From NCBI RefSeq assembly GCF_000745185.1, contig NZ_JQNJ01000001.1, positions 2,503,501 to 2,567,500 on the forward strand: a DNA stretch of 64,000 nucleotides, given 5' to 3'. Under the pieces are notes generated by a model. The model was not told the origin of the DNA, did not search any database, and worked only from the letters and a program-made list of their open reading frames with translations. A program made the position numbers and the translations under genes. Below, piece by piece: positions 1 to 64,000 of this stretch; position 1 is the first letter of the stretch; each line of letters starts with the position of its first letter. This DNA comes from Muricauda sp. MAR_2010_75. Its GTDB lineage: Bacteria; Bacteroidota; Bacteroidia; Flavobacteriales; Flavobacteriaceae.

Positions 1-323
1 TGTTCGTGTTCTGTGTCGGTATGGCGGTACATAATGAACTGGTTGTTATCGAAACCCATTTTCATCAGATAGTCGCATCCCAATGAAGCAAATTCTTTAT
101 CGTCCAATTGGTCAGAGTACGGCAGGTTCAAGGAAACATGAAGTACCGTATTCCCAAGCCCCGGACGCAATTGCCTGATCAAATTGAATTCCTGTGTCAT
201 ATTCACCGCTGTGGATTGTCCGATATTGGAATCGATCACATGCCCTACACCTTTGCTTACCTTTTTTTCATTGTAGGCAAGAACACCGTAAAAATCCTTT
301 CCTATGGTTATCTTACCTATCAT
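1..323 (-). CDS. Relaxase/mobilization nuclease, N-terminal part (cut by window edge)
   Basis: Read from the minus strand, an open frame starts with ATG at 323 and runs off the window at base 1. It begins MIGKITIGKDFYGVLAYNEK and reaches a YRHTDTEHE segment. That segment looks like the His-containing metal-binding motif of the relaxase/mobilization nuclease family (Bacteroides MobB type), which nicks oriT and carries the transferred strand. The start overlaps the 3' end of the MobC gene by 11 bases, the usual mobC-mobB arrangement. The catalytic tyrosine region cannot be judged and the rest of the gene lies outside the window. Confidence 0.75.
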   Translation of the reverse strand, partial: MIGKITIGKDFYGVLAYNEKKVSKGVGHVIDSNIGQSTAVNMTQEFNLIRQLRPGLGNTVLHVSLNLPYSDQLDDKEFASLGCDYLMKMGFDNNQFIMYRHTDTEHE

Positions 324-660
324 TGTTCGAGATATTTGATTTGAGCTGTTTCAATAGCATTTTTACCTCCTCCAATTGTATATGAATGCTGAAAGGGTCA
401 CGGATACCTGAGTTCGAGACCCTAGCGAGTTGGTTCAGGTTGTTTCCCATCCGACTCAGCTCGACAAACAGTTTCCGGTCCAACGGATCTACCTTTTTCT
501 TTGGCAGGGATTTTCCTGTACATTTTCTTCGGATATATTCGGCTGTGGACAATCCAATTGTCTTCGCATTGTTGCCAATGATCAAGTATTCGCTTTGTGA
601 AACTCTGAAGGCGATGACAATCGTCCTTTGTTTTGATATGTCCTTTTTAGGTCTTGCCAT
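313..660 (-). CDS. MobC-like relaxosome accessory protein
   Basis: This 115-residue protein has a basic N-terminus and a ribbon-helix-helix-like segment (about residues 12-50, including TIVIAFRVSQSEY and AEYIRRK). The mid-protein motif RMGNNLNQLARVSN matches the GNNLNQ signature of MobC/relaxosome proteins of Bacteroidota mobilizable elements. Such proteins bind oriT and help the relaxase nick. It overlaps the relaxase gene downstream by 11 bases, so the two are probably translationally coupled. The upstream gap holds a strong hairpin that may be the oriT. Confidence 0.8.
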   Translation of the reverse strand: MARPKKDISKQRTIVIAFRVSQSEYLIIGNNAKTIGLSTAEYIRRKCTGKSLPKKKVDPLDRKLFVELSRMGNNLNQLARVSNSGIRDPFSIHIQLEEVKMLLKQLKSNISNNDR

Positions 661-1037
661 TTTCTATGGTTTTGGTATTGTTCTAAAGGTCATTTGTAAA
701 CGAAGTGCGCAGTTTTTGTTTACAAAAACACAACTTGCTTCGTGACCTCCGATCAACTATATCACAAACCTATGGCCTATGGATTACTTGCAAGGATTTT
801 GCCGTACATGGTCTTTTGTACGGCAAATAATTGAGAGATTTTTTCAAATGGAAAATCAAATATAGCACTGGACATGAACCAAGGATTTCTATGGGAAGGG
901 GGAAAACGGCCGATAGGTTCCTTTGGACAGAATCTTCCATATTAGATCAATGGCCCGATTTTTGTCCCAAGTCATATTGAACACGGGGCCATGGGCCGGA
1001 CACTGGGATATTTCGTATATTTGATATAGAAAGAACT
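661..1037. other. Intergenic region with candidate oriT
   Basis: No gene is seen in this stretch between the start of mobC (reading left) and the start of the DUF6922-like gene (reading right). It must carry promoters for both directions. Its notable structure is the perfect 9-bp inverted repeat at 799-826, listed separately. A TATATTTGATATAGAAAG segment just before 1038 could be a promoter for the DUF6922-like gene. Confidence 0.5.
799..826. repeat. Perfect inverted repeat, candidate oriT/nic region
   Basis: TTGCCGTAC (799-807) and GTACGGCAA (818-826) form a perfect 9-bp stem around a 10-base loop. It lies about 140 bases upstream of the mobC start. Origins of transfer in mobilizable elements are commonly inverted repeats immediately upstream of the mob genes, so this is the best oriT candidate here. 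A terminator is less likely: no T-run follows on the mob side and no gene ends nearby. The role is inferred from position and structure only. Confidence 0.4.
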
Positions 1038-1358
1038 ATGAAAAAGTCGCACAACATAGCATCATCCAAAGGAAAGAACCTAAAGGGTTATTTTCCCGGA
1101 CCTGTATTTTGGGATGTCGACCCCAGCGTGCTTGATGTGGAAAAGGACAAGATATTTATCATTGAAAGGGTACTGTCCCGCAACATGGGGGACCCACAAT
1201 ATTTTGAGCTTCTCGAAAGACTGTATCCGATAAGTGACATTGTCCGGTGTGCGAAGAGGAGCGAACAGATCCGGGGGAACAGCAGTATCAGGGCCGTGGC
1301 CGAACGTTATGGCATCAGACTGGACCATATGAAGAACTACAACCCCTCATTTGGATAA
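1038..1358 (+). CDS. DUF6922-like antitoxin-type protein upstream of AbiEii remnant
   Basis: This 106-residue protein has a central FWDVD segment followed by an IIERVLSRNMGDPQYF segment. That matches my memory of DUF6922 proteins, which are small partners encoded just before AbiEii-type nucleotidyltransferase toxins. The stop codon overlaps the original toxin start as TAATG (1356-1360), classic translational coupling. I infer an antitoxin or regulator role from this pairing; no DNA-binding motif is obvious. Base composition resembles the mob genes rather than the AT-rich cluster to the right. Confidence 0.55.
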   Translation: MKKSHNIASSKGKNLKGYFPGPVFWDVDPSVLDVEKDKIFIIERVLSRNMGDPQYFELLERLYPISDIVRCAKRSEQIRGNSSIRAVAERYGIRLDHMKNYNPSFG

Positions 1359-2151
1359 TGACCGTCAACCAAGCCGTTTCGGATTAGCTAAAAAGCGTCA
1401 TCGTCCAATTGATGCATGCGGATTGTTTAAGGGACTTCAACCTTGGAGGAGGACCAACCTCGCTATCCGGCACAATCATAGGGCTTCTACGGACCTCGAT
1501 CTCTTTTCCCAAGGTGTGGTCGGGGTCGAAAGATTGAAGGAAATAAGTGCTTATTTCAGATCAAACTTCAAAGACGGGCTTTTGGGCCTCTTGGAGGAAA
1601 ACTTCGGGGATGACCAAATGGCCTTTCTCAGGGTGAACGTACAAAGGAACGGTGTCCCGATCAAAATAGACATCATCCAAAATATCCCGTTGCTCCATCC
1701 CGTTGAAATATTAGACAACATCAGGTTGATCCATGAACTCGACATTGGGGCCTTGAAGTTGGTCTCGGCCGCCAATCGTGGGACGCAAAAGGATTTTGGG
1801 GATCTTTTGCTGCTCTGCGGGCTGTATTCCCTTGAAAGACTGCATACCGAGCTTATGAAAAGGGAAAGTATGTTCATCGGCAAAGAGTATGGCACCATCT
1901 TCAACGTTGAGGGATTTCCCAGCGGTCTGGCCGGTGACCTGTCCGCCTTGGGCAATTTCAATAGGGCAACGGACCGAAAAAGTGAAAGCAACCGCCTTAT
2001 CCTGACGGAAAATTCCCTGATTCCCGGTTCTTGGCCCGAACTTGGCCAAAGATGGACAGGGATGGTCGAGGCATATACAAAATTGAAAGGTCTGCGTTTT
2101 TCCCCTCCTTCCAGAAAGAGAAGATGGAAAAACAAAGGGATCGGGCTGTGA
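1358..2151 (+). pseudogene. Broken AbiEii/AbiGii-type nucleotidyltransferase toxin
   Basis: The original start is probably the ATG at 1358 (MTVNQAVSD), but an in-frame TAG follows at 1385-1387. The same frame then continues LKSVIVQLMHADCLRDFNL up to a GG motif. A one-base loss near 1450-1453 moves the reading to the next frame, which continues TNLAIRHNHRASTDLDLFS. That restores the nucleotidyltransferase signature (GG then DLD) of AbiEii toxins. The rest keeps the family pattern, including ALKLVSAANRGTQKDFGDLLLL, and ends at 2151. A 266-codon open frame starting at 1351 has an unrelated N-terminus and is not the native protein. As read, the toxin cannot be made, unless the lesions are sequencing errors. 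Confidence 0.65.
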
Positions 2152-2528
2152 AAAGCCTGTCCTTCAATGAGAAAGTTCCGACTTTTTGAAGTTTGTGCCA
2201 ATATGTTTTGACCTGACCCACTATGACCTTTGTAGTGATAAAAAGTGAAAAGGGAGAAAAAGACAAAACAGCTCGGTATCCAAGAAAGTGAACGTGGAAA
2301 TCGATATCGCTCAAAATAAAAATTGCTTCTTCCTTTCAAAAGCAGCAAACCATTGTCCCTGATCTCACAAGAATGACAGGTGAACCTGTCTAAGGAATTC
2401 TATGCTTCGTTTCAAAGAACAACGAATGGAGCAATTCCCCCAATACACTCCTTCGTACCATTACATTAATTATGTACCCATCAGATTTGTTTACATATTA
2501 AAACATCTGTTTATCTGTACAAATACAT

Positions 2529-2570
2529 AATTGTACATATGTATAATTGTATATGCATACAATTGCATAC
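2529..2570. repeat. Iterated AATT-flanked palindromes, 16-bp period
   Basis: Two palindromes share an AATT. The first, AATTGTACATATGTATAATT (2529-2548), has a single mismatched pair. The second, AATTGTATATGCATACAATT (2545-2564), has perfect 8-base arms. A third partial copy, AATTGCATAC, follows at 2561-2570. The repeat step is 16 bases. It could be a tandem operator or a replication/recombination site; nothing flanking settles which. Confidence 0.45.
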
Positions 2571-2790
2571 TCAATCATTTGTATGGATAAATGCTGCTTT
2601 GAACCAGTTTGGAGATTATCCGAAAGACTTTTTAAAATTTGTCCTGCAAAATCAAAATACCATTTATGGAAAATGATGTATCCAGCAGCCGATCATTGCC
2701 CATCTCAAACCAATGGGATTGCTTTAAAGATATCTGCATCCAAAAAGGACAGAGAATAATGTTCTTGGAAATCTTCTTTTCTCCCTATCC

Positions 2791-2813
2791 ATAAAAAGCA
2801 CCCTTTAGGGTGC
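2791..2813 (-). terminator. Rho-independent terminator of the leftward operon
   Basis: The perfect stem GCACCC-TTTA-GGGTGC (2798-2813) is followed on the minus strand by a TTTTTAT tail. It sits about 65 bases after the stop of the glycosyltransferase-like gene at 2877, as expected for the end of the leftward transcription unit. Confidence 0.75.
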
Positions 2814-2876
2814 ACAGTGTAAAGACCCCAATCTTTAGGACAGGTTCTCTACAAGACTAATATAATTAGATATAGT

Positions 2877-4043
2877 TCAGATTGCTAGTTTAAGATAATC
2901 ATTGGAAAGACCCCAATAAACAATTGTTGCAAATTGTTCTTTTAAAAATGCTTTATTTACATCATTATTATCTTGAAAAGAATCATGCAAATCATTGGCG
3001 GTAATCGGATGATTGTCATGAAACAAAACCAACAATTGATATATATGGCGCAATGATATTACCATGTCAGATGTAAAGGAACGAAGATAAAAAGAGTTCG
3101 AAACTTTTTCAATAAAAAAGTCCTCTTGGTTGAACTTCACCTTTTTTCTCATGAACGATAATTTTCTTTCTTCGATATGTTCCGATAAGTTAGATAAACC
3201 GAATCTATCAATATAAATTTCCTCATTTTTCCAATTAAATTTTGGGCTGTCAAAAAGAGAAAATTTCTTTAGACGAATTAGGTGAGTTAAAATATATTCT
3301 TTGCCTGAATTAAGACTATAAAGACCATTAGAATTAACTCTGAGCAAGTCGAAAAATTCTGCATAACCCAAAAACTCGTGGCTACAATTATTAAAACTAG
3401 AATCTAAAAACATTCTTTCTTTTAAGACAACATGTGTCATCGATTCGATCTCTGTATCTATTTCTAAAATAGAAATACCCTTCAAACATTTATAAAATTC
3501 CCAATTACATTCATCAAAGCAAAAGTTATCTTCATTTGTTAAGACAAACTCCCAATCTTTGCTCTTTTTAAATATGTATTTTATCTTGTCAGAATTCTTG
3601 TAAATGGCAAAGAAGCCAGATAAATATTCTTCACGTACAGAAATTATCTCATATTTTCTAAGTTTTTCGCTATCTATAAACTTCTCAATGTTTCCCAGAA
3701 TTATATCTAAATCACAATAACCCCAAAAATCAAAGTCTAAAATAAAATCTTCAAAAATCAAACCATATGCTGGCTTGAAATCACATAATTTATATGGTTC
3801 AGAAACATCAATCTCTAACTTTAACTTCTTACTGGCCAGCTGATTAAAATCCTTCAAATTGAACCTAACAAATTTAATATTTGGGATATTTGGAAGTGTC
3901 TTTGGTATAAGGATATTTGTGAAGATTATAAATAAAAAATTATTATTATGTGAGGCTGATTTTAAGAAATAGTGAAAATAATCAGGGAATTTTCTTCCAA
4001 AATAGGGAATTAAAAATGCAATCTTTCTGGACACTGTTTTCAA
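2877..4043 (-). CDS. DUF6625-like glycosyltransferase with possible PqqD-like C-terminal domain
   Basis: This 388-residue protein starts KIAFLIPYFGRKFPDYFHYFL and has PYKLCDFKPAYG and a DLD motif in FWGYCDLDIILGN. That pattern fits the DUF6625/glycosyltransferase-like family, with DLD as the likely metal/nucleotide-sugar site. The last 80 residues or so (from about 305) read FYLRSFTSDMVISLRHIYQLLVL, then ANDLHDSF and YWGLSNDYL. The order of strands and helices resembles a PqqD-like winged helix (RiPP recognition element). The glycosyltransferase call rests on family resemblance and the C-terminal domain is an inference. It is the last gene of the leftward run, 35 bases after the APS kinase. 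A role in glycosylating the lanthipeptide is plausible but unproven. Confidence 0.55.
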   Translation of the reverse strand: MKTVSRKIAFLIPYFGRKFPDYFHYFLKSASHNNNFLFIIFTNILIPKTLPNIPNIKFVRFNLKDFNQLASKKLKLEIDVSEPYKLCDFKPAYGLIFEDFILDFDFWGYCDLDIILGNIEKFIDSEKLRKYEIISVREEYLSGFFAIYKNSDKIKYIFKKSKDWEFVLTNEDNFCFDECNWEFYKCLKGISILEIDTEIESMTHVVLKERMFLDSSFNNCSHEFLGYAEFFDLLRVNSNGLYSLNSGKEYILTHLIRLKKFSLFDSPKFNWKNEEIYIDRFGLSNLSEHIEERKLSFMRKKVKFNQEDFFIEKVSNSFYLRSFTSDMVISLRHIYQLLVLFHDNHPITANDLHDSFQDNNDVNKAFLKEQFATIVYWGLSNDYLKLAI

Positions 4044-4078
4044 AAAATATATATTAAAAAACGGAACTAATAAATCAC

Positions 4079-4693
4079 TTATATGTCCATTTTAATCTTC
4101 CAAATAAGCTTTTTAAATATTAAATCTGTCGCTTTCTCTACTGTAAAGCTTTCGTTTATTTCAAGAAATGGATTTACAGGAGGTTCGTAAGGGGCAGAAA
4201 TTCCGGTAAAGTCATTAATTTTACCTTGTCTCGCTTTTTTGAATAATCCTTTAGCGTCTCTTTCTTCGCAGACTTTCAAACTAGTATTTACATATATTTC
4301 CACAAAATCCACATCCCCTATTAGGTTTTTTATTTTCCTTCTTTCCATTAAATATGGAGCTACAAAGGCCGCAAGCACAACTACTCCAGCTTCAATGAAT
4401 AATTTTGAAATTTCTGAGACAATTCTTAAGTTCTCTGCCCTGTCAGCAGGGCTGAAGGACAGGTTTTTATTTATTCCACTTCTCAAATTGTCCCCATCAA
4501 GAATAAAAGTTTTGATATTCTCAGAAAATAGTTTCTGTTCTAACGCATTAGCAAGAGTTGATTTACCAGAACAAGGAAGACCTGTGAACAACACCATAAT
4601 TGATTTGTGACCATTGAACATCATTCTATCATTTCTTGAAATTTTGAAATGTTCCGGAAAAATGTTATTTCTTATTTCTTTATGTTCTACCAT
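4079..4693 (-). CDS. cysC: Adenylylsulfate (APS) kinase
   Basis: This 204-residue kinase phosphorylates APS with ATP to make PAPS, the sulfate donor for sulfotransferases. Walker A is GLPCSGKST (about residues 38-46). DGDNLRSGIN and the FSPADRAENLRIVSEI helix are APS-kinase hallmarks, and the later APYEPPVNP segment is also typical of CysC. No ATP sulfurylase genes (cysD/cysN) are in the cluster, so APS must come from elsewhere. It lies between a sulfotransferase gene (96 bases upstream) and a glycosyltransferase-like gene, which argues for local PAPS supply to the cluster rather than general sulfate assimilation. Confidence 0.9.
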   Translation of the reverse strand: MVEHKEIRNNIFPEHFKISRNDRMMFNGHKSIMVLFTGLPCSGKSTLANALEQKLFSENIKTFILDGDNLRSGINKNLSFSPADRAENLRIVSEISKLFIEAGVVVLAAFVAPYLMERRKIKNLIGDVDFVEIYVNTSLKVCEERDAKGLFKKARQGKINDFTGISAPYEPPVNPFLEINESFTVEKATDLIFKKLIWKIKMDI

Positions 4694-4789
4694 AAATTAA
4701 CATTTATACTCTCCTTACTATGTTGAAGAAATAATATGATTCAGACAACAAATTGCCGTTCTTTATTTTCCACAGAGATTCTACTATTC

Positions 4790-5578
4790 TCATGTACTCT
4801 TAGTAATTACTTTTTCCTGCATTAATCTATACTTCTCAAAAGCATCACTTTTCTTTATTTTTTTTTCTATAGATGGAGTCTCCCTTTTCCCAAGAATTTT
4901 TGGATTTATATATTTTTTTTGAACCACTTGATTATCAACTTCTTTAATATTCAGGAAGTCCAATAGTTTCCCTAACTCTTGTTCATTTTGTATTGAGGTA
5001 TTTTCGAAAAACGCATAATTCTTATATTTTTCCGAATACTCAAGCATTATCTTACTGATATTTTGATATTCTTCAAGAAAATCTTCTAGTTTATGGCCAT
5101 ACTCCCACCATTTATAGTGATTAACCGAAACCCATTGATTTATAGGGTTGCGGAACAAAAATATGAACTTGGAATTTTCAAAAATCTCTCTCAGGCTCAC
5201 TAAAGTAGCAATGTCTCTAATTCTAATATCTTTAAAACCGAATCGTACTATACCATTTGGAGCTTTCAAATTATAAATTATAGCCTCAATTAATTTTTTC
5301 CTTAGTTCGGATAAGTTCCCCATGGACATCATAAATGGATAATGGGGATATAAGTGGTTTTTAGATCTAAGGCATTGATGAAAGATTTTATTATCCTCTA
5401 TTACAGTTGAATCTTGTGAAAATTTATCAACTCTTTTTATAATGCACAATATATCATCAATGATATATTGTTGTTCTCCCCAAATACAAACTTCATTGCT
5501 TGAGTTGAGAATGCGTTGCATAGCTGTTGAAGAACACCTACCACCTACACCGAAAATAAAGATATGCTTCTCCATCAT
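4790..5578 (-). CDS. PAPS-dependent sulfotransferase 1
   Basis: This 262-residue protein starts HIFIFGVGGRCSSTAMQRIL, a variant of the sulfotransferase 5'-phosphosulfate-binding loop. Mid-protein KFIFLFRNPINQWVSV matches the 3'-phosphate-binding motif, with the conserved R and following S. Such enzymes move sulfate from PAPS to a hydroxyl of a peptide tyrosine, sugar or lipid. The APS kinase gene follows directly. The acceptor cannot be read from sequence; in this context I infer the lanthipeptide or a sugar attached to it. A few AT-rich bases separate it from the receptor gene upstream. Confidence 0.75.
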   Translation of the reverse strand: MMEKHIFIFGVGGRCSSTAMQRILNSSNEVCIWGEQQYIIDDILCIIKRVDKFSQDSTVIEDNKIFHQCLRSKNHLYPHYPFMMSMGNLSELRKKLIEAIIYNLKAPNGIVRFGFKDIRIRDIATLVSLREIFENSKFIFLFRNPINQWVSVNHYKWWEYGHKLEDFLEEYQNISKIMLEYSEKYKNYAFFENTSIQNEQELGKLLDFLNIKEVDNQVVQKKYINPKILGKRETPSIEKKIKKSDAFEKYRLMQEKVITKST

Positions 5579-5733
5579 TTTTATTAAGAATTAAATCAAA
5601 TCGGAATTTTCGTGATAACATGGCTAAAAGTCTACCCGATTATTCTAAAATGCTACACATTAATGCATTATGTTGCATTGAAAAAATTTAATGTCTCAAT
5701 AAAAGTAAATAATTTCGTACAATTAATAAAGTA

Positions 5734-8466
5734 TTATCTTCTTTTGTCAAAATTATTTATTTTATATGTAAAGCTTAACATAAAGTATCTCTGAAGTATT
5801 AAACTTTCTCTATTTTCAATGAAATTTTGAGTAACAGTTCTTGAAATATTGTTGTTTTGCCTTAACAAATCATATACAGTAAATTTTAGGTTTCCATTTC
5901 CCTTAAACATATTCATTCCAAAACTTAAATTCCAAAGCAAAGATGTTTTTTCAATATTACCTTGGATAGACCCATTATAGACATAACTTAAATCATTCCC
6001 TATTACAACTCCTTTTGGCCAATATGAAGTTACTCTTAGTTCTAAACTATGAAGAGTGAAATCGGTTTTCTGTCTATCGTTATAAGTAGTAGTATTATAT
6101 GTCAGTCGATAAGAGGGACTAACATCAAAAAAATCTTTGTAGCTATATTGAAGTCCTAATCTCGGAACAAATCGAAACGTACTAGTTTTAAACTCAATAT
6201 CATTATTTAAAGTAACATCATTTCTAAACACAAATCCGCCACCAGTCGAAATGTTCAAAATGTGAGTACTATCTTTTTTTATCCGCTTATTAATCCCAAA
6301 ACCCCCAAATGTATTAATATTCCCGTCCATATTTACGAAACCTCTATTTCTTATCAAGTTATTGTCTACATCGAGCTTCTCAACAATTTTGTCATCCGAT
6401 ATTTCTGATTGAGCGAATAAGAAAAAATTAGTTTTTGATTTTGAATTGTATCCCGTATAATTAAGCCTAATCACATGATTGTAAAAAGAACTCAACTCAT
6501 TATTGCCCCCCGAAACATTCAAAGGGTTTTTAACGTCTTCAATAGGCTGTAATTCATTGAGAGAAGGTATGGTATTATCTACTCTATAATCTAAAAAAAT
6601 CTTGGATCTTTTATTAATTTGGTATCTAAAAAAACCACCAAAATAAGTTCTACCATTTATTTTTGAATACTCCAATTTTTGGATTGAATCATTATTGCTT
6701 AGCTGAACGTTGATATAGCTCCCATTTATATTAAAACTATATTTGTCTCCTTCATATGTTAAACCAACTTTAGGTTGGACTACATCAGCGTTATAAGAAA
6801 AATAGGAGCTTAGGTCTTGATTTAAGTCTTCAAATTCATTAGTGGTATCGTTGAAATCATTAACTACCCTATTGTTCTTCTGTCTACTAATTAGGTAATT
6901 AAAATCAAAATCAAGAAACAATTTCTTTTTGCCTAATGGTAGCCTATATGATATTCCAAAATTGTAGCTTTCATTTTTGCCATATGACTCTTCTAACTGC
7001 TTAATTTCGATATTGTCCGAAGATGTGGAGAGCTCAGATGAATATCTGGATTTCCCATCATTTTCGATGTAAGAATTTCTTAGGTTAAAACTTAAAAACC
7101 TTCCTTGATTTCCATACCTTTTAATGATTTCTATATTGTTGTTAAAATTTTTTGTTGAAATACTAGAACTATCTACAAGTACACTTTCACTAGTAATCTC
7201 ATTTCCTAAAGAGAATGAAGATTCGTTAGAAAAAGAACTGTTCATAGTTTTATTATAAGTGAATTTTGGTTGGAAGCTTAATCTCAAAGAAGAATCAATA
7301 TTCGTTGAGAATAGCCCAGTAAATCTATGTGAATCTGTCTCACTTAAATAGCCTGATGCCTTATCGGTGAAAAACAAATCATTTTGTAACTGATTTTCCT
7401 GAAAAATTTTGGTTTCATTGTTAGTATTGGCTGAACCAAAAAAATAATCGGTTGAAACTTTCGTATTGTTATTAAATTCATTTGTATAATTTGCCCCCAA
7501 ATTGGTAGACTCTGCAATTCCCTCTCCTGACCCAAAAGCAATATCACCTAGATTAAACCCATCATTATTGTTCCTATTCAATTCTCTCTTATTTCCAATC
7601 ATATCATAGACTTCATCAAATGAAAACCCCGGATTATTTATGTTGTTCTTTCCTAACAGAAGACTAATACGCTCTTTACCGTTAAAGTAATTTCCTATGG
7701 CATTAAATTGATACCTATCATCTGTTCCATATCCCGCTGTAGCCCTCATCATGTGTCCCTTATTTTTGTCTTTTTTAATTGTTACATTGATTGTCTGTTT
7801 ATCGGAACTCCCCTCTTTGCCCGTAAACCTTTCTTTTTCTGTCTTAGTCGAAGTAAGTTCTACCTTATCCACTATCTCCCTAGGAATGTTTTTAGTAGCA
7901 ATTTTTAAGTCATTTCCGAAAAAAGGCATTCCATTTATTAATATTTGGCTAACCACTTGTCCATTCATGGTAATCCCACCTTTTTTATCGATTTCGATTC
8001 CTGGCAATCTCTTTAGCAACTCCTCCAAATTGGCATCAGGACGTGTTTGAAATGAGTCTGCATTAAATTCCAGCGTGTCTTTTTTAACTATTATAGGAAT
8101 CCTATCGCCAAAAACTTTTATCTCATCAAGTTGATTTGCTTGAATTTCCAAATTGATATCCCCCATTTCTATGTTGGGTGTTTTCAATGAAATTTCCTTA
8201 ACAATTGTTTTATATCCAATATAAGTAATGAATAGGTTTATATTTTTCCTATTTGTCGAAAAATCAAGTTGAAACATTCCGTTCGAGTCACTGATTGTAT
8301 ATGCAATTAAGGTACTATCCTTTATTGATTCTACATACACGGTAGACGACTCAAGCGGCTCCTGAGAAACTCTATCCTTTAACTTTCCGGTGATAGAAAA
8401 ATCCTGCGAATAGACTAAACCGCAAACAAATACCAAAAAAATATGAACTATATAACGTTTATGCAT
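5734..8466 (-). CDS. TonB-dependent outer membrane receptor-like protein with carboxypeptidase-like domain
   Basis: This 910-residue protein begins with a signal peptide (MHKRYIVHIFLVFVCGLVYSQ). A carboxypeptidase-regulatory-like domain follows (FSITGKLKDRVSQEPL through about residue 110). Next is a plug-like region with RPDANLEELLKRLPGIEIDKKGGITMNG, then a long beta-barrel rich in aromatic strands. The layout fits the outer-membrane beta-barrel family related to SusC/TonB receptors. It lies 186 bases downstream of a BlaR1-like gene on the same strand, so it probably belongs to the same regulated unit. It may import or sense the peptide or a competitor product, or take part in self-protection; these are inferences. 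Confidence 0.8.
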   Translation of the reverse strand: MHKRYIVHIFLVFVCGLVYSQDFSITGKLKDRVSQEPLESSTVYVESIKDSTLIAYTISDSNGMFQLDFSTNRKNINLFITYIGYKTIVKEISLKTPNIEMGDINLEIQANQLDEIKVFGDRIPIIVKKDTLEFNADSFQTRPDANLEELLKRLPGIEIDKKGGITMNGQVVSQILINGMPFFGNDLKIATKNIPREIVDKVELTSTKTEKERFTGKEGSSDKQTINVTIKKDKNKGHMMRATAGYGTDDRYQFNAIGNYFNGKERISLLLGKNNINNPGFSFDEVYDMIGNKRELNRNNNDGFNLGDIAFGSGEGIAESTNLGANYTNEFNNNTKVSTDYFFGSANTNNETKIFQENQLQNDLFFTDKASGYLSETDSHRFTGLFSTNIDSSLRLSFQPKFTYNKTMNSSFSNESSFSLGNEITSESVLVDSSSISTKNFNNNIEIIKRYGNQGRFLSFNLRNSYIENDGKSRYSSELSTSSDNIEIKQLEESYGKNESYNFGISYRLPLGKKKLFLDFDFNYLISRQKNNRVVNDFNDTTNEFEDLNQDLSSYFSYNADVVQPKVGLTYEGDKYSFNINGSYINVQLSNNDSIQKLEYSKINGRTYFGGFFRYQINKRSKIFLDYRVDNTIPSLNELQPIEDVKNPLNVSGGNNELSSFYNHVIRLNYTGYNSKSKTNFFLFAQSEISDDKIVEKLDVDNNLIRNRGFVNMDGNINTFGGFGINKRIKKDSTHILNISTGGGFVFRNDVTLNNDIEFKTSTFRFVPRLGLQYSYKDFFDVSPSYRLTYNTTTYNDRQKTDFTLHSLELRVTSYWPKGVVIGNDLSYVYNGSIQGNIEKTSLLWNLSFGMNMFKGNGNLKFTVYDLLRQNNNISRTVTQNFIENRESLILQRYFMLSFTYKINNFDKRR

Positions 8467-8652
8467 CTTAAATCTCTTTAAATTAAGTCAAGAAAAGCCA
8501 GCCCATCTTGCAATTAAGAAGACAGAATAATCAAAAAAAAGCCGTAAAGGTTTTAGGAGCTTAGTAAGCGCAAATCACTATTAGGTCTTAGAATCAGAGA
8601 AAGCTTTTTGTTTCATAAAGAAAATTTTGTTATTATAACTTTAATGAATCTT

Positions 8653-9918
8653 CTATTTAAAATCAATCGGTATTGAAAACAAAACATTTACCTTTTCTCC
8701 ATTGTGCTCGGCAGGGATCAACTTGGGTAAAGATGAAATAATATCAAGAGCGGCGTTTTCGAGATTTTTGTCTAAACCTTTAATTTTAATATTTGCAACA
8801 TTTCCCTCAGCCGTAATGGTACACAAAATTTTAACCGTTTTGTCAGGAGATTCACGTTCTTTAATCTCTAAGGATTTAATTCTCTTATTTATATGATTTT
8901 GAAGCATTTCCCCAAAACACAATTTTAAATTATCCGTACCTAAACATGAAGGGAAAATGGGAGGTCTATCAACCAATGCGAAAGGAATTCCATTGATGGT
9001 TGATAAGCCATCCGTGATTAATGTCCTATCGCTTAAAAGCTTAAGACTTTCCTTTTTTAAATCAATACTTGATGAAAAACCCAACATTCCTCCAATAACA
9101 GGAATCAATAGTAAAAACTTCAATTTATTGAAGCTATGCGACCTTTTTCTTTTTAACATAACTATCCTTTTCTTAACAAGAGAATTATTGAAAAATGGAT
9201 TTATGAGAGAAATGTCATGCGTTCTTAAAGCTTGTGCCAACAACAATTTATATTGTTCAATTTGATTAGTTGTAGACACCAGTTCATTGTCCGCAATGTA
9301 TTCATGTAATACTGAAATTCTATTTTGGTATAAATATGAAAAAGGATTGAACCAAAAAAGAATCCTCATTATTTCAAAAAAAAGTAAATCAATCGTGTGT
9401 TTTTGCCTAACATGGACTAGTTCATGTTCCAAAATACTTGTATGGATTTCTTTATTATTAATAATATCACTACTAATAAAAATATAGTTGAAAAAAGAAA
9501 ATGCTGTATTCTTTGTTGGTAATTCTACAAGAATATAATCTCCTAAAAATTCTAACTTTCCCAATTTGATGTAATTCTTGATTTTTCTTATTTTCCCAAA
9601 AAAACAAATTAGTGCGGAAAGTGATCCTAAAGCTAAAATTAATTCGTTCCATGCCAATGGTGTTCCTATACTCACATTTTGAGTCATTCCAATTTCGTTC
9701 ACTTGCATTAAAAAATTGGGGTATAATTCATACCTATCGGGAATTGCAATGTTGAGGTTGGTAAAAGAAGGAAGAATTGGGAAGATTAATGAGATTGCAA
9801 AAGATGAAAGTAGATAAAATCTGTTAAGCTGAAAAAATGTCTCCCTTTTCAGAAGGAAGTCATATATTATCAGAAAAACTGATTGAAAAAATAAAGCTTC
9901 TATTACATATACAATCAT
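8653..9918 (-). CDS. BlaR1/MecR1-like M56 membrane metallopeptidase with TonB-like C-terminus
   Basis: This 421-residue protein has N-terminal membrane helices and an M56 peptidase domain with the zinc motif HELVH in SILEHELVHVRQKH and a downstream EYIADNELV segment. Another hydrophobic segment (about residue 270) follows. The C-terminal part (about 330-421; VKILCTITAEGNVANIKI, PAEHNGEKVNVLFSIPIDF) resembles the TonB C-terminal domain rather than the penicillin-binding sensor of true BlaR1. The family usually senses an outside signal and cleaves a BlaI repressor. Its stop lies 186 bases before the receptor gene, and its start overlaps the blaI-like stop. Confidence 0.8.
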   Translation of the reverse strand: MIVYVIEALFFQSVFLIIYDFLLKRETFFQLNRFYLLSSFAISLIFPILPSFTNLNIAIPDRYELYPNFLMQVNEIGMTQNVSIGTPLAWNELILALGSLSALICFFGKIRKIKNYIKLGKLEFLGDYILVELPTKNTAFSFFNYIFISSDIINNKEIHTSILEHELVHVRQKHTIDLLFFEIMRILFWFNPFSYLYQNRISVLHEYIADNELVSTTNQIEQYKLLLAQALRTHDISLINPFFNNSLVKKRIVMLKRKRSHSFNKLKFLLLIPVIGGMLGFSSSIDLKKESLKLLSDRTLITDGLSTINGIPFALVDRPPIFPSCLGTDNLKLCFGEMLQNHINKRIKSLEIKERESPDKTVKILCTITAEGNVANIKIKGLDKNLENAALDIISSLPKLIPAEHNGEKVNVLFSIPIDFK

Positions 9919-10277
9919 TAGCTTTTCTCTTTAATTTCATTCAACATCAATTCCAAATCATTAACATTCATATCATTTTTCTTCATGAAAAACGAAACCA
10001 TACTTGTGAAGGACCCTTGAAAATAGTTATCTACCAATTTACTTATGGTTTGATTACTATAGTCGTTTTTTTGCATCAAAGGAAAGTATATGTAACCTTT
10101 GCCTCTTTTTTCATGTGAAACAAAACCCTTACTTTCCAAAATTCTAACAACAGTTGATACAGTGTTATAAGCCGGTTTAGGATTCGGAAACTCTTTAATA
10201 ATTGCAGCAACACTCCCTTTCTTTAGTTTCCACAAAACCTGCATAACTTCTTCCTCTGCTCTAGTTAGCTCTTTCAT
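9918..10277 (-). CDS. BlaI/MecI/CopY-family transcriptional repressor
   Basis: This 119-residue winged-helix protein (LTRAEEEVMQVLWKLKKGSVAAII, YNTVSTVVRILESKGFVSHEKRGKGYIYFPL) matches BlaI-family repressors, including the part of the C-terminal helix near SFFMKK where BlaR1 proteases act on staphylococcal homologs. It overlaps the M56 sensor gene start by one base. Two perfect palindromes in its own upstream region are the likely operators, so it should autoregulate. I infer it also controls the receptor and sulfation genes downstream; whether it controls the lan genes cannot be told from the sequence. Confidence 0.85.
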   Translation of the reverse strand: MKELTRAEEEVMQVLWKLKKGSVAAIIKEFPNPKPAYNTVSTVVRILESKGFVSHEKRGKGYIYFPLMQKNDYSNQTISKLVDNYFQGSFTSMVSFFMKKNDMNVNDLELMLNEIKEKS

Positions 10278-10299
10278 GATTAACCTTTCCTTTATAACA

Positions 10300-10345
10300 A
10301 ACTAAATATACAACTAAATATTTAGTTGTAACTAAATATTTAGTT
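10300..10345. promoter_or_regulatory. BlaI-type operator: two palindromes and a half-site
   Basis: CAACTAAATATTTAGTTG (10311-10328) and AACTAAATATTTAGTT (10330-10345) are perfect palindromes whose centres are 18 bases apart. An extra AACTAAATA half-site lies at 10300-10308. They sit 23-68 bases upstream of the blaI-like start. The ACTA...TAGT core resembles operators described for BlaI-family repressors. They lie between the blaI-like gene and the end of the SpaB_C gene, so they should act on the leftward regulatory unit. Confidence 0.7.
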
Positions 10346-10397
10346 TTTTAACATTTGTCGTGGTGTGCATCAGCATATAATTTATTCCTCTTTATTA

Positions 10398-11276
10398 CTA
10401 TCCATACTTTGAACGTGCCAGAGTAGAAGAATAATACCTAAAAAGAAAGTCATAACAAATCATTTCCTGCATTCGAATTTTGGAATTCAAGAGTCTGTTT
10501 ATCGACATGTGGATAATACTACTTACTAGTGAATTAATTTCGATTTCCAAAAAACCTTTAGATTCCATTTCTCTAATCTTTGTGACCAAAGGGCTTATCT
10601 CATCTTCTTTTCTTTTTAAGATTTTTATTGCAGAATCAAAATTTTCATGATTACTATTATATAAGTTCAAATAACTATCAATTTTATGATAGCTTTCTCT
10701 GTATTTCTTGTCTAATTGTTTTTTCAATGGACGAGACATTCCAAATTCTTTTCCAAAAGCTGTTTTCAAACCTTCGATTAGTTTTATTTTTTCCTTTGTT
10801 TCATAATTAAAGTATTCAAGGTATGAATCAATTGCTTTTAATGCCAAAAGCCATTTAACATTATCATCTCCTAATCTAGAAACCATCTCGATTAAATCTA
10901 TAGCACTTGAACTGTCGCAATCGAAAATTTCCTCGCAAATTTGTATTGTATTAGAGCCATAACGCCATAATTCTCTATGATAAGTATCTGTTTCAACTTT
11001 CCAAATGATTTTATCCTCAACGAAACCTTTCAAAACTTCATGAAGCCTTTGAATCACTATAAATAAATCTTTTCTTTTATAGATTTCAAATCTCAGTCTA
11101 AGATGAAAATCAGGGCTTCCGTATCGGATGAAAAAAAATGTTTTGATGACCTGTTCAGCCTTAAGATCAATTACTACGGGTTTAATGACTTTGGTTAAAA
11201 ACCTGTCCGCAAATTTCTCCCCTGTGAAAATTTTGTAATAAATCCATTTATCCCCAAGAAAAAAAAAACTCTGCAT
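10398..11276 (-). CDS. Lantibiotic dehydratase elimination subunit (SpaB_C / thiopeptide-type domain)
   Basis: This 292-residue protein is the stand-alone C-terminal half of a class I lanthipeptide dehydratase. WIYYKIFTGEKFADRFLTKV is followed by FFFIRYGSPDFHLRLRFEI, the hallmark of the SpaB_C domain. Near the end IIHMSINRLLNSKIRMQEM keeps the HMxxNR motif. The domain removes glutamate from glutamylated Ser/Thr to give dehydroalanine or dehydrobutyrine. It starts 2 bases after the stop of the LanB N-terminal half, so the pair rebuilds a full LanB of about 1025 residues in two chains. Confidence 0.88.
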   Translation of the reverse strand: MQSFFFLGDKWIYYKIFTGEKFADRFLTKVIKPVVIDLKAEQVIKTFFFIRYGSPDFHLRLRFEIYKRKDLFIVIQRLHEVLKGFVEDKIIWKVETDTYHRELWRYGSNTIQICEEIFDCDSSSAIDLIEMVSRLGDDNVKWLLALKAIDSYLEYFNYETKEKIKLIEGLKTAFGKEFGMSRPLKKQLDKKYRESYHKIDSYLNLYNSNHENFDSAIKILKRKEDEISPLVTKIREMESKGFLEIEINSLVSSIIHMSINRLLNSKIRMQEMICYDFLFRYYSSTLARSKYG

Positions 11277-11278
11277 TG

Positions 11279-13480
11279 TTATACTGTTGGCTGTTTATAA
11301 AAGGAAACTATTACTTCGTTTGCGCAATTTATTTGTGTATTGGTACAACCATATAAGAATTCTTTTAATGTTATGCGTTCTCGTTTTTTTATCGTTTCCA
11401 ATAACATTTTCACAGATGTGAAATTTTTTAAATTTATTGCCAATCGATTATCACCATCCACCAACATAACAAAATCTGGCATGTTTTTTTTCTCTTGAAA
11501 AAGTAAAACTGAATTTAATAAATCAGGTTTGTTATCAATTTTATACATATATGATATATCATCAACTTTAATATTCCAGGTAGCTTCAAATAGTATCAAA
11601 TTTTGAAATTCGATTCTTGGTATAAAATCATATTCATCCATAAAAGGCCCAAGGTCGAGCCCTAAACCCTTTCTCCCTTGCTGAAATTGCATATCGCACA
11701 AGAAATGATAAATCGGCAATTGACGAGAAGAATAATTATGGGCATTTGTTAGTCGAGGAACAATTTCTTGTTTCAACCTTGGGCATTTAAGTTTCAGCTT
11801 ACCATCATCAAGATAAATTGCTAATTCATCAATCGTGATCTGATTCTCTTCATTTTGGATGGATTTACATAAGTATGGTATTTCATAATCTCTGAAGGAT
11901 GGGCGACTCAATACATTTCCAACTCTAGATTCGGGAAGATGTACTATTTCAGCTAGTATTCCTTCTGTATGAATTTCTTTCTCTTTGGTTAAAATTGATT
12001 TAACATGATCCATTATTTTCTTGTCTCCATGACAAAATCGTCCCATAAAATTTGCTGCGCTAGAACCATAAAATCCTGCAAACCTTATCTTGTTCTTTTC
12101 ATTAAATTCCAGAATCTCAATCATGACCGAAATTGTATCTGGCAAGTCTTCCCAATCCTCTTCATATATACCAAACTCTGATTCATTCAATTTAATGCAG
12201 TACTCCTTATTCAATCCAGCATTAAATATCTTACGGTGGAAAATCTCATTTATTTTGGACCATCTTACGGGTCTGGTTTCTGTTTCCTTTTCCGGAAAAG
12301 AAATATCATCAACTAAGGGGTTAACTACTCCCGATATATTATTCTGTTTATAACCTAAACCTAATTCAACATCAAGCACAGTAGCAAGTGGCATCTCATT
12401 GCCATCATATCGATTTATATATGCTTCTTTAAACCTAATCAAGTCTGTATCTACCGGAGGCAAGCTAATCTTATTCAAGAGAGTTATTCCTTTTTTAATT
12501 GATTCTGTAATACTAGCATCTATTTGATTTTTTTTTGGATTTAGAATTAAATTTGTTTGGACAAGAAATTTTCTCTCAAAATCAGTTCCTAGCTTATATG
12601 CAAGATTTTCAAACTCTTTATATCTTTCTATTTTATTGCCAATGGAAGCATCTACCAAACGTAGATTTTCCTTCATTTTCATGATTAAATCAATGACGTG
12701 GCTTGTGTTCTCCAGATTTTTCAATACAGAACAAATTTGGTCTAAAAACTCTGGACCAGACACTGTTGGTTCCAGCTCACTTACAAGAAGTTGACTATCA
12801 ACTAATTCATTAATATAATTGGAAGCAACTCCTTCATCGATACCATCGTCTTTTAATATCTTTGTCAGGCTATTTAGCTTTTTACCTTTTTCAGCATTTG
12901 TTAATATTTTCTCCAAATATTTGTCTCTTTCAACCGAAATCATGAGATGAGTTCTCTTTCCCTTGTTATAGCTATACTCAACATATCTCAATTGGCCACC
13001 CACCTCATATATGCTGGTATTAGGGTAAAAATGTAACTGCTCGCGAATTATTGATTTATTTGCCAAATCTTGAGATAAAGCAACCAAATAATTCATGTCC
13101 AATCTTGTATTTCTTTTGTTTTTGGTCGGTAAATCACTTTTAATACAGGTTTCATTTCCAAATTGCCCAGTTGAGCAACCAGCGAAAAGGCCAAAAGGTG
13201 TTGGACGTGTGGACATTCTAATTAAGTATTTTAAAAAAGAGTACTTCAATCTTTCCCTTTTCTCAATAGGTGTGTCTCCTACTGACCAATGCTTTAATTG
13301 CCTATGTAATTCTGGAGATGCTAAGTAGATAGCTTCAGAAATTTCGGGATTAATAAAATGCTTTTTTAATTGTGCATCATCAACTTCATCATTCTCCATG
13401 ATGGAGAAAAAAAAATCTAAGGGGTACAGTGGTGTTCTGAGAATAAATTTCTCGAAATGTAAATAGGGGTTCTTTGCCAT
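11279..13480 (-). CDS. Lantibiotic dehydratase, glutamylation (N-terminal) half of a split LanB
   Basis: With the ATG at 13480 (MAKNPYLHFEKFILRTPLYP) the protein has 733 residues; an upstream TTG at 13510 in the same frame is less likely. RPTPFGLFAGCSTGQFG is the strongly conserved signature of the LanB N-terminal domain. It uses glutamyl-tRNA(Glu) to glutamylate Ser/Thr of the precursor. The chain stops where the elimination domain of full-length LanBs would begin, and that domain is encoded by the next gene 2 bases on. It follows lanC by a 22-base gap. The N-terminal third should contain the leader-binding fold that recognizes the LKLNKE-type leader. Confidence 0.88.
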   Translation of the reverse strand: MAKNPYLHFEKFILRTPLYPLDFFFSIMENDEVDDAQLKKHFINPEISEAIYLASPELHRQLKHWSVGDTPIEKRERLKYSFLKYLIRMSTRPTPFGLFAGCSTGQFGNETCIKSDLPTKNKRNTRLDMNYLVALSQDLANKSIIREQLHFYPNTSIYEVGGQLRYVEYSYNKGKRTHLMISVERDKYLEKILTNAEKGKKLNSLTKILKDDGIDEGVASNYINELVDSQLLVSELEPTVSGPEFLDQICSVLKNLENTSHVIDLIMKMKENLRLVDASIGNKIERYKEFENLAYKLGTDFERKFLVQTNLILNPKKNQIDASITESIKKGITLLNKISLPPVDTDLIRFKEAYINRYDGNEMPLATVLDVELGLGYKQNNISGVVNPLVDDISFPEKETETRPVRWSKINEIFHRKIFNAGLNKEYCIKLNESEFGIYEEDWEDLPDTISVMIEILEFNEKNKIRFAGFYGSSAANFMGRFCHGDKKIMDHVKSILTKEKEIHTEGILAEIVHLPESRVGNVLSRPSFRDYEIPYLCKSIQNEENQITIDELAIYLDDGKLKLKCPRLKQEIVPRLTNAHNYSSRQLPIYHFLCDMQFQQGRKGLGLDLGPFMDEYDFIPRIEFQNLILFEATWNIKVDDISYMYKIDNKPDLLNSVLLFQEKKNMPDFVMLVDGDNRLAINLKNFTSVKMLLETIKKRERITLKEFLYGCTNTQINCANEVIVSFYKQPTV

Positions 13481-13502
13481 ATTCTTATTCTTTGAAAATA
13501 GC

Positions 13503-14756
13503 TTACGCAATCATTAAACAGGCATCCCAATTCGGTTCAAATTCAGATGAAGTTGACAGGTTACTTATTATTGCTAAACCAATACCAGCAGTTCCAGTAA
13601 GCACAAAGTGAGAACCAACCCATCTTTTATCAGTCCCCTTCCACTCTTTGAACCCAGCAAATCCTCCATTATGGTTTGCTCTTGTCAGACCATCATATGC
13701 CCAAAAATTTGCTTCCTGTAAGAAGAAATCTATTTCCATATCATCATCAGAAATTGACTTCATTTCATGATACATTCGATTATATATTTGTGAAATACCG
13801 AAGGAACCATGACAAAGTCCAGCATCTACAACCAAGTTTTGTTCATATGATTTTCGTTTTGATGATTCTTTAAACACATGGATGGATGCATCCTTTATCT
13901 TCTGCTGCCCCGTGCTTTTATATGCACTCCACAATGATATACCAATACCCAAATCTCCATAGCACCAACCTAACCGGCTGGGCACATTCAGTGGTTGTCC
14001 TTTTAGGCTTATCCAATCAGGAAATACAGAAATTCCATTTGCACTTCGACCCATATAGGAAAGCACAAACTCTACAGAGCCATTTAACAAGTCTTCACAT
14101 TCATCCGTAAAGAAATCTTGTCTATGTAATCTAGCCAAAAATCCAATAATACTTGAAATCCCATGTGATAGGCTCAAATTATAGCCTCTTGTTTTACCTT
14201 GGTAATCAAGGACGGAAATCCATTCAACAGAATTTGAGAGTTTATTTCTCTTCGATTGTTCTTTCAGATTTTTTACAAAATCCAATAATGAAGATTGGTA
14301 GAACAACTTCATATGTGTGTTTGAAGTGGTTTTATATCGATTTAAAAAATAAAATGCATAACCAAGAGCCTCGTGCAAAAAATCAAACTTCCCATCTTTG
14401 ATATTAGTTGTCATTATTTGATTCAAATACCCATCCAGTTGAAACAACATATCATCACATTCATTATATATAAAACCACTCTCCTTCAAATGATCAAGAA
14501 CCCATCCCATACCAGCTAAGCCCGCACAATAAGTAGGATATGAAAAGCCATTATTTATGTTTTCGATACATCTTTTAAGAATTTCCTCCCCTTTTTTCTT
14601 TTCATTTGAATTGTCAATTAACTTTGAATAGTAAAATTTAAAAAGCGCCAAACCAGAAAGCCCAGCCAATCCCCCAACTTGATTATACAAGTCATAGTGA
14701 TTGTCTATATCTTCATTAATTTCTATTAGCTTTTCCCACAATAGTTGTTTGTCCAT
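13503..14756 (-). CDS. Lanthionine synthetase LanC-like cyclase
   Basis: This 417-residue protein has the LanC toroid repeats (GLAGLSGLALF, CAGLAGMGWVLD, SLSHGISSIIGFLARL). Zinc ligands are visible: Cys in RLGWCYGDLGIGISL, and Cys-His in DAGLCHGSFGISQIY. LanC enzymes add precursor cysteines onto dehydrated Ser/Thr to make lanthionine and methyllanthionine rings. The gene lies 166 bases downstream of the precursor gene, with a hairpin between, and is followed by the split LanB. The order precursor-lanC-lanB-spaB_C on one strand suggests a single transcript. Confidence 0.92.
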   Translation of the reverse strand: MDKQLLWEKLIEINEDIDNHYDLYNQVGGLAGLSGLALFKFYYSKLIDNSNEKKKGEEILKRCIENINNGFSYPTYCAGLAGMGWVLDHLKESGFIYNECDDMLFQLDGYLNQIMTTNIKDGKFDFLHEALGYAFYFLNRYKTTSNTHMKLFYQSSLLDFVKNLKEQSKRNKLSNSVEWISVLDYQGKTRGYNLSLSHGISSIIGFLARLHRQDFFTDECEDLLNGSVEFVLSYMGRSANGISVFPDWISLKGQPLNVPSRLGWCYGDLGIGISLWSAYKSTGQQKIKDASIHVFKESSKRKSYEQNLVVDAGLCHGSFGISQIYNRMYHEMKSISDDDMEIDFFLQEANFWAYDGLTRANHNGGFAGFKEWKGTDKRWVGSHFVLTGTAGIGLAIISNLSTSSEFEPNWDACLMIA

Positions 14757-14867
14757 TTGATTACTTTCCTTGAATAAATAATTACTTTAAACGAGGCTGA
14801 TTTGAAAAATCATTGCATTATTTGTCAGATGTAGAAATGTATATACAGTTAGTCAACAAATAAAGAA

Positions 14868-14885
14868 GGCCAAACATGTTTGGCC
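14868..14885 (-). terminator. Hairpin between precursor gene and lanC, likely attenuator
   Basis: The perfect palindrome GGCCAAACATGTTTGGCC lies 38 bases after the precursor stop and about 110 bases before lanC. On the minus strand a T-rich tail (TTCTTTATTTG) follows. A leaky terminator here would make much more precursor transcript than enzyme transcript, a common design in RiPP clusters. Strength is moderate because the T-run is interrupted. Confidence 0.55.
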
Positions 14886-14922
14886 CTCATCATCTAACAA
14901 ATTCTTGCATTAAACAACCCAT

Positions 14923-15069
14923 TTAACAGGAACAGGAATAATTGCAACAAGTGCATGTGTCCTCAACGTAAGTGTCAAATCCAAATCCTCCCTTTATACT
15001 CTCCATATTGGTAAGATTGGATACTACTTCTTTGTTCAATTTCAACGGCGGTAATGCTGTTTCTTTCAT
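14923..15069 (-). CDS. Class I lanthipeptide precursor peptide
   Basis: This short gene encodes 48 residues, starting MKETALPPLKLNKEVVSNLT. The leader has LKLNKE, typical of Bacteroidota class I lanthipeptides, and ends IKGG (residues 25-28), a double-glycine site for the C39 peptidase exporter encoded nearby. The predicted core is FGFDTYVEDTCTCCNYSCSC (29-48). It has five Cys (39, 41, 42, 46, 48) and five Ser/Thr (33, 38, 40, 45, 47), so every Cys could form a ring. Two Tyr are present; Tyr34 is flanked by Asp32, Glu36 and Asp37. LanC and LanB follow on the same strand. No second precursor was found in the other gaps I checked. Confidence 0.9.
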   Translation of the reverse strand: MKETALPPLKLNKEVVSNLTNMESIKGGFGFDTYVEDTCTCCNYSCSC

Positions 15070-15205
15070 GATACTGAATTTAGATTAATACTGTTTTCTC
15101 CATAAATATAGAAAAATATTAAATTTAATGTAAGAAAAAACTTTAATATTTTTAGGATAATATGTTAAATAATAATTTATTTGTGAAAAACACCTTTCTA
15201 TTGGG
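15070..15205. promoter_or_regulatory. Divergent promoter region of the lanthipeptide cluster
   Basis: This 136-base AT-rich stretch separates the precursor gene (leftward) from the GT2 gene (rightward) and must start both transcripts. On the minus strand CTATATTTATGG about 30 bases before the precursor start approximates the flavobacterial TAnnTTTG box. No clear palindrome like the BlaI operators is present, so the BlaI-like protein does not obviously act here. Confidence 0.4.
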
Positions 15206-16306
15206 ATGATGAAACAAGAATCCAACTTATTCAAGCATAAAATTTCCTTTTGTACCGTTTGCATGAACAGATTGGAACCCCTACGAAAAACGTTGCCGAA
15301 AAACATCAAGGATAACCTATCATATGGGAACTTAGAATTTGTAGTACTCAATTACAACTCAAAGGATGACCTTGACAATTGGATAGAGAAGGAAATGTCA
15401 GATTATCTAACTAGTGGTGTTTTAAAATATATAAAAACATCTTCTCCCAAATATTTCTTAAGAAGCCATTCCAAAAACGTTGTCTCGAAAGAAGCTACTG
15501 GAGAAATCATTTGTAATGTAGATGCTGACAATTACATTGGGAAAGGCTTTGCACAATATGTAAACAATTGTTTTCTAAAACGGAAAAATATTTTTTTAGC
15601 TACAGATAGAGCTTCCGTTAGAAAAGATTGTTTGGGAAGGATATGCCTAAAGAAAAAGGATTTCGAAACCATTACCGGATATGATGAATCAATGGAAAAT
15701 TATGGGTTCGAAGATTTGGATCTTAAAAACAGGCTAATATTGTTAGGCAGACAAGTGATTAATATATCCGATGGTAAGTTCTTAAACGCCATTTCACATA
15801 GCGATGACACAAGACTCCAAAACGAACCAAATGCTCACCTTATCAAAGACATATACATAAAATATATAAATCATTATAGTACTGAATTATTATATCTCTT
15901 GACTAATAGGATGTACTATACCGGAATTGTAGTCATACATAGATTGAGTCAATCAAATGACACTCGTGCAATCTTCAAAGAGTTCGAAGATGATAATTTA
16001 CATGATTTGAACAACCCAATTTGGAATCTTGAAAAACTAGAATGGAAAATCGGAAATTGGCAAAAGAGTGGATGCGGTCTTATATTAACAAATAGTTTAG
16101 GGGTTAAACGAATTGGAAAAATCGGTACACCCTCCTTGAATAAAATTGTCAAAGACGAGTACTATAAGTGTCAAGATGAACAATCGTTTCAAAAACTTAT
16201 TATGTTTTTCTCTCAAATCAACAACTGTATCAAAATGTATGAAAATCAAAAAAATAAAATAATTGTCGTTAATAAAACTTTTGGTGAGACGGAATTAGAT
16301 TGGTGA
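15206..16306 (+). CDS. Family 2 glycosyltransferase
   Basis: This 366-residue protein has a GT-A fold start (KISFCTVCMNRLEPLRKTLPKNI), the acidic metal motif in ICNVDADNYIGKGF, and GYDESMENYGFEDLDLKNRL. The last motif is the galactosyltransferase-like acceptor/base region of many family 2 enzymes. It would transfer a sugar from a nucleotide donor. It starts the rightward operon divergent from the precursor, and the next gene follows after 2 bases. The acceptor is unknown; the lanthipeptide is the simplest candidate. Two adjacent ATGs make the exact start uncertain by one codon. Confidence 0.8.
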   Translation: MMKQESNLFKHKISFCTVCMNRLEPLRKTLPKNIKDNLSYGNLEFVVLNYNSKDDLDNWIEKEMSDYLTSGVLKYIKTSSPKYFLRSHSKNVVSKEATGEIICNVDADNYIGKGFAQYVNNCFLKRKNIFLATDRASVRKDCLGRICLKKKDFETITGYDESMENYGFEDLDLKNRLILLGRQVINISDGKFLNAISHSDDTRLQNEPNAHLIKDIYIKYINHYSTELLYLLTNRMYYTGIVVIHRLSQSNDTRAIFKEFEDDNLHDLNNPIWNLEKLEWKIGNWQKSGCGLILTNSLGVKRIGKIGTPSLNKIVKDEYYKCQDEQSFQKLIMFFSQINNCIKMYENQKNKIIVVNKTFGETELDW

Positions 16307-16308
16307 GT

Positions 16309-17157
16309 ATGGAAGTAACTGAGATTGACAAGGACTTTTGCTTGAGTATTTCAATATTTTATTCTCAAGATAGTTGGCACAAATTAATTTCAAAAGGTTT
16401 GATTCCTTTTTATGATAAGCAATTAGGCCCTAACAATTATTTCTATTTGCTAAACAAAAACAGAGGCGACCATATAGCACTTTTTCTCATAATACAAAGA
16501 AGCAAGACCATAGAAGTCGTAAAAGATTGTGACAACCATTTCAAAAAATTTCTTTCCAGCAATCCCTCTTCCATAAATTCTGTTTTCCAAACAGGTTCAA
16601 AAATCTTTTGTGATTTTGAAAATAACACGGTCCATTATGGCCTTTATAATGGGGAAATATACGCTAAGCATATAGCGGTCTATAAAAGAATTTCCAAAAT
16701 TTTGTCATTTTCATTTGAGGAGTATGCTGACATGACTATTGAATACCTTCCAGAAATAGTTCTTGACTTACTTATAAAACTTTATGTTTTTTCCGAAAAG
16801 GATAAGGACGAAGTCTTGAATAATTTTAAGAAAACACTCGCTAGAGAATTTGGAAAGCTGGAAAATAGAAATTTAAGTGTAGTCAAAAAGCACTTACATA
16901 AATTTTATTTGGCCAATAGAAATACAGTAGCTTCCTTAATTGATAAAGAGAGAAAAACAACTAATTTGAAGCGTACACAAAAATACTTGGTTGATATTTT
17001 AGAATTACGAAAAGAGATGAATGTTGATACTGGGTTTATTCTTAATTCTCTCTGCGACTTTTTTGGCTTAGAAAATATTGAAAAAATGAGCCTATTCTAT
17101 TTGATATCAAACTGTGTAATTTCGAAAGAAAAGTTTGATTCTAAACACAATGCCTAA
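16309..17157 (+). CDS. Divergent SpaB_C-like protein (second copy in the cluster)
   Basis: I chose the ATG at 16309, 2 bases after the GT2 stop, giving 282 residues; in-frame TTG and GTG codons lie just upstream. The protein parallels the SpaB_C subunit at 10398-11276 in order. SISIFYSQDSWHKLISKGLIPF aligns with the YYKIFTGEKFADRF start, and YFYLLNKNRGDHIALFLI aligns with the FIRY...HLRLRF motif. TLAREFGKLENRN aligns with TAFGKEFGMSRP, and the C-terminal helical tail also matches. The arginines of the signature and the HMxxNR motif are lost, so elimination activity is doubtful. It may be a pseudo-enzyme, a partner, or a repurposed domain. Confidence 0.5.
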   Translation: MEVTEIDKDFCLSISIFYSQDSWHKLISKGLIPFYDKQLGPNNYFYLLNKNRGDHIALFLIIQRSKTIEVVKDCDNHFKKFLSSNPSSINSVFQTGSKIFCDFENNTVHYGLYNGEIYAKHIAVYKRISKILSFSFEEYADMTIEYLPEIVLDLLIKLYVFSEKDKDEVLNNFKKTLAREFGKLENRNLSVVKKHLHKFYLANRNTVASLIDKERKTTNLKRTQKYLVDILELRKEMNVDTGFILNSLCDFFGLENIEKMSLFYLISNCVISKEKFDSKHNA

Positions 17158-17218
17158 CGTTTAATAGCTTACAAGTTTCACTAAAAAAAAGACTAAAAGC
17201 CTAGAATTCAGCCAAAAT

Positions 17219-18067
17219 ATGAGCACGTCCAACACTTTAGAAGGAATACTGAGTCAATATCGCAATAGTGCCTACAACAATGATTTAGTCTGGATCAACT
17301 TTACGAGAAGGACTGATAAGTTTCCATTCCTTAAAGAGCATAGAGACTTTATTGAAAAAAACAATTTGGGGTTTGGGGACAGGGCATTTCACTACATGTG
17401 GTACTTACTTATTTCTCACTTAGTACTTAAAAATGGACATCCAAAAGTTCTTGAAATTGGTGTATATAAAGGACAAGTCATTTCATTATGGGCCTTAATA
17501 GCTAAATATTTGAATTCTACTATCGATATTGTTGCGGTGTCCCCCTTTACAGGCAACATAAGCAATAACGTTTTTTTAAATAACCCTTTTGTCAATAAAG
17601 TTCGGGGCTATATATCACAGAAATTTATTCAAAATCAAAAAGTAGGTAACTATCATCCCCGACAAGATTACTTTTCAATAATCAGGGAAGTATTTGAACA
17701 CTTTGAGTTGAATTTTGATGAGGTCAATAAAATAAAAGGATACTCGAATAGTGAACCTGTTTTAAAATGTATTAAAGACATGCACTTAGATATAGTTTAC
17801 ATTGATGGTGACCATAGTTATGATGCGGTGGTGAAAGACATTCAAAATTATTCAAGTTTAATAAAGCCTAGTGGATTCCTTGTCATGGATGATGCTTCCT
17901 ATTTTTTACCTGGAAACCAGTTTTGGAAAGGCTATGAAGAAGTATCCAGAGCCTGTGCAATAATCGAAGATTTAGGGTTTACCAACGTTTTAAATGTTGG
18001 TCACAATAGAATTTATCAAAAAGATTTAGTTACTACCAGAAGTATTAATAAAAAGATATTCCTGTAA
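17219..18067 (+). CDS. Class I SAM-dependent methyltransferase (Methyltransf_24-like)
   Basis: This 282-residue protein has the SAM-binding motif KVLEIGVYKGQVISLWA (about residue 75) and a later DIVYIDGDHSYDAVVKDI with LIKPSGFLVMDD. That matches the Methyltransf_24/TylF-like group of sugar and small-molecule O-methyltransferases; the DGDH and DD acids often bind a metal. It follows the SpaB_C-like gene by 61 bases on the same strand. It could methylate the peptide or an attached sugar. Substrate is not readable from sequence. Confidence 0.75.
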   Translation: MSTSNTLEGILSQYRNSAYNNDLVWINFTRRTDKFPFLKEHRDFIEKNNLGFGDRAFHYMWYLLISHLVLKNGHPKVLEIGVYKGQVISLWALIAKYLNSTIDIVAVSPFTGNISNNVFLNNPFVNKVRGYISQKFIQNQKVGNYHPRQDYFSIIREVFEHFELNFDEVNKIKGYSNSEPVLKCIKDMHLDIVYIDGDHSYDAVVKDIQNYSSLIKPSGFLVMDDASYFLPGNQFWKGYEEVSRACAIIEDLGFTNVLNVGHNRIYQKDLVTTRSINKKIFL

Positions 18068-18236
18068 TTCTTCTCATCAAGGCTGCTCATTTATGTTTTC
18101 TTTACTCATGCTTTAAACTTCAGTAATCTTTTTCTACATCCGGGCTACCATAAATTATTTAGCTCAAAAAAAGAAAATAAGGTGCTTTTTGAAATGTGTT
18201 TTTTATTTTTATGTTGTATTTTCTTACTAATATTTG

Positions 18237-20447
18237 ATGTGTTTTTTTAAAAAATTTAACTTTTACAGGCAATTGGACTCAATGGACTGTGGCCCCACTT
18301 GTCTTCGGATGATTGCCAAATATTATGGCAAATCCTTTTCCATTGAATTTCTAAGAAAGAGAACAGGAATTACCAAAGTTGGCGTTTCCCTGGCTGGAAT
18401 TTCGGAAGCAGCTGAAAGTGTAGGTTTTCATTCAATTGGAGCTACAATTGACTACAATACATTAGTAAAAAAAGTTGCCCTTCCTTGTATAATTCATTGG
18501 AGACAAAGACATTTTATTGTTGTTTATCGAATAAAAAAAAACTTAGTATTTGTAGCGGATCCATCACACGGGCTTATGAAATATTCCAAAGATAAATTCA
18601 TTTCTGGTTGGATAGGCAGCAATGCAGATAATAGTAAAGGCCTGGGGTCGGTCTTGATATTGGAACCAACTCCTAAATTCTATTCAGGAAAGGAATCTTC
18701 TGAAAACAGATATAACCTATCTTTCTTATTGTCGTATTTTCGACCCTATCGGAAACAGGTGTTTCAATTATTTCTTGGCCTAATCATAGGCAGCCTTATA
18801 CAATTGATACTACCTTTCTTAACCCAAGCCATTGTTGATCAAGGAATAAGATATCAAGAATTAAACTTTATTTATCTAATTCTAATTGCACAATTAACTC
18901 TATTTATTTCCCAAACAACTGTGGAGGTAGTAAGGGGATGGATTCTTCTTCATATAACAACAAGGGTAAATATTCATTTAATATCCGATTTTTTAGTGAA
19001 ATTGATGAGACTTCCGATAGCCTTTTTTGATTCAAAAAACACGGGAGACATTATACAAAGAATACATGACCATAGAAGAATACAAAACTTTTTGTCAACA
19101 ACCACCATCAATACAATATTTTCAGCTTTTAACATTGTTATTTTCGGGTGGGTCTTATGGTATTATAGTCATCTAATCTTTTCAATTTTTTTTTTGGGGT
19201 CAATGCTTTATATAATCTGGGCACTTATTTTTATGAAAAAACGGGCAGAGCTAGACTACAAAAGATTTGATGAGTCCTCTGATAATCAAAGTAGCCTATT
19301 CCAACTAATTTCGGGCATACAAGAAATAAAACTGAACGGGTCTGAGAGACGTCGTAGATGGGAGTGGGAGGCAATACAAGTTCGATTGTTTGAAAATTCA
19401 ATGAAAAGATTGAAATTATCTCAGACACAAATTACTGGAGGTCGTTTCTTAAATGAGCTTAAAAACATTCTTATTACATTCATCTCAGCTAAATTGGTTA
19501 TTGATGGTGAAATAACATTGGGTATCATGTTATCAGTTCAATACATAATAGGCCAACTTAACCTACCCATTAACAATTTTATAACCTTTGTACAAAATGG
19601 TCAAGATGCGAAAATAAGTCTCGAAAGGCTCTCAGAAATCCATAATGAAAAGGATGAAGTAAGTCCCGAAAACAGTACTCTTCAAATAATACCAGAAGAT
19701 AATACAATAGAGCTAAAGTGCGTGAATTTTAGATATGGCGGAAAATCTTCACCTGCTGTTTTAGAAAATATAGACTTAAAAATTCCAAAAGGAAAAGTTA
19801 CTGCTATTGTTGGCACAAGTGGTAGTGGGAAAACAACACTGTTAAAACTGTTATTAAAATTCTATGTACCTAATGAAGGAGAAATATGTGTAGGCGGGCA
19901 TGATTTAAAGAAAATAAATACCAATGTTTGGAGAAATGCCTGTGGGTCGGTCATGCAAGAAGGTTTTATTTTCAATGATACGATCGCACGAAACATTACC
20001 GAATCTGATTCTGAGGGGGCCATCGATCAAGAAAGACTTAATTATGCTGTAGCCGCTGCAAACATAAAAGAATTTATTGAAAAACAGCCACATGGATACA
20101 ATACCAAAATAGGTATTTCGGGAATGAAAATCAGCGGAGGACAAAAACAACGTATTTTAATTGCCCGTGCAGTTTACAAAAATCCAGATTATATCTTTTT
20201 TGATGAAGCTACCAGTGCACTTGATGCAAGCAACGAAAGGGTCATAATGAAAAATCTTCAAGAATTCTATAAGGGGAAAACTGTAATCATAATTGCTCAC
20301 AGGCTAAGTACTGTTAAAAATGCTGATCAAATTGTTGTTCTGGAAAAAGGAAAAATAGTAGAAAATGGGAACCATACTCAACTAGTTGGTAAAAAAGCAG
20401 TTTATTATTCACTGGTTAAAAACCAATTAGAACTTGGTTCGAACTAA
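18237..20447 (+). CDS. C39 peptidase-containing ABC exporter
   Basis: With the ATG at 18237 the protein has 736 residues; a TTG one codon earlier is an alternative. The N-terminal C39 peptidase shows QLDSMDCGPTCLRMIAKYYGK (catalytic Cys18), the His in PCIIHWRQRHFIVVY and the Asp in FVADPSHG. Membrane helices follow, then an ATPase with Walker A (VGTSGSGKTTLLKL), signature (ISGGQKQRILIA) and Walker B (YIFFDEATSALD). Such exporters cut leaders after GG and export the peptide, which fits the IKGG leader end of the precursor. It pairs with the HlyD-type gene 10 bases on. Confidence 0.93.
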   Translation: MCFFKKFNFYRQLDSMDCGPTCLRMIAKYYGKSFSIEFLRKRTGITKVGVSLAGISEAAESVGFHSIGATIDYNTLVKKVALPCIIHWRQRHFIVVYRIKKNLVFVADPSHGLMKYSKDKFISGWIGSNADNSKGLGSVLILEPTPKFYSGKESSENRYNLSFLLSYFRPYRKQVFQLFLGLIIGSLIQLILPFLTQAIVDQGIRYQELNFIYLILIAQLTLFISQTTVEVVRGWILLHITTRVNIHLISDFLVKLMRLPIAFFDSKNTGDIIQRIHDHRRIQNFLSTTTINTIFSAFNIVIFGWVLWYYSHLIFSIFFLGSMLYIIWALIFMKKRAELDYKRFDESSDNQSSLFQLISGIQEIKLNGSERRRRWEWEAIQVRLFENSMKRLKLSQTQITGGRFLNELKNILITFISAKLVIDGEITLGIMLSVQYIIGQLNLPINNFITFVQNGQDAKISLERLSEIHNEKDEVSPENSTLQIIPEDNTIELKCVNFRYGGKSSPAVLENIDLKIPKGKVTAIVGTSGSGKTTLLKLLLKFYVPNEGEICVGGHDLKKINTNVWRNACGSVMQEGFIFNDTIARNITESDSEGAIDQERLNYAVAAANIKEFIEKQPHGYNTKIGISGMKISGGQKQRILIARAVYKNPDYIFFDEATSALDASNERVIMKNLQEFYKGKTVIIIAHRLSTVKNADQIVVLEKGKIVENGNHTQLVGKKAVYYSLVKNQLELGSN

Positions 20448-20457
20448 TTAAACTTAA

Positions 20458-21768
20458 ATGTTAAAAGAAAAAAATGAACTAGAGAATAAAGACCTTTTGA
20501 TTGACCGGTCAGATGAGGTTAATCAAATTCTTGGTAAACCCCCGAACTGGATAATCAAGTGGGGAATTACAATTGTATTCATTGTTTTAATGTTTCTAAT
20601 TATTTTAATCAATCTCATTAGTTACAAAGAAACCATAAATAGCCCTGTTGAATTAAATATTAGTAAGTCTATTAGCTATTTAAGGAAAAAAACCAATGAG
20701 AAAATAGAACACATACTGGTAAAGAATGGTCAATTCGTCAAGGAAGGAGAAATACTTGCCGTTATGGAAAATAACGCCAACAACAAAGATATAGAACTAA
20801 TTCAAAACAAGTTAAACAGCATCCTTGATTCAGGCTTTTTAAATCATTACTCAGTCCAGACTCAATTTCCTTTAAACGTTAGATTAGGAGGAATGAATAC
20901 CCCCTATCGTGATTTTGTTTCAAAATATCAGCAGTACTTAGAGGCTAGTTTTATGTCCCCAAAAAAAACTTTAATTAACGAGAGAATTAAACGAAGTCGA
21001 ACCAGGCTGGCATTTTTAAAAAATAAAAGACTAATCATAGAGGAGGAAAAAACTCAAGTTGCCAAATCTTACTATTTGGAGCAAAAGAAGTCTCTAATTA
21101 CAAATCACGGTAGAATTCATGAATTCGAACAAGCATTGACCAAGTATTTAGAACGCAAGAACAGGACAGACAATATTAAAGATTCGATTAGCCTACTTGA
21201 AATGGAAATTGATTTCATGAATGACTTCATATTACCAGAGACAACACCAACATTTCTTCCAAAAAAGGGTCTTTACTCCAGTCTATTTGAACTTAAAAGT
21301 AAAATTGAAGAATGGGAGTCTAAATATACTGTCAAGAGCCCAATTTCAGGTAAAGTATTGTATTCTTACCCTCAAGCCGTATTCAATGATCAATCGATAA
21401 ATGATACAATCTTCGTCATTATCCCCAATGAATTAAAAAGTCTTGAGGCACAACTAAGAGCAAAATCAAACCATCTAAAAGAAGTCAAAGAGAATTCATT
21501 AATCTTATTAAAATTCCAACAACATCCATTCAAGCATTTGGATGAGGTTCGAGCTAAAATTTCTTCGATAGAAAAATATACTCATAATGAGGAAACAAAC
21601 TGTAAGCTATCTTTTGATTCAAATGTAGTAGCCTTAATGTTTGATGAAAAATTTGATCTTAAGGAAAATATTGTTGGCGAGGGAACCATTGTAATAAGAG
21701 AAACAAATTTATGGGACAATCTGTTTTCTCAAATATTTGAATCAGTAAATAAATTACCAGAAGACTAG
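20458..21768 (+). CDS. HlyD-family membrane fusion/adaptor protein
   Basis: This 436-residue protein has one N-terminal membrane helix (about residues 38-60, WGITIVFIVLMFLIILINLI). Lipoyl/barrel-like halves follow (VKNGQFVKEGEILAVM and SPISGKVLYSYPQAV), separated by a coiled-coil region rich in Lys/Glu. This is the periplasmic adaptor that links a C39 ABC exporter to an outer membrane channel; no TolC gene is in the window. It is the last gene of the rightward operon and converges on the second sulfotransferase gene. Confidence 0.88.
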   Translation: MLKEKNELENKDLLIDRSDEVNQILGKPPNWIIKWGITIVFIVLMFLIILINLISYKETINSPVELNISKSISYLRKKTNEKIEHILVKNGQFVKEGEILAVMENNANNKDIELIQNKLNSILDSGFLNHYSVQTQFPLNVRLGGMNTPYRDFVSKYQQYLEASFMSPKKTLINERIKRSRTRLAFLKNKRLIIEEEKTQVAKSYYLEQKKSLITNHGRIHEFEQALTKYLERKNRTDNIKDSISLLEMEIDFMNDFILPETTPTFLPKKGLYSSLFELKSKIEEWESKYTVKSPISGKVLYSYPQAVFNDQSINDTIFVIIPNELKSLEAQLRAKSNHLKEVKENSLILLKFQQHPFKHLDEVRAKISSIEKYTHNEETNCKLSFDSNVVALMFDEKFDLKENIVGEGTIVIRETNLWDNLFSQIFESVNKLPED

Positions 21769-21805
21769 GCCCTAATTATTACATTTTAACTGTAACACTC
21801 TCAAA

Positions 21806-22615
21806 TCAGAAAAAGTATCCGTATTTATCTATGATCAGTCTTTCCTTTTCTTTTACCAATAATACTGTATTATTATCATAATACTTTTTATATTGCTCCC
21901 TTATTGAAGTGTTAGTAGGCTTTTGATTTGCATCTAGAACTTTTTTCATTTCGGCCTGCTTATAACCTAATATATCACTATTCAACAATAAGTCTTTTTG
22001 AATGTGTTCAGTTCTTATCACGAAATTCAAGAAGTTATTTTCTTTGTCGTGTTTGAAGGCCGATTGAAAATTCCCGATTGTATTGATTTTGTTTGCTTTG
22101 TAAGTAAAAAGTTTTAAATATCTATATGATAAAAGGCCTATTTCAGTCGATATTTCACATTCTTTATAACCCTCTCCAATGGAAATTTCAGGTTTTGAAA
22201 TAACAATCTCTAGCCATGACCGAAAATTGTGCATATTATTAGGATCTGAATAAAGGGTATTCCAAATTTTCATGTTCAATTGAGGGTATTTTTTTGGTAT
22301 AAATTTTTTCTCAATGTCTTTGGGTATACTTTTAAACTCCCTTTTTTGAATCTTAGCGACCGTTTTAAATAATCCGCCTTTCCCCATACAACCAAAAGCC
22401 CATAAAGAAACGTACCAATCCCAAGGGTTTCGAATATTGCCAATCTTAAGTTTGTCGTCAAAATTTCCAATTAGGCCTGGATGAATTGAATCATATGTGT
22501 TATGAACCCCCTTAAGAACATAATTATCCTTAGCAAGTGAAATAAGTATATCCTTTGTATAGGAACTACCTGTCTTTTGTAATTCAAAATAAATGAATTT
22601 CTCAGCAATCAACAT
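21806..22615 (-). CDS. PAPS-dependent sulfotransferase 2
   Basis: This 269-residue protein starts KFIYFELQKTGSSYTKDIL, a match to the phosphosulfate-binding loop (K-T-G-S-S) of sulfotransferase-2-like enzymes. IGNIRNPWDWYVSLWAF is the 3'-phosphate-binding motif. The C-terminus (KERLIIDKYGYFF) is also family-like. It shares little with the first sulfotransferase, so the two may have different acceptors. It is convergent with the exporter operon and 31 bases downstream of the FkbM gene on the same strand. The AT-rich composition matches the cluster. Confidence 0.75.
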   Translation of the reverse strand: MLIAEKFIYFELQKTGSSYTKDILISLAKDNYVLKGVHNTYDSIHPGLIGNFDDKLKIGNIRNPWDWYVSLWAFGCMGKGGLFKTVAKIQKREFKSIPKDIEKKFIPKKYPQLNMKIWNTLYSDPNNMHNFRSWLEIVISKPEISIGEGYKECEISTEIGLLSYRYLKLFTYKANKINTIGNFQSAFKHDKENNFLNFVIRTEHIQKDLLLNSDILGYKQAEMKKVLDANQKPTNTSIREQYKKYYDNNTVLLVKEKERLIIDKYGYFF

Positions 22616-22646
22616 TTGATAAAAGGTTTCTAATGTTATATTCCAT

Positions 22647-23381
22647 CTAAAAAACGTTGTGCAGCGATTTTATCGCCAATAAAGTGTTGTCATGGATTTT
22701 TTGAACGACTTCATAACCTATACTGTTAATGTTTAATTTGAACCAATCTGTATAAATTATTTTTTTATTGTCTTCAAGAATAAGCATTGGCTTACATCGA
22801 TTAATCAAGTCAAGGCCTCCTGCTATAGCCTCTTTCTCATATCCCTCAACATCAAGTTGAATAATTGACACATACCTGTTTTCAGGTATAAGATCATCCA
22901 TCCGCCTAATTTCCACATCAATAGTTTTTCCTTTTCCATTATCTTCTTTTAATATCCTACTTGCTCCGCCTAAACGAATTCCTGAATTTGTTTCAATAAG
23001 CATTTTTGATTTTGTATTTGCTTCTCCAAGCCCGTAATTGAACAATTCAACATTTTTTAAATTATTGATTTGAGAGGTAATTTGTGCGCATCGAAAATTT
23101 TCCAAACAGGGTTCAAAAGCCCATATTTTCTTGTCTTTACCGATTGAAGCTGATATCCCGGGAAGAAAGTCTCCAAAAAAGGTGCCAGCGTGAATCACAT
23201 CACCTTCTCCACAATTCTCCCTTATAAACTCAATGGTATCAGGTTCAAATACCTCTCCTCGTAAAATTTTTTGGACCGCAGGCCTCTTTTGAGAGGAAAA
23301 TGGGACAAAATACCAGCCATAACTATTACTTCCCACAAGTCCATACAATATTTCTTTAGATTTATTTATTGATATTGTCAT
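22647..23381 (-). CDS. FkbM-family methyltransferase
   Basis: This 244-residue protein has GDVIHAGTFFGDFLPGISASI (SAM motif I region), WAFEPCLENF and SIIQLDVEGYEKEAIAGGLDLI, the ordered motifs of FkbM methyltransferases, which usually methylate sugar hydroxyls or peptide groups. It heads the short leftward unit with sulfotransferase 2. It could add the final methyl to a cluster product or a cell-surface sugar. Confidence 0.8.
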   Translation of the reverse strand: MTISINKSKEILYGLVGSNSYGWYFVPFSSQKRPAVQKILRGEVFEPDTIEFIRENCGEGDVIHAGTFFGDFLPGISASIGKDKKIWAFEPCLENFRCAQITSQINNLKNVELFNYGLGEANTKSKMLIETNSGIRLGGASRILKEDNGKGKTIDVEIRRMDDLIPENRYVSIIQLDVEGYEKEAIAGGLDLINRCKPMLILEDNKKIIYTDWFKLNINSIGYEVVQKIHDNTLLAIKSLHNVF

Positions 23382-23844
23382 CTACTTGATATAACACTTA
23401 TGTAGTTAAGCCATACTCAACCATTAACATTCTAAAAGGATATAAATATAAAAGCCCTTTTACTTTCAATTCGTCATCAATAATGCTACACAAATAGGAT
23501 GGTAATCAAACTCATAAAACACATCCCAGGTTTTCCAATAGTTCAACATTAAAAGGAAAGTACCTCGACAGCACTATATGTAATCTTATTCCTACTAATA
23601 TAAATAAAAGAAACTTGTTTTCGATAAATATCCTGGCTTTTCTATTCCATAAGAAATTCAAATTATTATATGCTGTATGTGGCTAAAAAAGTAGACAACA
23701 GACATACCATATAAGGATTTGAGAGTTGGTTTTAAATGTTTAATTGTGTGAAATAAAAATACATTTGAACTATATAATGGTACACTTTAAATTTGAAACT
23801 GCAATAACGTCCCAAATATTTACCCCAACTTTTGCGCATGGATT

Positions 23845-23897
23845 CTATCGGGATTTTGTAGGTTCCGGTAGATAGGCCTGAAGCAAAAACCCGATAG
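23845..23897. repeat. Inverted repeat of unknown role
   Basis: CTATCGGGATTTTG (23845-23858) and CAAAAACCCGATAG (23884-23897) pair over 14 bases with one mismatch around a 25-base loop. No gene ends close by and no T-run follows, so it is not an obvious terminator. It could be the end of a lost insertion element or a structured RNA. Confidence 0.45.
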
Positions 23898-24184
23898 GGC
23901 CTACTTTTGAATTTCAATAGTTCCTTTTGGAAACCGTTGTCCTATTGAAGGTCCTTTCTGCTAATTGGTAAAAACTGTCCAGGTCAAAACCTCTCTTGAC
24001 CATTGGGGAAAGCGTACAAGTGTTCTTTACATCCCTTCTGCTTATTATGATTTTTGCATTTCTGCGGCTACGGGCTGTCCGATCTGTTTATGAGGAGCCA
24101 ATCTTATTTGCTCAGCGATTCTTTATTCAAGCTCTTTGACATTTCCGATGCATTCGCCCCGTTCCACTCTGCGTATCTCTTTCC

Positions 24185-24610
24185 TAACCCTTACTATTTC
24201 TCCCCGTCAGGGTGGATGAAAAGCAAGAGCTTGTCCAGAATATCCCGATGGAACCACCGACCCTGGTCCAAAAGGAAAAGTCGCTCGATGCTCAGTTCAG
24301 CGAACTCGATTTGGGCTTTTCCAACTTTCAAAACGACCTATTGAAGCTTTTGAACGAAAACACCTCTTTCAATGGGGTAAAAATGATTCAGTTCAACGCG
24401 CCCACACCATTGAGTATGACAACACCAATATCAAGATCTACATCTTTGTTCTTGAAGGGGCCTTTCAGCAGGATATTAAAGGTGGTCCATGCACTTGAAA
24501 ACCAAGGGGGTTTTGGAGCCATCTCCTATATGGGTTTTGAAAAGAAAAGGGATTTCGGGACGAAACAATCCTCATTTCAGTCAACAGTTCATCTTGAGCT
24601 TATGGAATAA
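24185..24610 (+). pseudogene. Remnant of a PilO/GspM-like secretion or pilus protein
   Basis: An open frame ending at the TAA of 24608-24610 has a 5' boundary at an upstream in-frame stop; a GTG near 24212 is the only plausible start, giving about 132 residues. The content looks like the C-terminal part of flavobacterial PilO/GspM-like proteins: a Lys/Glu-rich coiled segment, NGVKMIQFNAP, FLKGPFSRILKVVHALENQGGFG and GFEKKRDFG. The family has an N-terminal membrane helix, which is missing here. A hydrophobic segment in another frame just upstream (about 24015-24080) may be its decayed remains. Family identity is from memory of the pattern. Confidence 0.35.
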
Positions 24611-24911
24611 CTCATCCTTCTTTCATCTTCTCATTTATTCTGTGTTTTTAACTCAGAATAACCGCACATGATACCATTCACGTTTTTTAGCAAAATAGGC
24701 TGTGCCCAGCATAAAATAAGGGGTTTGATAGAACTTATAATCAGAAAACCTTTATAGGAAAAATACTTTCAAAACAATCCTTTCTACTTATTTTATCATA
24801 TAACTTCTTAATGAATTAAAATCAAATATTTTTAATATGAAATGATTTATTGATAATGATTTCGATATCCTCCTTCAAAAAGTTTGAACTCTGTCCTGCC
24901 GCGGTCACAAC

Positions 24912-24940
24912 AAAAAAGCATGCGTATCGCATGCTTTTTT
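24912..24940. terminator. Strong bidirectional terminator
   Basis: AAAAAAGCATGCG and CGCATGCTTTTTT form a perfect 13-bp stem with a TAT loop. The A-run and T-run on both sides allow termination in both directions. It ends the leftward ars operon, whose last stop is at 24974. Confidence 0.85.
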
Positions 24941-24973
24941 GTTTTCTTGTAACTTCATTTATTGGTTCTTTCT

Positions 24974-26020
24974 TTATGCGGTCTGTGGTTTGTAATATTT
25001 CTTACGTAACCAAAAGGCCACGCGCACCAGCAGAATTAGGGCGGGTACCTCTACCAAGGGTCCTATTACCCCGGCAAAGGCCTGACCGGATTCCAACCCA
25101 AATACGGCAATGGCCACAGCAATGGCCAGCTCAAAATTATTTCCTGCTGCCGTAAAGGCCACAGAAGCGGTCTTGTCATAGTCCGCACCCATTGCCTTAC
25201 TAAAGAAGAAACCAATAATAAACATTAGGGTAAAGTATACCAATAGGGGAACCGCCACTATTAAAACATCCATGGGAATTTCAACAATAAGTTCTCCTTT
25301 AAGTGAAAACATGATGATTATGGTGAACAAAAGGGCAATCAAAGTCATTGGGGAAATGGTGGGAATAAACTTTTTGGTATACCATTCTTCTCCCTTGAGT
25401 TTCACCAAGAGCAAGCGACTGAGAATACCCATCACAAAAGGAATCCCCAAATAGATGGCCACACTTTCGGCAATAGTTCCGATGGAAATGTCCACAATTG
25501 CACCTTCAAATCCAAAATAGGGAGGCAATACAGTTATGAAGACCCAAGCATAAAAACTGTAGGCAAAAACTTGAAAGATACTGTTCAAAGCGACCAATCC
25601 CGCACCGTATTCCGCACTGCCCTCGGCTAAATCGTTCCATACCAATACCATGGCAATACAACGTGCCAACCCGATCAAAATCACCCCTACCATATATTCT
25701 GGATAGTCCCTTAGAAAGATGATGGCCAAGATGAACATCAATATGGGGCCAATAATCCAATTGAGTACCAAAGAAATGGTCAGAATCTTGGTGTTCTTAA
25801 ACACTTTTGGCAATAAGGCATAGTTTACTTTGGCCAAAGGCGGATACATCATCAAAATCAAACCTATGGCAATAGGAATATTGGTGGTACCGCTACTAAA
25901 TGAATTGATGCTATTCGGAAACGATGGGAATACATAACCAATCCCAACACCAATCGCCATGGCGATAAAAATCCATAGGGTTAAGTTTCTATCCAAAAAA
26001 TTTAATTTTTTTGCTGCCAT
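24974..26020 (-). CDS. acr3: ACR3-family arsenite efflux transporter
   Basis: This 348-residue membrane protein with about ten helices pumps arsenite out of the cell. The conserved cysteine of the fourth helix is present in [23 protein letters not shown]. The paired motif near [21 protein letters not shown] is also typical of ACR3. It begins 3 bases after the arsenate reductase stop and closes the arsR-arsC-acr3 operon. It has the length of bacterial ACR3 proteins and no fusion. Confidence 0.93.
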
Positions 26021-26023
26021 AAC

Positions 26024-26656
26024 CTATATATCTATGTTAGAAAAAACGTAGCCAAGTTCCGTCGCGATCTGCGTGCTTCGCTCAAGATATTTCTCAGCTT
26101 GCTGTGGTGTATTGTCAAATGCTTTTGGGTCCTCATAGGTGATGGGAATACGTTTCTCCGCGCCGGGTACAAAGGGACAGGTCTCATTGGCCGAATCACA
26201 GGTCATTATTGCTGCAAAACCTGAACTTGGGTTAAATCCATCCTCCATTTTTTTGGAAAATCCAATAATAGGATGTTCATTTTCTGCGTATTTGATGGCA
26301 TAAACAGGGTTATTGCTATCCGAAAGTTGTTGTATTTGAAACCCCTGTTTCCGTAATGTATCAGCAATCATTGGAAATAAAGCTGTGGCCTCAGTGCCGC
26401 CCGAATAGCAGTACACATTTTTCACATTAAAAAAATGGGACATGGTCTGAGCCCATATTTGGGAGAGGTGGCTCCTTCGTGAGTTATGGGTGCAAATGAA
26501 ATTAAGGCGGATTTCCTCTTTGCTATGGACTTTGGATAGGATGAATTCGACAAGTGGATCTAAAACTTCCTTGCGCTCATCCGAAATGAGACCAAAATCT
26601 AGGTTTTTAATGATTTCAAGTATATCGGGTAACAAACCGGTTTGTGTTTTTGTCAT
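26024..26656 (-). CDS. arsC: Arsenate reductase / low-molecular-weight phosphatase family
   Basis: This 210-residue protein has the phosphatase-like P-loop FICTHNSRRSHLSQIWA, with catalytic Cys and the Cx5R pattern. Downstream MTCDSANETCPFVPGAEKRI gives two more cysteines that could form the redox relay of thioredoxin-type arsenate reductases. It reduces arsenate to arsenite for export by the next gene, 3 bases on. About 60 extra N-terminal residues precede the P-loop compared with S. aureus ArsC, common in Bacteroidota versions. An ArsR operator lies 24 bases upstream of the start. Confidence 0.88.
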   Translation of the reverse strand: MTKTQTGLLPDILEIIKNLDFGLISDERKEVLDPLVEFILSKVHSKEEIRLNFICTHNSRRSHLSQIWAQTMSHFFNVKNVYCYSGGTEATALFPMIADTLRKQGFQIQQLSDSNNPVYAIKYAENEHPIIGFSKKMEDGFNPSSGFAAIMTCDSANETCPFVPGAEKRIPITYEDPKAFDNTPQQAEKYLERSTQIATELGYVFSNIDI

Positions 26657-26679
26657 TGTTTAAGTCTATATATTGATTT

Positions 26680-26695
26680 ATCGCAATAAAACGAT
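26680..26695. promoter_or_regulatory. Second ArsR operator, before arsC
   Basis: ATCGCAATAAAACGAT is a near copy of the palindrome ATCGCAATATTACGAT found before arsR, with the same flanks (TTTA before, TAATA after). It lies in the 58-base arsR-arsC gap, so ArsR may bind here too and control the downstream genes separately. Confidence 0.65.
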
Positions 26696-26714
26696 TAATA
26701 AATTGAAAAAAATA

Positions 26715-27053
26715 CTAACAACACTCTTGGTCCAGAGAAATTTCTTGATCTAGAAAATTCTTGAATTTCTGTTTCATACTGTTCCAGTTTTCCACGTTTA
26801 TACAGTAGCAAACGCTGGTCCCTTCAACATCACCCTTTATCAATCCCAGATTCCTGAGTTCCTTGAGGTGTTGGGATACGGTGGGCTGGGCAAGCCCAAT
26901 TTCACCCACAAGATCTCCGCAAACACAAGATTTCACCTTAAAGAGGTGTTGTAATATGGCCACTCTGGCAGGATGGGCAAATACCTTACCAATAAGAGCA
27001 AGCTCATTTTGGTTATCGGTAAATATTTCTGTTTTGGCCAACCCCATTATCAT
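26715..27053 (-). CDS. arsR: ArsR/SmtB-family arsenic-responsive repressor
   Basis: This 112-residue winged-helix repressor has the metal-binding SCVCGDLV motif in the recognition region, with QPTVSQHLKELRNLGLIKG as the DNA-reading helix. A C-terminal Cys pair ends the chain. Arsenite binding to the cysteines should release it from DNA. ATGs at 27053 and 27047 are both possible starts. A perfect-style ArsR palindrome lies 7-22 bases upstream, so it autoregulates. Confidence 0.92.
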   Translation of the reverse strand: MIMGLAKTEIFTDNQNELALIGKVFAHPARVAILQHLFKVKSCVCGDLVGEIGLAQPTVSQHLKELRNLGLIKGDVEGTSVCYCINVENWNSMKQKFKNFLDQEISLDQECC

Positions 27054-27059
27054 TAATTT

Positions 27060-27075
27060 ATCGCAATATTACGAT
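27060..27075. promoter_or_regulatory. ArsR operator before arsR
   Basis: ATCGCAATATTACGAT is a palindrome with one mismatched pair (ATCGyAATATTrCGAT), centred about 14 bases before the arsR start. It lies in the position of a repressor site over the promoter or start. Confidence 0.75.
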
Positions 27076-27117
27076 TAATATGTTGATTGTGGTAAAAAAT
27101 GAATAAAAAAGTCTATG

Positions 27118-28473
27118 CTATTTACTTTGGTATCGCTTCTCCAATGTTTTTTTGCAATTGGCCAATGCCCTGTAGTTGTGGTAAGCGCTTTTCCAGATAT
27201 GGCCTTTGTTGTCTTTTTTGGTCTCCGGCCTGGTGTCTTGTCCCCATGCGTACCACCCCCCATGTTCCTTGTCCATAAGATAGGTGTTGGTGTATTCCCA
27301 GAGTTTGTCAAAATGGGCCCTATAGTTCAATGAATCATTTGGGAAATGGGAATCCATCAACAAAAGACTGTTCAATCCCTCGGCTTGGGTCCACCAATTT
27401 TTATGGTGATTTACAATACTCATGGTATCCACACCCTTAAAATAATACCCACCATCATAGAAACCACCAAGTTCGTCGTCCCATCCCGTTTTTAGGGAAT
27501 GGTCCACCATTTTTTTACCCTTTACCAAGGTTTTGTCAAATTGCCAACCACCCAGCACATGGGAGGCTTCCAACATCAAAAATGCAGTTTCCACATCGTG
27601 ACCGAAAGTAACATGATCCAAATGAAAATGCTTGAGTATGGTATCTTTTGGGGTGTCCTTGAAGGATACAGGTGTCCAATCCCCTTCAAAATATAGGTTC
27701 ATATACCCTTTTTCAGTGGTGAAGGTATCGCGGATCAGGGTCAACATTTCCTTAACGCGTTCTTCCACAATGGCATCGGGCCAAACCTCAAACAAGGTGG
27801 TCAAGGCTTCCAAAAGGTGTATGGAGCTATTGTAGTCTTTGTAGCCCACGTTTGAGGTGGACGGCGTATCCTCGGTTCGCTCAACAGGTGTACCGTCCAT
27901 TTGTAGGATTTGATAATAGCCTTTATGGATGCTATCATGGCTGTGTTCCTCCAGCCAATTGAACGTTTTTTTAGCCAAATCCAGAGCTTCTTCATTTTTA
28001 GAGGCATGATAATAGGCTGCCAATCCATAAATGGCAAAAGAGTTTCCATAAGCTGTTTTGTTTCCTTCCATCGGTTCACCTTCTTTGGTAACCATCGTAT
28101 GGAACCCTCCATTGATCTTATCCCACATGTGATCTCTTAAAAATTGAAACCCATGTTCGGCATAGGACAGATATTCTTCTTTTCGGGCAGGATTATTTTC
28201 AGCCGCCACAGCATTGGTCCAAACATGCCTGGCCTGGGTAACGATCATTTTATTCTGATTTTCACCCACTTTAAAATCATAAGTAAGGTTACTGTAATAG
28301 CCACCGTCAACCGTATCTATGGCCAAGGGAAACCATTTGTCCAACAGTTGCTCATTGGCGGCATTTTCCAATGCTGTTATAAGGTTATCATTAACCGTAT
28401 TTTTTTTCTCCTTTGGGGAACATCCGGTGAGTAATGCAATCAGTAAAAAAGAAAGTGTCCAGCTGTTTTTCAT
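27118..28473 (-). CDS. AGE-family epimerase/isomerase lipoprotein
   Basis: The chosen start at 28473 gives a lipoprotein signal (MKNSWTLSFLLIALLTGCS) and 451 residues; an in-frame ATG 54 bases upstream lacks this. The body matches the N-acylglucosamine 2-epimerase family: HVWTNAVAA, GGFHTMV, a GNSFAIYGLAAYYHA helix, the GHDVETAFLMLEA catalytic-His segment and GGWYAWG near the end. Members epimerize sugars such as cellobiose/mannobiose or N-acylglucosamine. A lipid anchor places it outside the inner membrane, perhaps acting on imported oligosaccharides. Substrate cannot be fixed. Confidence 0.85.
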   Translation of the reverse strand: MKNSWTLSFLLIALLTGCSPKEKKNTVNDNLITALENAANEQLLDKWFPLAIDTVDGGYYSNLTYDFKVGENQNKMIVTQARHVWTNAVAAENNPARKEEYLSYAEHGFQFLRDHMWDKINGGFHTMVTKEGEPMEGNKTAYGNSFAIYGLAAYYHASKNEEALDLAKKTFNWLEEHSHDSIHKGYYQILQMDGTPVERTEDTPSTSNVGYKDYNSSIHLLEALTTLFEVWPDAIVEERVKEMLTLIRDTFTTEKGYMNLYFEGDWTPVSFKDTPKDTILKHFHLDHVTFGHDVETAFLMLEASHVLGGWQFDKTLVKGKKMVDHSLKTGWDDELGGFYDGGYYFKGVDTMSIVNHHKNWWTQAEGLNSLLLMDSHFPNDSLNYRAHFDKLWEYTNTYLMDKEHGGWYAWGQDTRPETKKDNKGHIWKSAYHNYRALANCKKTLEKRYQSK

Positions 28474-28671
28474 GGTTATAGTTGATATGTGCACACTAAA
28501 GATAGAACAATCCAATGTTTTTGGCATTGGCAGGGGAATTCTTAAATATTTAAGTCAAAAAGTGAAAAATTTTTGACCTCATTTGAAAGGAACTGGCATT
28601 CCTTGGGACTAAAACCGAAATCCAACAGATTTTCCTGTGGATAAGTAGCATAAAATATTCAAGTATTGCAC

Positions 28672-29118
28672 ATGAAAAAGGTGATATTGGCCCTGTTCAT
28701 TCTATCAGGTGTTTTTCTTCAGGCACAGTCCATAGATTATAATACCAAAAGAGGTTACGCTGCCAACGGTTATGATGTGGTTTCCTATTTTGAGGGCAAA
28801 CCCACAGAAGGACTTAAGGAAATTTCAACGAAATACGATGGTATCAATTATAAATTTTCCAATCAGGAAAACTTAAAGAAGTTCAAAACCAATCCCTCCA
28901 AATATATGCCACAATATGGGGGTTACTGCGCCTATGCTGTGGCCGTATCGGGCAAAAAAGTGAACATCAATCCGGAAACCTATGAAATCAGGGACGGCAA
29001 ATTGTACCTTTTTTACAATGCGGGAAGAACCAATACGCTTGAACTTTGGCTTAACGAATCTCCCAACGAGTTAATGTCAAAAGCCGATACGAATTGGGAA
29101 AAAATAAAAAAACAGTAA
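28672..29118 (+). CDS. YHS-domain secreted protein
   Basis: From the ATG at 28672 the 148-residue protein has a signal peptide (MKKVILALFILSGVFLQAQS) and a YHS-like domain with GYDVVSYFEGKP, KYMPQYGGYCAYAVAVSGKKVNI and NINPETYEIRDGKLYLFYN. The YHS family is linked to metal or redox binding, but the role of these periplasmic versions is unknown. It stands alone between the epimerase and the LysE-type gene. Confidence 0.8.
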   Translation: MKKVILALFILSGVFLQAQSIDYNTKRGYAANGYDVVSYFEGKPTEGLKEISTKYDGINYKFSNQENLKKFKTNPSKYMPQYGGYCAYAVAVSGKKVNINPETYEIRDGKLYLFYNAGRTNTLELWLNESPNELMSKADTNWEKIKKQ

Positions 29119-29246
29119 CGTTATTGGAGTTTGTTAGTCTAAAATATAGGGAAGATGTTGTGTCAGCACATTTGATATTCCTATTTTAGAATGAGTTACG
29201 TTGCCTGTTTCCCAATACGCTGGGAATTGTGTTACGCCATAATTAT

Positions 29247-29903
29247 ATGATGCAGAACTATATAAAAGTTTGTTTTTCGGGTCTTCTGATAAGCTTTTTG
29301 GGCGCTTTGCCCTTGGGAACTTTGAATTTGACGGCTTTTGATATAGCTGCCTCCCAAGATTTGGTTTCGGCCTTATGGTTTTCTGTTGCGGTGGTCTTGG
29401 TAGAGCTGATTGTGGTTCGACTGACCTTATTCGGAAATGAACGTTTACAGTTAAGTGACAAATTGATGATATACCTACTGCCATTGGGGATTCTCTTGTT
29501 GTTATATCTGTCCATAACCAGTTTTGTGGATGCAGCCAGTGTTTCCAAAGCCAGCTCCAAGGTTAATCTATTGCCGCAACTCCAATCCACCTTTGTATTG
29601 GGACTTTTGTTAAGTGCCTTGAACCCATTGCAAATCCCGTTTTGGATGACATGGAACAAGGTCTTGGAAAAAAAGGATGTTCTTACGGCTTCAAAAAGCT
29701 CATACACCTTTTACTTAGTGGGAATTGGGTTGGGTACCATGTTGGGGTTGGCCATTTTTATGCTGTTGGGCAACTCTGTTTTTACCAACTACGGCAACTA
29801 TGGATTGATTACAAATCTATTAATGGGGGTGCTGTACCTTGGATTTTCTTTCTATCTTATGTTCATATTTTTCAAACAACGACCTAATTATAAAACACCT
29901 TAA
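29247..29903 (+). CDS. LysE/RhtB-family membrane transporter
   Basis: Start at 29247 or the next ATG gives about 218 residues with roughly six membrane helices. It begins with the LysE-like segment FSGLLISFLGALPLGTLNLTAF and has SALNPLQIPFWMTWNKVL in the middle. Related proteins export amino acids or their derivatives. Six bases separate it from the DinB-like gene. Substrate is not known. Confidence 0.7.
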   Translation: MMQNYIKVCFSGLLISFLGALPLGTLNLTAFDIAASQDLVSALWFSVAVVLVELIVVRLTLFGNERLQLSDKLMIYLLPLGILLLLYLSITSFVDAASVSKASSKVNLLPQLQSTFVLGLLLSALNPLQIPFWMTWNKVLEKKDVLTASKSSYTFYLVGIGLGTMLGLAIFMLLGNSVFTNYGNYGLITNLLMGVLYLGFSFYLMFIFFKQRPNYKTP

Positions 29904-29908
29904 GCATC

Positions 29909-30394
29909 ATGTTCAAATCTACCATAGATACCCTTGAGCAGTTTATGCAAATTCTTCTGCAACTTCCAGAGGATTGCTACGCACAGTCGTGCAAAGTACT
30001 ATCCAATTCAAGCATTGGTCAGCACACAAGACATATCATTGAACTTTATCTTTGCTTGATTCGCGGGTACGACACTGCGGATGTCTCCTATGATCGTAGG
30101 GAGCGCAACCATAAAATTGAAAACGAGCTTCCGTATGCCATTGAGCAGTTGAAATTGATACAGACCCAATTGGAACGCCCCAACAAGCCTGTAAAGGTTA
30201 CCTATGAGTTGGGTGATTCTGAAACGTGTTTGGACTCAAATTACTTTCGGGAGGTGATGTACAATTTGGAGCATACCATTCACCATCACGCCCTCATAAA
30301 AGTGGGCATAGAACATTTTACGACCCTTCAACTTCCAGAATCATTTGGGGTGGCCCCGTCCACCATGCAACACCGACAGGCATGTGTACAGTAA
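29909..30394 (+). CDS. DinB-like putative metal-binding protein
   Basis: This 161-residue helical protein has His residues in SSIGQHTRHIIELYLCL and YNLEHTIHHHALIKVGI, placed like the metal-binding triad of the DinB/YfiT superfamily. Function is unknown, though related proteins are often thiol-dependent transferases. It overlaps the following NRDE gene by 13 bases. Confidence 0.6.
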   Translation: MFKSTIDTLEQFMQILLQLPEDCYAQSCKVLSNSSIGQHTRHIIELYLCLIRGYDTADVSYDRRERNHKIENELPYAIEQLKLIQTQLERPNKPVKVTYELGDSETCLDSNYFREVMYNLEHTIHHHALIKVGIEHFTTLQLPESFGVAPSTMQHRQACVQ

Positions 30395-31110
30395 GTTTTA
30401 TTTCGCGAAAAGATCGTTATTTCATCACCTCCAATCGTGATGAGCATATTTCACGTCCATTGGCCTATAAGCCCAAGGAAGATACCATTAATGATGTAAA
30501 AGTTTTGTTTCCCAAGGATCCAAAGGCCGGAGGTACATGGTTTGCCCTAAATGAATATGGGGTGGTCTCCGTTTTATTGAACGGGGCTTATGTACGCCAT
30601 CAATCCAAGGGAAATTATGCCAAGAGCAGGGGATTGGTGCTGCTGGATGTAATCAGCTCCCTCAATCCCGAAATGACCCTTCAACAGCTGGACTTGCACA
30701 ACATTGAACCCTTTACCCTTATATTGCTCAATGGAAGTTTGTTGGAATTCCGATGGGATGGCAATCAAAAGTATTTTACCCCTTTGGATAAAACCCAAGA
30801 CCATATTTGGTCTTCTGTAACCCTGTATAATGATGATGTAATAGCCAAGCGGGCATCCCTTTTTGAGACGTTTTTGAAGAAAACAAACTGGATTGAAGCT
30901 GCAGATGTTGTGGATTTTCATTCCAACAACCATGAAGACTTTGAAAATGGATTTGTCATTGATAGGGATACGGGTCTGAAGACTTTTAGCGTGACCCAGG
31001 TTGTGCTAAATCAAGAAGAAGCATTGATGCGTCATATCGATTTGCTCAAAGATGCCGCCTATGAGGTGCCGTTTTCACCCAATGATTCACTTTCAGTATC
31101 CGTAAAATGA
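30382..31110 (+). CDS. NRDE (TANGO2-like) family protein
   Basis: The start at 30382 (MCTVSFISRKDRYFITSNRDEH) fits the family, whose N-terminal Cys and NRDE motif are here intact; this gives 242 residues. The upstream in-frame ATG at 30226 only reads through the DinB-like gene. NRDE proteins are conserved from bacteria to humans and are linked to haem or lipid handling, but no enzyme activity is established here. It overlaps the ATP-grasp gene as ATGA. Confidence 0.8.
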   Translation: MCTVSFISRKDRYFITSNRDEHISRPLAYKPKEDTINDVKVLFPKDPKAGGTWFALNEYGVVSVLLNGAYVRHQSKGNYAKSRGLVLLDVISSLNPEMTLQQLDLHNIEPFTLILLNGSLLEFRWDGNQKYFTPLDKTQDHIWSSVTLYNDDVIAKRASLFETFLKKTNWIEAADVVDFHSNNHEDFENGFVIDRDTGLKTFSVTQVVLNQEEALMRHIDLLKDAAYEVPFSPNDSLSVSVK

Positions 31111-32150
31111 GTGCTTGGAAATTAAAATGGCACAAACTCACCCATTGGGAATACTGGCCATTCTGGGCCATTTATTACCCACTTTTTCCTGTTTGGTTAT
31201 ACTATTCCATCAAGGCCCGCTCTTTTTTCTTTTTTAATGCTGCAAACCCATCCATGAAAAATGGGGGCATGGCCATGGAATCCAAGATGTCCATATATGA
31301 TATGGTTCCCCAAAAATATATTCCCAGAACGGTTTACATTGATAAAGATGAGTTGCCGGAACAGGCTTTGGAACGCATATTGACCTCGGATATTTGTTTT
31401 CCTTTTATCGCTAAACCGGATATTGGCCTGAAAGCGTTTGGGGTGGACAAAATCCATAATAAAAATGAATTTAGAAAGTACCTGTCAAGGACACCCTCCC
31501 ATTTTTTGGTACAGGAACTCATTCCTTTTACTAAAGAAGTGGGTATTTTTTATGTGCGGAAGCCCGGGGAGGATAAGGGCAAGATCACGGGCATTGTCTC
31601 CAAGGAGTTTCTTTCCGTGATTGGTGATGGAAAAAAGACAATTTTAGAATTGATTAAAAAGGACCCAAGAAGCCATTTACAATTAAAGACACTTCAACAA
31701 AAGTTTGGGGAGGAACTCAACAAAGTGCTCACCGAAGGTGAAGAATTTATTTTAGTACCGTACGGAAGCCACACCAGAGGGGCCAAGTTTGTGGATTTTA
31801 CCCATAAAGTCAACCCTGGTTTGGAACGTGTCATTGATACTATCTGTTCCCAGATAGAAGGGTTTCATTACGGCCGTTTGGATGTACTCCATAACTCTTT
31901 TGAAGAATTGTGTGAGGGCAAAAATTTCAGTGTGATTGAAATCAATGGGGCGGGGGGTGAGGCCACCCATATTTACGACCCCCAACATTCGCTCTTTTTT
32001 GCATGGCGTGAAATTACCAAGCATTGGGGTCTTATGAACGAGGTGAGCATCCTCAACCATAAAAAGGGACACTCCTACTTAAGTTTTAGAGGGGGCAGGG
32101 CCATGCTCAGGGAACACCATGCCTTGGAGGCCCAGATTCGGATGGTTTAA
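31107..32150 (+). CDS. ATP-grasp family protein
   Basis: This 347-residue protein has an N-terminal hydrophobic stretch, then an ATP-grasp domain (FPFIAKPDIGLKAFGV, FLVQELIP and the metal-binding end VIEINGAGGEATHIYDP). It resembles D-Ala-D-Ala-ligase-like proteins with a membrane-associated N-terminus. It is the last of a tightly packed run (LysE, DinB-like, NRDE, ATP-grasp). The substrate is unknown. Confidence 0.7.
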   Translation: MSAWKLKWHKLTHWEYWPFWAIYYPLFPVWLYYSIKARSFFFFNAANPSMKNGGMAMESKMSIYDMVPQKYIPRTVYIDKDELPEQALERILTSDICFPFIAKPDIGLKAFGVDKIHNKNEFRKYLSRTPSHFLVQELIPFTKEVGIFYVRKPGEDKGKITGIVSKEFLSVIGDGKKTILELIKKDPRSHLQLKTLQQKFGEELNKVLTEGEEFILVPYGSHTRGAKFVDFTHKVNPGLERVIDTICSQIEGFHYGRLDVLHNSFEELCEGKNFSVIEINGAGGEATHIYDPQHSLFFAWREITKHWGLMNEVSILNHKKGHSYLSFRGGRAMLREHHALEAQIRMV

Positions 32151-32161
32151 TAAGCGGCTTT

Positions 32162-32242
32162 GTCATTTCGACAGAGCGAGGAACGAGCGACGAGAAATCT
32201 AAAAGGGGATGAGATTCCTCCTCATGCTTTGTTCGGTATGAC
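32162..32242. repeat. REP-like interspersed element
   Basis: GTCATTTCGACAGAGCGAGG opens this element, which closes with TATGAC, the inverse of its GTCAT start. Such intergenic elements are common and repeated in flavobacterial genomes. It lies between convergent genes. A related but different element is at 61368. Confidence 0.55.
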
Positions 32243-32243
32243 A

Positions 32244-32783
32244 TTATTTTCTTTGTTCAATAATCAGATTCAAAACTTCTGGGGCATGAGGTATGTGTTC
32301 CAATCTTCTAAACTGATCACGCCATCCGTATTCTACACCATATGTAAAAATCTTGTTCGACCAAGGCTTTTCATAATAAAAGAGAATTGTGCCAACATCA
32401 TTTGAGTACTCTCTAAGTATAGGTTTAGGCAATAAATTGATACGATAACTTTTTATTCTTTTCCTAAGAAACCAGTATTCAACGAAAATTCTCTCATTGG
32501 TGATGGCATATTTAAGTTTAGATTTTCTAATTCTATTTAAAAAAGTTATTGCCATCAATCGGAAAACAGCAATGATTATAAATAATATTCCAAAAATTTT
32601 CAGAAAAATGGGAGCATTGGTTGCAAACAAAATAAAGGTGTATATCAAGAAAACTTTGAGTAATATAAAACCTATTATATAAAGTATACTTTCATATAGG
32701 AAGTTTGATTTCTTGACTATAGGTTGTCCATACCATAAAATTTTCTCTTTGGGATCTAAGTATTTGGCAAATCTATTTTCCAA
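32244..32783 (-). CDS. Small membrane protein with bacterial PH-like domain
   Basis: This 179-residue protein starts RFAKYLDPKEKILWYGQP, typical of DUF304/bacterial PH-domain proteins. It has two hydrophobic segments (about 30-60 and 58-85), then KLKYAITNERIFVEY and RRLEHIPHAPEVLNLI. Role unknown; likely a membrane-associated sensor or scaffold. It is a single gene convergent to the ATP-grasp gene. Confidence 0.6.
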   Translation of the reverse strand: MENRFAKYLDPKEKILWYGQPIVKKSNFLYESILYIIGFILLKVFLIYTFILFATNAPIFLKIFGILFIIIAVFRLMAITFLNRIRKSKLKYAITNERIFVEYWFLRKRIKSYRINLLPKPILREYSNDVGTILFYYEKPWSNKIFTYGVEYGWRDQFRRLEHIPHAPEVLNLIIEQRK

Positions 32784-32839
32784 AAAATTGACTTGTTAAT
32801 GATGATAGGAGGGAGGTGAAATTACTATTTTTTGAGGAC

Positions 32840-33589
32840 TTATTTTTTATATGCACCCAACGCCTCCCTAAAAAACTGCAACCCAATTTCCTCAGTAATG
32901 TCCGAGGCTGACAGAACCGCTCCCTTAAAACCATTATTGTGCCACTTGCCCTGTGATAAAGGTGGAAAAGCCCAAGTACGTAAAGCGGTATTGCCGCGAT
33001 AACCACTGATATAAAAATAAAAATCATCTACCATGTTATCTGGAATGGCCAAGCCCAGACCCATAGATTTACCAGACCCATCATGCAAATGGGCAAAGGC
33101 ACCCGTATCAAAATGGTGGGGCCACACCCGTACGTCTGACTTCAAGTTTTGCTCTTTTAAAAAAGTGGTCAGAACATTTTGCGCCAAAGTTCTGATTTGG
33201 ATCAGTTCTTGTACTTCATCATCGCTGGTCAATTCAAATATGTTTTTTTCATCCATCTGGTAAGGGAGTTTATAATGGAGGTCATATTTGTAGGGTCTTG
33301 TAAAATGGGAAGATTTAGCCATTGTTTTCAACCATTCCAACACTTCCATATGGGTTTTTCCCTTTAGGGAAAGGAATTGGGGCGTGGTGGATTTCCATTC
33401 CAATGCAAAAGTAGTGTAGTTCAGCGCTAATTGGATTCCAGTGTCATCCAAAGGCCAGGTCAACAGACTTTTTTTGGCAACCGAAAATCCCAAATTGGTA
33501 TGGCTGTCATCCTCTTTATGTGCCAAGAAACTCTTTCCGGCCATGGCCAGATATTGGGAGGCTAAATGGAATTGTTGAATCATTTTCAT
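32840..33589 (-). CDS. Uncharacterized conserved protein (DUF5996-like)
   Basis: This 249-residue soluble protein has no signal peptide. The most distinctive segment is VRVWPHHFDTGAF, with WPHHFD reminiscent of DUF5996 family proteins, and later GKWHNNGFKGAVLSAS. Function unknown. It is a monocistronic-looking gene beside the PH-like gene and divergent from nothing close. Confidence 0.45.
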   Translation of the reverse strand: MKMIQQFHLASQYLAMAGKSFLAHKEDDSHTNLGFSVAKKSLLTWPLDDTGIQLALNYTTFALEWKSTTPQFLSLKGKTHMEVLEWLKTMAKSSHFTRPYKYDLHYKLPYQMDEKNIFELTSDDEVQELIQIRTLAQNVLTTFLKEQNLKSDVRVWPHHFDTGAFAHLHDGSGKSMGLGLAIPDNMVDDFYFYISGYRGNTALRTWAFPPLSQGKWHNNGFKGAVLSASDITEEIGLQFFREALGAYKK

Positions 33590-33632
33590 GGTGACGCGGT
33601 GTGTCCCCTGAAAATACGAAAATTAAGTGGTT

Positions 33633-34619
33633 TTAAGAATCTTTCCCAACCAATTGCAACTTCTGTTTTATGGTTTTGATGATGATGGGGGCGTGGATTC
33701 GCGAGTTTTCAATAAACCATTTGTGGGTTTCCATTCCACCGCAGATCACCCCGGCCAAAAACAGCCCTGGAACGTTGGTTTCCATCGTTTCTGGGTCATA
33801 AGACGGCAACCGTTTTTCATCGGCTGAAAGTTGAATGCCAAGTTTTTCGAGAAACTCAAAATTGGGCATATAACCTGTTAGTGCCAGCACAAAATCGTTG
33901 GCAAGGGTCACCTCACCTTCCGGAGTGTTAAGAATAATTTCATGGGGTTTGATTTCTTTTACGGTGGAGTTGTAATAGGCTTTTATGCTGCCTTCCTCAA
34001 TCCGGTTAATAATATCGGGACGTACCCAATATTTGACTCGCTGGCCCACTTCCGGCCCACGAATGATCAAGGTGACTTCTGCACCTTTCCGCCAGCATTC
34101 CAAGGCGGCATCGATGGCAGAATTACTGGCACCGATTACCACTAATTTTTGACTGGCGTAAAAATGGGGGTCTTTGTAATAGTGCGAAACCTTTGGTAAA
34201 TCTTCCCCAGGCACATTAATTTTATTGGGCAAATCGTAAAATCCGGTGGCCACGATGACATTTTTGGCTTGGTACTGATCTTTGTCCGTTTCTACAGTGA
34301 AAGATTCCCCTTCTTTTTCCACGTCCAATACCTTTTCAAAAAGATGGATGTTTAAATCGTTTGAGGTTACAATACGGCGATAATATTCCAAAGCCTCATT
34401 TCTTTTGGGCTTTGCTTCTTTACTGATGAAAGGAATCTCATCAATCTCCAGCTTTTCCGAGGAGGAGAAAAACTGCATGTTGATAGGGTAGTTGAACAAT
34501 GAATTTACAATGGGACCTTTTTCAATGATCACATAGGTAACCCCTTGCTTTTTTGCCTCTAGACCACAAGCAATGCCAATAGGCCCCCCTCCAATGATGA
34601 CAACATCAAACTCTTGCAT
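33633..34619 (-). CDS. ypdA: YpdA-like NAD(P)/FAD oxidoreductase
   Basis: This 328-residue flavoprotein has an FAD-binding start (FDVVIIGGGPIGIACGLEAKKQG) and a second NAD(P) site (KLVVIGASNSAIDAALECWRKGAEVTLI). It matches the YpdA group of putative bacillithiol-disulfide reductases and lacks a CxxC redox pair. It overlaps the rpe stop (TAATG), so the two genes are co-translated. The substrate in Bacteroidota is not settled. Confidence 0.8.
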   Translation of the reverse strand: MQEFDVVIIGGGPIGIACGLEAKKQGVTYVIIEKGPIVNSLFNYPINMQFFSSSEKLEIDEIPFISKEAKPKRNEALEYYRRIVTSNDLNIHLFEKVLDVEKEGESFTVETDKDQYQAKNVIVATGFYDLPNKINVPGEDLPKVSHYYKDPHFYASQKLVVIGASNSAIDAALECWRKGAEVTLIIRGPEVGQRVKYWVRPDIINRIEEGSIKAYYNSTVKEIKPHEIILNTPEGEVTLANDFVLALTGYMPNFEFLEKLGIQLSADEKRLPSYDPETMETNVPGLFLAGVICGGMETHKWFIENSRIHAPIIIKTIKQKLQLVGKDS

Positions 34620-35278
34620 TAGGCAATCTCTTCTTTTAAATCTTTAATGGTTTGGGTTGGATTCTCGCTTGAAAACACAAAATTACCAGCAACCAATACA
34701 TCCACACCTGCATCCACCAACTTTTTTGCATTGGTCGCATTTACCCCACCATCAATTTCAACAAGAGCACTGGAATTTTTCTGTTGGATGAGATTTTTTA
34801 GGTCTTTTACTTTTTTGTAGGTGTGCTCAATAAAGGATTGACCGCCAAAACCTGGGTTTACACTCATCAAGTTCACAATATCAACCTCTTGTATGATATC
34901 TTCCAATAGGTCAATAGAAGTGTGTGGGTTCAGGGCCACTCCAGCTTTCATGCCTTCGGCCTTTATGGCCTGAAGGGTTCTGTGCAAATGGGGACAGGCT
35001 TCATAATGCACCGTAAGGTTATTGACCCCAAGCTCGGCAAACGTTTTAATGTACCTGTCTGGGTCAACAATCATAAGGTGCATATCCAACGTTTTCTTGG
35101 CATGCTTGGCAATGGCCTTCACCACTGGCATTCCAAAGGAAATATTGGGTACAAATATCCCATCCATGATGTCCAAGTGAAACCAATCCGCCTCACTTTG
35201 GTTCACCATTTCAATATCGCGCTGTAAATTGGCAAAATCCGACGCCAGTAGGGAAGGTGCAATGATCTTTTTGCTCAT
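34619..35278 (-). CDS. rpe: Ribulose-phosphate 3-epimerase
   Basis: This 219-residue TIM-barrel enzyme interconverts ribulose 5-phosphate and xylulose 5-phosphate. IAPSLLASDFANLQRD, HLDIMDGIFVPNISFG and MSVNPGFGGQSFI, with EIDGGVN near the end, are the family signatures, and metal ligands and catalytic Asp are present. A TACCTTTG promoter box lies 22 bases upstream. It leads the rpe-ypdA operon. Confidence 0.95.
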   Translation of the reverse strand: MSKKIIAPSLLASDFANLQRDIEMVNQSEADWFHLDIMDGIFVPNISFGMPVVKAIAKHAKKTLDMHLMIVDPDRYIKTFAELGVNNLTVHYEACPHLHRTLQAIKAEGMKAGVALNPHTSIDLLEDIIQEVDIVNLMSVNPGFGGQSFIEHTYKKVKDLKNLIQQKNSSALVEIDGGVNATNAKKLVDAGVDVLVAGNFVFSSENPTQTIKDLKEEIA

Positions 35279-35300
35279 GTAAGAATCAACTAGTTACTTA

Positions 35301-35308
35301 CAAAGGTA
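35301..35308 (-). promoter_or_regulatory. TAnnTTTG (-7) promoter box for rpe
   Basis: The minus strand reads TACCTTTG, matching the flavobacterial -7 consensus TAnnTTTG. It lies 22 bases before the rpe start. Confidence 0.5.
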
Positions 35309-35341
35309 GTGAAATGTTACGCTTTACCCTACAATTGAAAC

Positions 35342-36628
35342 CTATTCGGATGTGCTTTCTTCGGGAGAAAAGGGTCCGTAAACGGCATCCCTGAATCTTT
35401 TGTGCAAGGTGCCGTTATACGGAAAAATCTGCACAAAGAACACAGCGGTGAGGTCGTTTACAGGATCTACCCAAAAAAGTGTACTGGCTGCCCCATCCCA
35501 AAAGAATTCGCCCACAACCCCAGTGTTTTCCTCAGCAGAAGCTGGGGGACGTAATCTAACGGCAAAGTCAATCCCAAAACCAACCTGCCCCTTGCTGGGC
35601 AGCCAAGAACGTTCTTCAATGCGCTCATCCAAATGGTTGGTGGCCATAAGTTTTACCGTGCTTGAATCCAAGACCTGAACCCCTTCCAAAGTGCCTTTAT
35701 TTACCAACATTTGTGCAAAACGCATGTAATTGTCCAAAGTGGAAGTAAATCCCCAGCCACCAGGAGTCAAAGGCCATTTTGTATAGTTATAGGCGTGGGC
35801 TTCTTCGTCGGGCAGTTGAATAAGGGAGTCGCCCTCATGCCTATAGGCAGAAGACATCCGGTTTCTATCCGATTCGGGAACAAAATATCGGGTTTCATTC
35901 ATTTTTAAAGGGCCCAATACATGCTCTTGTACATACTCGGCATACGGTTGTCCTGAAAGAAGTTCCACCAAGTACGCCTGTACGTCAACGGAGATGCCAT
36001 ATTCCCAATGCTCCCCTGGATGGTAACCCAGAGGAATGGTGCTCAATTTCTTGGCCATATCCGCCAGCGTGTTTTCTCGGTTCAAAGCATCTGCTTCTGC
36101 TATGGCTTCGCCCAAACCGGGAAGATCTCGTCTACCTGAAAAACCAGCGGTGTGCCGGGTAATGTCTCGAATGGTAATGGGACGTTTTGCGGGTTCCAAG
36201 ATCATTTCACCGGCAATGGAATCGTAACCTACGTAGACCTGCATATTGGCAAATTCTGGGGCATATTTTTCCAAAGGGTCGTCCAATTGGAACTTTCCTT
36301 CTTCATACAGGGTCATTAAGGCAGTGCCGGTTATGGGTTTGGTCATGGAATAGATCTGCACTAAGGTGTTACGCTCCATGGGCTTCTTGTTCTTCAAATC
36401 GGCGTAGCCAAAGGCATTGTAATAGACCTCCTCACCTTTTTCAAAGATCAAGGCTGAGGCTCCAGCCACATCACCGAGATCAACAAAGCTTTGTAAGGTG
36501 GAGTCAATTCGTGTTTTTACGGATTCATCAACTAGATAATTGATTTTTTCTTCTTCCTGTTTTTTGCAGGATGCAAAAAGGAGCAGGGCCACTGTAAAAA
36601 TGGACAGAGTTTGTTTCATTATGTGCAT
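35342..36628 (-). CDS. Serine hydrolase lipoprotein, beta-lactamase family (class C-like)
   Basis: This 428-residue protein has a lipobox near its start (SIFTVALLLFASCKK), so it is likely lipid-anchored. The S-x-x-K motif is SMTK in LVQIYSMTKPITG. The later HWEYGISVDVQAYLVELLSG segment holds the Tyr equivalent. It could be an esterase, a DD-peptidase or a beta-lactamase; sequence does not decide. An ATG three codons downstream (36619) is equally possible. A LacI-like palindrome lies about 165 bases upstream. Confidence 0.8.
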   Translation of the reverse strand: MHIMKQTLSIFTVALLLFASCKKQEEEKINYLVDESVKTRIDSTLQSFVDLGDVAGASALIFEKGEEVYYNAFGYADLKNKKPMERNTLVQIYSMTKPITGTALMTLYEEGKFQLDDPLEKYAPEFANMQVYVGYDSIAGEMILEPAKRPITIRDITRHTAGFSGRRDLPGLGEAIAEADALNRENTLADMAKKLSTIPLGYHPGEHWEYGISVDVQAYLVELLSGQPYAEYVQEHVLGPLKMNETRYFVPESDRNRMSSAYRHEGDSLIQLPDEEAHAYNYTKWPLTPGGWGFTSTLDNYMRFAQMLVNKGTLEGVQVLDSSTVKLMATNHLDERIEERSWLPSKGQVGFGIDFAVRLRPPASAEENTGVVGEFFWDGAASTLFWVDPVNDLTAVFFVQIFPYNGTLHKRFRDAVYGPFSPEESTSE

Positions 36629-36790
36629 TGGTTAAAATTTGTTAGGCTTTGGATATGAACAAATCGGTTTTATGAGAGAAGAAAGGTAGCAAATAATTAA
36701 AGACGCAATAATCTTTATCTCTTAAAAATCAGAAATATAACAAGTTCATCCTGATTATTTTAGAGAAATAACGAATCAATAATCAATTTG

Positions 36791-36802
36791 TCTCAATCGA
36801 TT
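36791..36802. promoter_or_regulatory. LacI-like palindrome half-copy upstream of the serine hydrolase
   Basis: CTCAATCGATTG matches the start of the perfect palindrome before the sugar-acid operon (41336-41349) and is followed here by GCGAAACCGCG. It may be a second site for the same regulator. Confidence 0.35.
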
Positions 36803-36843
36803 GCGAAACCGCGTAGTTTTTAATACTGGTGTTAGCTTTAATT

Positions 36844-39054
36844 TTATAACCAATAAGTGACCTTGAGCACAATAGACCTATTTTTAATACCCAAGCCCGT
36901 GGTATCATGATTTTCATTGTAAATAAGAAAGATATCAGACATGGGGCTATACCGCCATTGCAAACGAGAGAACGCACTGAAATTATCATTCCTGGAGGTG
37001 TACTGGAGCACATTGGTGAAAAATAGCTTATTGGAGAAGCTGATATTACCGTTGAATCGGACCAAATGAAGATTGTTTTTTCCGTAGCCATCCGCCAAAC
37101 GGATATCATTGTAATCATAAGTGATTCCAAAAGTACCCCATGGCCTAAACCGGAAAGAACCTTGAACCATGGCTCCCAACCGAGTTCCATTATAGAAGCT
37201 TCCATATCCGGTCAGTGTATTCCATACAAAAGTTTTACGCACATCGGAACTGTATTGCACATCAAATCTGGAAAATGAATAGTTGCCAACGGGAATTGGG
37301 GTGAACTCATCTCCAATCAACGAAGTGGGGAAGAGAAGGTCTACTTCTTGGTTGCGAGCAATAAGGTTGAGCTTGGCCGTGTTTCGATATTCAAAATCGT
37401 AGGCAAAATTGTTATGACGTTCATTAAATGTACCGTCATTGTTCAGGTAGAGATTGTTCCAAGTTCTAATGCCGTGATAGTTAAACTTCCGGTTTTCCCG
37501 TTCTGGAAAAAAGAGATAACGCACCCATGGATTGATCAAGGTGTAACCCACTCGAATGGTCTCTTCCGTTTCTGCATTGTAATTATCCAACCGGGGATTG
37601 ATTCCCAATTCTGTGATGTAATTATCTCCCACCACATTAAAGAGCCACCCAGTTTTAAATCGCTTTGAATTATAGGAACCCCAAAAACCATAAAAGTGGG
37701 TGTCATCAAAATTTTCTGGGGTCAAGGAGTTGTGGTACATGGTCGTGTTATTGAGTTTGCCACTTTCGGATACGTAGGTAAACTCCAATCCCAGATTTCT
37801 GGTATATTCCATTTCTGTGGTATTACTGGTGGCCTGTCGGTTCATAAACATCCCCTTAATGACCGACCGTTTCAGTATTTTTTGTTGAAAGGCTGCCACG
37901 CTATAGTTTTGGGCTGCAAATTCATCCGTACGACGGGTTTGGACATCCATGACACCAATGCGTAAATTGGGGGTAATGTTTCCGGTTAGTCTGCCCCCAA
38001 AGTCTATGGGGATGGGTTCACCATCATTAAGGCCTATCCTTCGTGAAAAAAACGGTTTGATGTCATAGGTTCCGAAGTTGGAAAAGATGTCGTTATTCTC
38101 CAGGAAGAAATTCCGCTGTTCAGGCAAAAAAATATCGAACCGAGTAATATTGGTTACCTGCTGGTCCACATCGGCATTGGAAAAGTCAGGGAACAAGGTT
38201 AGATCCAAATTCAAATTACTGGTCAAAGCCACCTTTACGTCTCCACCCAAATCACTTTTCAATTCTGCTTCTTCTTGTTCACTGTTTTCATAGTCACGCA
38301 ATGATGAAGAAGTCACGTAAGGATTTAAAATAAAGGTTCCCTTGGCTTTTTCTGGACTCTGGTCCCATACCAATGACCCCATGTAGTTCATGCCAACTCC
38401 ATTAAAATTCACCGGAAATTGGGTCCATGTGGTGTATACATTGTTGCTTTTGTCACCTCGAATAAAGTTGATGCCCCATTGGCGTTGATTGGCATTGTAT
38501 CGTAAGGTCTTAAAAGGAATGGAAATCTCTACGACCCAATAATCCTCGTATTGGACTGTTTTGGAAGTCCATTTGTTGTCCCAATTCTCTGAACTGTATG
38601 TTTGTGCACCCTCCAAGGTCAAGGTGCCTTCAATTTCACCCCCTCCGGCAGTTACCCCAAACATAAATCCGCTTTGTTTGGTGTTCACGGGATCCATGGC
38701 CACCGTAAAATTGTCACTGCCCCAAAAATCTGGATCGTTGTCGCGTACCAAGGATTGCACTATTCTTTTTCCTTGGTCGTAGCATTTGGCCACTACATAT
38801 AAATGGTGATCGTCATAGGTCATTTTTACCTCGGTCTGGTTTTGAGCTTCACCTTCGTCAACGGGCCAGTGGTTAAAGAAGGAAGAGGTTGTCGCATGTT
38901 CGGCCCATTCATTATCTCCAATGACCCCATCCAAAGTTATGGGTATCGATGTTCTTTTGATTTGATACTGATATTGTGTTCTTGTGTCGTTTCCATTTTG
39001 TGAAAATCCAACGGTGCCCCATAGAAGAAAGGTCAGTGGCCATAGTTTTTTCAT
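36844..39054 (-). CDS. DUF5916 outer-membrane protein with CBM9-like N-terminal domain
   Basis: From the start at 39054 (MKKLWPLTFLLWGTVGFSQ) this is a 736-residue secreted protein. The N-terminal 200 residues (ITLDGVIGDNEWAEH, VKMTYDDHHLYVVAKCYD) form a CBM9-like sugar-binding fold. The rest (RFDIFLPEQRNFFLENNDIF, FFSRRIG and many barrel strands) is the DUF5916 region, probably an outer-membrane beta-barrel. The family is common in marine Bacteroidota, and its substrate is unknown. Confidence 0.85.
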   Translation of the reverse strand: MKKLWPLTFLLWGTVGFSQNGNDTRTQYQYQIKRTSIPITLDGVIGDNEWAEHATTSSFFNHWPVDEGEAQNQTEVKMTYDDHHLYVVAKCYDQGKRIVQSLVRDNDPDFWGSDNFTVAMDPVNTKQSGFMFGVTAGGGEIEGTLTLEGAQTYSSENWDNKWTSKTVQYEDYWVVEISIPFKTLRYNANQRQWGINFIRGDKSNNVYTTWTQFPVNFNGVGMNYMGSLVWDQSPEKAKGTFILNPYVTSSSLRDYENSEQEEAELKSDLGGDVKVALTSNLNLDLTLFPDFSNADVDQQVTNITRFDIFLPEQRNFFLENNDIFSNFGTYDIKPFFSRRIGLNDGEPIPIDFGGRLTGNITPNLRIGVMDVQTRRTDEFAAQNYSVAAFQQKILKRSVIKGMFMNRQATSNTTEMEYTRNLGLEFTYVSESGKLNNTTMYHNSLTPENFDDTHFYGFWGSYNSKRFKTGWLFNVVGDNYITELGINPRLDNYNAETEETIRVGYTLINPWVRYLFFPERENRKFNYHGIRTWNNLYLNNDGTFNERHNNFAYDFEYRNTAKLNLIARNQEVDLLFPTSLIGDEFTPIPVGNYSFSRFDVQYSSDVRKTFVWNTLTGYGSFYNGTRLGAMVQGSFRFRPWGTFGITYDYNDIRLADGYGKNNLHLVRFNGNISFSNKLFFTNVLQYTSRNDNFSAFSRLQWRYSPMSDIFLIYNENHDTTGLGIKNRSIVLKVTYWL

Positions 39055-39255
39055 GGACTGTTCGTTTTTTGATGATACCCAAAGAACCATTGTACCAACC
39101 TCTTTTTCAAATGGTTTTTGGAAATGTCATGGATCTTGGCGCAAATGACGTTTGATCCCTGTTCAGTACCGAAAATGTTTTTTTAAGTGTTGTTGGCGTT
39201 ATGGAAAGAGCGTTATTGCCTTATTTAAGAAATGCTTAACGCCATTCAGGTAAAA

Positions 39256-40008
39256 CTAGTGCGGATGGTCCTGTAAAACAGCCATGGCATGAGACCTGTA
39301 GTTTCTCCCAATGGGAAGTTCCTTGCCATTAACCTCGGTCATAATGGTATTAAAGGCGGTAACTTTCTCCAAGGAGACAATAAAAGATCTGTGGATTCTC
39401 AAAAACTTGGTGTTGGGTAGTTTTTCTTCAAGAAAACCAATACGTTGTGTGGTTTGGACTTCGCCATCTGAAGTATGAATGGTGACCTTGTCGTTCAAAC
39501 TTTCCAAATAAAGAATTTCCGACAGGTCCAGTTTCACCGTTTTGCGTTGGGATTTAATGTAAAGAAGTTCAGGTTCTGTCTTTGGATTGGAAGTATTGTC
39601 TTTTGGTTGAGGTGGGTTATCAAGGGATGTTTGCAGATGGTGTCCAGATAAATACTTGTTCACTTTGGTAATGGTCTTCATAAAACGACCAAGGGAAATT
39701 GGTTTTAGAAGATAATCTATCGCATCCAGTTCAAAGGCTTTGATGGCAAATTCACGGTAGGCCGTTGTAAAGACCACCAATGGAGCAGGATTAAGGGACT
39801 CAAGAAGCTCCAATCCATTGATTTTTGGCATTTTTATGTCCAAAAAAACAAGATCAATATTTCCTTTTTGTAGGTAGCTGAAGGCCTCAACTGCATTAGG
39901 GCACACCGCTACAACTTCCAGATTGGACATTTGATCGGCGTATTTCACCAATACTTTTCTGGCCAAGGGCTCATCATCCACAATAATGCATTTAATTGTT
40001 TTGTCCAT
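39256..40008 (-). CDS. LytTR-type response regulator
   Basis: This 250-residue regulator has a receiver domain with the phosphorylated Asp in DLVFLDIKMPKINGLELL and a C-terminal LytTR DNA-binding domain (LDLSEILYLESLNDKVTIHTSDG, KFLRIHRSFIVSLEKV). It overlaps the histidine kinase gene by 17 bases and should work with it. Targets cannot be read from this window. Confidence 0.92.
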   Translation of the reverse strand: MDKTIKCIIVDDEPLARKVLVKYADQMSNLEVVAVCPNAVEAFSYLQKGNIDLVFLDIKMPKINGLELLESLNPAPLVVFTTAYREFAIKAFELDAIDYLLKPISLGRFMKTITKVNKYLSGHHLQTSLDNPPQPKDNTSNPKTEPELLYIKSQRKTVKLDLSEILYLESLNDKVTIHTSDGEVQTTQRIGFLEEKLPNTKFLRIHRSFIVSLEKVTAFNTIMTEVNGKELPIGRNYRSHAMAVLQDHPH

Positions 40009-41083
40009 AAGCTGCTTGTGAATTTATACCGCTTAAATCAATTTCCAATGTAATCAAAAATCGATTGGGCTCCTCATGGATCTGCAAATGGTGCTTATCT
40101 GGAAAAAAGAGGGCCAATCTACGTTTCACATTCTTTAGGCCAATGTTCTTGTCCCCGTCCAGTTCCTCACTTTCCTCATTGGGTGCCTTACTGTTCTCAA
40201 CAGTAAACCAAAGTTGCTTGTTGTCCGATTTTAGATGTATGTTTATGTACGAGTCCTCGAGCAAGGTATCGGCACCGTGTTTAAAGGCGTTTTCCACGAA
40301 GGGTAAGAGCAATAACGGCGGAATGAAACTTTCAACATTGTCATTTTCAAACTTAGTTGAAATGGTCAGCTTATCTCCATACCGTAATTGTTCCAATGCC
40401 ACTAGGTTCATAAGCTCTTCCCATTCTTTTTCAACAGATATTAAACGGTCATTGCAATCGTACAACATATAATCCAAAAATTTGGATAGTCCCAGAACCG
40501 CATCTGGGGTCTTTGAAGACTTTTCCAAGGATAGGGAGTAAATGCTGTTCAACGTATTGAAGAGGAAATGGGGATGTATTTGTGCCTTCAAAAATTTAAG
40601 CTCGGTCTCTATTTTTTCTTTTTCCAGATCTTTATTGATTTGCTCTTTTTTATAATAAAACCGTTGCAATTTTATTGCCATGGCCACAAAAACGGGTGTA
40701 TAAACACTGAGCATGGAGTTGATAACCTTGGGAAGGTACCAAAGTGGGTCTTTCCAATATTCATTTTCCGGATTGAACCAATGATAGAGATATTTCCAAT
40801 TCATGTACCGATCCATCAAACCCATTGAAACTGCCAGAATAATGGACAGCACAATATACATCGTGGTCCGTTTGGGGTATAGGTACTTTGGCATCAAGTA
40901 ATACAGGGTAATATAAGTGGGAATCAACTTCCAGGGCAGCAGAAACAGCAATTGCAAGGTTTCATCAAAGTAATTATTGCCTTCATAACTGCCCCAAAAA
41001 ATGGTGTAAAACAAGATATAGGCCAACCAAAAAAGAATATGGTAATAGATTCTGTGCTTTGTGCCAAAAAACTTCTCAATCAT
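39992..41083 (-). CDS. LytS-like sensor histidine kinase
   Basis: This 363-residue kinase has about four N-terminal membrane helices and the His-kinase phosphoacceptor segment LKAQIHPHFLFNTLNSIYSL. The ATPase part has PPLLLLPFVENAFKHGAD and GLKNVKRRLALFF. The pairing with the LytTR regulator is typical of Bacteroidota two-component systems. The signal is unknown. Confidence 0.9.
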   Translation of the reverse strand: MIEKFFGTKHRIYYHILFWLAYILFYTIFWGSYEGNNYFDETLQLLFLLPWKLIPTYITLYYLMPKYLYPKRTTMYIVLSIILAVSMGLMDRYMNWKYLYHWFNPENEYWKDPLWYLPKVINSMLSVYTPVFVAMAIKLQRFYYKKEQINKDLEKEKIETELKFLKAQIHPHFLFNTLNSIYSLSLEKSSKTPDAVLGLSKFLDYMLYDCNDRLISVEKEWEELMNLVALEQLRYGDKLTISTKFENDNVESFIPPLLLLPFVENAFKHGADTLLEDSYINIHLKSDNKQLWFTVENSKAPNEESEELDGDKNIGLKNVKRRLALFFPDKHHLQIHEEPNRFLITLEIDLSGINSQAAYGQNN

Positions 41084-41335
41084 GAAAGAGGCTCTCTTTG
41101 AATCGGCCTAATTTTTTTAAGGGAAGACCCCGAGGTTTGGCGGCAGATACAAATTTTCAAGTGAAAATACGAAATAGGTAGAAGGTTTTTGGACAAGGCA
41201 AGGTAGACAACAGTTTTTGAACGGCAAACATCCATTTTTACACGTAAAGGAATCTGATATTCTTAATTGGGTTGTTGTTTTTAGAAATCACGATCAGCGT
41301 TTATTTTGTTTGACTGCGAACCCGCTTATTTTTAT

Positions 41336-41349
41336 CTCAATCGATTGAG
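41336..41349. promoter_or_regulatory. LacI-like operator before the sugar-acid operon
   Basis: CTCAATCGATTGAG is a perfect 14-base palindrome 25 bases before the dehydratase start. A promoter-like TATATTTA directly follows it. LacI-family regulators of Bacteroidota often use such AATCGATT-centred sites; no regulator gene is in the window. Confidence 0.6.
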
Positions 41350-41374
41350 TATATTTAGGCAATCATAAAAATAA

Positions 41375-43096
41375 ATGAAAGCGAACAAGAAAGACCTACG
41401 TAGTAAAGAGTGGTTTGGAAGTAATGACAAGATGGGTTTTGTGCACCGTTCTTGGCTTCGTAATCAAGGCTATCCCGACGATATGTTCAGGGGAAAACCT
41501 GTAATTGGAATCTGTAATACGTGGTCTGAATTGACCCCTTGCAATGGACATTTACGGGAATTTTCGGAAATCGTTAAAAAAGGTGTTCTTGAAGCCGGGG
41601 GATTTCCTTTGGAATTTCCGGTAATGTCCCTCGGAGAGACCATAATGCGCCCAACTACAATGCTCTTCAGGAATTTGGCCAGTATGGATGTGGAAGAATC
41701 CATCAGGGCCAACCCTTTGGATGGCATTGTTTTATTGACAGGGTGCGACAAGACTACACCGTCTACCATTATGGGCGCTTGTAGTGTAGACCTTCCTACC
41801 ATTGTGGTGCCCGGAGGACCCATGCTCAATGGAAAGTTTAGGGGAGGTGAAATAGGTTCTGGGTCGTTCAATTGGATGATCAAGGAAAAGCAGAAAAAAG
41901 ACAAGTTCACCGATGAGGATTTCTTAGAAGCCGAAATATGTGCCGCTAGGAGTGCAGGACACTGCAACACCATGGGTACGGCTTCAACCATGGCCACCAT
42001 GGCCGAAGCTTTGGGGTTGACCTTGCCGGGAGCGTCTGCCATTCCAGCGGTTGATGCACGGAAAAAGGTAATGGCCCAACTTTCTGGGAGAAGGATAGTG
42101 GAGATGGTCAATGAAGATTTGACCCTGTCAAAAATATTGACCCGAGAAGCCTTTGAAAATGCCATTGTGGTAAATGCAGCCGTTGGAGGTTCAACAAACC
42201 TAATTATCCATTTGATAGCCATTGCGGGTAGAATGGGAGTTCCCTTAAAACTGGAGGATTTTGATGATTTAGGAAGCAAAATCCCGTTGTTGGTCAATCT
42301 AATGCCCTCTGGAAAACATTTAATGGAAGATTATTTTTATGCAGGTGGGCTATCCGTTGTTTTGAAAGAATTGAAATCCAAACTCCATACAACCATCACT
42401 GCGAATGGCAAATCCCATCATGAGAATTGTGAAAAAGCAGTTTGTTACAATGAAGAGGTTATTTCCAAGTACGAAACCCCATTCCAAAAAGATGCCGGTA
42501 TTGCTGTTTTAAAAGGCAATTTATGTGAGAATGGTGCTGTGATAAAACCATCAGCGGCCACACCTGAACTGATGAAGCATCGGGGAAAGGCTGTGGTATT
42601 TACCAGTATGGACGATTACCATGCCCGGGTGGATGACCCCGATTTGGACATTGACGCAGATAGTGTGATCGTACTTCAAAATGTAGGACCCAAAGGGTAT
42701 CCCGGCATGCCGGAAGTGGGAAATGTAGACCTACCCGAAAAATTGATCATGCAGGGGGTGAAGGACATGGTTCGTATTTCGGATGGTAGGATGAGTGGAA
42801 CCGCTTATGGAACGGTTATCTTGCACGTGTCACCTGAATCGGCCATAGGAGGTAACCTTGCCTTGGTTCAAAATGGCGATTATATTGAACTCGATGTTGA
42901 GAACAGACGGTTGCACCTTGATGTTTCCCCCGAAGAATTGGAAAAAAGAAGGGCGGCATGGTCACCACCAGCACCTCACACAGATCGGGGCTATGTAAAA
43001 ATTTATTTGAACCATGTGGAACAAGCAGAAAAAGGAGCTGATCTTGATATTTTGGTGGGAGGCTCAGGTAGTGTGGTAAAAGGAGATCTCCATTGA
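41375..43096 (+). CDS. IlvD/Edd-family sugar-acid dehydratase
   Basis: This 573-residue iron-sulfur enzyme has the cluster cysteines in GICNTWSELTPCNGH, LLTGCDKTTPSTIMGACSVD and SAGHCNTMGTASTMATMAEALG. Length and motifs fit sugar-acid dehydratases (arabinonate/xylonate type) better than the amino-acid-making IlvD. It would turn an aldonate into its 2-keto-3-deoxy acid. It leads a four-gene operon with a gluconate-type permease, a FAH-family enzyme and an aldehyde dehydrogenase. The exact sugar acid is not certain. Confidence 0.85.
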   Translation: MKANKKDLRSKEWFGSNDKMGFVHRSWLRNQGYPDDMFRGKPVIGICNTWSELTPCNGHLREFSEIVKKGVLEAGGFPLEFPVMSLGETIMRPTTMLFRNLASMDVEESIRANPLDGIVLLTGCDKTTPSTIMGACSVDLPTIVVPGGPMLNGKFRGGEIGSGSFNWMIKEKQKKDKFTDEDFLEAEICAARSAGHCNTMGTASTMATMAEALGLTLPGASAIPAVDARKKVMAQLSGRRIVEMVNEDLTLSKILTREAFENAIVVNAAVGGSTNLIIHLIAIAGRMGVPLKLEDFDDLGSKIPLLVNLMPSGKHLMEDYFYAGGLSVVLKELKSKLHTTITANGKSHHENCEKAVCYNEEVISKYETPFQKDAGIAVLKGNLCENGAVIKPSAATPELMKHRGKAVVFTSMDDYHARVDDPDLDIDADSVIVLQNVGPKGYPGMPEVGNVDLPEKLIMQGVKDMVRISDGRMSGTAYGTVILHVSPESAIGGNLALVQNGDYIELDVENRRLHLDVSPEELEKRRAAWSPPAPHTDRGYVKIYLNHVEQAEKGADLDILVGGSGSVVKGDLH

Positions 43097-43123
43097 TAAT
43101 CCTCAAAATATAACCATCCATAT

Positions 43124-44455
43124 ATGTTAGTTGTTTATTTACTGTTGAGTATTGCTCTTATCATTTTTATGATCAATTATTTGCGGCTTCATCCTTTTTT
43201 GGCCCTTTTTATGGTAGCTGTGTTTTTCGGCTTTGCAGCCGGAATGGATTATAGCCTTATTTTGGATACGATCAATGATGGTTTTGGAGGAACTCTTGGA
43301 AAGATTGGTTTGGTTATCATATTTGGGGTGATCATTGGAGCTTTTTTGGAAAATACAGGAGGTGCTTATGCCCTCGCAGAAGCGGTCATAAAAATTGTAG
43401 GGAAAAAGCGGGTTGCTGCTGCTATGGGAATCTTGGGATATTTTGTATCCATTCCGGTTTATGCAGATAGCGGTTTCATTTTACTTTCCCCATTGAACAA
43501 GAGTTTGTCCAAAAAAGCAGGAATCAGTTTGGCGGGTTCAGCTGTTGCATTGGCCATGGGGTTAACGGTAACTCATAATTTGGTGCCTCCAACACCTGGT
43601 CCCATTGCTGCAGCGGGTATTTTAAATGCTGATTTAGGTTTGGTTTTGGCCTTGGCCATTCCAATTAGTATATTGGCGTTGGTCATGGCATTGGTTTTTG
43701 CCACCAAGTTTGCCGCTAAAACCTATATTGAGCCGAACCCTGATATTTCTCAGGAAAGCATAGACCTTAAAATGAAAACGGCACCGTCCGCTTTTAAAGC
43801 ATCTTTGCCCATTGTGGTACCCATCATCTTGATTATGATCAATTCAAGAATGAAAACCATTGATGCTCAGGAAATTGCTGATTGGCAATCCTTTCTTCAA
43901 TTTTTGGGAGAACCGGTAATTGCCTTGGTCATTGGTATGTTTTTGGCTTTTTCACTACCCAAAAAGCTAAAAAAAGAATTAATATCTACAGAGGGGTGGG
44001 TTGGCAAGGCCCTAAAAGAATCGGCCAATATTTTGTTGATAACAGGTGCAGGAGGTGTTTTTGGGAAGATGCTCCAAAATTCAGGCATTGCCGATGTAAT
44101 GGGAGAAGCTTTGAGTGACCTGAACCTTAGCTTTTTCCTGCCTTTTTTGATAGCCTCGGCTATAAAATTGGCCCAAGGCTCCTCTACGGTAGCTTTGATT
44201 ACCACAGCGTCCATTATGCTACCCATGATGCCAAGTTTGGGTATGGAAAGTGAAATGGACAAAGCTTTGTTGGTAGTCTCTATTGGTGCGGGATCCATGG
44301 TGGTCTCCCATGCCAATGACAGTTTTTTCTGGGTAATGACCCAAATGAGTGGAATGAATGTCAGCCAGGGGTACAAGTTTCAAAGTTTAGGAACCTTGGT
44401 CGTTGGTCTGACCTCGATAATTGCAATATTAATCATAAGTCTATTTGTAAATTAA
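43124..44455 (+). CDS. GntP-family sugar-acid permease
   Basis: This 443-residue, roughly twelve-helix protein starts LVVYLLLSIALIIFMINYLRL. HNLVPPTPGPIAAAGILNAD and the HANDSFFWVM segment near the C-terminus are hallmarks of the gluconate:proton symporter family. It would import the operon's sugar acid. It is 27 bases downstream of the dehydratase and 4 bases upstream of the FAH gene. Confidence 0.88.
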   Translation: MLVVYLLLSIALIIFMINYLRLHPFLALFMVAVFFGFAAGMDYSLILDTINDGFGGTLGKIGLVIIFGVIIGAFLENTGGAYALAEAVIKIVGKKRVAAAMGILGYFVSIPVYADSGFILLSPLNKSLSKKAGISLAGSAVALAMGLTVTHNLVPPTPGPIAAAGILNADLGLVLALAIPISILALVMALVFATKFAAKTYIEPNPDISQESIDLKMKTAPSAFKASLPIVVPIILIMINSRMKTIDAQEIADWQSFLQFLGEPVIALVIGMFLAFSLPKKLKKELISTEGWVGKALKESANILLITGAGGVFGKMLQNSGIADVMGEALSDLNLSFFLPFLIASAIKLAQGSSTVALITTASIMLPMMPSLGMESEMDKALLVVSIGAGSMVVSHANDSFFWVMTQMSGMNVSQGYKFQSLGTLVVGLTSIIAILIISLFVN

Positions 44456-44459
44456 AACC

Positions 44460-45293
44460 ATGAAAGTTTATCGAACATCAAAAGGGATTGTACTTCAAGC
44501 AGAAGGAAAATACTACTTGAGTGACGCAAGTTGGGATGAATTCATCAATGATGATTCTCTTTTTCAGAAGTGCAAATCCATAGTTAGTCAAAATCAACCC
44601 ATTGAAAATGGTCCAGAATTGATTTCCGATCATTTGTTGAAACCTATCGAGAATCAGGAGATTTGGGCAACGGGCGTTACGTATTTCAACAGCAAAATGG
44701 GGCGTCAGGAGGAAGCCAAGGAAGCTGGCGGTAGCGATTTCTACGAACGTGTGTACAATGCAGAACGACCAGAGTTGTTCTTCAAATCCACAGCAGCAAG
44801 GGCCGTTGGTCATTTAGAGAAAGTAGCTATTCGGGACGACTCCACTTGGGACGTGCCAGAACCTGAGCTTACACTGTGCATTACTTCGTCTGGAAAGATT
44901 GTGGGGTATACCATAGGCAACGACATGAGCAGCAGAAGTATTGAAGGAGAAAACCCTTTATATCTTCCTCAGGCGAAAAATTATGACCGAAGTGCCGCTA
45001 TTGGTCCCTGTATTCTGGTTACCGACGGTCCTTTTCCACAAGATGCCAAGATCTATTTGGATATCGTGCGAAATGGAGAAAAGGTTTTTTCAGGTGAAAT
45101 TGGAATAGATCAAATAGTGCGCAAGTTTGAGGATATTGTTAAGTATCTTTACAAACATACTACCTATCCTTACGGATGTTTTTTAATGACAGGAACTGGT
45201 ATCGTGCCTGGAACGGATTTTACGTTGGCACAGAATGATGAAATCAATATTACCATTGATAATATAGGAACATTAACAAACACAATCGGATAA
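44460..45293 (+). CDS. Fumarylacetoacetase (FAH)-family enzyme, probable 2-keto-3-deoxy acid dehydratase
   Basis: This 277-residue protein has FAH metal-binding motifs PEPELTLCI and YTIGNDMSSRSIEGENPLYL, plus GTGIVPGTDFTL. In Weimberg-type pathways, FAH-fold enzymes dehydrate 2-keto-3-deoxy-pentonate to alpha-ketoglutarate semialdehyde. The gene lies between the permease and the semialdehyde dehydrogenase, which fits that step. Hydrolysis of a diketo acid is the alternative. Confidence 0.75.
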   Translation: MKVYRTSKGIVLQAEGKYYLSDASWDEFINDDSLFQKCKSIVSQNQPIENGPELISDHLLKPIENQEIWATGVTYFNSKMGRQEEAKEAGGSDFYERVYNAERPELFFKSTAARAVGHLEKVAIRDDSTWDVPEPELTLCITSSGKIVGYTIGNDMSSRSIEGENPLYLPQAKNYDRSAAIGPCILVTDGPFPQDAKIYLDIVRNGEKVFSGEIGIDQIVRKFEDIVKYLYKHTTYPYGCFLMTGTGIVPGTDFTLAQNDEINITIDNIGTLTNTIG

Positions 45294-45307
45294 ATTAATC
45301 CCAAAAC

Positions 45308-46882
45308 ATGCAATTACAAGGCAAGAATTACCTAGGAAATGAGAAATCGGCCTTAGGGGCCAACAATTTTTATGGAATTAACCCTAGTACCGGGGAAAAT
45401 CTGGAAACAGCCTTCACAGAGGCTATTGAAGAAGAAATAAATATAGCCGTTGAAAAGGCCGAGAAGGCCTTCAAGGTCTATAAAAATAAATCAGGGGCAG
45501 AAAAAGCAGCCTTTTTGGATGCCATAGCTGACGAAATATTGGCCCTTGGTGACCCCTTGGTACAACGCGCCTGCGCAGAAACTGGACTCCCAGAAGGAAG
45601 AATTACGGGAGAAAGAGGCAGGACCATGGGGCAAATGAAACTGTTCGCTACCGTTTTACGTGAAGGATCGTGGGTCGATGCAAGAATTGATGAGGCCATC
45701 CCAGACAGGCAGCCCTTACCGCGAGTGGATATCCGAAGTATGTTGCGCCCATTGGGCCCAGTAGCTGTATTTGGTGCAAGTAACTTCCCATTGGCATTTT
45801 CAGTGGCAGGTGGTGACACCGCCAGTGCATTGGCAGCTGGTTGTCCAGTGGTGGTAAAAGCGCACCCAGCGCACCCCGGAACTTGCGAATTGGTGGCTGA
45901 AGCTATCATTGCAGCAGCTAAAAAGACAGGAATGCCTGATGGTGTTTTTTCCATGGTACATGGTATCTCCCATGAAGTGGGAATGGGCTTGGTAGGCCAT
46001 AGTGGTATCCACGCGGTCGGCTTTACCGGTTCCCTTGGTGGAGGTAGAGCATTGTTTGATGCAGCTTCTAGACGTGTGAATCCAATTCCCGTTTATGCAG
46101 AAATGGGAAGTACCAATCCTGTGTTTATTTTACCGGGAGCCATGGCCGAAAAAGGCGAAGAACTTAGTCAACAACTTCATGGTTCCTTCACATTGGGTGT
46201 TGGACAGTTTTGTACCAACCCCGGAGTGGTCATTGCCCATGAATCTGAAGAAACCAAGGCTTTTAAGACCTCATTGACCAGTTTGGTGGCAGAATCCAAT
46301 TCATCAGCGATGCTTACGTCTGGAATTCACAATGCTTTTGATGGTGGCGTAAAAGAACTGTCGTCACAGCAGGGAGTTGAATTCTTGGCAAAAGGTGCCG
46401 ATGCGGGAGGAAATCATGGAAATGCCAATTTGTTTGCCACGGAGGGCAAAAACTTCTTGTCCAATACGCTGTTGGAAGAAGAGGTTTTTGGTCCATCAAC
46501 CTTATTGGTGAATACTTCGGATAACAATGAAATGCTCGAAATAGCCCGGAACCTTCATGGCCATTTAACGGCAACCATTCATGGTACCGAGGAAGATCTA
46601 TTGAACAACAAGGAGCTTATCGATATTTTAGAGGAAAAAGTGGGACGTTTGTTGATCAATGGATTCCCAACAGGGGTTGAAGTATGTCATGCCATGGTTC
46701 ATGGTGGTCCTTATCCCGCTACAACAGACTCAAGGTCCACCTCTGTGGGAACAAAGGCCATTGAGCGTTTTGCGCGACAAGTTTGCTACCAAAACTTTCC
46801 AGATGCCCTTTTGCCCGATGAATTAAAACAAGAAAATCCATTGCAGATCATGCGATTGGTCAACGGGGAGAAAAAGAGATAA
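45308..46882 (+). CDS. Probable alpha-ketoglutarate semialdehyde (2,5-dioxovalerate) dehydrogenase
   Basis: This 524-residue NAD(P)-dependent aldehyde dehydrogenase has VAVFGASNFPLAFSVAGGDTASALAAG for cofactor binding, VYAEMGSTNPVFILPG with the general-base Glu, and the catalytic Cys in VGQFCTNPGVV. These fit the KGSADH branch (about 525 residues). It would oxidize alpha-ketoglutarate semialdehyde to alpha-ketoglutarate and complete the operon. A terminator follows 30 bases on. Confidence 0.85.
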   Translation: MQLQGKNYLGNEKSALGANNFYGINPSTGENLETAFTEAIEEEINIAVEKAEKAFKVYKNKSGAEKAAFLDAIADEILALGDPLVQRACAETGLPEGRITGERGRTMGQMKLFATVLREGSWVDARIDEAIPDRQPLPRVDIRSMLRPLGPVAVFGASNFPLAFSVAGGDTASALAAGCPVVVKAHPAHPGTCELVAEAIIAAAKKTGMPDGVFSMVHGISHEVGMGLVGHSGIHAVGFTGSLGGGRALFDAASRRVNPIPVYAEMGSTNPVFILPGAMAEKGEELSQQLHGSFTLGVGQFCTNPGVVIAHESEETKAFKTSLTSLVAESNSSAMLTSGIHNAFDGGVKELSSQQGVEFLAKGADAGGNHGNANLFATEGKNFLSNTLLEEEVFGPSTLLVNTSDNNEMLEIARNLHGHLTATIHGTEEDLLNNKELIDILEEKVGRLLINGFPTGVEVCHAMVHGGPYPATTDSRSTSVGTKAIERFARQVCYQNFPDALLPDELKQENPLQIMRLVNGEKKR

Positions 46883-46914
46883 ATCTTCTTAAAACTTGAT
46901 TGTATAAAATGAAA

Positions 46915-46939
46915 AAACTCCGGTAATCAGCCGGAGTTT
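46915..46939. terminator. Bidirectional terminator between the sugar-acid operon and rpoD
   Basis: AAACTCCGG and CCGGAGTTT form a perfect 9-bp stem with a 7-base loop. T-runs follow on both strands, so it serves the rightward operon and the leftward rpoD. Confidence 0.85.
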
Positions 46940-47061
46940 ATTCATCAATCAAAAAACGAACAGTCATGATAAACTGTTGTAGGTATCCAAATTACAACTT
47001 TCCTGCCAAAAAAACAATTTAAGACTAGTTTAACTGTAATTTGCGGTGTAAATTTTACAAT

Positions 47062-47925
47062 TTACCCTAAATATGTCTTTAAAATCTTACTTCTGGACGT
47101 ATGTTTTAAACGTCTAATGGCCTTTTCCTTGATTTGACGAACACGTTCCCTAGTCAAGTCAAAAGTCTCACCAATCTCCTCCAAGGTCATGGAATGTTGT
47201 CCGGCCAACCCGAAGTAAAGCCTTATAACATCAGCCTCTCTAGGGGTCAAGGTCTCCAAAGCACGCTCAATTTCAGTGCGTAAGGATTCGTGCAATAACT
47301 CTTTATCTGGATTCGGAGATTCCCCACTTCGCAATACATCGTACAAGTTGGAATCCTCACCATCGATCAACGGAGCATCCATGGATACGTGTCGACCTGA
47401 GTTTTTCAAAGATTGCTTCACATCCTCAACGGTCATGTCCAATTCTTTGGCAATTTCCTCTGCAGAAGGCACACGCTCATGAGCTTGCTCCAAGAAAGCA
47501 AATGTCTTATTGATTTTGTTGATGGAACCGATTTTGTTCAACGGCAAACGCACAATACGGGATTGTTCGGCCAATGCCTGTAGAATGGATTGACGAATCC
47601 ACCAAACGGCATAGGAAATGAACTTAAATCCACGGGTTTCATCAAAACGCTGTGCAGCTTTGATCAATCCTAAATTCCCCTCATTGATCAAATCGGGGAG
47701 GGTCAATCCTTGGTTTTGGTACTGCTTTGCAACAGAAACCACGAATCTGAGGTTGGCTTTGGTTAATTTTTCCAAGGCTACTTGGTCTCCCGCTTTAATA
47801 CGCTGGGCCAATTCCACTTCCTCATCGGCGGTGATCAAATCCACCTTACCAATTTCCTGCAAGTACTTGTCCAACGATGCGGTTTCCCTGTTGGTAACCT
47901 GTTTTGTAATCTTTAACTGTCTCAT
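47062..47925 (-). CDS. rpoD: Primary sigma factor RpoD (SigA)
   Basis: This 287-residue sigma factor has region 1.2 ([16 protein letters not shown]), region 2 ([37 protein letters not shown]), region 3 and region 4 ([30 protein letters not shown]). It lacks the long region 1.1, as in other Bacteroidota. It directs RNA polymerase to TTG/TAnnTTTG promoters. It is a single gene followed by a shared terminator. Confidence 0.97.
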
Positions 47926-48042
47926 CTAATTTTCCCTTCAAATTAAGTTTTTGAACCGAAGCTCATTAGTTTATACGTTGAAAAAACCAAAATGTTACAA
48001 TTTGATAAAATTAATTTGTAAATAATTTCCTTAAAAACAGAA

Positions 48043-48064
48043 AACCCCGGGATTCCCCGGGGTT
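48043..48064 (-). terminator. Terminator of pnp
   Basis: AACCCCGG and CCGGGGTT form the stem (with GATTCC in the loop). On the minus strand the tail is T-rich (TTCTGTTTTTAAGG). It follows the pnp stop by 26 bases. Confidence 0.8.
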
Positions 48065-48089
48065 CTTAGCATATAAACTTGAAAGACAG

Positions 48090-50321
48090 TTAATCCCTTC
48101 TGGGTTTTCTATCCCTGTCTCTATTTCCACCTCTACGGTCACCACCGCCTCTGCGATCACCACCTCGGTCATTGCTTCGAGATCGTTCTTGGTATCCTTC
48201 GGGTTTTGGCAACAAGGCTTTTCTGGAAACCTTTTCCTTGCGGGTCTTGGGGTCTATACCGAAGTATTTCACATCGATGACATCGCCCATGTTAACCACA
48301 TCGGTAACGTTTTCAGTACGTTCCCAAGCCAATTCAGAAACGTGCAATAGCACTTCGTTTCCAGGAGCATCAACGTATTCCACAACAGCACCAAAATCCA
48401 ATATTTTGATAACTTTTACTTCGTAAACACTACCTACTTCAGGCTTGAACATTAAGGAATCAATTTTGGCCAATACCGCATTGATACCATCCTGATCTGT
48501 ACCCAAAATCTCCACAATACCTTCTTCAGTATCCGGGTCTTCATTGATGACAATGGTTGTTTTGGTTGTTTTTTGAAGCTCTTGAATAACCTCTCCACCT
48601 TTACCAATAAGTGCTCCAATATATTCTCCAGGAATGATTTTGGTAACAATTTTTGGTGCGTAGGATTTCACCTCAGGTCTTGGTTCAGCGATAGTGTCGG
48701 TCAATTCTTTTAGGATATGCATCCTACCCTCATTGGCCTGCATCAAGGCTTTTACCAAGATCTCATAGGAAAGACCTTTTACTTTAATGTCCATTTGGCA
48801 AGCGGTGATACCATCTGCGGTACCCGTTACCTTAAAATCCATGTCACCCAAGTGATCTTCATCACCCAAAATATCCGAAAGAACGGCATATTTGCCGGTT
48901 TCGGTATCGGTGATCAATCCCATGGCAATACCAGATACTGGTTTTTTCAATTGAACCCCGGCATCCATCAACGCCATGGTTCCGGAACAAACGGTGGCCA
49001 TGGAAGAGGAACCGTTGGATTCCAATACTTCGGAAACCACACGAACGGTATATGGACAATCCTCTGGAATCATGCCCTTAAGTGCACGTTGGGCCAAGTT
49101 TCCGTGACCCACTTCCCTACGGGAGGTACCACGAATAGGTCTTGCTTCCCCAGTTGAAAAAGGAGGGAAGTTGTAGTGCAAATAGAAGGTTTCTTCACCT
49201 TCAAACGACGGCATATCAATTTGATTGGCTTCACGGGAAGTACCTAAAGTTACCGTTGCCAATGCTTGTGTTTCCCCTCTGGTGAAGATGGCCGATCCAT
49301 GTACGGATGGCAAATAATCCACTTCACACCAAATAGGGCGAATTTCATTGGTTTTCCTACCATCCAATCGAAGACCTTCCTCTAAAGTAAGGTTACGAAC
49401 GGCCTCTTTTTCGGCTTTGTGATAGTACTTGGAAACCAATCCACCGATTTCCTCCAGCTCTTCTTCAGAAAAACTTTCCTTGATTTCTTCCTTGATGGCA
49501 GCAAAAGCTTCGCTGCGCTCTTTTTTGGAAGAACCGGCCTTGGCCACTTCGTAGACCTTATCATAGGCCATATCGTGGATTTTCTTCTGAAGATCTTCGT
49601 CCTCAGTTTCTAGCTCGTACTCTCTGGTTTCTTTCTTGCCAAAGGCTTCGGCCAATTTCACCTGTGCGGCACATTGTACTTTAATGGCCTCATGGGCGAA
49701 CTTGATGGCTTCAACCATTTCCTCCTCGGAAATTTCACTCATTTCACCTTCAACCATCATTACTGAATCGGCAGAAGCACCGATTACCATATCAATATCC
49801 GATTCTTCCAGTTGGGCACGGGTTGGGTTGATGATCAACTGACCGTCAACTCGACCTACACGAACCTCAGATATGGGACATTCAAAAGGAAGGTCGGACA
49901 ATTGAATGGCAGCCGAAGCAGCCAATCCGGCCATTGCATCGGGCATTACTTCGTCGTCGTGCGACATCAATTGAATCATCACCTGAGTTTCAGCATGATA
50001 ATCTTTTGGGAATAATGGGCGCAATACCCTGTCCACCAAACGCATGGTCAAGACCTCGCCATCGCTGGGTCTGGCCTCACGTTTAAAGAATCCGCCGGGA
50101 TAACGCCCAGCAGCGGCAAATTTTTCACGATAATCCACGGTAAGTGGCAAAAAGTCCACATCCGAAGCTTGATAATTGGAGACAACGGTACATAATAACA
50201 TACACTTGCCTGATTGGACAACCACAGAACCATGGGCCTGTTTTGCCAATTTTCCGGTTTCGATAGAGATTTCCCTACCGTCACCGAGGTCAATGACCTC
50301 TTTAAAAGTTTTTGGAATCAT
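48090..50321 (-). CDS. pnp: Polyribonucleotide nucleotidyltransferase
   Basis: This 743-residue exoribonuclease degrades RNA with phosphate. It has two RNase PH domains ([56 protein letters not shown]), a KH domain ([21 protein letters not shown]) and an S1 domain ([34 protein letters not shown]). The last 30 or so residues are Arg/Gly/Asp-rich ([12 protein letters not shown]), a tail common in Bacteroidota. The upstream gene is rpsO, the classic rpsO-pnp order. Hairpins in the gap (listed) may regulate its mRNA. Confidence 0.97.
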
Positions 50322-50333
50322 ACAAATAATCTT

Positions 50334-50388
50334 ACCCGCGTAAAATATGCGGGTTGTTAAACATTTGGTCTACCGCCATCCGGGCGGT
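50334..50388 (-). promoter_or_regulatory. Two hairpins in the pnp 5' leader
   Basis: ACCCGC/GCGGGT (50334-50339 and 50349-50354) and ACCGCC/GGCGGT (50372-50377 and 50383-50388) can form two stems just before the pnp start at 50321. In E. coli a leader hairpin cut by RNase III controls pnp, and a similar role here is possible but unproven. Confidence 0.35.
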
Positions 50389-50511
50389 CGGGTTGTGTTG
50401 TTGTTGTGTGTGCCTTTCGGCACTGACCAATGAAAAACTATATGAAGCTTTTTGTGTTTGCCCAATTTGCAGCTTGGGACTTAGTGGTGTTGGAGCTCGT
50501 CCAACCAAAAC

Positions 50512-50538
50512 AAAAGGGAAGCCAAAGCCTCCCCTTTA
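50512..50538 (-). terminator. Terminator after rpsO
   Basis: On the minus strand AAAGGGGAGGC, TTTG and GCTTCCCTTTT form a stem-loop followed by a T-rich tail, close after the rpsO stop at 50542. It separates rpsO from pnp. Confidence 0.7.
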
Positions 50539-50541
50539 TTT

Positions 50542-50811
50542 TTATTTTCTAATATTCAATTCCTTGATCAAGGAACGATATTTTTCAATGTCTTTTTTCT
50601 TTAGGTAATCCAAAAGACTACGTCTTTTACCTACCAAAGCCACCAAAGAACGTTCAGTGTTGTAATCCTTGTGGTTCCTTTTAAGGTGTTCTGTTAAGTG
50701 GTTGATACGGTGTGTGAACAATGCAATTTGACCTTCCGTAGAACCGGTGTTGCTCTCAGAGCCGCCGTGTTTTTTGAAAATCTCGGCTTTTACTTCTTTC
50801 GTTAAATACAT
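50542..50811 (-). CDS. rpsO: 30S ribosomal protein S15
   Basis: This 89-residue protein has the S15 signature (GSTEGQIALFTHRINHLTEHLKRNHKDYNTERSLVALVGKRRSLLDYLKKKD). It binds 16S rRNA early in small-subunit assembly. A perfect TATCTTTG box lies 54 bases upstream. It is followed by a terminator and then pnp. Confidence 0.97.
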   Translation of the reverse strand: MYLTKEVKAEIFKKHGGSESNTGSTEGQIALFTHRINHLTEHLKRNHKDYNTERSLVALVGKRRSLLDYLKKKDIEKYRSLIKELNIRK

Positions 50812-50864
50812 TCCAATATTTATTTAAATGATTTTTATGTATTGATTGACCTTCAATCAGCGCG

Positions 50865-50872
50865 CAAAGATA
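50865..50872 (-). promoter_or_regulatory. TAnnTTTG (-7) promoter box for rpsO
   Basis: The minus strand reads TATCTTTG, a match to the flavobacterial -7 consensus, 54 bases before the rpsO start. Confidence 0.5.
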
Positions 50873-50947
50873 GGTCTTTTTTTGAATTGAAAAGAGCAAT
50901 GAACCAAACTTTTGAGGCCGGTATATTGTATTTGCACATTTTATAAA

Positions 50948-50973
50948 ACAAAAAAGCCCCAGTTATTGGGGCT
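50948..50973 (-). terminator. Terminator of accD
   Basis: AGCCCC and GGGGCT (50955-50960, 50968-50973) form the stem, followed on the minus strand by TTTTTTGTTTT. It lies just after the accD stop at 50978. Confidence 0.85.
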
Positions 50974-50977
50974 CTTA

Positions 50978-51838
50978 TTAGTTTCTTATGGGTTGATTGG
51001 TAATCAAATCGATATAGAGATTGACTTTCTTTTTCAAATCCCTTCGGTGAACGATAAAATCCAAGAACCCGTGCTCTTTCAAAAATTCAGAGGTCTGGAA
51101 ACCTTCTGGAAGGTCTTTTCCAACGGTATCTTTTACAATTCTGGGTCCGGCAAAACCGATCAGTGCTCCTGGTTCAGCAATGTTGATGTCCCCCAGCATG
51201 GCATAGGAGGCAGTTGTTCCCCCGGTTGTTGGATCGGTACACAATGAAATGTATGGAATTTTGGCCTCTGCCAATTGCGCCAATTTTGCTGATGTCTTTG
51301 CCAATTGCATTAGGGAAAGTGCAGCTTCCATCATTCGGGCACCTCCTGACTTTGAAATCATCAAGAATGGGATTTTTTTCTTTTTGGCCACATCAATGGC
51401 CCTAGAAATCTTTTCACCCACAACACTTCCCATGGAACCACCAATAAAATTAAAGTCCATACAGGCAATAACAATGTCCTTGCCCATGGATTTTCCCACG
51501 GCGGTGCGGACAGCATCCTTTAATCCCGTTTTTTGTTGCACGGTCTTTAAGCGTTCCGAGTATTTTTTGGTGTCCACAAATTTCAAGGGATCCTTGGAAG
51601 TCATGTTTTCATCCAATTCCTTGAACTTATTGTCATCAAATAGAATTTCAAAGTACTCCTTGCTCCCTATTCTAACATGGTAATCATCCTCGGGACTTAC
51701 ATAGAAATTTTTGGCAAGGTCTTCAGATTCAACAATTTTTCCAGTGGGGGATTTATACCATAACCCCTTGGGGGTATCTTTTTTTTCCTCCGTGGCGGTC
51801 TGTATTCCTTTTTCCTTTCTTTTAAACCAAGACGACAT
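50978..51838 (-). CDS. accD: Acetyl-CoA carboxylase carboxyltransferase beta subunit (zinc-finger cysteines missing)
   Basis: This 286-residue subunit moves the carboxyl group to acetyl-CoA in fatty acid synthesis. The catalytic core is clear ([56 protein letters not shown]). In most bacteria the N-terminus carries a four-Cys zinc finger. Here the same stretch reads [14 protein letters not shown] and [13 protein letters not shown], with all Cys replaced, as I recall for other Flavobacteriaceae. It is probably expressed with fbaA upstream. Confidence 0.93.
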
Positions 51839-51865
51839 GCAATCAAAATTAAATTAAACGAAGGT

Positions 51866-52933
51866 TTACAAGGTATTGACGTTATTCAAATCTTCAAAGG
51901 CCTTTTTTAGGCGTGCCACAAAAGTTTTTTCACCTTCTCTGAGCCAAACCCTTGGGTCGTAGAATTTTTTGTTGGGCTGATCATCTCCATCAGGGTTTCC
52001 TATTTGGGCCTGAAGGTAATCCGCTTTTCCTTGGATGTAATCACGAACACCTTCCAAGAATGCATATTGCAAATCGGTATCGATATTCATTTTAATGACA
52101 CCGTATCCGATGGCTTCCCTGATTTCCTCCAAAGTGGAACCCGAACCGCCGTGGAACACAAAATCGATATGATTGTACCCCACACCGTATTTTTCGGATA
52201 CGAATTCTTGGGAATTCTTCAAGATTTTTGGCGTCAATTTTACGTTTCCTGGCTTATACACACCGTGTACGTTTCCAAAAGCAGCGGCCACGGTAAATCT
52301 GTGACTGATTTTGGAAAGTTCTTCGTAGGCATAGGCCACTTCTTCGGGCTGGGTGTACAGTTTTGAATCGTCAATATCGGTATTGTCCACACCGTCTTCT
52401 TCACCACCGGTGACACCCAATTCAATTTCCAAGGTCATACCCATTTTGCTCATACGCTCCAAGTATCCTTTGCAGATTTCAATGTTCTCCTCAATGGGTT
52501 CTTCAGACAAATCGATCATGTGTGAACTGAACAACGGTTTTCCAGTAGCTTTAAAATGTGCTTCACTGGCATCCAAAAGCCCATCAATCCAAGGCAATAG
52601 TTTTTTGGCACAGTGATCGGTATGCAAAATCACGGTGGCTCCATAAGCTTCAGCCAATTGGTGCACATGCTTGGCACCTGCCACGGCTCCCAAAATGGCA
52701 GCTTTTTGGTTTTCGTTGGAAAGTCCCTTTCCTGCATTGAACTGTGCTCCTCCGTTTGAAAATTGAATGATAACAGGGGAATTCAATGAAGCAGCGGTCT
52801 CCATTACGGCATTTGTGGTATTGGACCCAACCACGTTTACGGCTGGAAGGGCATATCCGTTTTCCTTGGCATGTTTAAAAATCGCTTGAACTTCATCGCC
52901 CGTAGCAACGCCTGGCTTAATATTGTGGGACAT
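51866..52933 (-). CDS. fbaA: Class II fructose-bisphosphate aldolase
   Basis: This 355-residue zinc enzyme splits fructose 1,6-bisphosphate. ATVILHTDHCAKK carries zinc ligands, and DFVFHGGSGSTLEEIREAI plus VIKMNIDTDLQYAF bind the phosphates. The class II E. coli-type length fits. A TACTTTTG box lies 33 bases upstream. accD follows 27 bases on. Confidence 0.96.
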   Translation of the reverse strand: MSHNIKPGVATGDEVQAIFKHAKENGYALPAVNVVGSNTTNAVMETAASLNSPVIIQFSNGGAQFNAGKGLSNENQKAAILGAVAGAKHVHQLAEAYGATVILHTDHCAKKLLPWIDGLLDASEAHFKATGKPLFSSHMIDLSEEPIEENIEICKGYLERMSKMGMTLEIELGVTGGEEDGVDNTDIDDSKLYTQPEEVAYAYEELSKISHRFTVAAAFGNVHGVYKPGNVKLTPKILKNSQEFVSEKYGVGYNHIDFVFHGGSGSTLEEIREAIGYGVIKMNIDTDLQYAFLEGVRDYIQGKADYLQAQIGNPDGDDQPNKKFYDPRVWLREGEKTFVARLKKAFEDLNNVNTL

Positions 52934-52966
52934 AGTTTAAGATGGTTTTCGAGTTAAATTAGGCCA

Positions 52967-52974
52967 CAAAAGTA
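52967..52974 (-). promoter_or_regulatory. TAnnTTTG (-7) promoter box for fbaA
   Basis: The minus strand reads TACTTTTG, matching TAnnTTTG, 33 bases before the fbaA start. Confidence 0.45.
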
Positions 52975-52988
52975 ATAAAATAATTCCT

Positions 52989-55577
52989 CTAGAAAGGATA
53001 ATTGATCCCGATATTGAAGACAGCTTTCCTGAGGTTGTAATCACTGAACCAACGATCCGAACCTTCTTCAGCGGGATTGTAGGTCTTAAACCCAACATCC
53101 AGCCTAAAGACAAAATAGGTAAAATCGTAGCGCAGTCCCAAACCAGAGCCCAGTGCCAAATCCCCAAGGGATGAAAAGTCAGTAAAAATGGCATCGGGAT
53201 TCTTTTCACTGTCGAAAACGTTCCAAATATTGCCTGCATCGGCAAAAAGGGCTCCTTTTACATCACCGGCTATGGGGAAACGATACTCCACATTAAAGGC
53301 GAGCTTAAGATTGGCCTCGTTAAAGTCGTTGATGTTGTTGGTTTTTCCTGGTCCCAATTCGTAGGCATTCCAAGCTCTGTTGTCGTTGGAACCCCCTGCA
53401 AAGTAACTTCGCACAAAGGGGATGTTATTGGAGTTTCCGTAGGGAACGGCCATGCCCAAGAAGCTCCTGAAGGCTATTACTTGGGAATCGCCCACTTGCC
53501 AATGTCTTATATAATCAAGTTCGGTTTTTACATATTGGGAAAAAGGAACACCAAAAACCAGGAGTTGTCCATCATCATTTTCATTATAAGGAATGGCATT
53601 GGCGATCAAGGAAAGCATATTTCCAGCGCTTTCCAATTTTATTCGGTACTGGTAAAAATCCAAATCATTGATGTCTGACTTGCTGTTTTTGGTATGGGTA
53701 AAGTTTGTGGCAAAGATGAGATTGTTCTCGGTAAGGCGCCTTCTGCGCTCCTCGATGCTGTTTACCTCATCAAGTTGATCTTCGGATACGGGAATTTCAT
53801 TGCCTAGAACGGCCTGTACAAAGCCATTGGCACCTTCAGGAATAATCAAGCGAAGCGGATCGGTTTCATTGTCTGAATATTCAAAATAGGAAGCATATTC
53901 GGGATTGTCCTGAAAATCGTCCGCAAGGTCATCCAAATTGGAAAAAGTGTTTCGGTATACATTATAGAAATTGTCCGGGTTTACATTCCGTACAAACTCC
54001 ACGTTCAATAGTTCCAAGTTGTTTCTTAACCTAGTGGTGGGCGACCAGTTATAGGAAAGGATGGAATTCAAGGATTGTTTGTCCAAACCAATGTTCCGTT
54101 GAAAGTTGGTACCCGCCAACAGCCTACTTTGGGGCAGCATGTAATAGGGGATGATCTTTTCTGTGTTGAAGGGAAACCAAATTCTGGGAAAGGTGATGTT
54201 TACATCACCACCTAGTTCTGAAGTAAATGTTTCATTGGATAGGGATGCATCACTCAATAAGCCAATGGATCCCCTGGCAGAAATGTTCAAAGTTTCTGCC
54301 CCTCCAAAGACGTTTCTAGTAATGACCGAGGTGCTGAACGCCGTCCCCACCTGCTGAATGTTGGAGTGGGTCACATCAAAATTCATGTTTAATGAAAACT
54401 TGGGCCTAGGAGCCAGATAGATATTTGAGATCAATTGGGCTTGGGTCGTATCCGGGATAAACTCAATGTTGGGATACTTAAAAGTGTTCAGGTTGGTAAT
54501 CTGCCGGTAGGTTCGAATCCTGTCCAAATCTCTGTAGATACTATCTTTTTCAAAGAAGATGGCATCTGTTAAGGCCTTGGGTCTATATCTAAGTTTTTCC
54601 TTATAGTAAATGGTGTAGTTTTCGTATTCCACAGAATTTAAGGAGTCCACTTCATCCCCAAACAAATAGTCAGAATAGATGTTGATTTTTTTAAGGCGGT
54701 GGATGCGGTAAGGATCGGTAGTGTCCGTACTATCTGCGGAGCTCCTAAACTTTCTTATGTTGAGCTGTACATCCATCAACTGGTCATCCGATACCAGTGT
54801 AGTATCCCTTAAAATGTCATAGTTGATTGAACTTTCCTGAAAGTTGTATACTCCTGAGTTTCGGAACAAGTTTGTCAGTCGTTCACGTTCCAGGGTAAAG
54901 TTGTCCAAATCAAATTGTTCTCCTTTTTTTACAAAAGAACTCCTTGAAGAAATAGTGTAAATGGAATCCAGTTCGGGAGAGCTTATGTTTTTTTGAACAG
55001 TGTCTATGATAAAGGGTTTCCCCAAAGTCACTTCATAGTCCAATTCGGCTCTTTTCTTTCTTTTTCCATCCACAATGGTATATGAAGCCGAGTTGTTAAA
55101 ATAGCCCTTGCTATTGTAATAGGCCTCTAATCTATTTACGGATTTATTGGTTAGGGAGGTGTCTATGACCACGGGAGGTTCCCCGATTCGTTTCAAAAAC
55201 TCACTATATCCCTTTACCATAAAGGACTCTTGCAACCTATTGACCTGTTTCTTGGAAAGCAGGTTATTGAGTCTTTTTTCGCGTTTTTCCTTTCGGTACA
55301 GCCAATTCTGAAAAGAAGAATCTGGATTTTCCTTGGCCAGGTTGTACAGGTTCAGTCGAAGGGGGTATCCTAGAACGCTACTATTGGGTTTTTGCGAAAT
55401 AAGACCTTTGATCTCACTGTCCGTAACCTTTTCACCATCTACCCGAATGTTGTTTTTGGTGAGCAATAACTCATCCTCACCAACCTTTTTAAGGGTGTTG
55501 CAACCAGCAGTGGTCAATATAAGCAACAATAATCCTATTTTTGCCCAGTTGCACAATAGACGTAAAGAACCCTTCAT
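52989..55577 (-). CDS. BamA/TamA-family outer membrane lipoprotein (TamL-like)
   Basis: With the ATG at 55577 the 862-residue protein starts with a lipoprotein signal (GLLLLILTTAGCNTL, lipid Cys). POTRA-like repeats follow, then a C-terminal Omp85 barrel with FVRSYFAGGSNDNRAWNAYELGPG (the conserved RGF-like loop region, here NDNRAW) and EYRFPIAGDVKGALFADAGNIW. A BamA-family lipoprotein fits TamL, the Bacteroidota TAM component. An earlier in-frame ATG at 55619 overlaps the divergent methyltransferase gene and is less likely. Confidence 0.8.
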   Translation of the reverse strand: MKGSLRLLCNWAKIGLLLLILTTAGCNTLKKVGEDELLLTKNNIRVDGEKVTDSEIKGLISQKPNSSVLGYPLRLNLYNLAKENPDSSFQNWLYRKEKREKRLNNLLSKKQVNRLQESFMVKGYSEFLKRIGEPPVVIDTSLTNKSVNRLEAYYNSKGYFNNSASYTIVDGKRKKRAELDYEVTLGKPFIIDTVQKNISSPELDSIYTISSRSSFVKKGEQFDLDNFTLERERLTNLFRNSGVYNFQESSINYDILRDTTLVSDDQLMDVQLNIRKFRSSADSTDTTDPYRIHRLKKINIYSDYLFGDEVDSLNSVEYENYTIYYKEKLRYRPKALTDAIFFEKDSIYRDLDRIRTYRQITNLNTFKYPNIEFIPDTTQAQLISNIYLAPRPKFSLNMNFDVTHSNIQQVGTAFSTSVITRNVFGGAETLNISARGSIGLLSDASLSNETFTSELGGDVNITFPRIWFPFNTEKIIPYYMLPQSRLLAGTNFQRNIGLDKQSLNSILSYNWSPTTRLRNNLELLNVEFVRNVNPDNFYNVYRNTFSNLDDLADDFQDNPEYASYFEYSDNETDPLRLIIPEGANGFVQAVLGNEIPVSEDQLDEVNSIEERRRRLTENNLIFATNFTHTKNSKSDINDLDFYQYRIKLESAGNMLSLIANAIPYNENDDGQLLVFGVPFSQYVKTELDYIRHWQVGDSQVIAFRSFLGMAVPYGNSNNIPFVRSYFAGGSNDNRAWNAYELGPGKTNNINDFNEANLKLAFNVEYRFPIAGDVKGALFADAGNIWNVFDSEKNPDAIFTDFSSLGDLALGSGLGLRYDFTYFVFRLDVGFKTYNPAEEGSDRWFSDYNLRKAVFNIGINYPF

Positions 55578-55601
55578 AGACGCCAAAAATACACGATTTA
55601 G

Positions 55602-56318
55602 ATGGTTACGAAAAACCAAATTAAGCTAGTTGTAAGCCTAAAGCAAAAAAAGTACCGATCTCAACATGGCCTGTTTGTGGTGGAAGGCGAAAAAACGGTA
55701 AATGAGCTATTGCAATGGGGGTTGAAACCTTTTAAATTGTTTGTTGATGATTCGCTGAATGCGGAAGGTTTTAAAGGATACGAGCTGGTTTCCAAAACCC
55801 TATTGAAACAAATGAGCAGTTTAACCAATCCCAGTGGGGTGTTGGGGGTTTTCTTTATGCCCGAGGCCAAAAAAAATGAAGATTCCGATTGGATGGTGGC
55901 CTTGGATGCGGTACGAGACCCGGGAAATTTGGGAACCATAATCCGATTGTGCGATTGGTTTGGGGTAAAACAATTGATTTGTTCCGAAGATACAGTGGAC
56001 TGCTATAATCCAAAAGTGCTTCAGGCCACTATGGGGTCCATTGCCAGGGTAAACATAATTTATACAAACCTTGAAGCGTATTTAAAAAATACAACAGTAT
56101 CGGTTTACGGTGCTTTTATGGATGGGGAACCTGTATATGACCAAAAACTTCCTTCAAACGGAATTTTAGTGATGGGCAATGAGGCCAACGGGATTTCCAA
56201 AGAGGTCAGTGCGTTGATTACGGAGCGTATTTCAATTCCACAATTTGGAGAAATTACCACGGAAAGCCTTAACGTGGCCACGGCCACGGCCATTCTTCTG
56301 AATGAGGTTAGAAGATAG
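55602..56318 (+). CDS. TrmH/SpoU-family RNA methyltransferase
   Basis: This 238-residue SPOUT enzyme methylates a ribose 2'-OH of rRNA or tRNA. An RNA-binding N-terminus (GLFVVEGEKTVNELLQWGL) precedes the SPOUT knot motifs VALDAVRDPGNLGTIIRLCDWFG, ILVMGNEANGIS and SIPQFGEITTESLNVATATAILL. It diverges from the tamL-like gene with only 24 bases between starts, so their promoters overlap. The target nucleotide is unknown. Confidence 0.9.
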   Translation: MVTKNQIKLVVSLKQKKYRSQHGLFVVEGEKTVNELLQWGLKPFKLFVDDSLNAEGFKGYELVSKTLLKQMSSLTNPSGVLGVFFMPEAKKNEDSDWMVALDAVRDPGNLGTIIRLCDWFGVKQLICSEDTVDCYNPKVLQATMGSIARVNIIYTNLEAYLKNTTVSVYGAFMDGEPVYDQKLPSNGILVMGNEANGISKEVSALITERISIPQFGEITTESLNVATATAILLNEVRR

Positions 56319-56379
56319 TTTATTTTGGACTTTGGCTCATTTTTATCTTCCAGTATGGTTCCGTTTAATTCATTTTAGT

Positions 56380-56790
56380 CTATTCCGTGCTTGGCCACTT
56401 CCATGCCAATCTGATAATCAGAAACAGTAAAATCAATTCCAATAACTCATAAAACCGCCAATAAAACCACAAGTCTTGCTCGCCTATGAACTGTGTGGCG
56501 ATAAGTACAAGAATATGGAACATGCCTATGATGATGTTCACAAGACGATTTGCCCGCGCTTTTAAAGTTACACAAAGTAATACCATGAGGCCGGGAAGCA
56601 CCATTAGAATAGCCGCTCCCAATAAGATAGGCTGTGTAAAACGCATCCCTTGAGAGTACCCTTCTGCCAGTTCCTTGACATGCCCCGGCTGATACAGAGA
56701 CAATATATCGTTATAGATATATAAGAACATCAATGCTATCCAAAACAGGGCAAGCCTGATCTTTACATTTATCTTAGGGTCTATTAACAT
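56380..56790 (-). CDS. DUF6326-like small membrane protein
   Basis: This 136-residue protein has about four membrane helices and ends with QDLWFYWRFYELLELILLFLI, which resembles the DUF6326 family. Function unknown. It is a single gene between trmH-like and porT. Confidence 0.6.
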   Translation of the reverse strand: MLIDPKINVKIRLALFWIALMFLYIYNDILSLYQPGHVKELAEGYSQGMRFTQPILLGAAILMVLPGLMVLLCVTLKARANRLVNIIIGMFHILVLIATQFIGEQDLWFYWRFYELLELILLFLIIRLAWKWPSTE

Positions 56791-56839
56791 GCTGGCATTC
56801 TTTTGTGGTTTTGTTTATTTGATCTTTGAGCCAACAATT

Positions 56840-57538
56840 TTATTCAAACGTAAAATTGATAAAAATTCCCCGGGTACGCATGGCATTGATGTTTCCAGTC
56901 CAAGGACTGTTTGGGTCATCATCCGGAACCAACTCATCGGAAAGGGCAAAAACGCCACGGATGGAAGGTGTGAACTTAAAGTATTCGGTGTAAAAATCGA
57001 TACCAAAGCCCAACTCATAGCCATAAACGTTCTTTTTCATTCTGAATTCTCCACTACTGTTATCGTCCAAACTGTCTTCTTTGCTTCCCAAATTCAGGGA
57101 AGTGTACACACCCCCAATAATGAAAGGTTTCCAATTGCCAAAACGCTTGGTGCTGGCTTTGAGGAGCAAAGGAAATCGAATATATGTGGAGCGCACCTCT
57201 CTAAGCGCATCAGCCTGATCCGTAAACCCTGGAAAGCCCAAAGTTCTTGCGGTGTAGAGCAGTCCTGGCTCAAAACGGGTATCCAAAAATTCGTTGATGC
57301 GCATTTCGCCTATCAATCCCACATTGAATCCAAAGCTTTTGTCGACCAAGACATCCCTGCCGATATCATTTTTGTATTCAAATTGAAAATCGTATTGGTT
57401 GAAACCCAGGTAATACCCCCAATTCAAGAACCTCTTGTCCTCATTCTGAAGATTGAGAATACGGTCATCGGATAACTGGGCCAAGGAAGTTGAGCATGCC
57501 AATACCAGCAAACTGAACAGAAGAAAGACGTTTTTCAT
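56840..57538 (-). CDS. porT: PorT-family outer-membrane beta-barrel protein (type IX secretion)
   Basis: With the start at 57538 (MKNVFLLFSLLVLACSTSLAQ) this is a 232-residue exported protein with barrel strands (NWGYYLGFNQYDFQFEYKND, STYIRFPLLLKASTKRFGNWKPFIIGGVYTSLNLG). It matches PorT, needed for type IX secretion and gliding in many Bacteroidota. It begins 4 bases after the ubiE stop; ubiE-porT is a conserved pair. The protein would sit in the outer membrane or periplasm. Confidence 0.85.
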   Translation of the reverse strand: MKNVFLLFSLLVLACSTSLAQLSDDRILNLQNEDKRFLNWGYYLGFNQYDFQFEYKNDIGRDVLVDKSFGFNVGLIGEMRINEFLDTRFEPGLLYTARTLGFPGFTDQADALREVRSTYIRFPLLLKASTKRFGNWKPFIIGGVYTSLNLGSKEDSLDDNSSGEFRMKKNVYGYELGFGIDFYTEYFKFTPSIRGVFALSDELVPDDDPNSPWTGNINAMRTRGIFINFTFE

Positions 57539-57542
57539 TAAA

Positions 57543-58271
57543 CTATTTTGTCGCGACATAAATGGAGGCCACTCCAAATGTCTGGGGTTTGTTCTCTATT
57601 CCTATAAACCCAGTTTTGGCCAAAATATTGTTGAAAGCCTCGCCGTGGGGGAAAACAGATGCAGATTCACTCAAATACCTGTAGGCCGAACGGTCTTTGG
57701 AGAACAATTTCCCGATTGTGGGAAGAATGTAGTTGCAATACAAACGATAACCTTGCTTAAATGGTGTTTTGGTGGGCACGGAAGTCTCCAGGACCATAAA
57801 AGTCCCCGTTGGCTTTAATACCCTATAAATTTCTGCGAGCCCTTTTTCAAGGTTCTCAAAATTCCGAACCCCAAAGCCAACCGTTACTGCATCAAAAGTG
57901 TTGTCATCAAACGGCAAATCTTCGCTGTCCCCAACCACCATTTCTATGGTATCCTGCAGGTTTTTTTCTGAAATTTTTTCTTTTCCCACTTCCAGCATGC
58001 CGGGTGAAATATCCAATCCTACAATTTTCTCGGCGCCGGTTTGGGTCATGGCAATGGCCAAGTCTCCGGTTCCCGTAGCAATGTCCAAGATGGTTTTTGG
58101 AGATTTTGCCTTGAGTAAGTTTACCATACGTTTACGCCATTTAAGGTCTATTCCAAAGGAAATGACCCTGTTGAGACCGTCATAATTCTTGGAAATGGTA
58201 TCGAACATTTGGCGGACCTGTTCCTTTTTTCCAAGTTGTGATTCCTTGTAAGGCGTAACTTTTTTTGACAT
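57543..58271 (-). CDS. ubiE: Menaquinone/ubiquinone methyltransferase
   Basis: This 242-residue SAM enzyme does the last methylation of menaquinone. ISKNYDGLNRVISFGIDLKWRK, ILDIATGTGDLAIAM and DAVTVGFGVRNFENLEKGLAEIYRVLKPTGTFMVLE are UbiE/MenG signatures. A TATATTTG box lies 17 bases upstream. porT follows. Confidence 0.95.
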   Translation of the reverse strand: MSKKVTPYKESQLGKKEQVRQMFDTISKNYDGLNRVISFGIDLKWRKRMVNLLKAKSPKTILDIATGTGDLAIAMTQTGAEKIVGLDISPGMLEVGKEKISEKNLQDTIEMVVGDSEDLPFDDNTFDAVTVGFGVRNFENLEKGLAEIYRVLKPTGTFMVLETSVPTKTPFKQGYRLYCNYILPTIGKLFSKDRSAYRYLSESASVFPHGEAFNNILAKTGFIGIENKPQTFGVASIYVATK

Positions 58272-58287
58272 CTATTGAATTTGGTGG

Positions 58288-58295
58288 CAAATATA
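58288..58295 (-). promoter_or_regulatory. TAnnTTTG (-7) promoter box for ubiE-porT
   Basis: The minus strand reads TATATTTG, matching TAnnTTTG, 17 bases before the ubiE start. Confidence 0.45.
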
Positions 58296-58466
58296 CAATT
58301 TAGCAATATGGCAGGTGTACAAAAATATTTGTGTAATTTTGCCCAGCAATGGGGGAATCTTTCCGTATGTTGTTAAAAATATGTCATTTAGACCACGGTC
58401 ACTATTCTTTTTATCATTTGTAGCGCACAAATTGAATTTATTCAAGAACACATCTTATTTTAATCG

Positions 58467-59816
58467 ATGAAGATTATAATTGCAGGAGCTGGTGAGGTAG
58501 GCTTTCATTTGGCAAAACTATTGTCTTATGAAGCACAGGATATTACATTGATCGATACGGACAAAGAGAGTTTGGCCTATGCGGATACACATTTGGACAT
58601 TAGGGTACTTCGGGGAGATGCCACTTCCATACAAGTGTTGCGGGATGCCCGAGTGGAATCCTCGGAATTGGTTATTGGCGTAACGGCATCTGAAACTACA
58701 AACCTTACCCTTTGTTTTTTGGCAAAACAGTTGGGATGTAAGCGAACTATAGCCCGAATTTCCAACACGGAGTTTATGGACAACCGGGAATCCATACGGT
58801 TTGAGGATTTAGGTGTTGATGAACTAATTTCCCCTGAACGATTGGCTGCCATGGAAATCCAGTTGATGCTCAACCAGTCCGCATTTAACGATACGTATGA
58901 GTTTGAAGGCGGACTATTGACCATGTTTGGGGTCATTCTTCCCAGAACGGCCCCGTTTGTGGGCAAAATGGTAAAAGAAGCCGCACAGATTTTTCCTGAA
59001 CTGCATTTTATGCCCATTGCCCTACAGCGGATGGGAACACAATACACGTTGATTCCCAGGGGGGACACCGTTTTCAAAGAAGGAGACCAAGTATACTTCA
59101 TCACTTCAGATAAGGGAGTGGAAGAACTGTACAAACTCACAGGCATGCAAAAGCAGGATATCAAGAATGTGATGGTTCTGGGCGGAAGTAAAGTAGGGTT
59201 TAAAACGGCCAGGGACCTTTGCAATAAACGGTTCAATGTAAAACTTATTGAAAAAAATAAGGAAAAGGCATTTGATATTGCCGATGAACTTCCCCATGCC
59301 TTGGTCATTAATGGAGATGGGCGAAACGTGGAACTGCTGGAAGAAGAGAATCTGGAATCCATGGATGCCTTTATTGCCGTTACAGGAAATTCAGAGACCA
59401 ACATTATGTCTTGTTTGGTGGCAAAGTCCAAAAAGATAAAAAAGACCATCGCTTTGGTGGAGAACATGGACTACTTTCAGCTGTCGCATTCCATTGGGGT
59501 GGATACGCTCATCAATAAAAAACTACTAGCGGCAAACAGTATCTTTAGATATATCCGAAAAGGGGAGGTGTTGGCCTTGACCCGATTGAACAACCTCAAT
59601 GCAGAGATCTTGGAATTTGAGGTGAAGGCATCCTCGTTGGTAAATGGCGAATTGATCAGGGAGTTGAATTTTCCTAGGGAGGCCAGCATTGGCGGGGTCA
59701 TCAGAAATGGAGAGGGAATCATTGCTCTAGGGGACTTTAGGATTGCTGAAGGCGACAAAGTAGTGGTCTGTTGCTTGCCCAAAGCTATCCCAAGGATAGA
59801 AAAGTTGTTCCTGTAA
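58467..59816 (+). CDS. trkA: Trk potassium uptake regulator TrkA
   Basis: This 449-residue protein has two RCK nucleotide-binding halves. Each starts with a Rossmann motif (IIIAGAGEVGFHLAKLL; NVMVLGGSKVGFKTARDL) and is followed by a TrkA-C domain. It gates the TrkH channel in response to NAD(H) or ATP/ADP. Its stop overlaps the trkH start as TAATG, so the two are coupled. Confidence 0.95.
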   Translation: MKIIIAGAGEVGFHLAKLLSYEAQDITLIDTDKESLAYADTHLDIRVLRGDATSIQVLRDARVESSELVIGVTASETTNLTLCFLAKQLGCKRTIARISNTEFMDNRESIRFEDLGVDELISPERLAAMEIQLMLNQSAFNDTYEFEGGLLTMFGVILPRTAPFVGKMVKEAAQIFPELHFMPIALQRMGTQYTLIPRGDTVFKEGDQVYFITSDKGVEELYKLTGMQKQDIKNVMVLGGSKVGFKTARDLCNKRFNVKLIEKNKEKAFDIADELPHALVINGDGRNVELLEEENLESMDAFIAVTGNSETNIMSCLVAKSKKIKKTIALVENMDYFQLSHSIGVDTLINKKLLAANSIFRYIRKGEVLALTRLNNLNAEILEFEVKASSLVNGELIRELNFPREASIGGVIRNGEGIIALGDFRIAEGDKVVVCCLPKAIPRIEKLFL

Positions 59817-61306
59817 TGAAACTCAATACACGAATCATCATCCATATTTTGGGACTGTTGCTCTTGTGCAATGGCTCTTTTATGCTTTTGGCCGCATTTG
59901 CCAGTGGCATTTACAAGGATGGTGCAACCTTGGATATTACACTTGCTGCCATTGTAACCATGCTTTTTGGGATGATGGCCATGTTCTACACACGTGGGCA
60001 CAAAAAAGAAGTAAAACGACGGGAAGGTTATATTGTAGTGACTTTTGGGTGGATTGTGATGTCCATTTCAGGAATGTTGCCCTACTTGTTTTCAGGGACC
60101 ATTCCTTCTATTACCGATGCATTTTTCGAGACTATTTCCGGATATACCACAACGGGAGCTTCCATTTTAAACGATATTGAATCGCTTCCAGAAGGCATTT
60201 TGCTCTGGAGGAGCCTTACCCATTGGATCGGGGGAATGGGTATCATTGTACTGGCCATAGCCATATTGCCATTGTTGGGTATTGGGGGGATGCAGTTGTT
60301 TGCTGCTGAAGCTCCAGGCCCTGGCGGGGATAAATTGCACCCAAGGATTACAGACACTGCAAAACGGTTGTGGTTGATTTACTTTGGATATACGGTGGCA
60401 GAGACTGTTTTGCTAAAAGTGGCCGGAATGACTTTTTTTGATGCCATCAACCACTCCTTGGCCACAATGTCAACCGGAGGTTTTTCCACAAAAAATGCCA
60501 GTTTGGCCTATTGGAACGATCAACCTATGATCCAATACATCACCATCCTTTTTATGTTCTTGGCGGGAAGCAATTTCGTACTCAGCTATTTTGCCTTTAC
60601 CAAAAGGGTGCAACGCATTTTAAAAGATGAAGAGTTCAAGTACTATTTCGGTTTTGTGGTCATTTTTTCCGCATTGGTTGCCTTAGCGATATTTTATAAG
60701 GCCAATGTGGGAGTGTCAGAATTTCACCCGATGGTCTGGGGAGAAGCGGAAAGTGCCTTTAGGCATGCCCTTTTTCAAGTGGTGGCCGTGATCACCACAA
60801 CAGGTTTTGTAACGGCGGATTTTACCTCGTGGACACCTTTTTTGACCGTGTTTTTCTTTGGGTTGATGTTTTTAGGGGGGTCTGCTGGCTCAACTGCGGG
60901 AGGAATTAAAGTGATGCGGCATTTGATCATCATCAAAAATGGTATTTTGGAATTTAAGCGAACCCTGCACCCGAATGCCGTTATTCCCGTTCGATATAAT
61001 CAAAAGACCGTTACGGAACATATTGTGTACAACGTAATTGCCTTTTTTGTACTGTACATGCTCCTGTTCATTATTGGTTCTTTGGTACTTGGTTTTTTGG
61101 GACTTGATTTTATTTCTGCAGTGGGGGGAGCTGCTTCGTCCCTGGGCAATGTGGGTCCGGCCTTTGGTAGTTTAAACCCTGTGAGCAATTATGATAGCCT
61201 ACCCGATGCTGGAAAATGGTGGTGTGGATTCCTGATGTTGTTGGGACGTTTGGAACTGTTTACCGTGCTGATTCTCCTTACTCCATATTTCTGGAAAAAG
61301 ACCTAA
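59816..61306 (+). CDS. trkH: Trk potassium channel TrkH
   Basis: From the ATG at 59816 (overlapping the trkA stop) the 496-residue channel has repeated membrane-pore-membrane units. Filter-like segments are visible: SGYTTTGASI, MSTGGFSTKNA, ITTTGFVTADF and SSLGNVGPAFG. It takes up potassium with TrkA. An upstream in-frame start within trkA is less likely. A terminator lies 5 bases after the stop. Confidence 0.95.
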   Translation: MKLNTRIIIHILGLLLLCNGSFMLLAAFASGIYKDGATLDITLAAIVTMLFGMMAMFYTRGHKKEVKRREGYIVVTFGWIVMSISGMLPYLFSGTIPSITDAFFETISGYTTTGASILNDIESLPEGILLWRSLTHWIGGMGIIVLAIAILPLLGIGGMQLFAAEAPGPGGDKLHPRITDTAKRLWLIYFGYTVAETVLLKVAGMTFFDAINHSLATMSTGGFSTKNASLAYWNDQPMIQYITILFMFLAGSNFVLSYFAFTKRVQRILKDEEFKYYFGFVVIFSALVALAIFYKANVGVSEFHPMVWGEAESAFRHALFQVVAVITTTGFVTADFTSWTPFLTVFFFGLMFLGGSAGSTAGGIKVMRHLIIIKNGILEFKRTLHPNAVIPVRYNQKTVTEHIVYNVIAFFVLYMLLFIIGSLVLGFLGLDFISAVGGAASSLGNVGPAFGSLNPVSNYDSLPDAGKWWCGFLMLLGRLELFTVLILLTPYFWKKT

Positions 61307-61310
61307 AAAA

Positions 61311-61337
61311 ACCTCTTGAAGTGCAACTTCAAGAGGT
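61311..61337. terminator. Bidirectional terminator between trkH and the aminotransferase
   Basis: ACCTCTTGAAG and CTTCAAGAGGT form a perfect 11-bp stem with a 5-base loop. The minus strand has a strong T-run after it (for the aminotransferase) and the plus strand a weaker one. Confidence 0.85.
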
Positions 61338-61367
61338 CTGTTTCATTACTGTGTTGTTTATGAATCC

Positions 61368-61443
61368 GTCATCCTGAACTGGTTTCAGGGTCTCATCACA
61401 TCTTTCTGAATAGAATGGGATGCTGAATCAAGTTCAGCATGAC
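61368..61443. repeat. REP-like interspersed element
   Basis: GTCATCCTGAAC (61368-61379) and GTTCAGCATGAC (61432-61443) are inverted ends of a short element. GTCATCCTGAAC-type sequences are a very common interspersed repeat in flavobacteria. It lies between the trkH terminator and the aminotransferase. Confidence 0.6.
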
Positions 61444-61449
61444 ATTCAA

Positions 61450-62637
61450 TTAAACCACGGCCTTAATTTGTGCAATGGCCTCCCTAAGTTCTTTTTCTGA
61501 TGCTGCATAGGAAATACGTATGCAATTGGGGTTTCCAAAAGCTTCACCCGTAACTGTGGCCACATTGGCATGCTCCAAAAGATAAAGGGCAAAATCCGAT
61601 GCATTATTGATGGTGGTTCCCTTCAATGTCTTTCCAAAGAAAGCAGAAATGTCAGGGAAGACATAGAATGCTCCCTCGGGAACGTTGAGGTTGAATCCTT
61701 CGATCTCTCCCAACAATTGCAAGACCAAGTCCCTTCTTTCGTGAAACTTATCGATCATGTACTGAATTTTGCTCACTGGAGCTTCCAAAGCTGTAATCAC
61801 AGCACGCTGTGCAATGGCATTTGCACCGCTGGTAACCTGACCTTGCAGTTTGGTACATCCTTTGGCAATCCATTCAGGAGCACCTATATATCCAATACGC
61901 CATCCGGTCATGGCAAACGCTTTGGATACACCATTTACGGTAATGGTCCTATCGTACATGCCATCAATTCCGGCAATACTGGTGTGCCCACCGTCAGTAA
62001 AATTGATATGCTCATAAATTTCATCGGAAACCACTAAAATATCTGGATGCTTTTTCAAGACCTCGGCCAAACCTTCCAATTCAGCTTTGCTGTATACCGA
62101 ACCACTGGGGTTGCAGGGTGAACTGAACCAAATCATACGGGTCTTGGGGGTAATGGCTGCTTCCAATTGTTCCGGGGTCATTTTAAAATCAGTATCAATA
62201 CTGGTCTTTACTTCAACAGGGACGCCCTCTGCCAATTTCACAATATCGCTATAGCTCACCCAATATGGAGCAGGTAAAATAACCTCATCCCCAGGGTTCA
62301 ATACTACCATGGCCACATTAAAAAGGGATTGTTTGGCCCCTGTGGACACTACAATTTGATTTGGACCATAGTCCAAATTATTATCCCTTTTGAATTTAAG
62401 GGTGATGGCCTTCTTCAACTCGGCATAACCATCTACAGGGGTGTAGCTGCTATAGTTGTCATCAATGGCCTGTTTGGCGGCTTCTTTGATAAAATCTGGA
62501 ATATTAAAGTCGGGTTCGCCCAGACTTAATCCAATAATGTTCTTTCCCTCATTCCGTAATTCCCTGGCCTTTGCAGCCATAGCCAAAGTGGCCGACGTGG
62601 ACATGTTCTGAATCCTGTCAGATAAATGGTTGCTCAT
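61450..62637 (-). CDS. Aspartate aminotransferase-like PLP enzyme
   Basis: This 395-residue class I aminotransferase has the PLP lysine in TVNGVSKAFAMTGWRIGYIGAP, plus YTPVDGYAELKKAI, WFSSPCNPSGSVYS and the Arg in GNPNCIRISYAASE. It most likely makes aspartate from oxaloacetate and glutamate, but related enzymes use other amino acids. It sits alone between the REP element and the desaturase. Confidence 0.88.
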   Translation of the reverse strand: MSNHLSDRIQNMSTSATLAMAAKARELRNEGKNIIGLSLGEPDFNIPDFIKEAAKQAIDDNYSSYTPVDGYAELKKAITLKFKRDNNLDYGPNQIVVSTGAKQSLFNVAMVVLNPGDEVILPAPYWVSYSDIVKLAEGVPVEVKTSIDTDFKMTPEQLEAAITPKTRMIWFSSPCNPSGSVYSKAELEGLAEVLKKHPDILVVSDEIYEHINFTDGGHTSIAGIDGMYDRTITVNGVSKAFAMTGWRIGYIGAPEWIAKGCTKLQGQVTSGANAIAQRAVITALEAPVSKIQYMIDKFHERRDLVLQLLGEIEGFNLNVPEGAFYVFPDISAFFGKTLKGTTINNASDFALYLLEHANVATVTGEAFGNPNCIRISYAASEKELREAIAQIKAVV

Positions 62638-62653
62638 CGATTTTGCTATTTTA

Positions 62654-63754
62654 CTAGTACTGAAGTGCTGGGTTTTTCCCTAATTCCTTCAGATGTTTGA
62701 AGTGCGAAATTATAGCTTTTCTGGTAGTTTTATACTCGTTGTAGGGTAAATTAAATTCCCGTGCCGTCTGTTTCACAATTTTAGAAATTTTTGTGTAGTG
62801 GACGTGGCTGATGTTCGGGAAAATGTGATGTTCCACTTGATGGTTAAGACCACCGGTAAACCAGTTTACAACCTTGTTTTTTGTGCCAAAATTGACTGTA
62901 GTAAAGAGTTGGTGGATGGCCCAGGTATTTTTCATATTTCCGCTTTCGTCGGGCAGTGGGGTTTCTGCTTCATCCACAATATGTGCCAATTGGAATACAA
63001 CGCTAAGGATCACCCCGGCAACATAGTGCATAATAAAGAAACCAAGAAGTACCTGCCACCAGGCAACGCCACCAAAAATCATGGGAAGGGCGATCCAAAT
63101 GGTTAAATAGATAATCTTGGTGATGACCAAAGTGCTCCAGTTGATTACGGGATTGGGCAGTTTTCCGTAGCTCAATTTACGCTTCATATAGCGGTACATC
63201 TGTTGGAAATCTGTAGTTATGGCCCAATTGAATGTGAGCAATCCATATAGAAAAATGGAATAATAATGTTGAAATCTATGATGTTTTTGCCATTCGGCAT
63301 GTTTTGAGAATCGTAAGATTCGTCCTGCCTCCATATCCTCATCATGCTCATGGATATTGGTATAGGTATGGTGCAAAACGTTGTGCTGTACTTGCCAGTT
63401 ATACACGTTCCCGGCCAAGATATAGATGCTGCTTCCCATAAGCTTGTTCACCCATTTTTTGTTGGAATAGGCTCCGTGGTTGCCATCGTGCATCACATTC
63501 ATGCCCACGCCGGCCATACCTACTCCCATGGTAATGGAAAGCAAAAGATAGGCCCAAAAGGGAAGGTTAAGGGTTAAAATCAGAAAATAGGGGGTCAAAA
63601 AAATGGCAAACATCACAATGGTTTTCATGTGAAGTTTCCAATTCCCGGTTTTCTTTATCTCATTTTCGTTGAAGTATTCGTTTACTCTTTTGTTCAGAGT
63701 TCTAAAGAACTGTGCAGAATCCTTTCTTGAAAACCGGATGGTACTTTTATCCAT
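62654..63754 (-). CDS. Membrane fatty acid desaturase
   Basis: With the start at 63754 (MDKSTIRFSRKDSAQFF) the enzyme has 366 residues; the TACCTTTG promoter box sits between this ATG and an upstream ATG at 63781, which rules the longer form out. His-boxes are HDGNHGAYS, HNVLHHTYTN and NHQVEHHIFPNISHVHY, all diiron ligands of acyl-lipid/acyl-CoA desaturases. Four membrane helices are visible. It would adjust membrane fluidity. The upstream region is shared with rsmG. Confidence 0.9.
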   Translation of the reverse strand: MDKSTIRFSRKDSAQFFRTLNKRVNEYFNENEIKKTGNWKLHMKTIVMFAIFLTPYFLILTLNLPFWAYLLLSITMGVGMAGVGMNVMHDGNHGAYSNKKWVNKLMGSSIYILAGNVYNWQVQHNVLHHTYTNIHEHDEDMEAGRILRFSKHAEWQKHHRFQHYYSIFLYGLLTFNWAITTDFQQMYRYMKRKLSYGKLPNPVINWSTLVITKIIYLTIWIALPMIFGGVAWWQVLLGFFIMHYVAGVILSVVFQLAHIVDEAETPLPDESGNMKNTWAIHQLFTTVNFGTKNKVVNWFTGGLNHQVEHHIFPNISHVHYTKISKIVKQTAREFNLPYNEYKTTRKAIISHFKHLKELGKNPALQY

Positions 63755-63768
63755 ATAAAAATTTTTTA

Positions 63769-63776
63769 CAAAGGTA
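63769..63776 (-). promoter_or_regulatory. TAnnTTTG (-7) promoter box for the desaturase
   Basis: The minus strand reads TACCTTTG, 14 bases before the chosen start at 63754, which implies a very short 5' leader and decides the start. Confidence 0.5.
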
Positions 63777-63840
63777 GCCAAATTGCACCTTATACGGTTA
63801 CACCTTCATGTTAGAACGGTGTTAACATGTTCAAAAGTAT

Positions 63841-63848
63841 TAATTTTG
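63841..63848 (+). promoter_or_regulatory. TAnnTTTG (-7) promoter box for rsmG
   Basis: TAATTTTG matches TAnnTTTG, 20 bases before the rsmG start. Confidence 0.45.
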
Positions 63849-63868
63849 CTAAAATTAACAGCCTGCAG

Positions 63869-64000
63869 ATGAATGCCGATTTGATTTTCAATTATTTTAC
63901 GACGCTCACCGATGTGCAAAAACAACACTTCGGGGATTTGGAAGCGCTGTATCAGGACTGGAACCAGAAAATCAACGTGGTTTCCCGAAAGGATATTGAT
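63869..64000 (+). CDS. rsmG: 16S rRNA guanine-N7 methyltransferase RsmG (start only; cut by window)
   Basis: The first 44 residues are visible from the ATG at 63869: MNADLIFNYFTTLTDVQKQH followed by a segment with YQDWNQKINVVSRKDID. The WNxKINLVSR-like motif marks RsmG (GidB), which methylates G527 of 16S rRNA. The gene is divergent from the desaturase and continues beyond the window. Confidence 0.88.
   Translation, partial: MNADLIFNYFTTLTDVQKQHFGDLEALYQDWNQKINVVSRKDID

Follow-up and report, generated by a model that had tools for sequence, protein, structure and literature searches.

A predicted class I lanthipeptide cluster with sulfation and glycosylation genes on a mobilizable element of a flavobacterium

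We identified a predicted class I lanthipeptide cluster at positions 2877-23381 of the window, by which we mean the whole stretch of 64,000 nucleotides that was analysed. The cluster encodes a LanA precursor, LanC, a split LanB, a C39 exporter and an HlyD-type adaptor, and beside these lan genes we observe an APS kinase, two sulfotransferases (ST1 and ST2), a GT2 glycosyltransferase, a DUF6625 protein, two methyltransferases, a BlaI/M56 pair and a TonB-type receptor (Table 1). This class I cluster, carried by an integrative mobilizable element, probably makes a lanthipeptide that is exported and bears sugar, methyl and sulfate groups.

Results

Table 1. Features of the cluster and of its carrying element, in window coordinates.
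Feature	Position	Strand	Evidence
NikA/MobC mobilization protein of the element	313..660	-	profile match
DUF6625 glycosyltransferase-like protein	2877..4043	-	PF20330 E 2.4e-51; extra C-terminal domain of ~90 aa
APS kinase	4079..4693	-	APS_kinase PF01583 E 1e-57; additional to chromosomal cysC, which it matches at 54% identity
Sulfotransferase 1 (ST1)	4790..5578	-	Sulfotransfer_3 PF13469 E 5.2e-9; motif regions conserved across 14 aligned sequences
TonB-type outer-membrane receptor	5734..8466	-	OMP_b-brl_3 PF14905, CarbopepD_reg_2 PF13715; Plug weak, 19.6 bits
M56 (BlaR1-type) membrane metallopeptidase with TonB_C C-terminal domain	8653..9918	-	Pfam; HELVH motif
BlaI-type repressor	9918..10277	-	PF03965 E 1.6e-31
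Palindrome, putative BlaI operator	10322..10335	+	upstream of blaI
LanB C-terminal (elimination) protein, split dehydratase	10398..11276	-	Lant_dehydr_C PF14028 E 5.2e-65
LanB N-terminal (glutamylation) protein, split dehydratase	11279..13510	-	Lant_dehydr_N PF04738 E 2e-130
LanC cyclase	13503..14756	-	PF05147 E 2.1e-35; WCYG and CHG zinc-ligand motifs present
LanA precursor, 48 aa	14923..15069	-	leader LxLxKx5L and GG; predicted 20-residue core
GT2/GT7C glycosyltransferase	15206..16306	+	Pfam; divergent from LanA
Stand-alone divergent LanB elimination-domain relative (GT2 partner)	16300..17157	+	family-level PF14028/TbtD matches
O-methyltransferase (Methyltransf_24/TylF)	17219..18067	+	Pfam
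C39 peptidase ABC exporter	18234..20447	+	Pfam
HlyD-type adaptor	20458..21768	+	weak family scores
Sulfotransferase 2 (ST2)	21806..22615	-	Sulfotransfer_2 (PF03567)-like, 20.2 bits vs cut-off 22; family motifs intact by reading
FkbM-family methyltransferase	22647..23381	-	PF05050, TIGR01444

A sequence-only reading of this DNA had described a single AT-rich lan cluster. The composition bears out the AT-rich block (GC ~31% vs ~42%, the host being a Flagellimonas/Muricauda-type flavobacterium), family scores and gene order support one coherent cluster, and the named genes lie where that reading placed them, each matching its expected family in Pfam/TIGR profile scans. Both LanB domains that characterize class I, glutamylation and elimination, were found, on two proteins. 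The predicted LanA core contains 5 Ser/Thr, 5 Cys and 2 Tyr (Tyr6, in an FDTYVED context, and Tyr16); the leader motif and GG were recognized by reading, and together with this Ser/Thr/Cys core they mark LanA as a putative class I precursor. LanA scores 17.8 bits against lant_leader_L1a (NF038153), under the cut-off of 22, and its Flagellimonas onchidii orthologue scores 22.3. Behind the lan genes ST1, the APS kinase and DUF6625 form a same-strand run with gaps of 35-186 bp, and on the opposite strand GT2, its partner and a methyltransferase are followed by C39-HlyD. ST2 and FkbM lie beyond the exporter, on the strand opposite to it, and could be separate, which counts against our preferred explanation.

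An integrative mobilizable element located at tRNA-Arg carries the cluster; its relaxase (E 4e-34) and serine recombinase (Resolvase/Recombinase) are encoded at the left end of the window and outside it (L206). The block is absent from the corresponding place in genomes G018 and G005, where the next collinear match lies past yqeY at window ~28.7 kb. A repeat of the tRNA-Arg 3′ end, which would mark the right attachment site, was looked for and not found. The near-identical draft G044 matches the first 19,990 window bases at 100% over 1-3478 and 10965-15256 only, which also counts against our explanation. The palindrome near blaI has one exact match in the window and one in the F. onchidii locus, where the spacer is 1 base shorter; both are upstream of blaI.

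GT2 weakly matches chondroitin synthase 3 and beta-1,4-galactosyltransferase. The sequence-only reading had given no function to 16300-17157. Family-level matches indicate that this GT2 partner belongs to the LanB elimination-domain superfamily: PF14028 matches four of six members of its family (best 1.1e-7) and TbtD two of six, the window copy alone matching neither, and the homology, weak when the partner is compared with LanB_C by hhalign, is visible in these single-member Pfam scans. A search for GT2 outside the window that did not use the lan genes led to five places, all of them RiPP-like, and the partner adjoins in four. This recurrence suggests that the pair is a portable glycosylation module. 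Three GT2-pair loci have precursor matches under the curated cut-off, counting against our explanation; at L290, one of these three, the 20 kb covered includes no exporter. DUF6625 lies directly downstream of LanB in four other loci. By eye its C-terminus resembles a PqqD-type RRE, but we have not adopted this assignment: hhalign against a profile of 30 PqqD sequences showed no significant similarity (P 0.017-0.018 in one direction and 0.14 in the reverse, at a probability of 0.3-3%; P for four control profiles was 0.06-0.7). A solved-structure search with the same C-terminus gave nothing useful.

Neither sulfotransferase family nor an APS kinase was found at any of 118 other LanB loci or at 38 further ones, supporting the earlier view that sulfation genes are unusual for such clusters and counting against our explanation. 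The sole ST1 match among LanB loci (11.5 bits) was RimM. The screen used a two-motif filter that recovered 123 of 136 known members, replacing an earlier filter that recovered 31 of 136. Among 99 relatives ST1 had a strong match in its own genome only; ten further matches were weak (19-22 bits) and fell within segments of long proteins. Viral contigs yielded no ST1 relative, and in plasmids nothing matched the block at the DNA level or ST1 or ST2 at the protein level. The ST2 family, with 524 matches, is large. Since a sequence search of solved structures returned no sulfotransferase match of any sort, structure searches are silent on the sulfotransferase acceptor, either way. No ATP sulfurylase was found in the block by Pfam scans, and the chromosome carries cysC with CysD- and CysN-family genes.

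F. onchidii carries a sister cluster (L121; genome G041, contig 12) whose core differs from the window LanA core at 3 of 20 residues and keeps both tyrosines. Orthologues of LanC, LanB, BlaI, M56, the receptor, GT2, the partner, C39 and HlyD are common to the two clusters. In place of the sulfation genes, F. onchidii has GDP-fucose genes (gmd, fcl) and other glycosyltransferase-like genes; beside C39-HlyD we observe glycosyltransferase-like genes and an FkbM protein, adjoining gmd and fcl. No ST1, ST2 or APS kinase was found in this locus or its flanks, which counts against our explanation. A conserved co-occurrence of sulfation genes with the precursor, raised by the sequence-only reading, was thus not borne out, F. 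onchidii having nearly the same core without them. The two clusters also sit on different elements, that of F. onchidii having a tyrosine integrase next to mnmE and that of the window a serine recombinase at tRNA-Arg.

Discussion

The DNA itself shows which genes are present, their order and families, the element that carries them, and the recurrence of the GT2-partner pair and DUF6625 in RiPP loci; from these we infer the chemistry of the product. The split LanB and LanC would dehydrate and cyclise the 20-residue core. GT2 would attach the first sugar, with its elimination-domain-like partner as a possible peptide-recognition subunit, and DUF6625 would extend the sugar. The FkbM-type enzyme and the TylF-type enzyme, whose family we take to be one of sugar O-methyltransferases, would O-methylate. 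The APS kinase may top up PAPS, and the two sulfotransferases would sulfate sugar hydroxyls or the two tyrosines, each about as probable as the other. C39-ABC and HlyD would cleave after GG and then export the product, which the TonB-type receptor with M56/BlaI may sense or import, controlling the operon. Sulfate and sugar groups alter solubility, charge and target recognition.

The proposal that all of these genes act on one peptide is partly supported: glycosylation is tied to the peptide by the recurrence of the GT2-partner pair and DUF6625 in RiPP/lan operons. The sulfation genes did not recur at the other LanB loci screened. Independent element cargo is an unlikely alternative: here the sulfotransferases, APS kinase and methyltransferases would act on cell-surface polysaccharide, and the lan genes, perhaps with GT2, would alone make the peptide. 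It agrees with the absence of ST1, ST2 and the APS kinase from the F. onchidii locus and flanks and from the other LanB loci, with the large family of ST2, and with a chromosomal polysaccharide region in the same genome that holds cysC, the CysD/CysN-family genes and a PF13469 protein. The sequence-only reading had named, as the case against its own proposal, a separate polysaccharide locus without lan genes in related genomes; GT2 outside LanB loci was always in a RiPP-like setting, and the present genome has the polysaccharide region just named. Evidence against polysaccharide as the substrate is that ST1, the APS kinase and DUF6625 stand in line behind the lan operon, that DUF6625 elsewhere is an in-operon companion of LanB, that Pfam scans of 16 block genes found no polysaccharide polymerase, flippase or priming transferase family, and that sulfotransferase and PAPS genes are found in lanthipeptide clusters elsewhere, as described in PMC12135136. 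It is very improbable that this strain does not express the sulfation genes or has no use for them, leaving a plain or only-glycosylated lanthipeptide. Their rarity with these lan genes and the block's place on a mobile element would suit that outcome, but none of the reading frames is interrupted or of abnormal length, and the sulfotransferase motifs and APS kinase domain are complete.

A narrower form of our preferred explanation, its likelihood contained in that of the glycosylated, methylated and sulfated peptide as a whole, is that the peptide tyrosines (Tyr6, Tyr16) and not a sugar are sulfated. We consider this less likely than not. There are two tyrosines and two sulfotransferases, sulfotyrosine lanthipeptides are known and the six sulfotransferase clusters reviewed in PMC12135136 each have a product sulfated on a phenolic hydroxyl, and methanobactin is described as a RiPP with threonine sulfation (PMC3621798). 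However, F. onchidii retains both tyrosines yet lacks ST1, the sulfotransferases here are PF13469 and PF03567-like, and the glycosyltransferases provide an alternative acceptor.

Sulfation alone would not make the lanthipeptide new: sulfotyrosine lanthipeptides have been reported from the ssl and ssc clusters, whose PAPS cassettes are partial or complete (Wang et al. 2024, as cited in PMC12135136), and our product would therefore not be the first sulfated lanthipeptide. The claim that no class I cluster with a PAPS kinase and sulfotransferases had been described therefore weakens, since that source describes sulfotransferase and PAPS genes together in lanthipeptide clusters, and what stands is that such a cluster is unusual among related LanB loci. 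In having two sulfotransferases and an APS kinase beside lan genes, the cluster resembles the ssl/ssc kind. The ssl/ssc sulfotransferases are described as grouping with actinomycete ones (PMC12135136). The cluster here has two sulfotransferases, no PAPS gene besides the kinase, and glycosyltransferases and methyltransferases, and it lies on a mobile element of a flavobacterium. New, as far as we have seen, is the combination of sulfation and glycosylation genes in this lanthipeptide group. In the papers we consulted on sulfated lanthipeptides and lanthipeptide sulfotransferases we found no precedent for one both glycosylated and sulfated; the rare-tailoring tables of PMC7268733 may list a sulfotransferase.

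Bacteroidota class I lanthipeptide clusters (PMC7268733; pinensin-like, PMC10112250) are described with the LxLxKx5L leader, GG, C39, split LanB and LanC seen here, to which the window adds sulfotransferases, an APS kinase, GT2 with its elimination-domain-like partner, BlaI/M56 regulation and a mobilizable element. The pinensin type shares the split LanB, and its clusters also carry genes proposed for product perception and import (PMC10112250, PMC7268733); here the TonB-type receptor with BlaI/M56 would be a candidate for such a role. Methanobactins with MbnS likewise combine a RiPP, a sulfotransferase and TonB-dependent transporters, with genetic mobility elements common, in the account of PMC3621798. 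There MbnS, linked to threonine sulfation, is a PF00685 protein; the window instead has PF13469 and PF03567-like enzymes with lan genes and glycosyltransferases, and Pfam scans of 16 block genes found no MbnB/MbnC family. Cacaoidin and NAI-112 are glycosylated lanthipeptides (PMC8068269); cacaoidin has GT2 enzymes and its sugar on tyrosine, but is class V and from Streptomyces, and that account names no sulfation for it. Glycocins and Bacteroidales LanC/peptide S-glycosyltransferase loci, as described in PMC8068269 and PMC10352776, resemble the window in a peptide glycosyltransferase beside RiPP genes and in GG leaders. The latter loci are described without LanB; GT2 here has an elimination-domain-like partner.

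For stand-alone LanB elimination-domain relatives a non-elimination role is suggested, a possibility raised generally in PMC7268733. We tentatively propose, at somewhat less than even likelihood, that flavobacteria own a portable RiPP-glycosylation module (GT2 and a peptide-recognising LanB elimination-domain relative) at loci for lanthipeptides and for other peptides with GG leaders, in part on mobile DNA, that interchangeable fucose/galactofuranose/sulfate/methyl genes diversify one conserved core, and that the product of this strain is glycosylated and sulfated. The F. onchidii and window clusters form a natural experiment, with nearly one core and two decoration sets, and the pair offers a way to test what a glycosyltransferase recognises in a RiPP precursor.

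Organization of the lanthipeptide cluster

The genome containing the window (4.42 Mb, single contig) is that of a Flagellimonas/Muricauda-type flavobacterium. The sequence-only reading had described an AT-rich block carrying lan, exporter, sulfation, glycosyltransferase, methyltransferase, regulator and receptor genes. We confirm the block, with a GC content of ~31% over window ~2.4-24 kb vs ~42% in its surroundings, and find all of these gene classes present. By their coordinates, neighboring genes within each run overlap or are separated by 2-186 bp; this spacing suggests that there are likely two divergent transcription units starting in the LanA/GT2 intergenic region.

The LanA precursor is 48 aa long, with the LxLxKx5L leader and GG known from class I precursors of Bacteroidota (PMC7268733), and its 20-residue core contains five Ser/Thr, five Cys and two Tyr. 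Zinc-ligand motifs are present in LanC, and as a whole the lan genes form a class I set that is ordinary for Bacteroidota. Import or perception genes are also reported for a pinensin-like cluster (PMC10112250), and in Sinomicrobium pectinilyticum a homologue of the receptor (32% identical over 911 aa) also follows LanB_C.

Features of the window and of the compared loci (L, fetched genomic locus)
Feature	Position	Strand	Remarks
tRNA-Arg			left of lan genes
Serine recombinase			left of lan genes
Relaxase			left of lan genes; PF03432, E 4e-34
NikA/MobC	313-660		left of lan genes
DUF6922 + AbiEii-like pair	1038-2151		putative toxin-antitoxin, between mobilization genes and lan cluster
LanA, LanC, LanB_N, LanB_C, BlaI, M56+TonB_C, TonB-type receptor, ST1, APS kinase, DUF6625	15069 downward	-	run in this order
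GT2, 285-aa partner, TylF-like methyltransferase, C39-ABC exporter, HlyD	from 15206	+	run in this order
ST2, FkbM methyltransferase		-	beyond HlyD
Palindrome TTAGTT-N1-2-AACTAA	10322-10335; L121:13167-13179		upstream of blaI; spacer one base shorter in L121
Adjacent GT2 + partner pairs	L289:8366-10353; L290:8845-10815; L291:9219-11192; L292:9336-11290; L121:17822-19775		RiPP-like loci, different backbones
DUF6625, long form	L030:6721-7932; L041:6139-7374; L217:12113-13375; L224:12546-13763		directly downstream of LanB

A glycosyltransferase paired with an elimination-domain-like protein

Homologues of the glycosyltransferase GT2 (E 1e-10 or better) occur in 5/378 Flavobacteriaceae genomes including its own, at 6 places, and the family of its 285-aa partner in 4/378, at 5 places, with GT2 adjacent at each. 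All five GT2 places outside the window are RiPP-like, L290 solely by its GG-leader ORF; four of the five have the partner. L289 contains LanC, two precursors that score above cut-off as class I lanthipeptides, a UDP-galactopyranose mutase and a glycosyltransferase, with C39/HlyD ~8 kb away; no LanB was found in the 20 kb seen. L290 has a GG-leader ORF directly upstream and a PLOD-type glycosyltransferase; its 20 kb showed no exporter. In L291 the pair is adjacent to C39-HlyD, and the locus also has a UDP-galactopyranose mutase and a GG-leader ORF. In L292 HlyD is adjacent, and the locus has two GG-leader ORFs and a C39 homologue split over three reading frames (L292:5992-8040), so this cluster may be decaying or its assembly may contain errors. 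The GG-leader ORFs of L290-L292 match TIGR04149 below cut-off only. In Kordia algicida (L293:8430-15092), C39 neighbors the GT2 homologue in a grasp-with-spasm cluster whose maturase scores 484 bits against a cut-off of 230, and the partner's position is taken by an unrelated-looking 274-aa ORF that the partner profile does not match. Flagellimonas onchidii, located via its LanB, is a sixth such place and has the partner.

Of six members of the partner family, four match Lant_dehydr_C (best 1.1e-7) and two match the model of thiopeptide pyridine synthase; the window's own protein, taken alone, matches neither. By these profile matches, the family belongs with the LanB elimination domain.

A second putative sugar gene, DUF6625, is found in 5/156 other LanB loci. 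Its long form, which is glycosyltransferase-like, lies directly downstream of LanB in four of them, hinting at more glycosylated lanthipeptides; in L224 it sits between LanB_C and C39, with two further copies elsewhere in the locus. In L150 DUF6625 is 5.6 kb from LanB. Separately, a family with a DUF6734 representative occurs in 7/118 LanB loci (L128:6992-7870 and six others).

Sulfation genes are confined to the window's cluster among the LanB loci surveyed

We collected LanB loci from relatives (matches in 19/99 genomes, 20 loci), a Flavobacteriaceae sample (40/395 genomes, 40 loci) and named genomes (the best 80 of 528 confirmed matches). The sulfotransferases ST1 and ST2 and the APS kinase were found in none of the 140. 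Removal of duplicates and of one locus lacking a LanB_N match left 118, including F. onchidii and a fragment from Muricauda sp. CP2A; 86 are at least 20 kb and 18 are <15 kb. A phylum sample (LanB in 36/392 genomes) gave 38 further loci, three of which share some 60-base stretch with a locus of the 118, and none of the three genes was present in these either. A two-motif sulfotransferase filter, which recovers 123/136 members of the two families and was the sole cover for other sulfotransferase families, selected none of the 1359 genes coding for 170-600 aa across the 118+38 loci, whose flanks reach at most about 10 kb. A laxer search returned a single ST1 match, in L092 (11.5 bits, E 0.013), which we rejected as a sulfotransferase: the protein is RimM. 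Conserved co-occurrence of sulfation genes with this precursor, which the sequence-only reading had suggested as a check, is not seen in the 118+38 loci, nor at the F. onchidii locus.

ST1 is rare, with 16 matches among about 5.8 billion proteins; its own protein cluster comprises 4 sequences on 13 contigs, and the nearest others are 48-52% identical. Metagenomic ST1 homologues (P0002-P0005) show 46-52% identity. ST2 has 524 matches, and the motif regions are kept in both alignments. The island APS kinase is 54% identical to a chromosomal cysC at ~1.44 Mb and so represents a second copy. The chromosomal gene is followed by CysD (PF01507) and CysN (GTP_EFTU) family genes; they lie in a polysaccharide region that encodes a further PF13469 protein (L187:10339-19395), a possible second user of PAPS.

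A sister cluster with different tailoring genes

The F. onchidii core (L121, also L023) differs from the window core at 3/20 residues, and its cluster has orthologues of LanC, both LanB parts, BlaI, M56, receptor, C39, HlyD, GT2 and the 285-aa partner. Where the window has sulfation genes, F. onchidii carries the GDP-fucose genes gmd and fcl together with a STELLO-type protein and two more glycosyltransferase-like proteins (by eye, without Pfam hit). ST1, ST2, APS kinase, DUF6625 and the TylF-like gene were sought in this locus and its flanks, and ST1 also genome-wide, and none matched. Its FkbM-family protein is not alignable to that of the window, and a LanC-like protein (L121:393-1358; by eye, without Pfam hit) ends the exporter operon. 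The palindrome upstream of blaI in both clusters is a plausible candidate BlaI operator. Beside HlyD in another LanB locus of F. onchidii lies a 32-aa GT2 remnant (L033:11797-11892).

The cluster lies on a mobile element

In two compared genomes (G018 and G005), the window block is missing after yqeY, where 3.7 and ~5 kb of different sequence stand instead. Their alignment resumes only at window 28.7 kb, so the inserted or divergent stretch amounts to ~31.6 kb. Within the first 19,990 bases, the Muricauda sp. CP2A draft matches window 1-3478 and 10965-15256 at 100% and shows no other match at that identity; the unmatched parts include sulfation genes, and this draft is evidence in neither direction. 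Another genome (G017, L203:780-14895) has a related segment of recombinase and mobilization genes (82-85% identical) in which the tRNA-Arg 3′ end is partly repeated. This suggests a family of elements using the tRNA-Arg site with differing cargo. The F. onchidii cluster has a tyrosine integrase beside mnmE, plus relaxase/NikA genes.

Proposed pathway and novelty

We propose that the core would be dehydrated and cyclised, receive a sugar from GT2 with its partner that DUF6625 could extend, be sulfated and methylated, and be cut and exported by C39-HlyD; the product may then be sensed or imported through the receptor under M56/BlaI control. Ring formation and export follow from established families. 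The putative glycosylation step is argued from the recurrence of sugar genes in RiPP and lan loci, and the predicted sulfation and methylation from precedent, from the type of enzyme and from the order of the genes.

If all five Ser/Thr are in rings, the acceptors left would be Tyr6, Tyr16 or Asn15. Tyrosine is glycosylated in cacaoidin (PMC8068269) and sulfated in the ssl/ssc lanthipeptides (PMC12135136), and from these precedents a sulfate on tyrosine appears about as likely as one on the sugar. F. onchidii, having the same tyrosines without ST1, mildly favors a sugar sulfate or an optional modification.

The ssl and ssc clusters (Wang et al. 2024, cited in PMC12135136), described there as encoding sulfated lanthipeptides with PAPS genes, qualify the sequence-only reading's remark that no class I lanthipeptide cluster with a PAPS-making kinase and two sulfotransferases was known. 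The same source shows that di-sulfation of another compound increases with a dedicated PAPS cassette. Other reported settings of sulfotransferases are lasso clusters (PMC4289311), methanobactin operons (PMC3621798) and clusters that carry the sprH3/sprPT pair (PMC7794033). In Bacteroidales, peptide S-glycosyltransferase calls are reported beside LanC, without LanB (PMC10352776). In the literature searched, which lay outside subscription papers and supplements, we found neither a lanthipeptide bearing sugar and sulfate together nor a description of the GT2-elimination-domain pair. A sulfated lanthipeptide is therefore already known, while the sugar and sulfate combination and the pair are without precedent in that literature; the GT2-partner module is the part of the cluster that could be more than a known kind.
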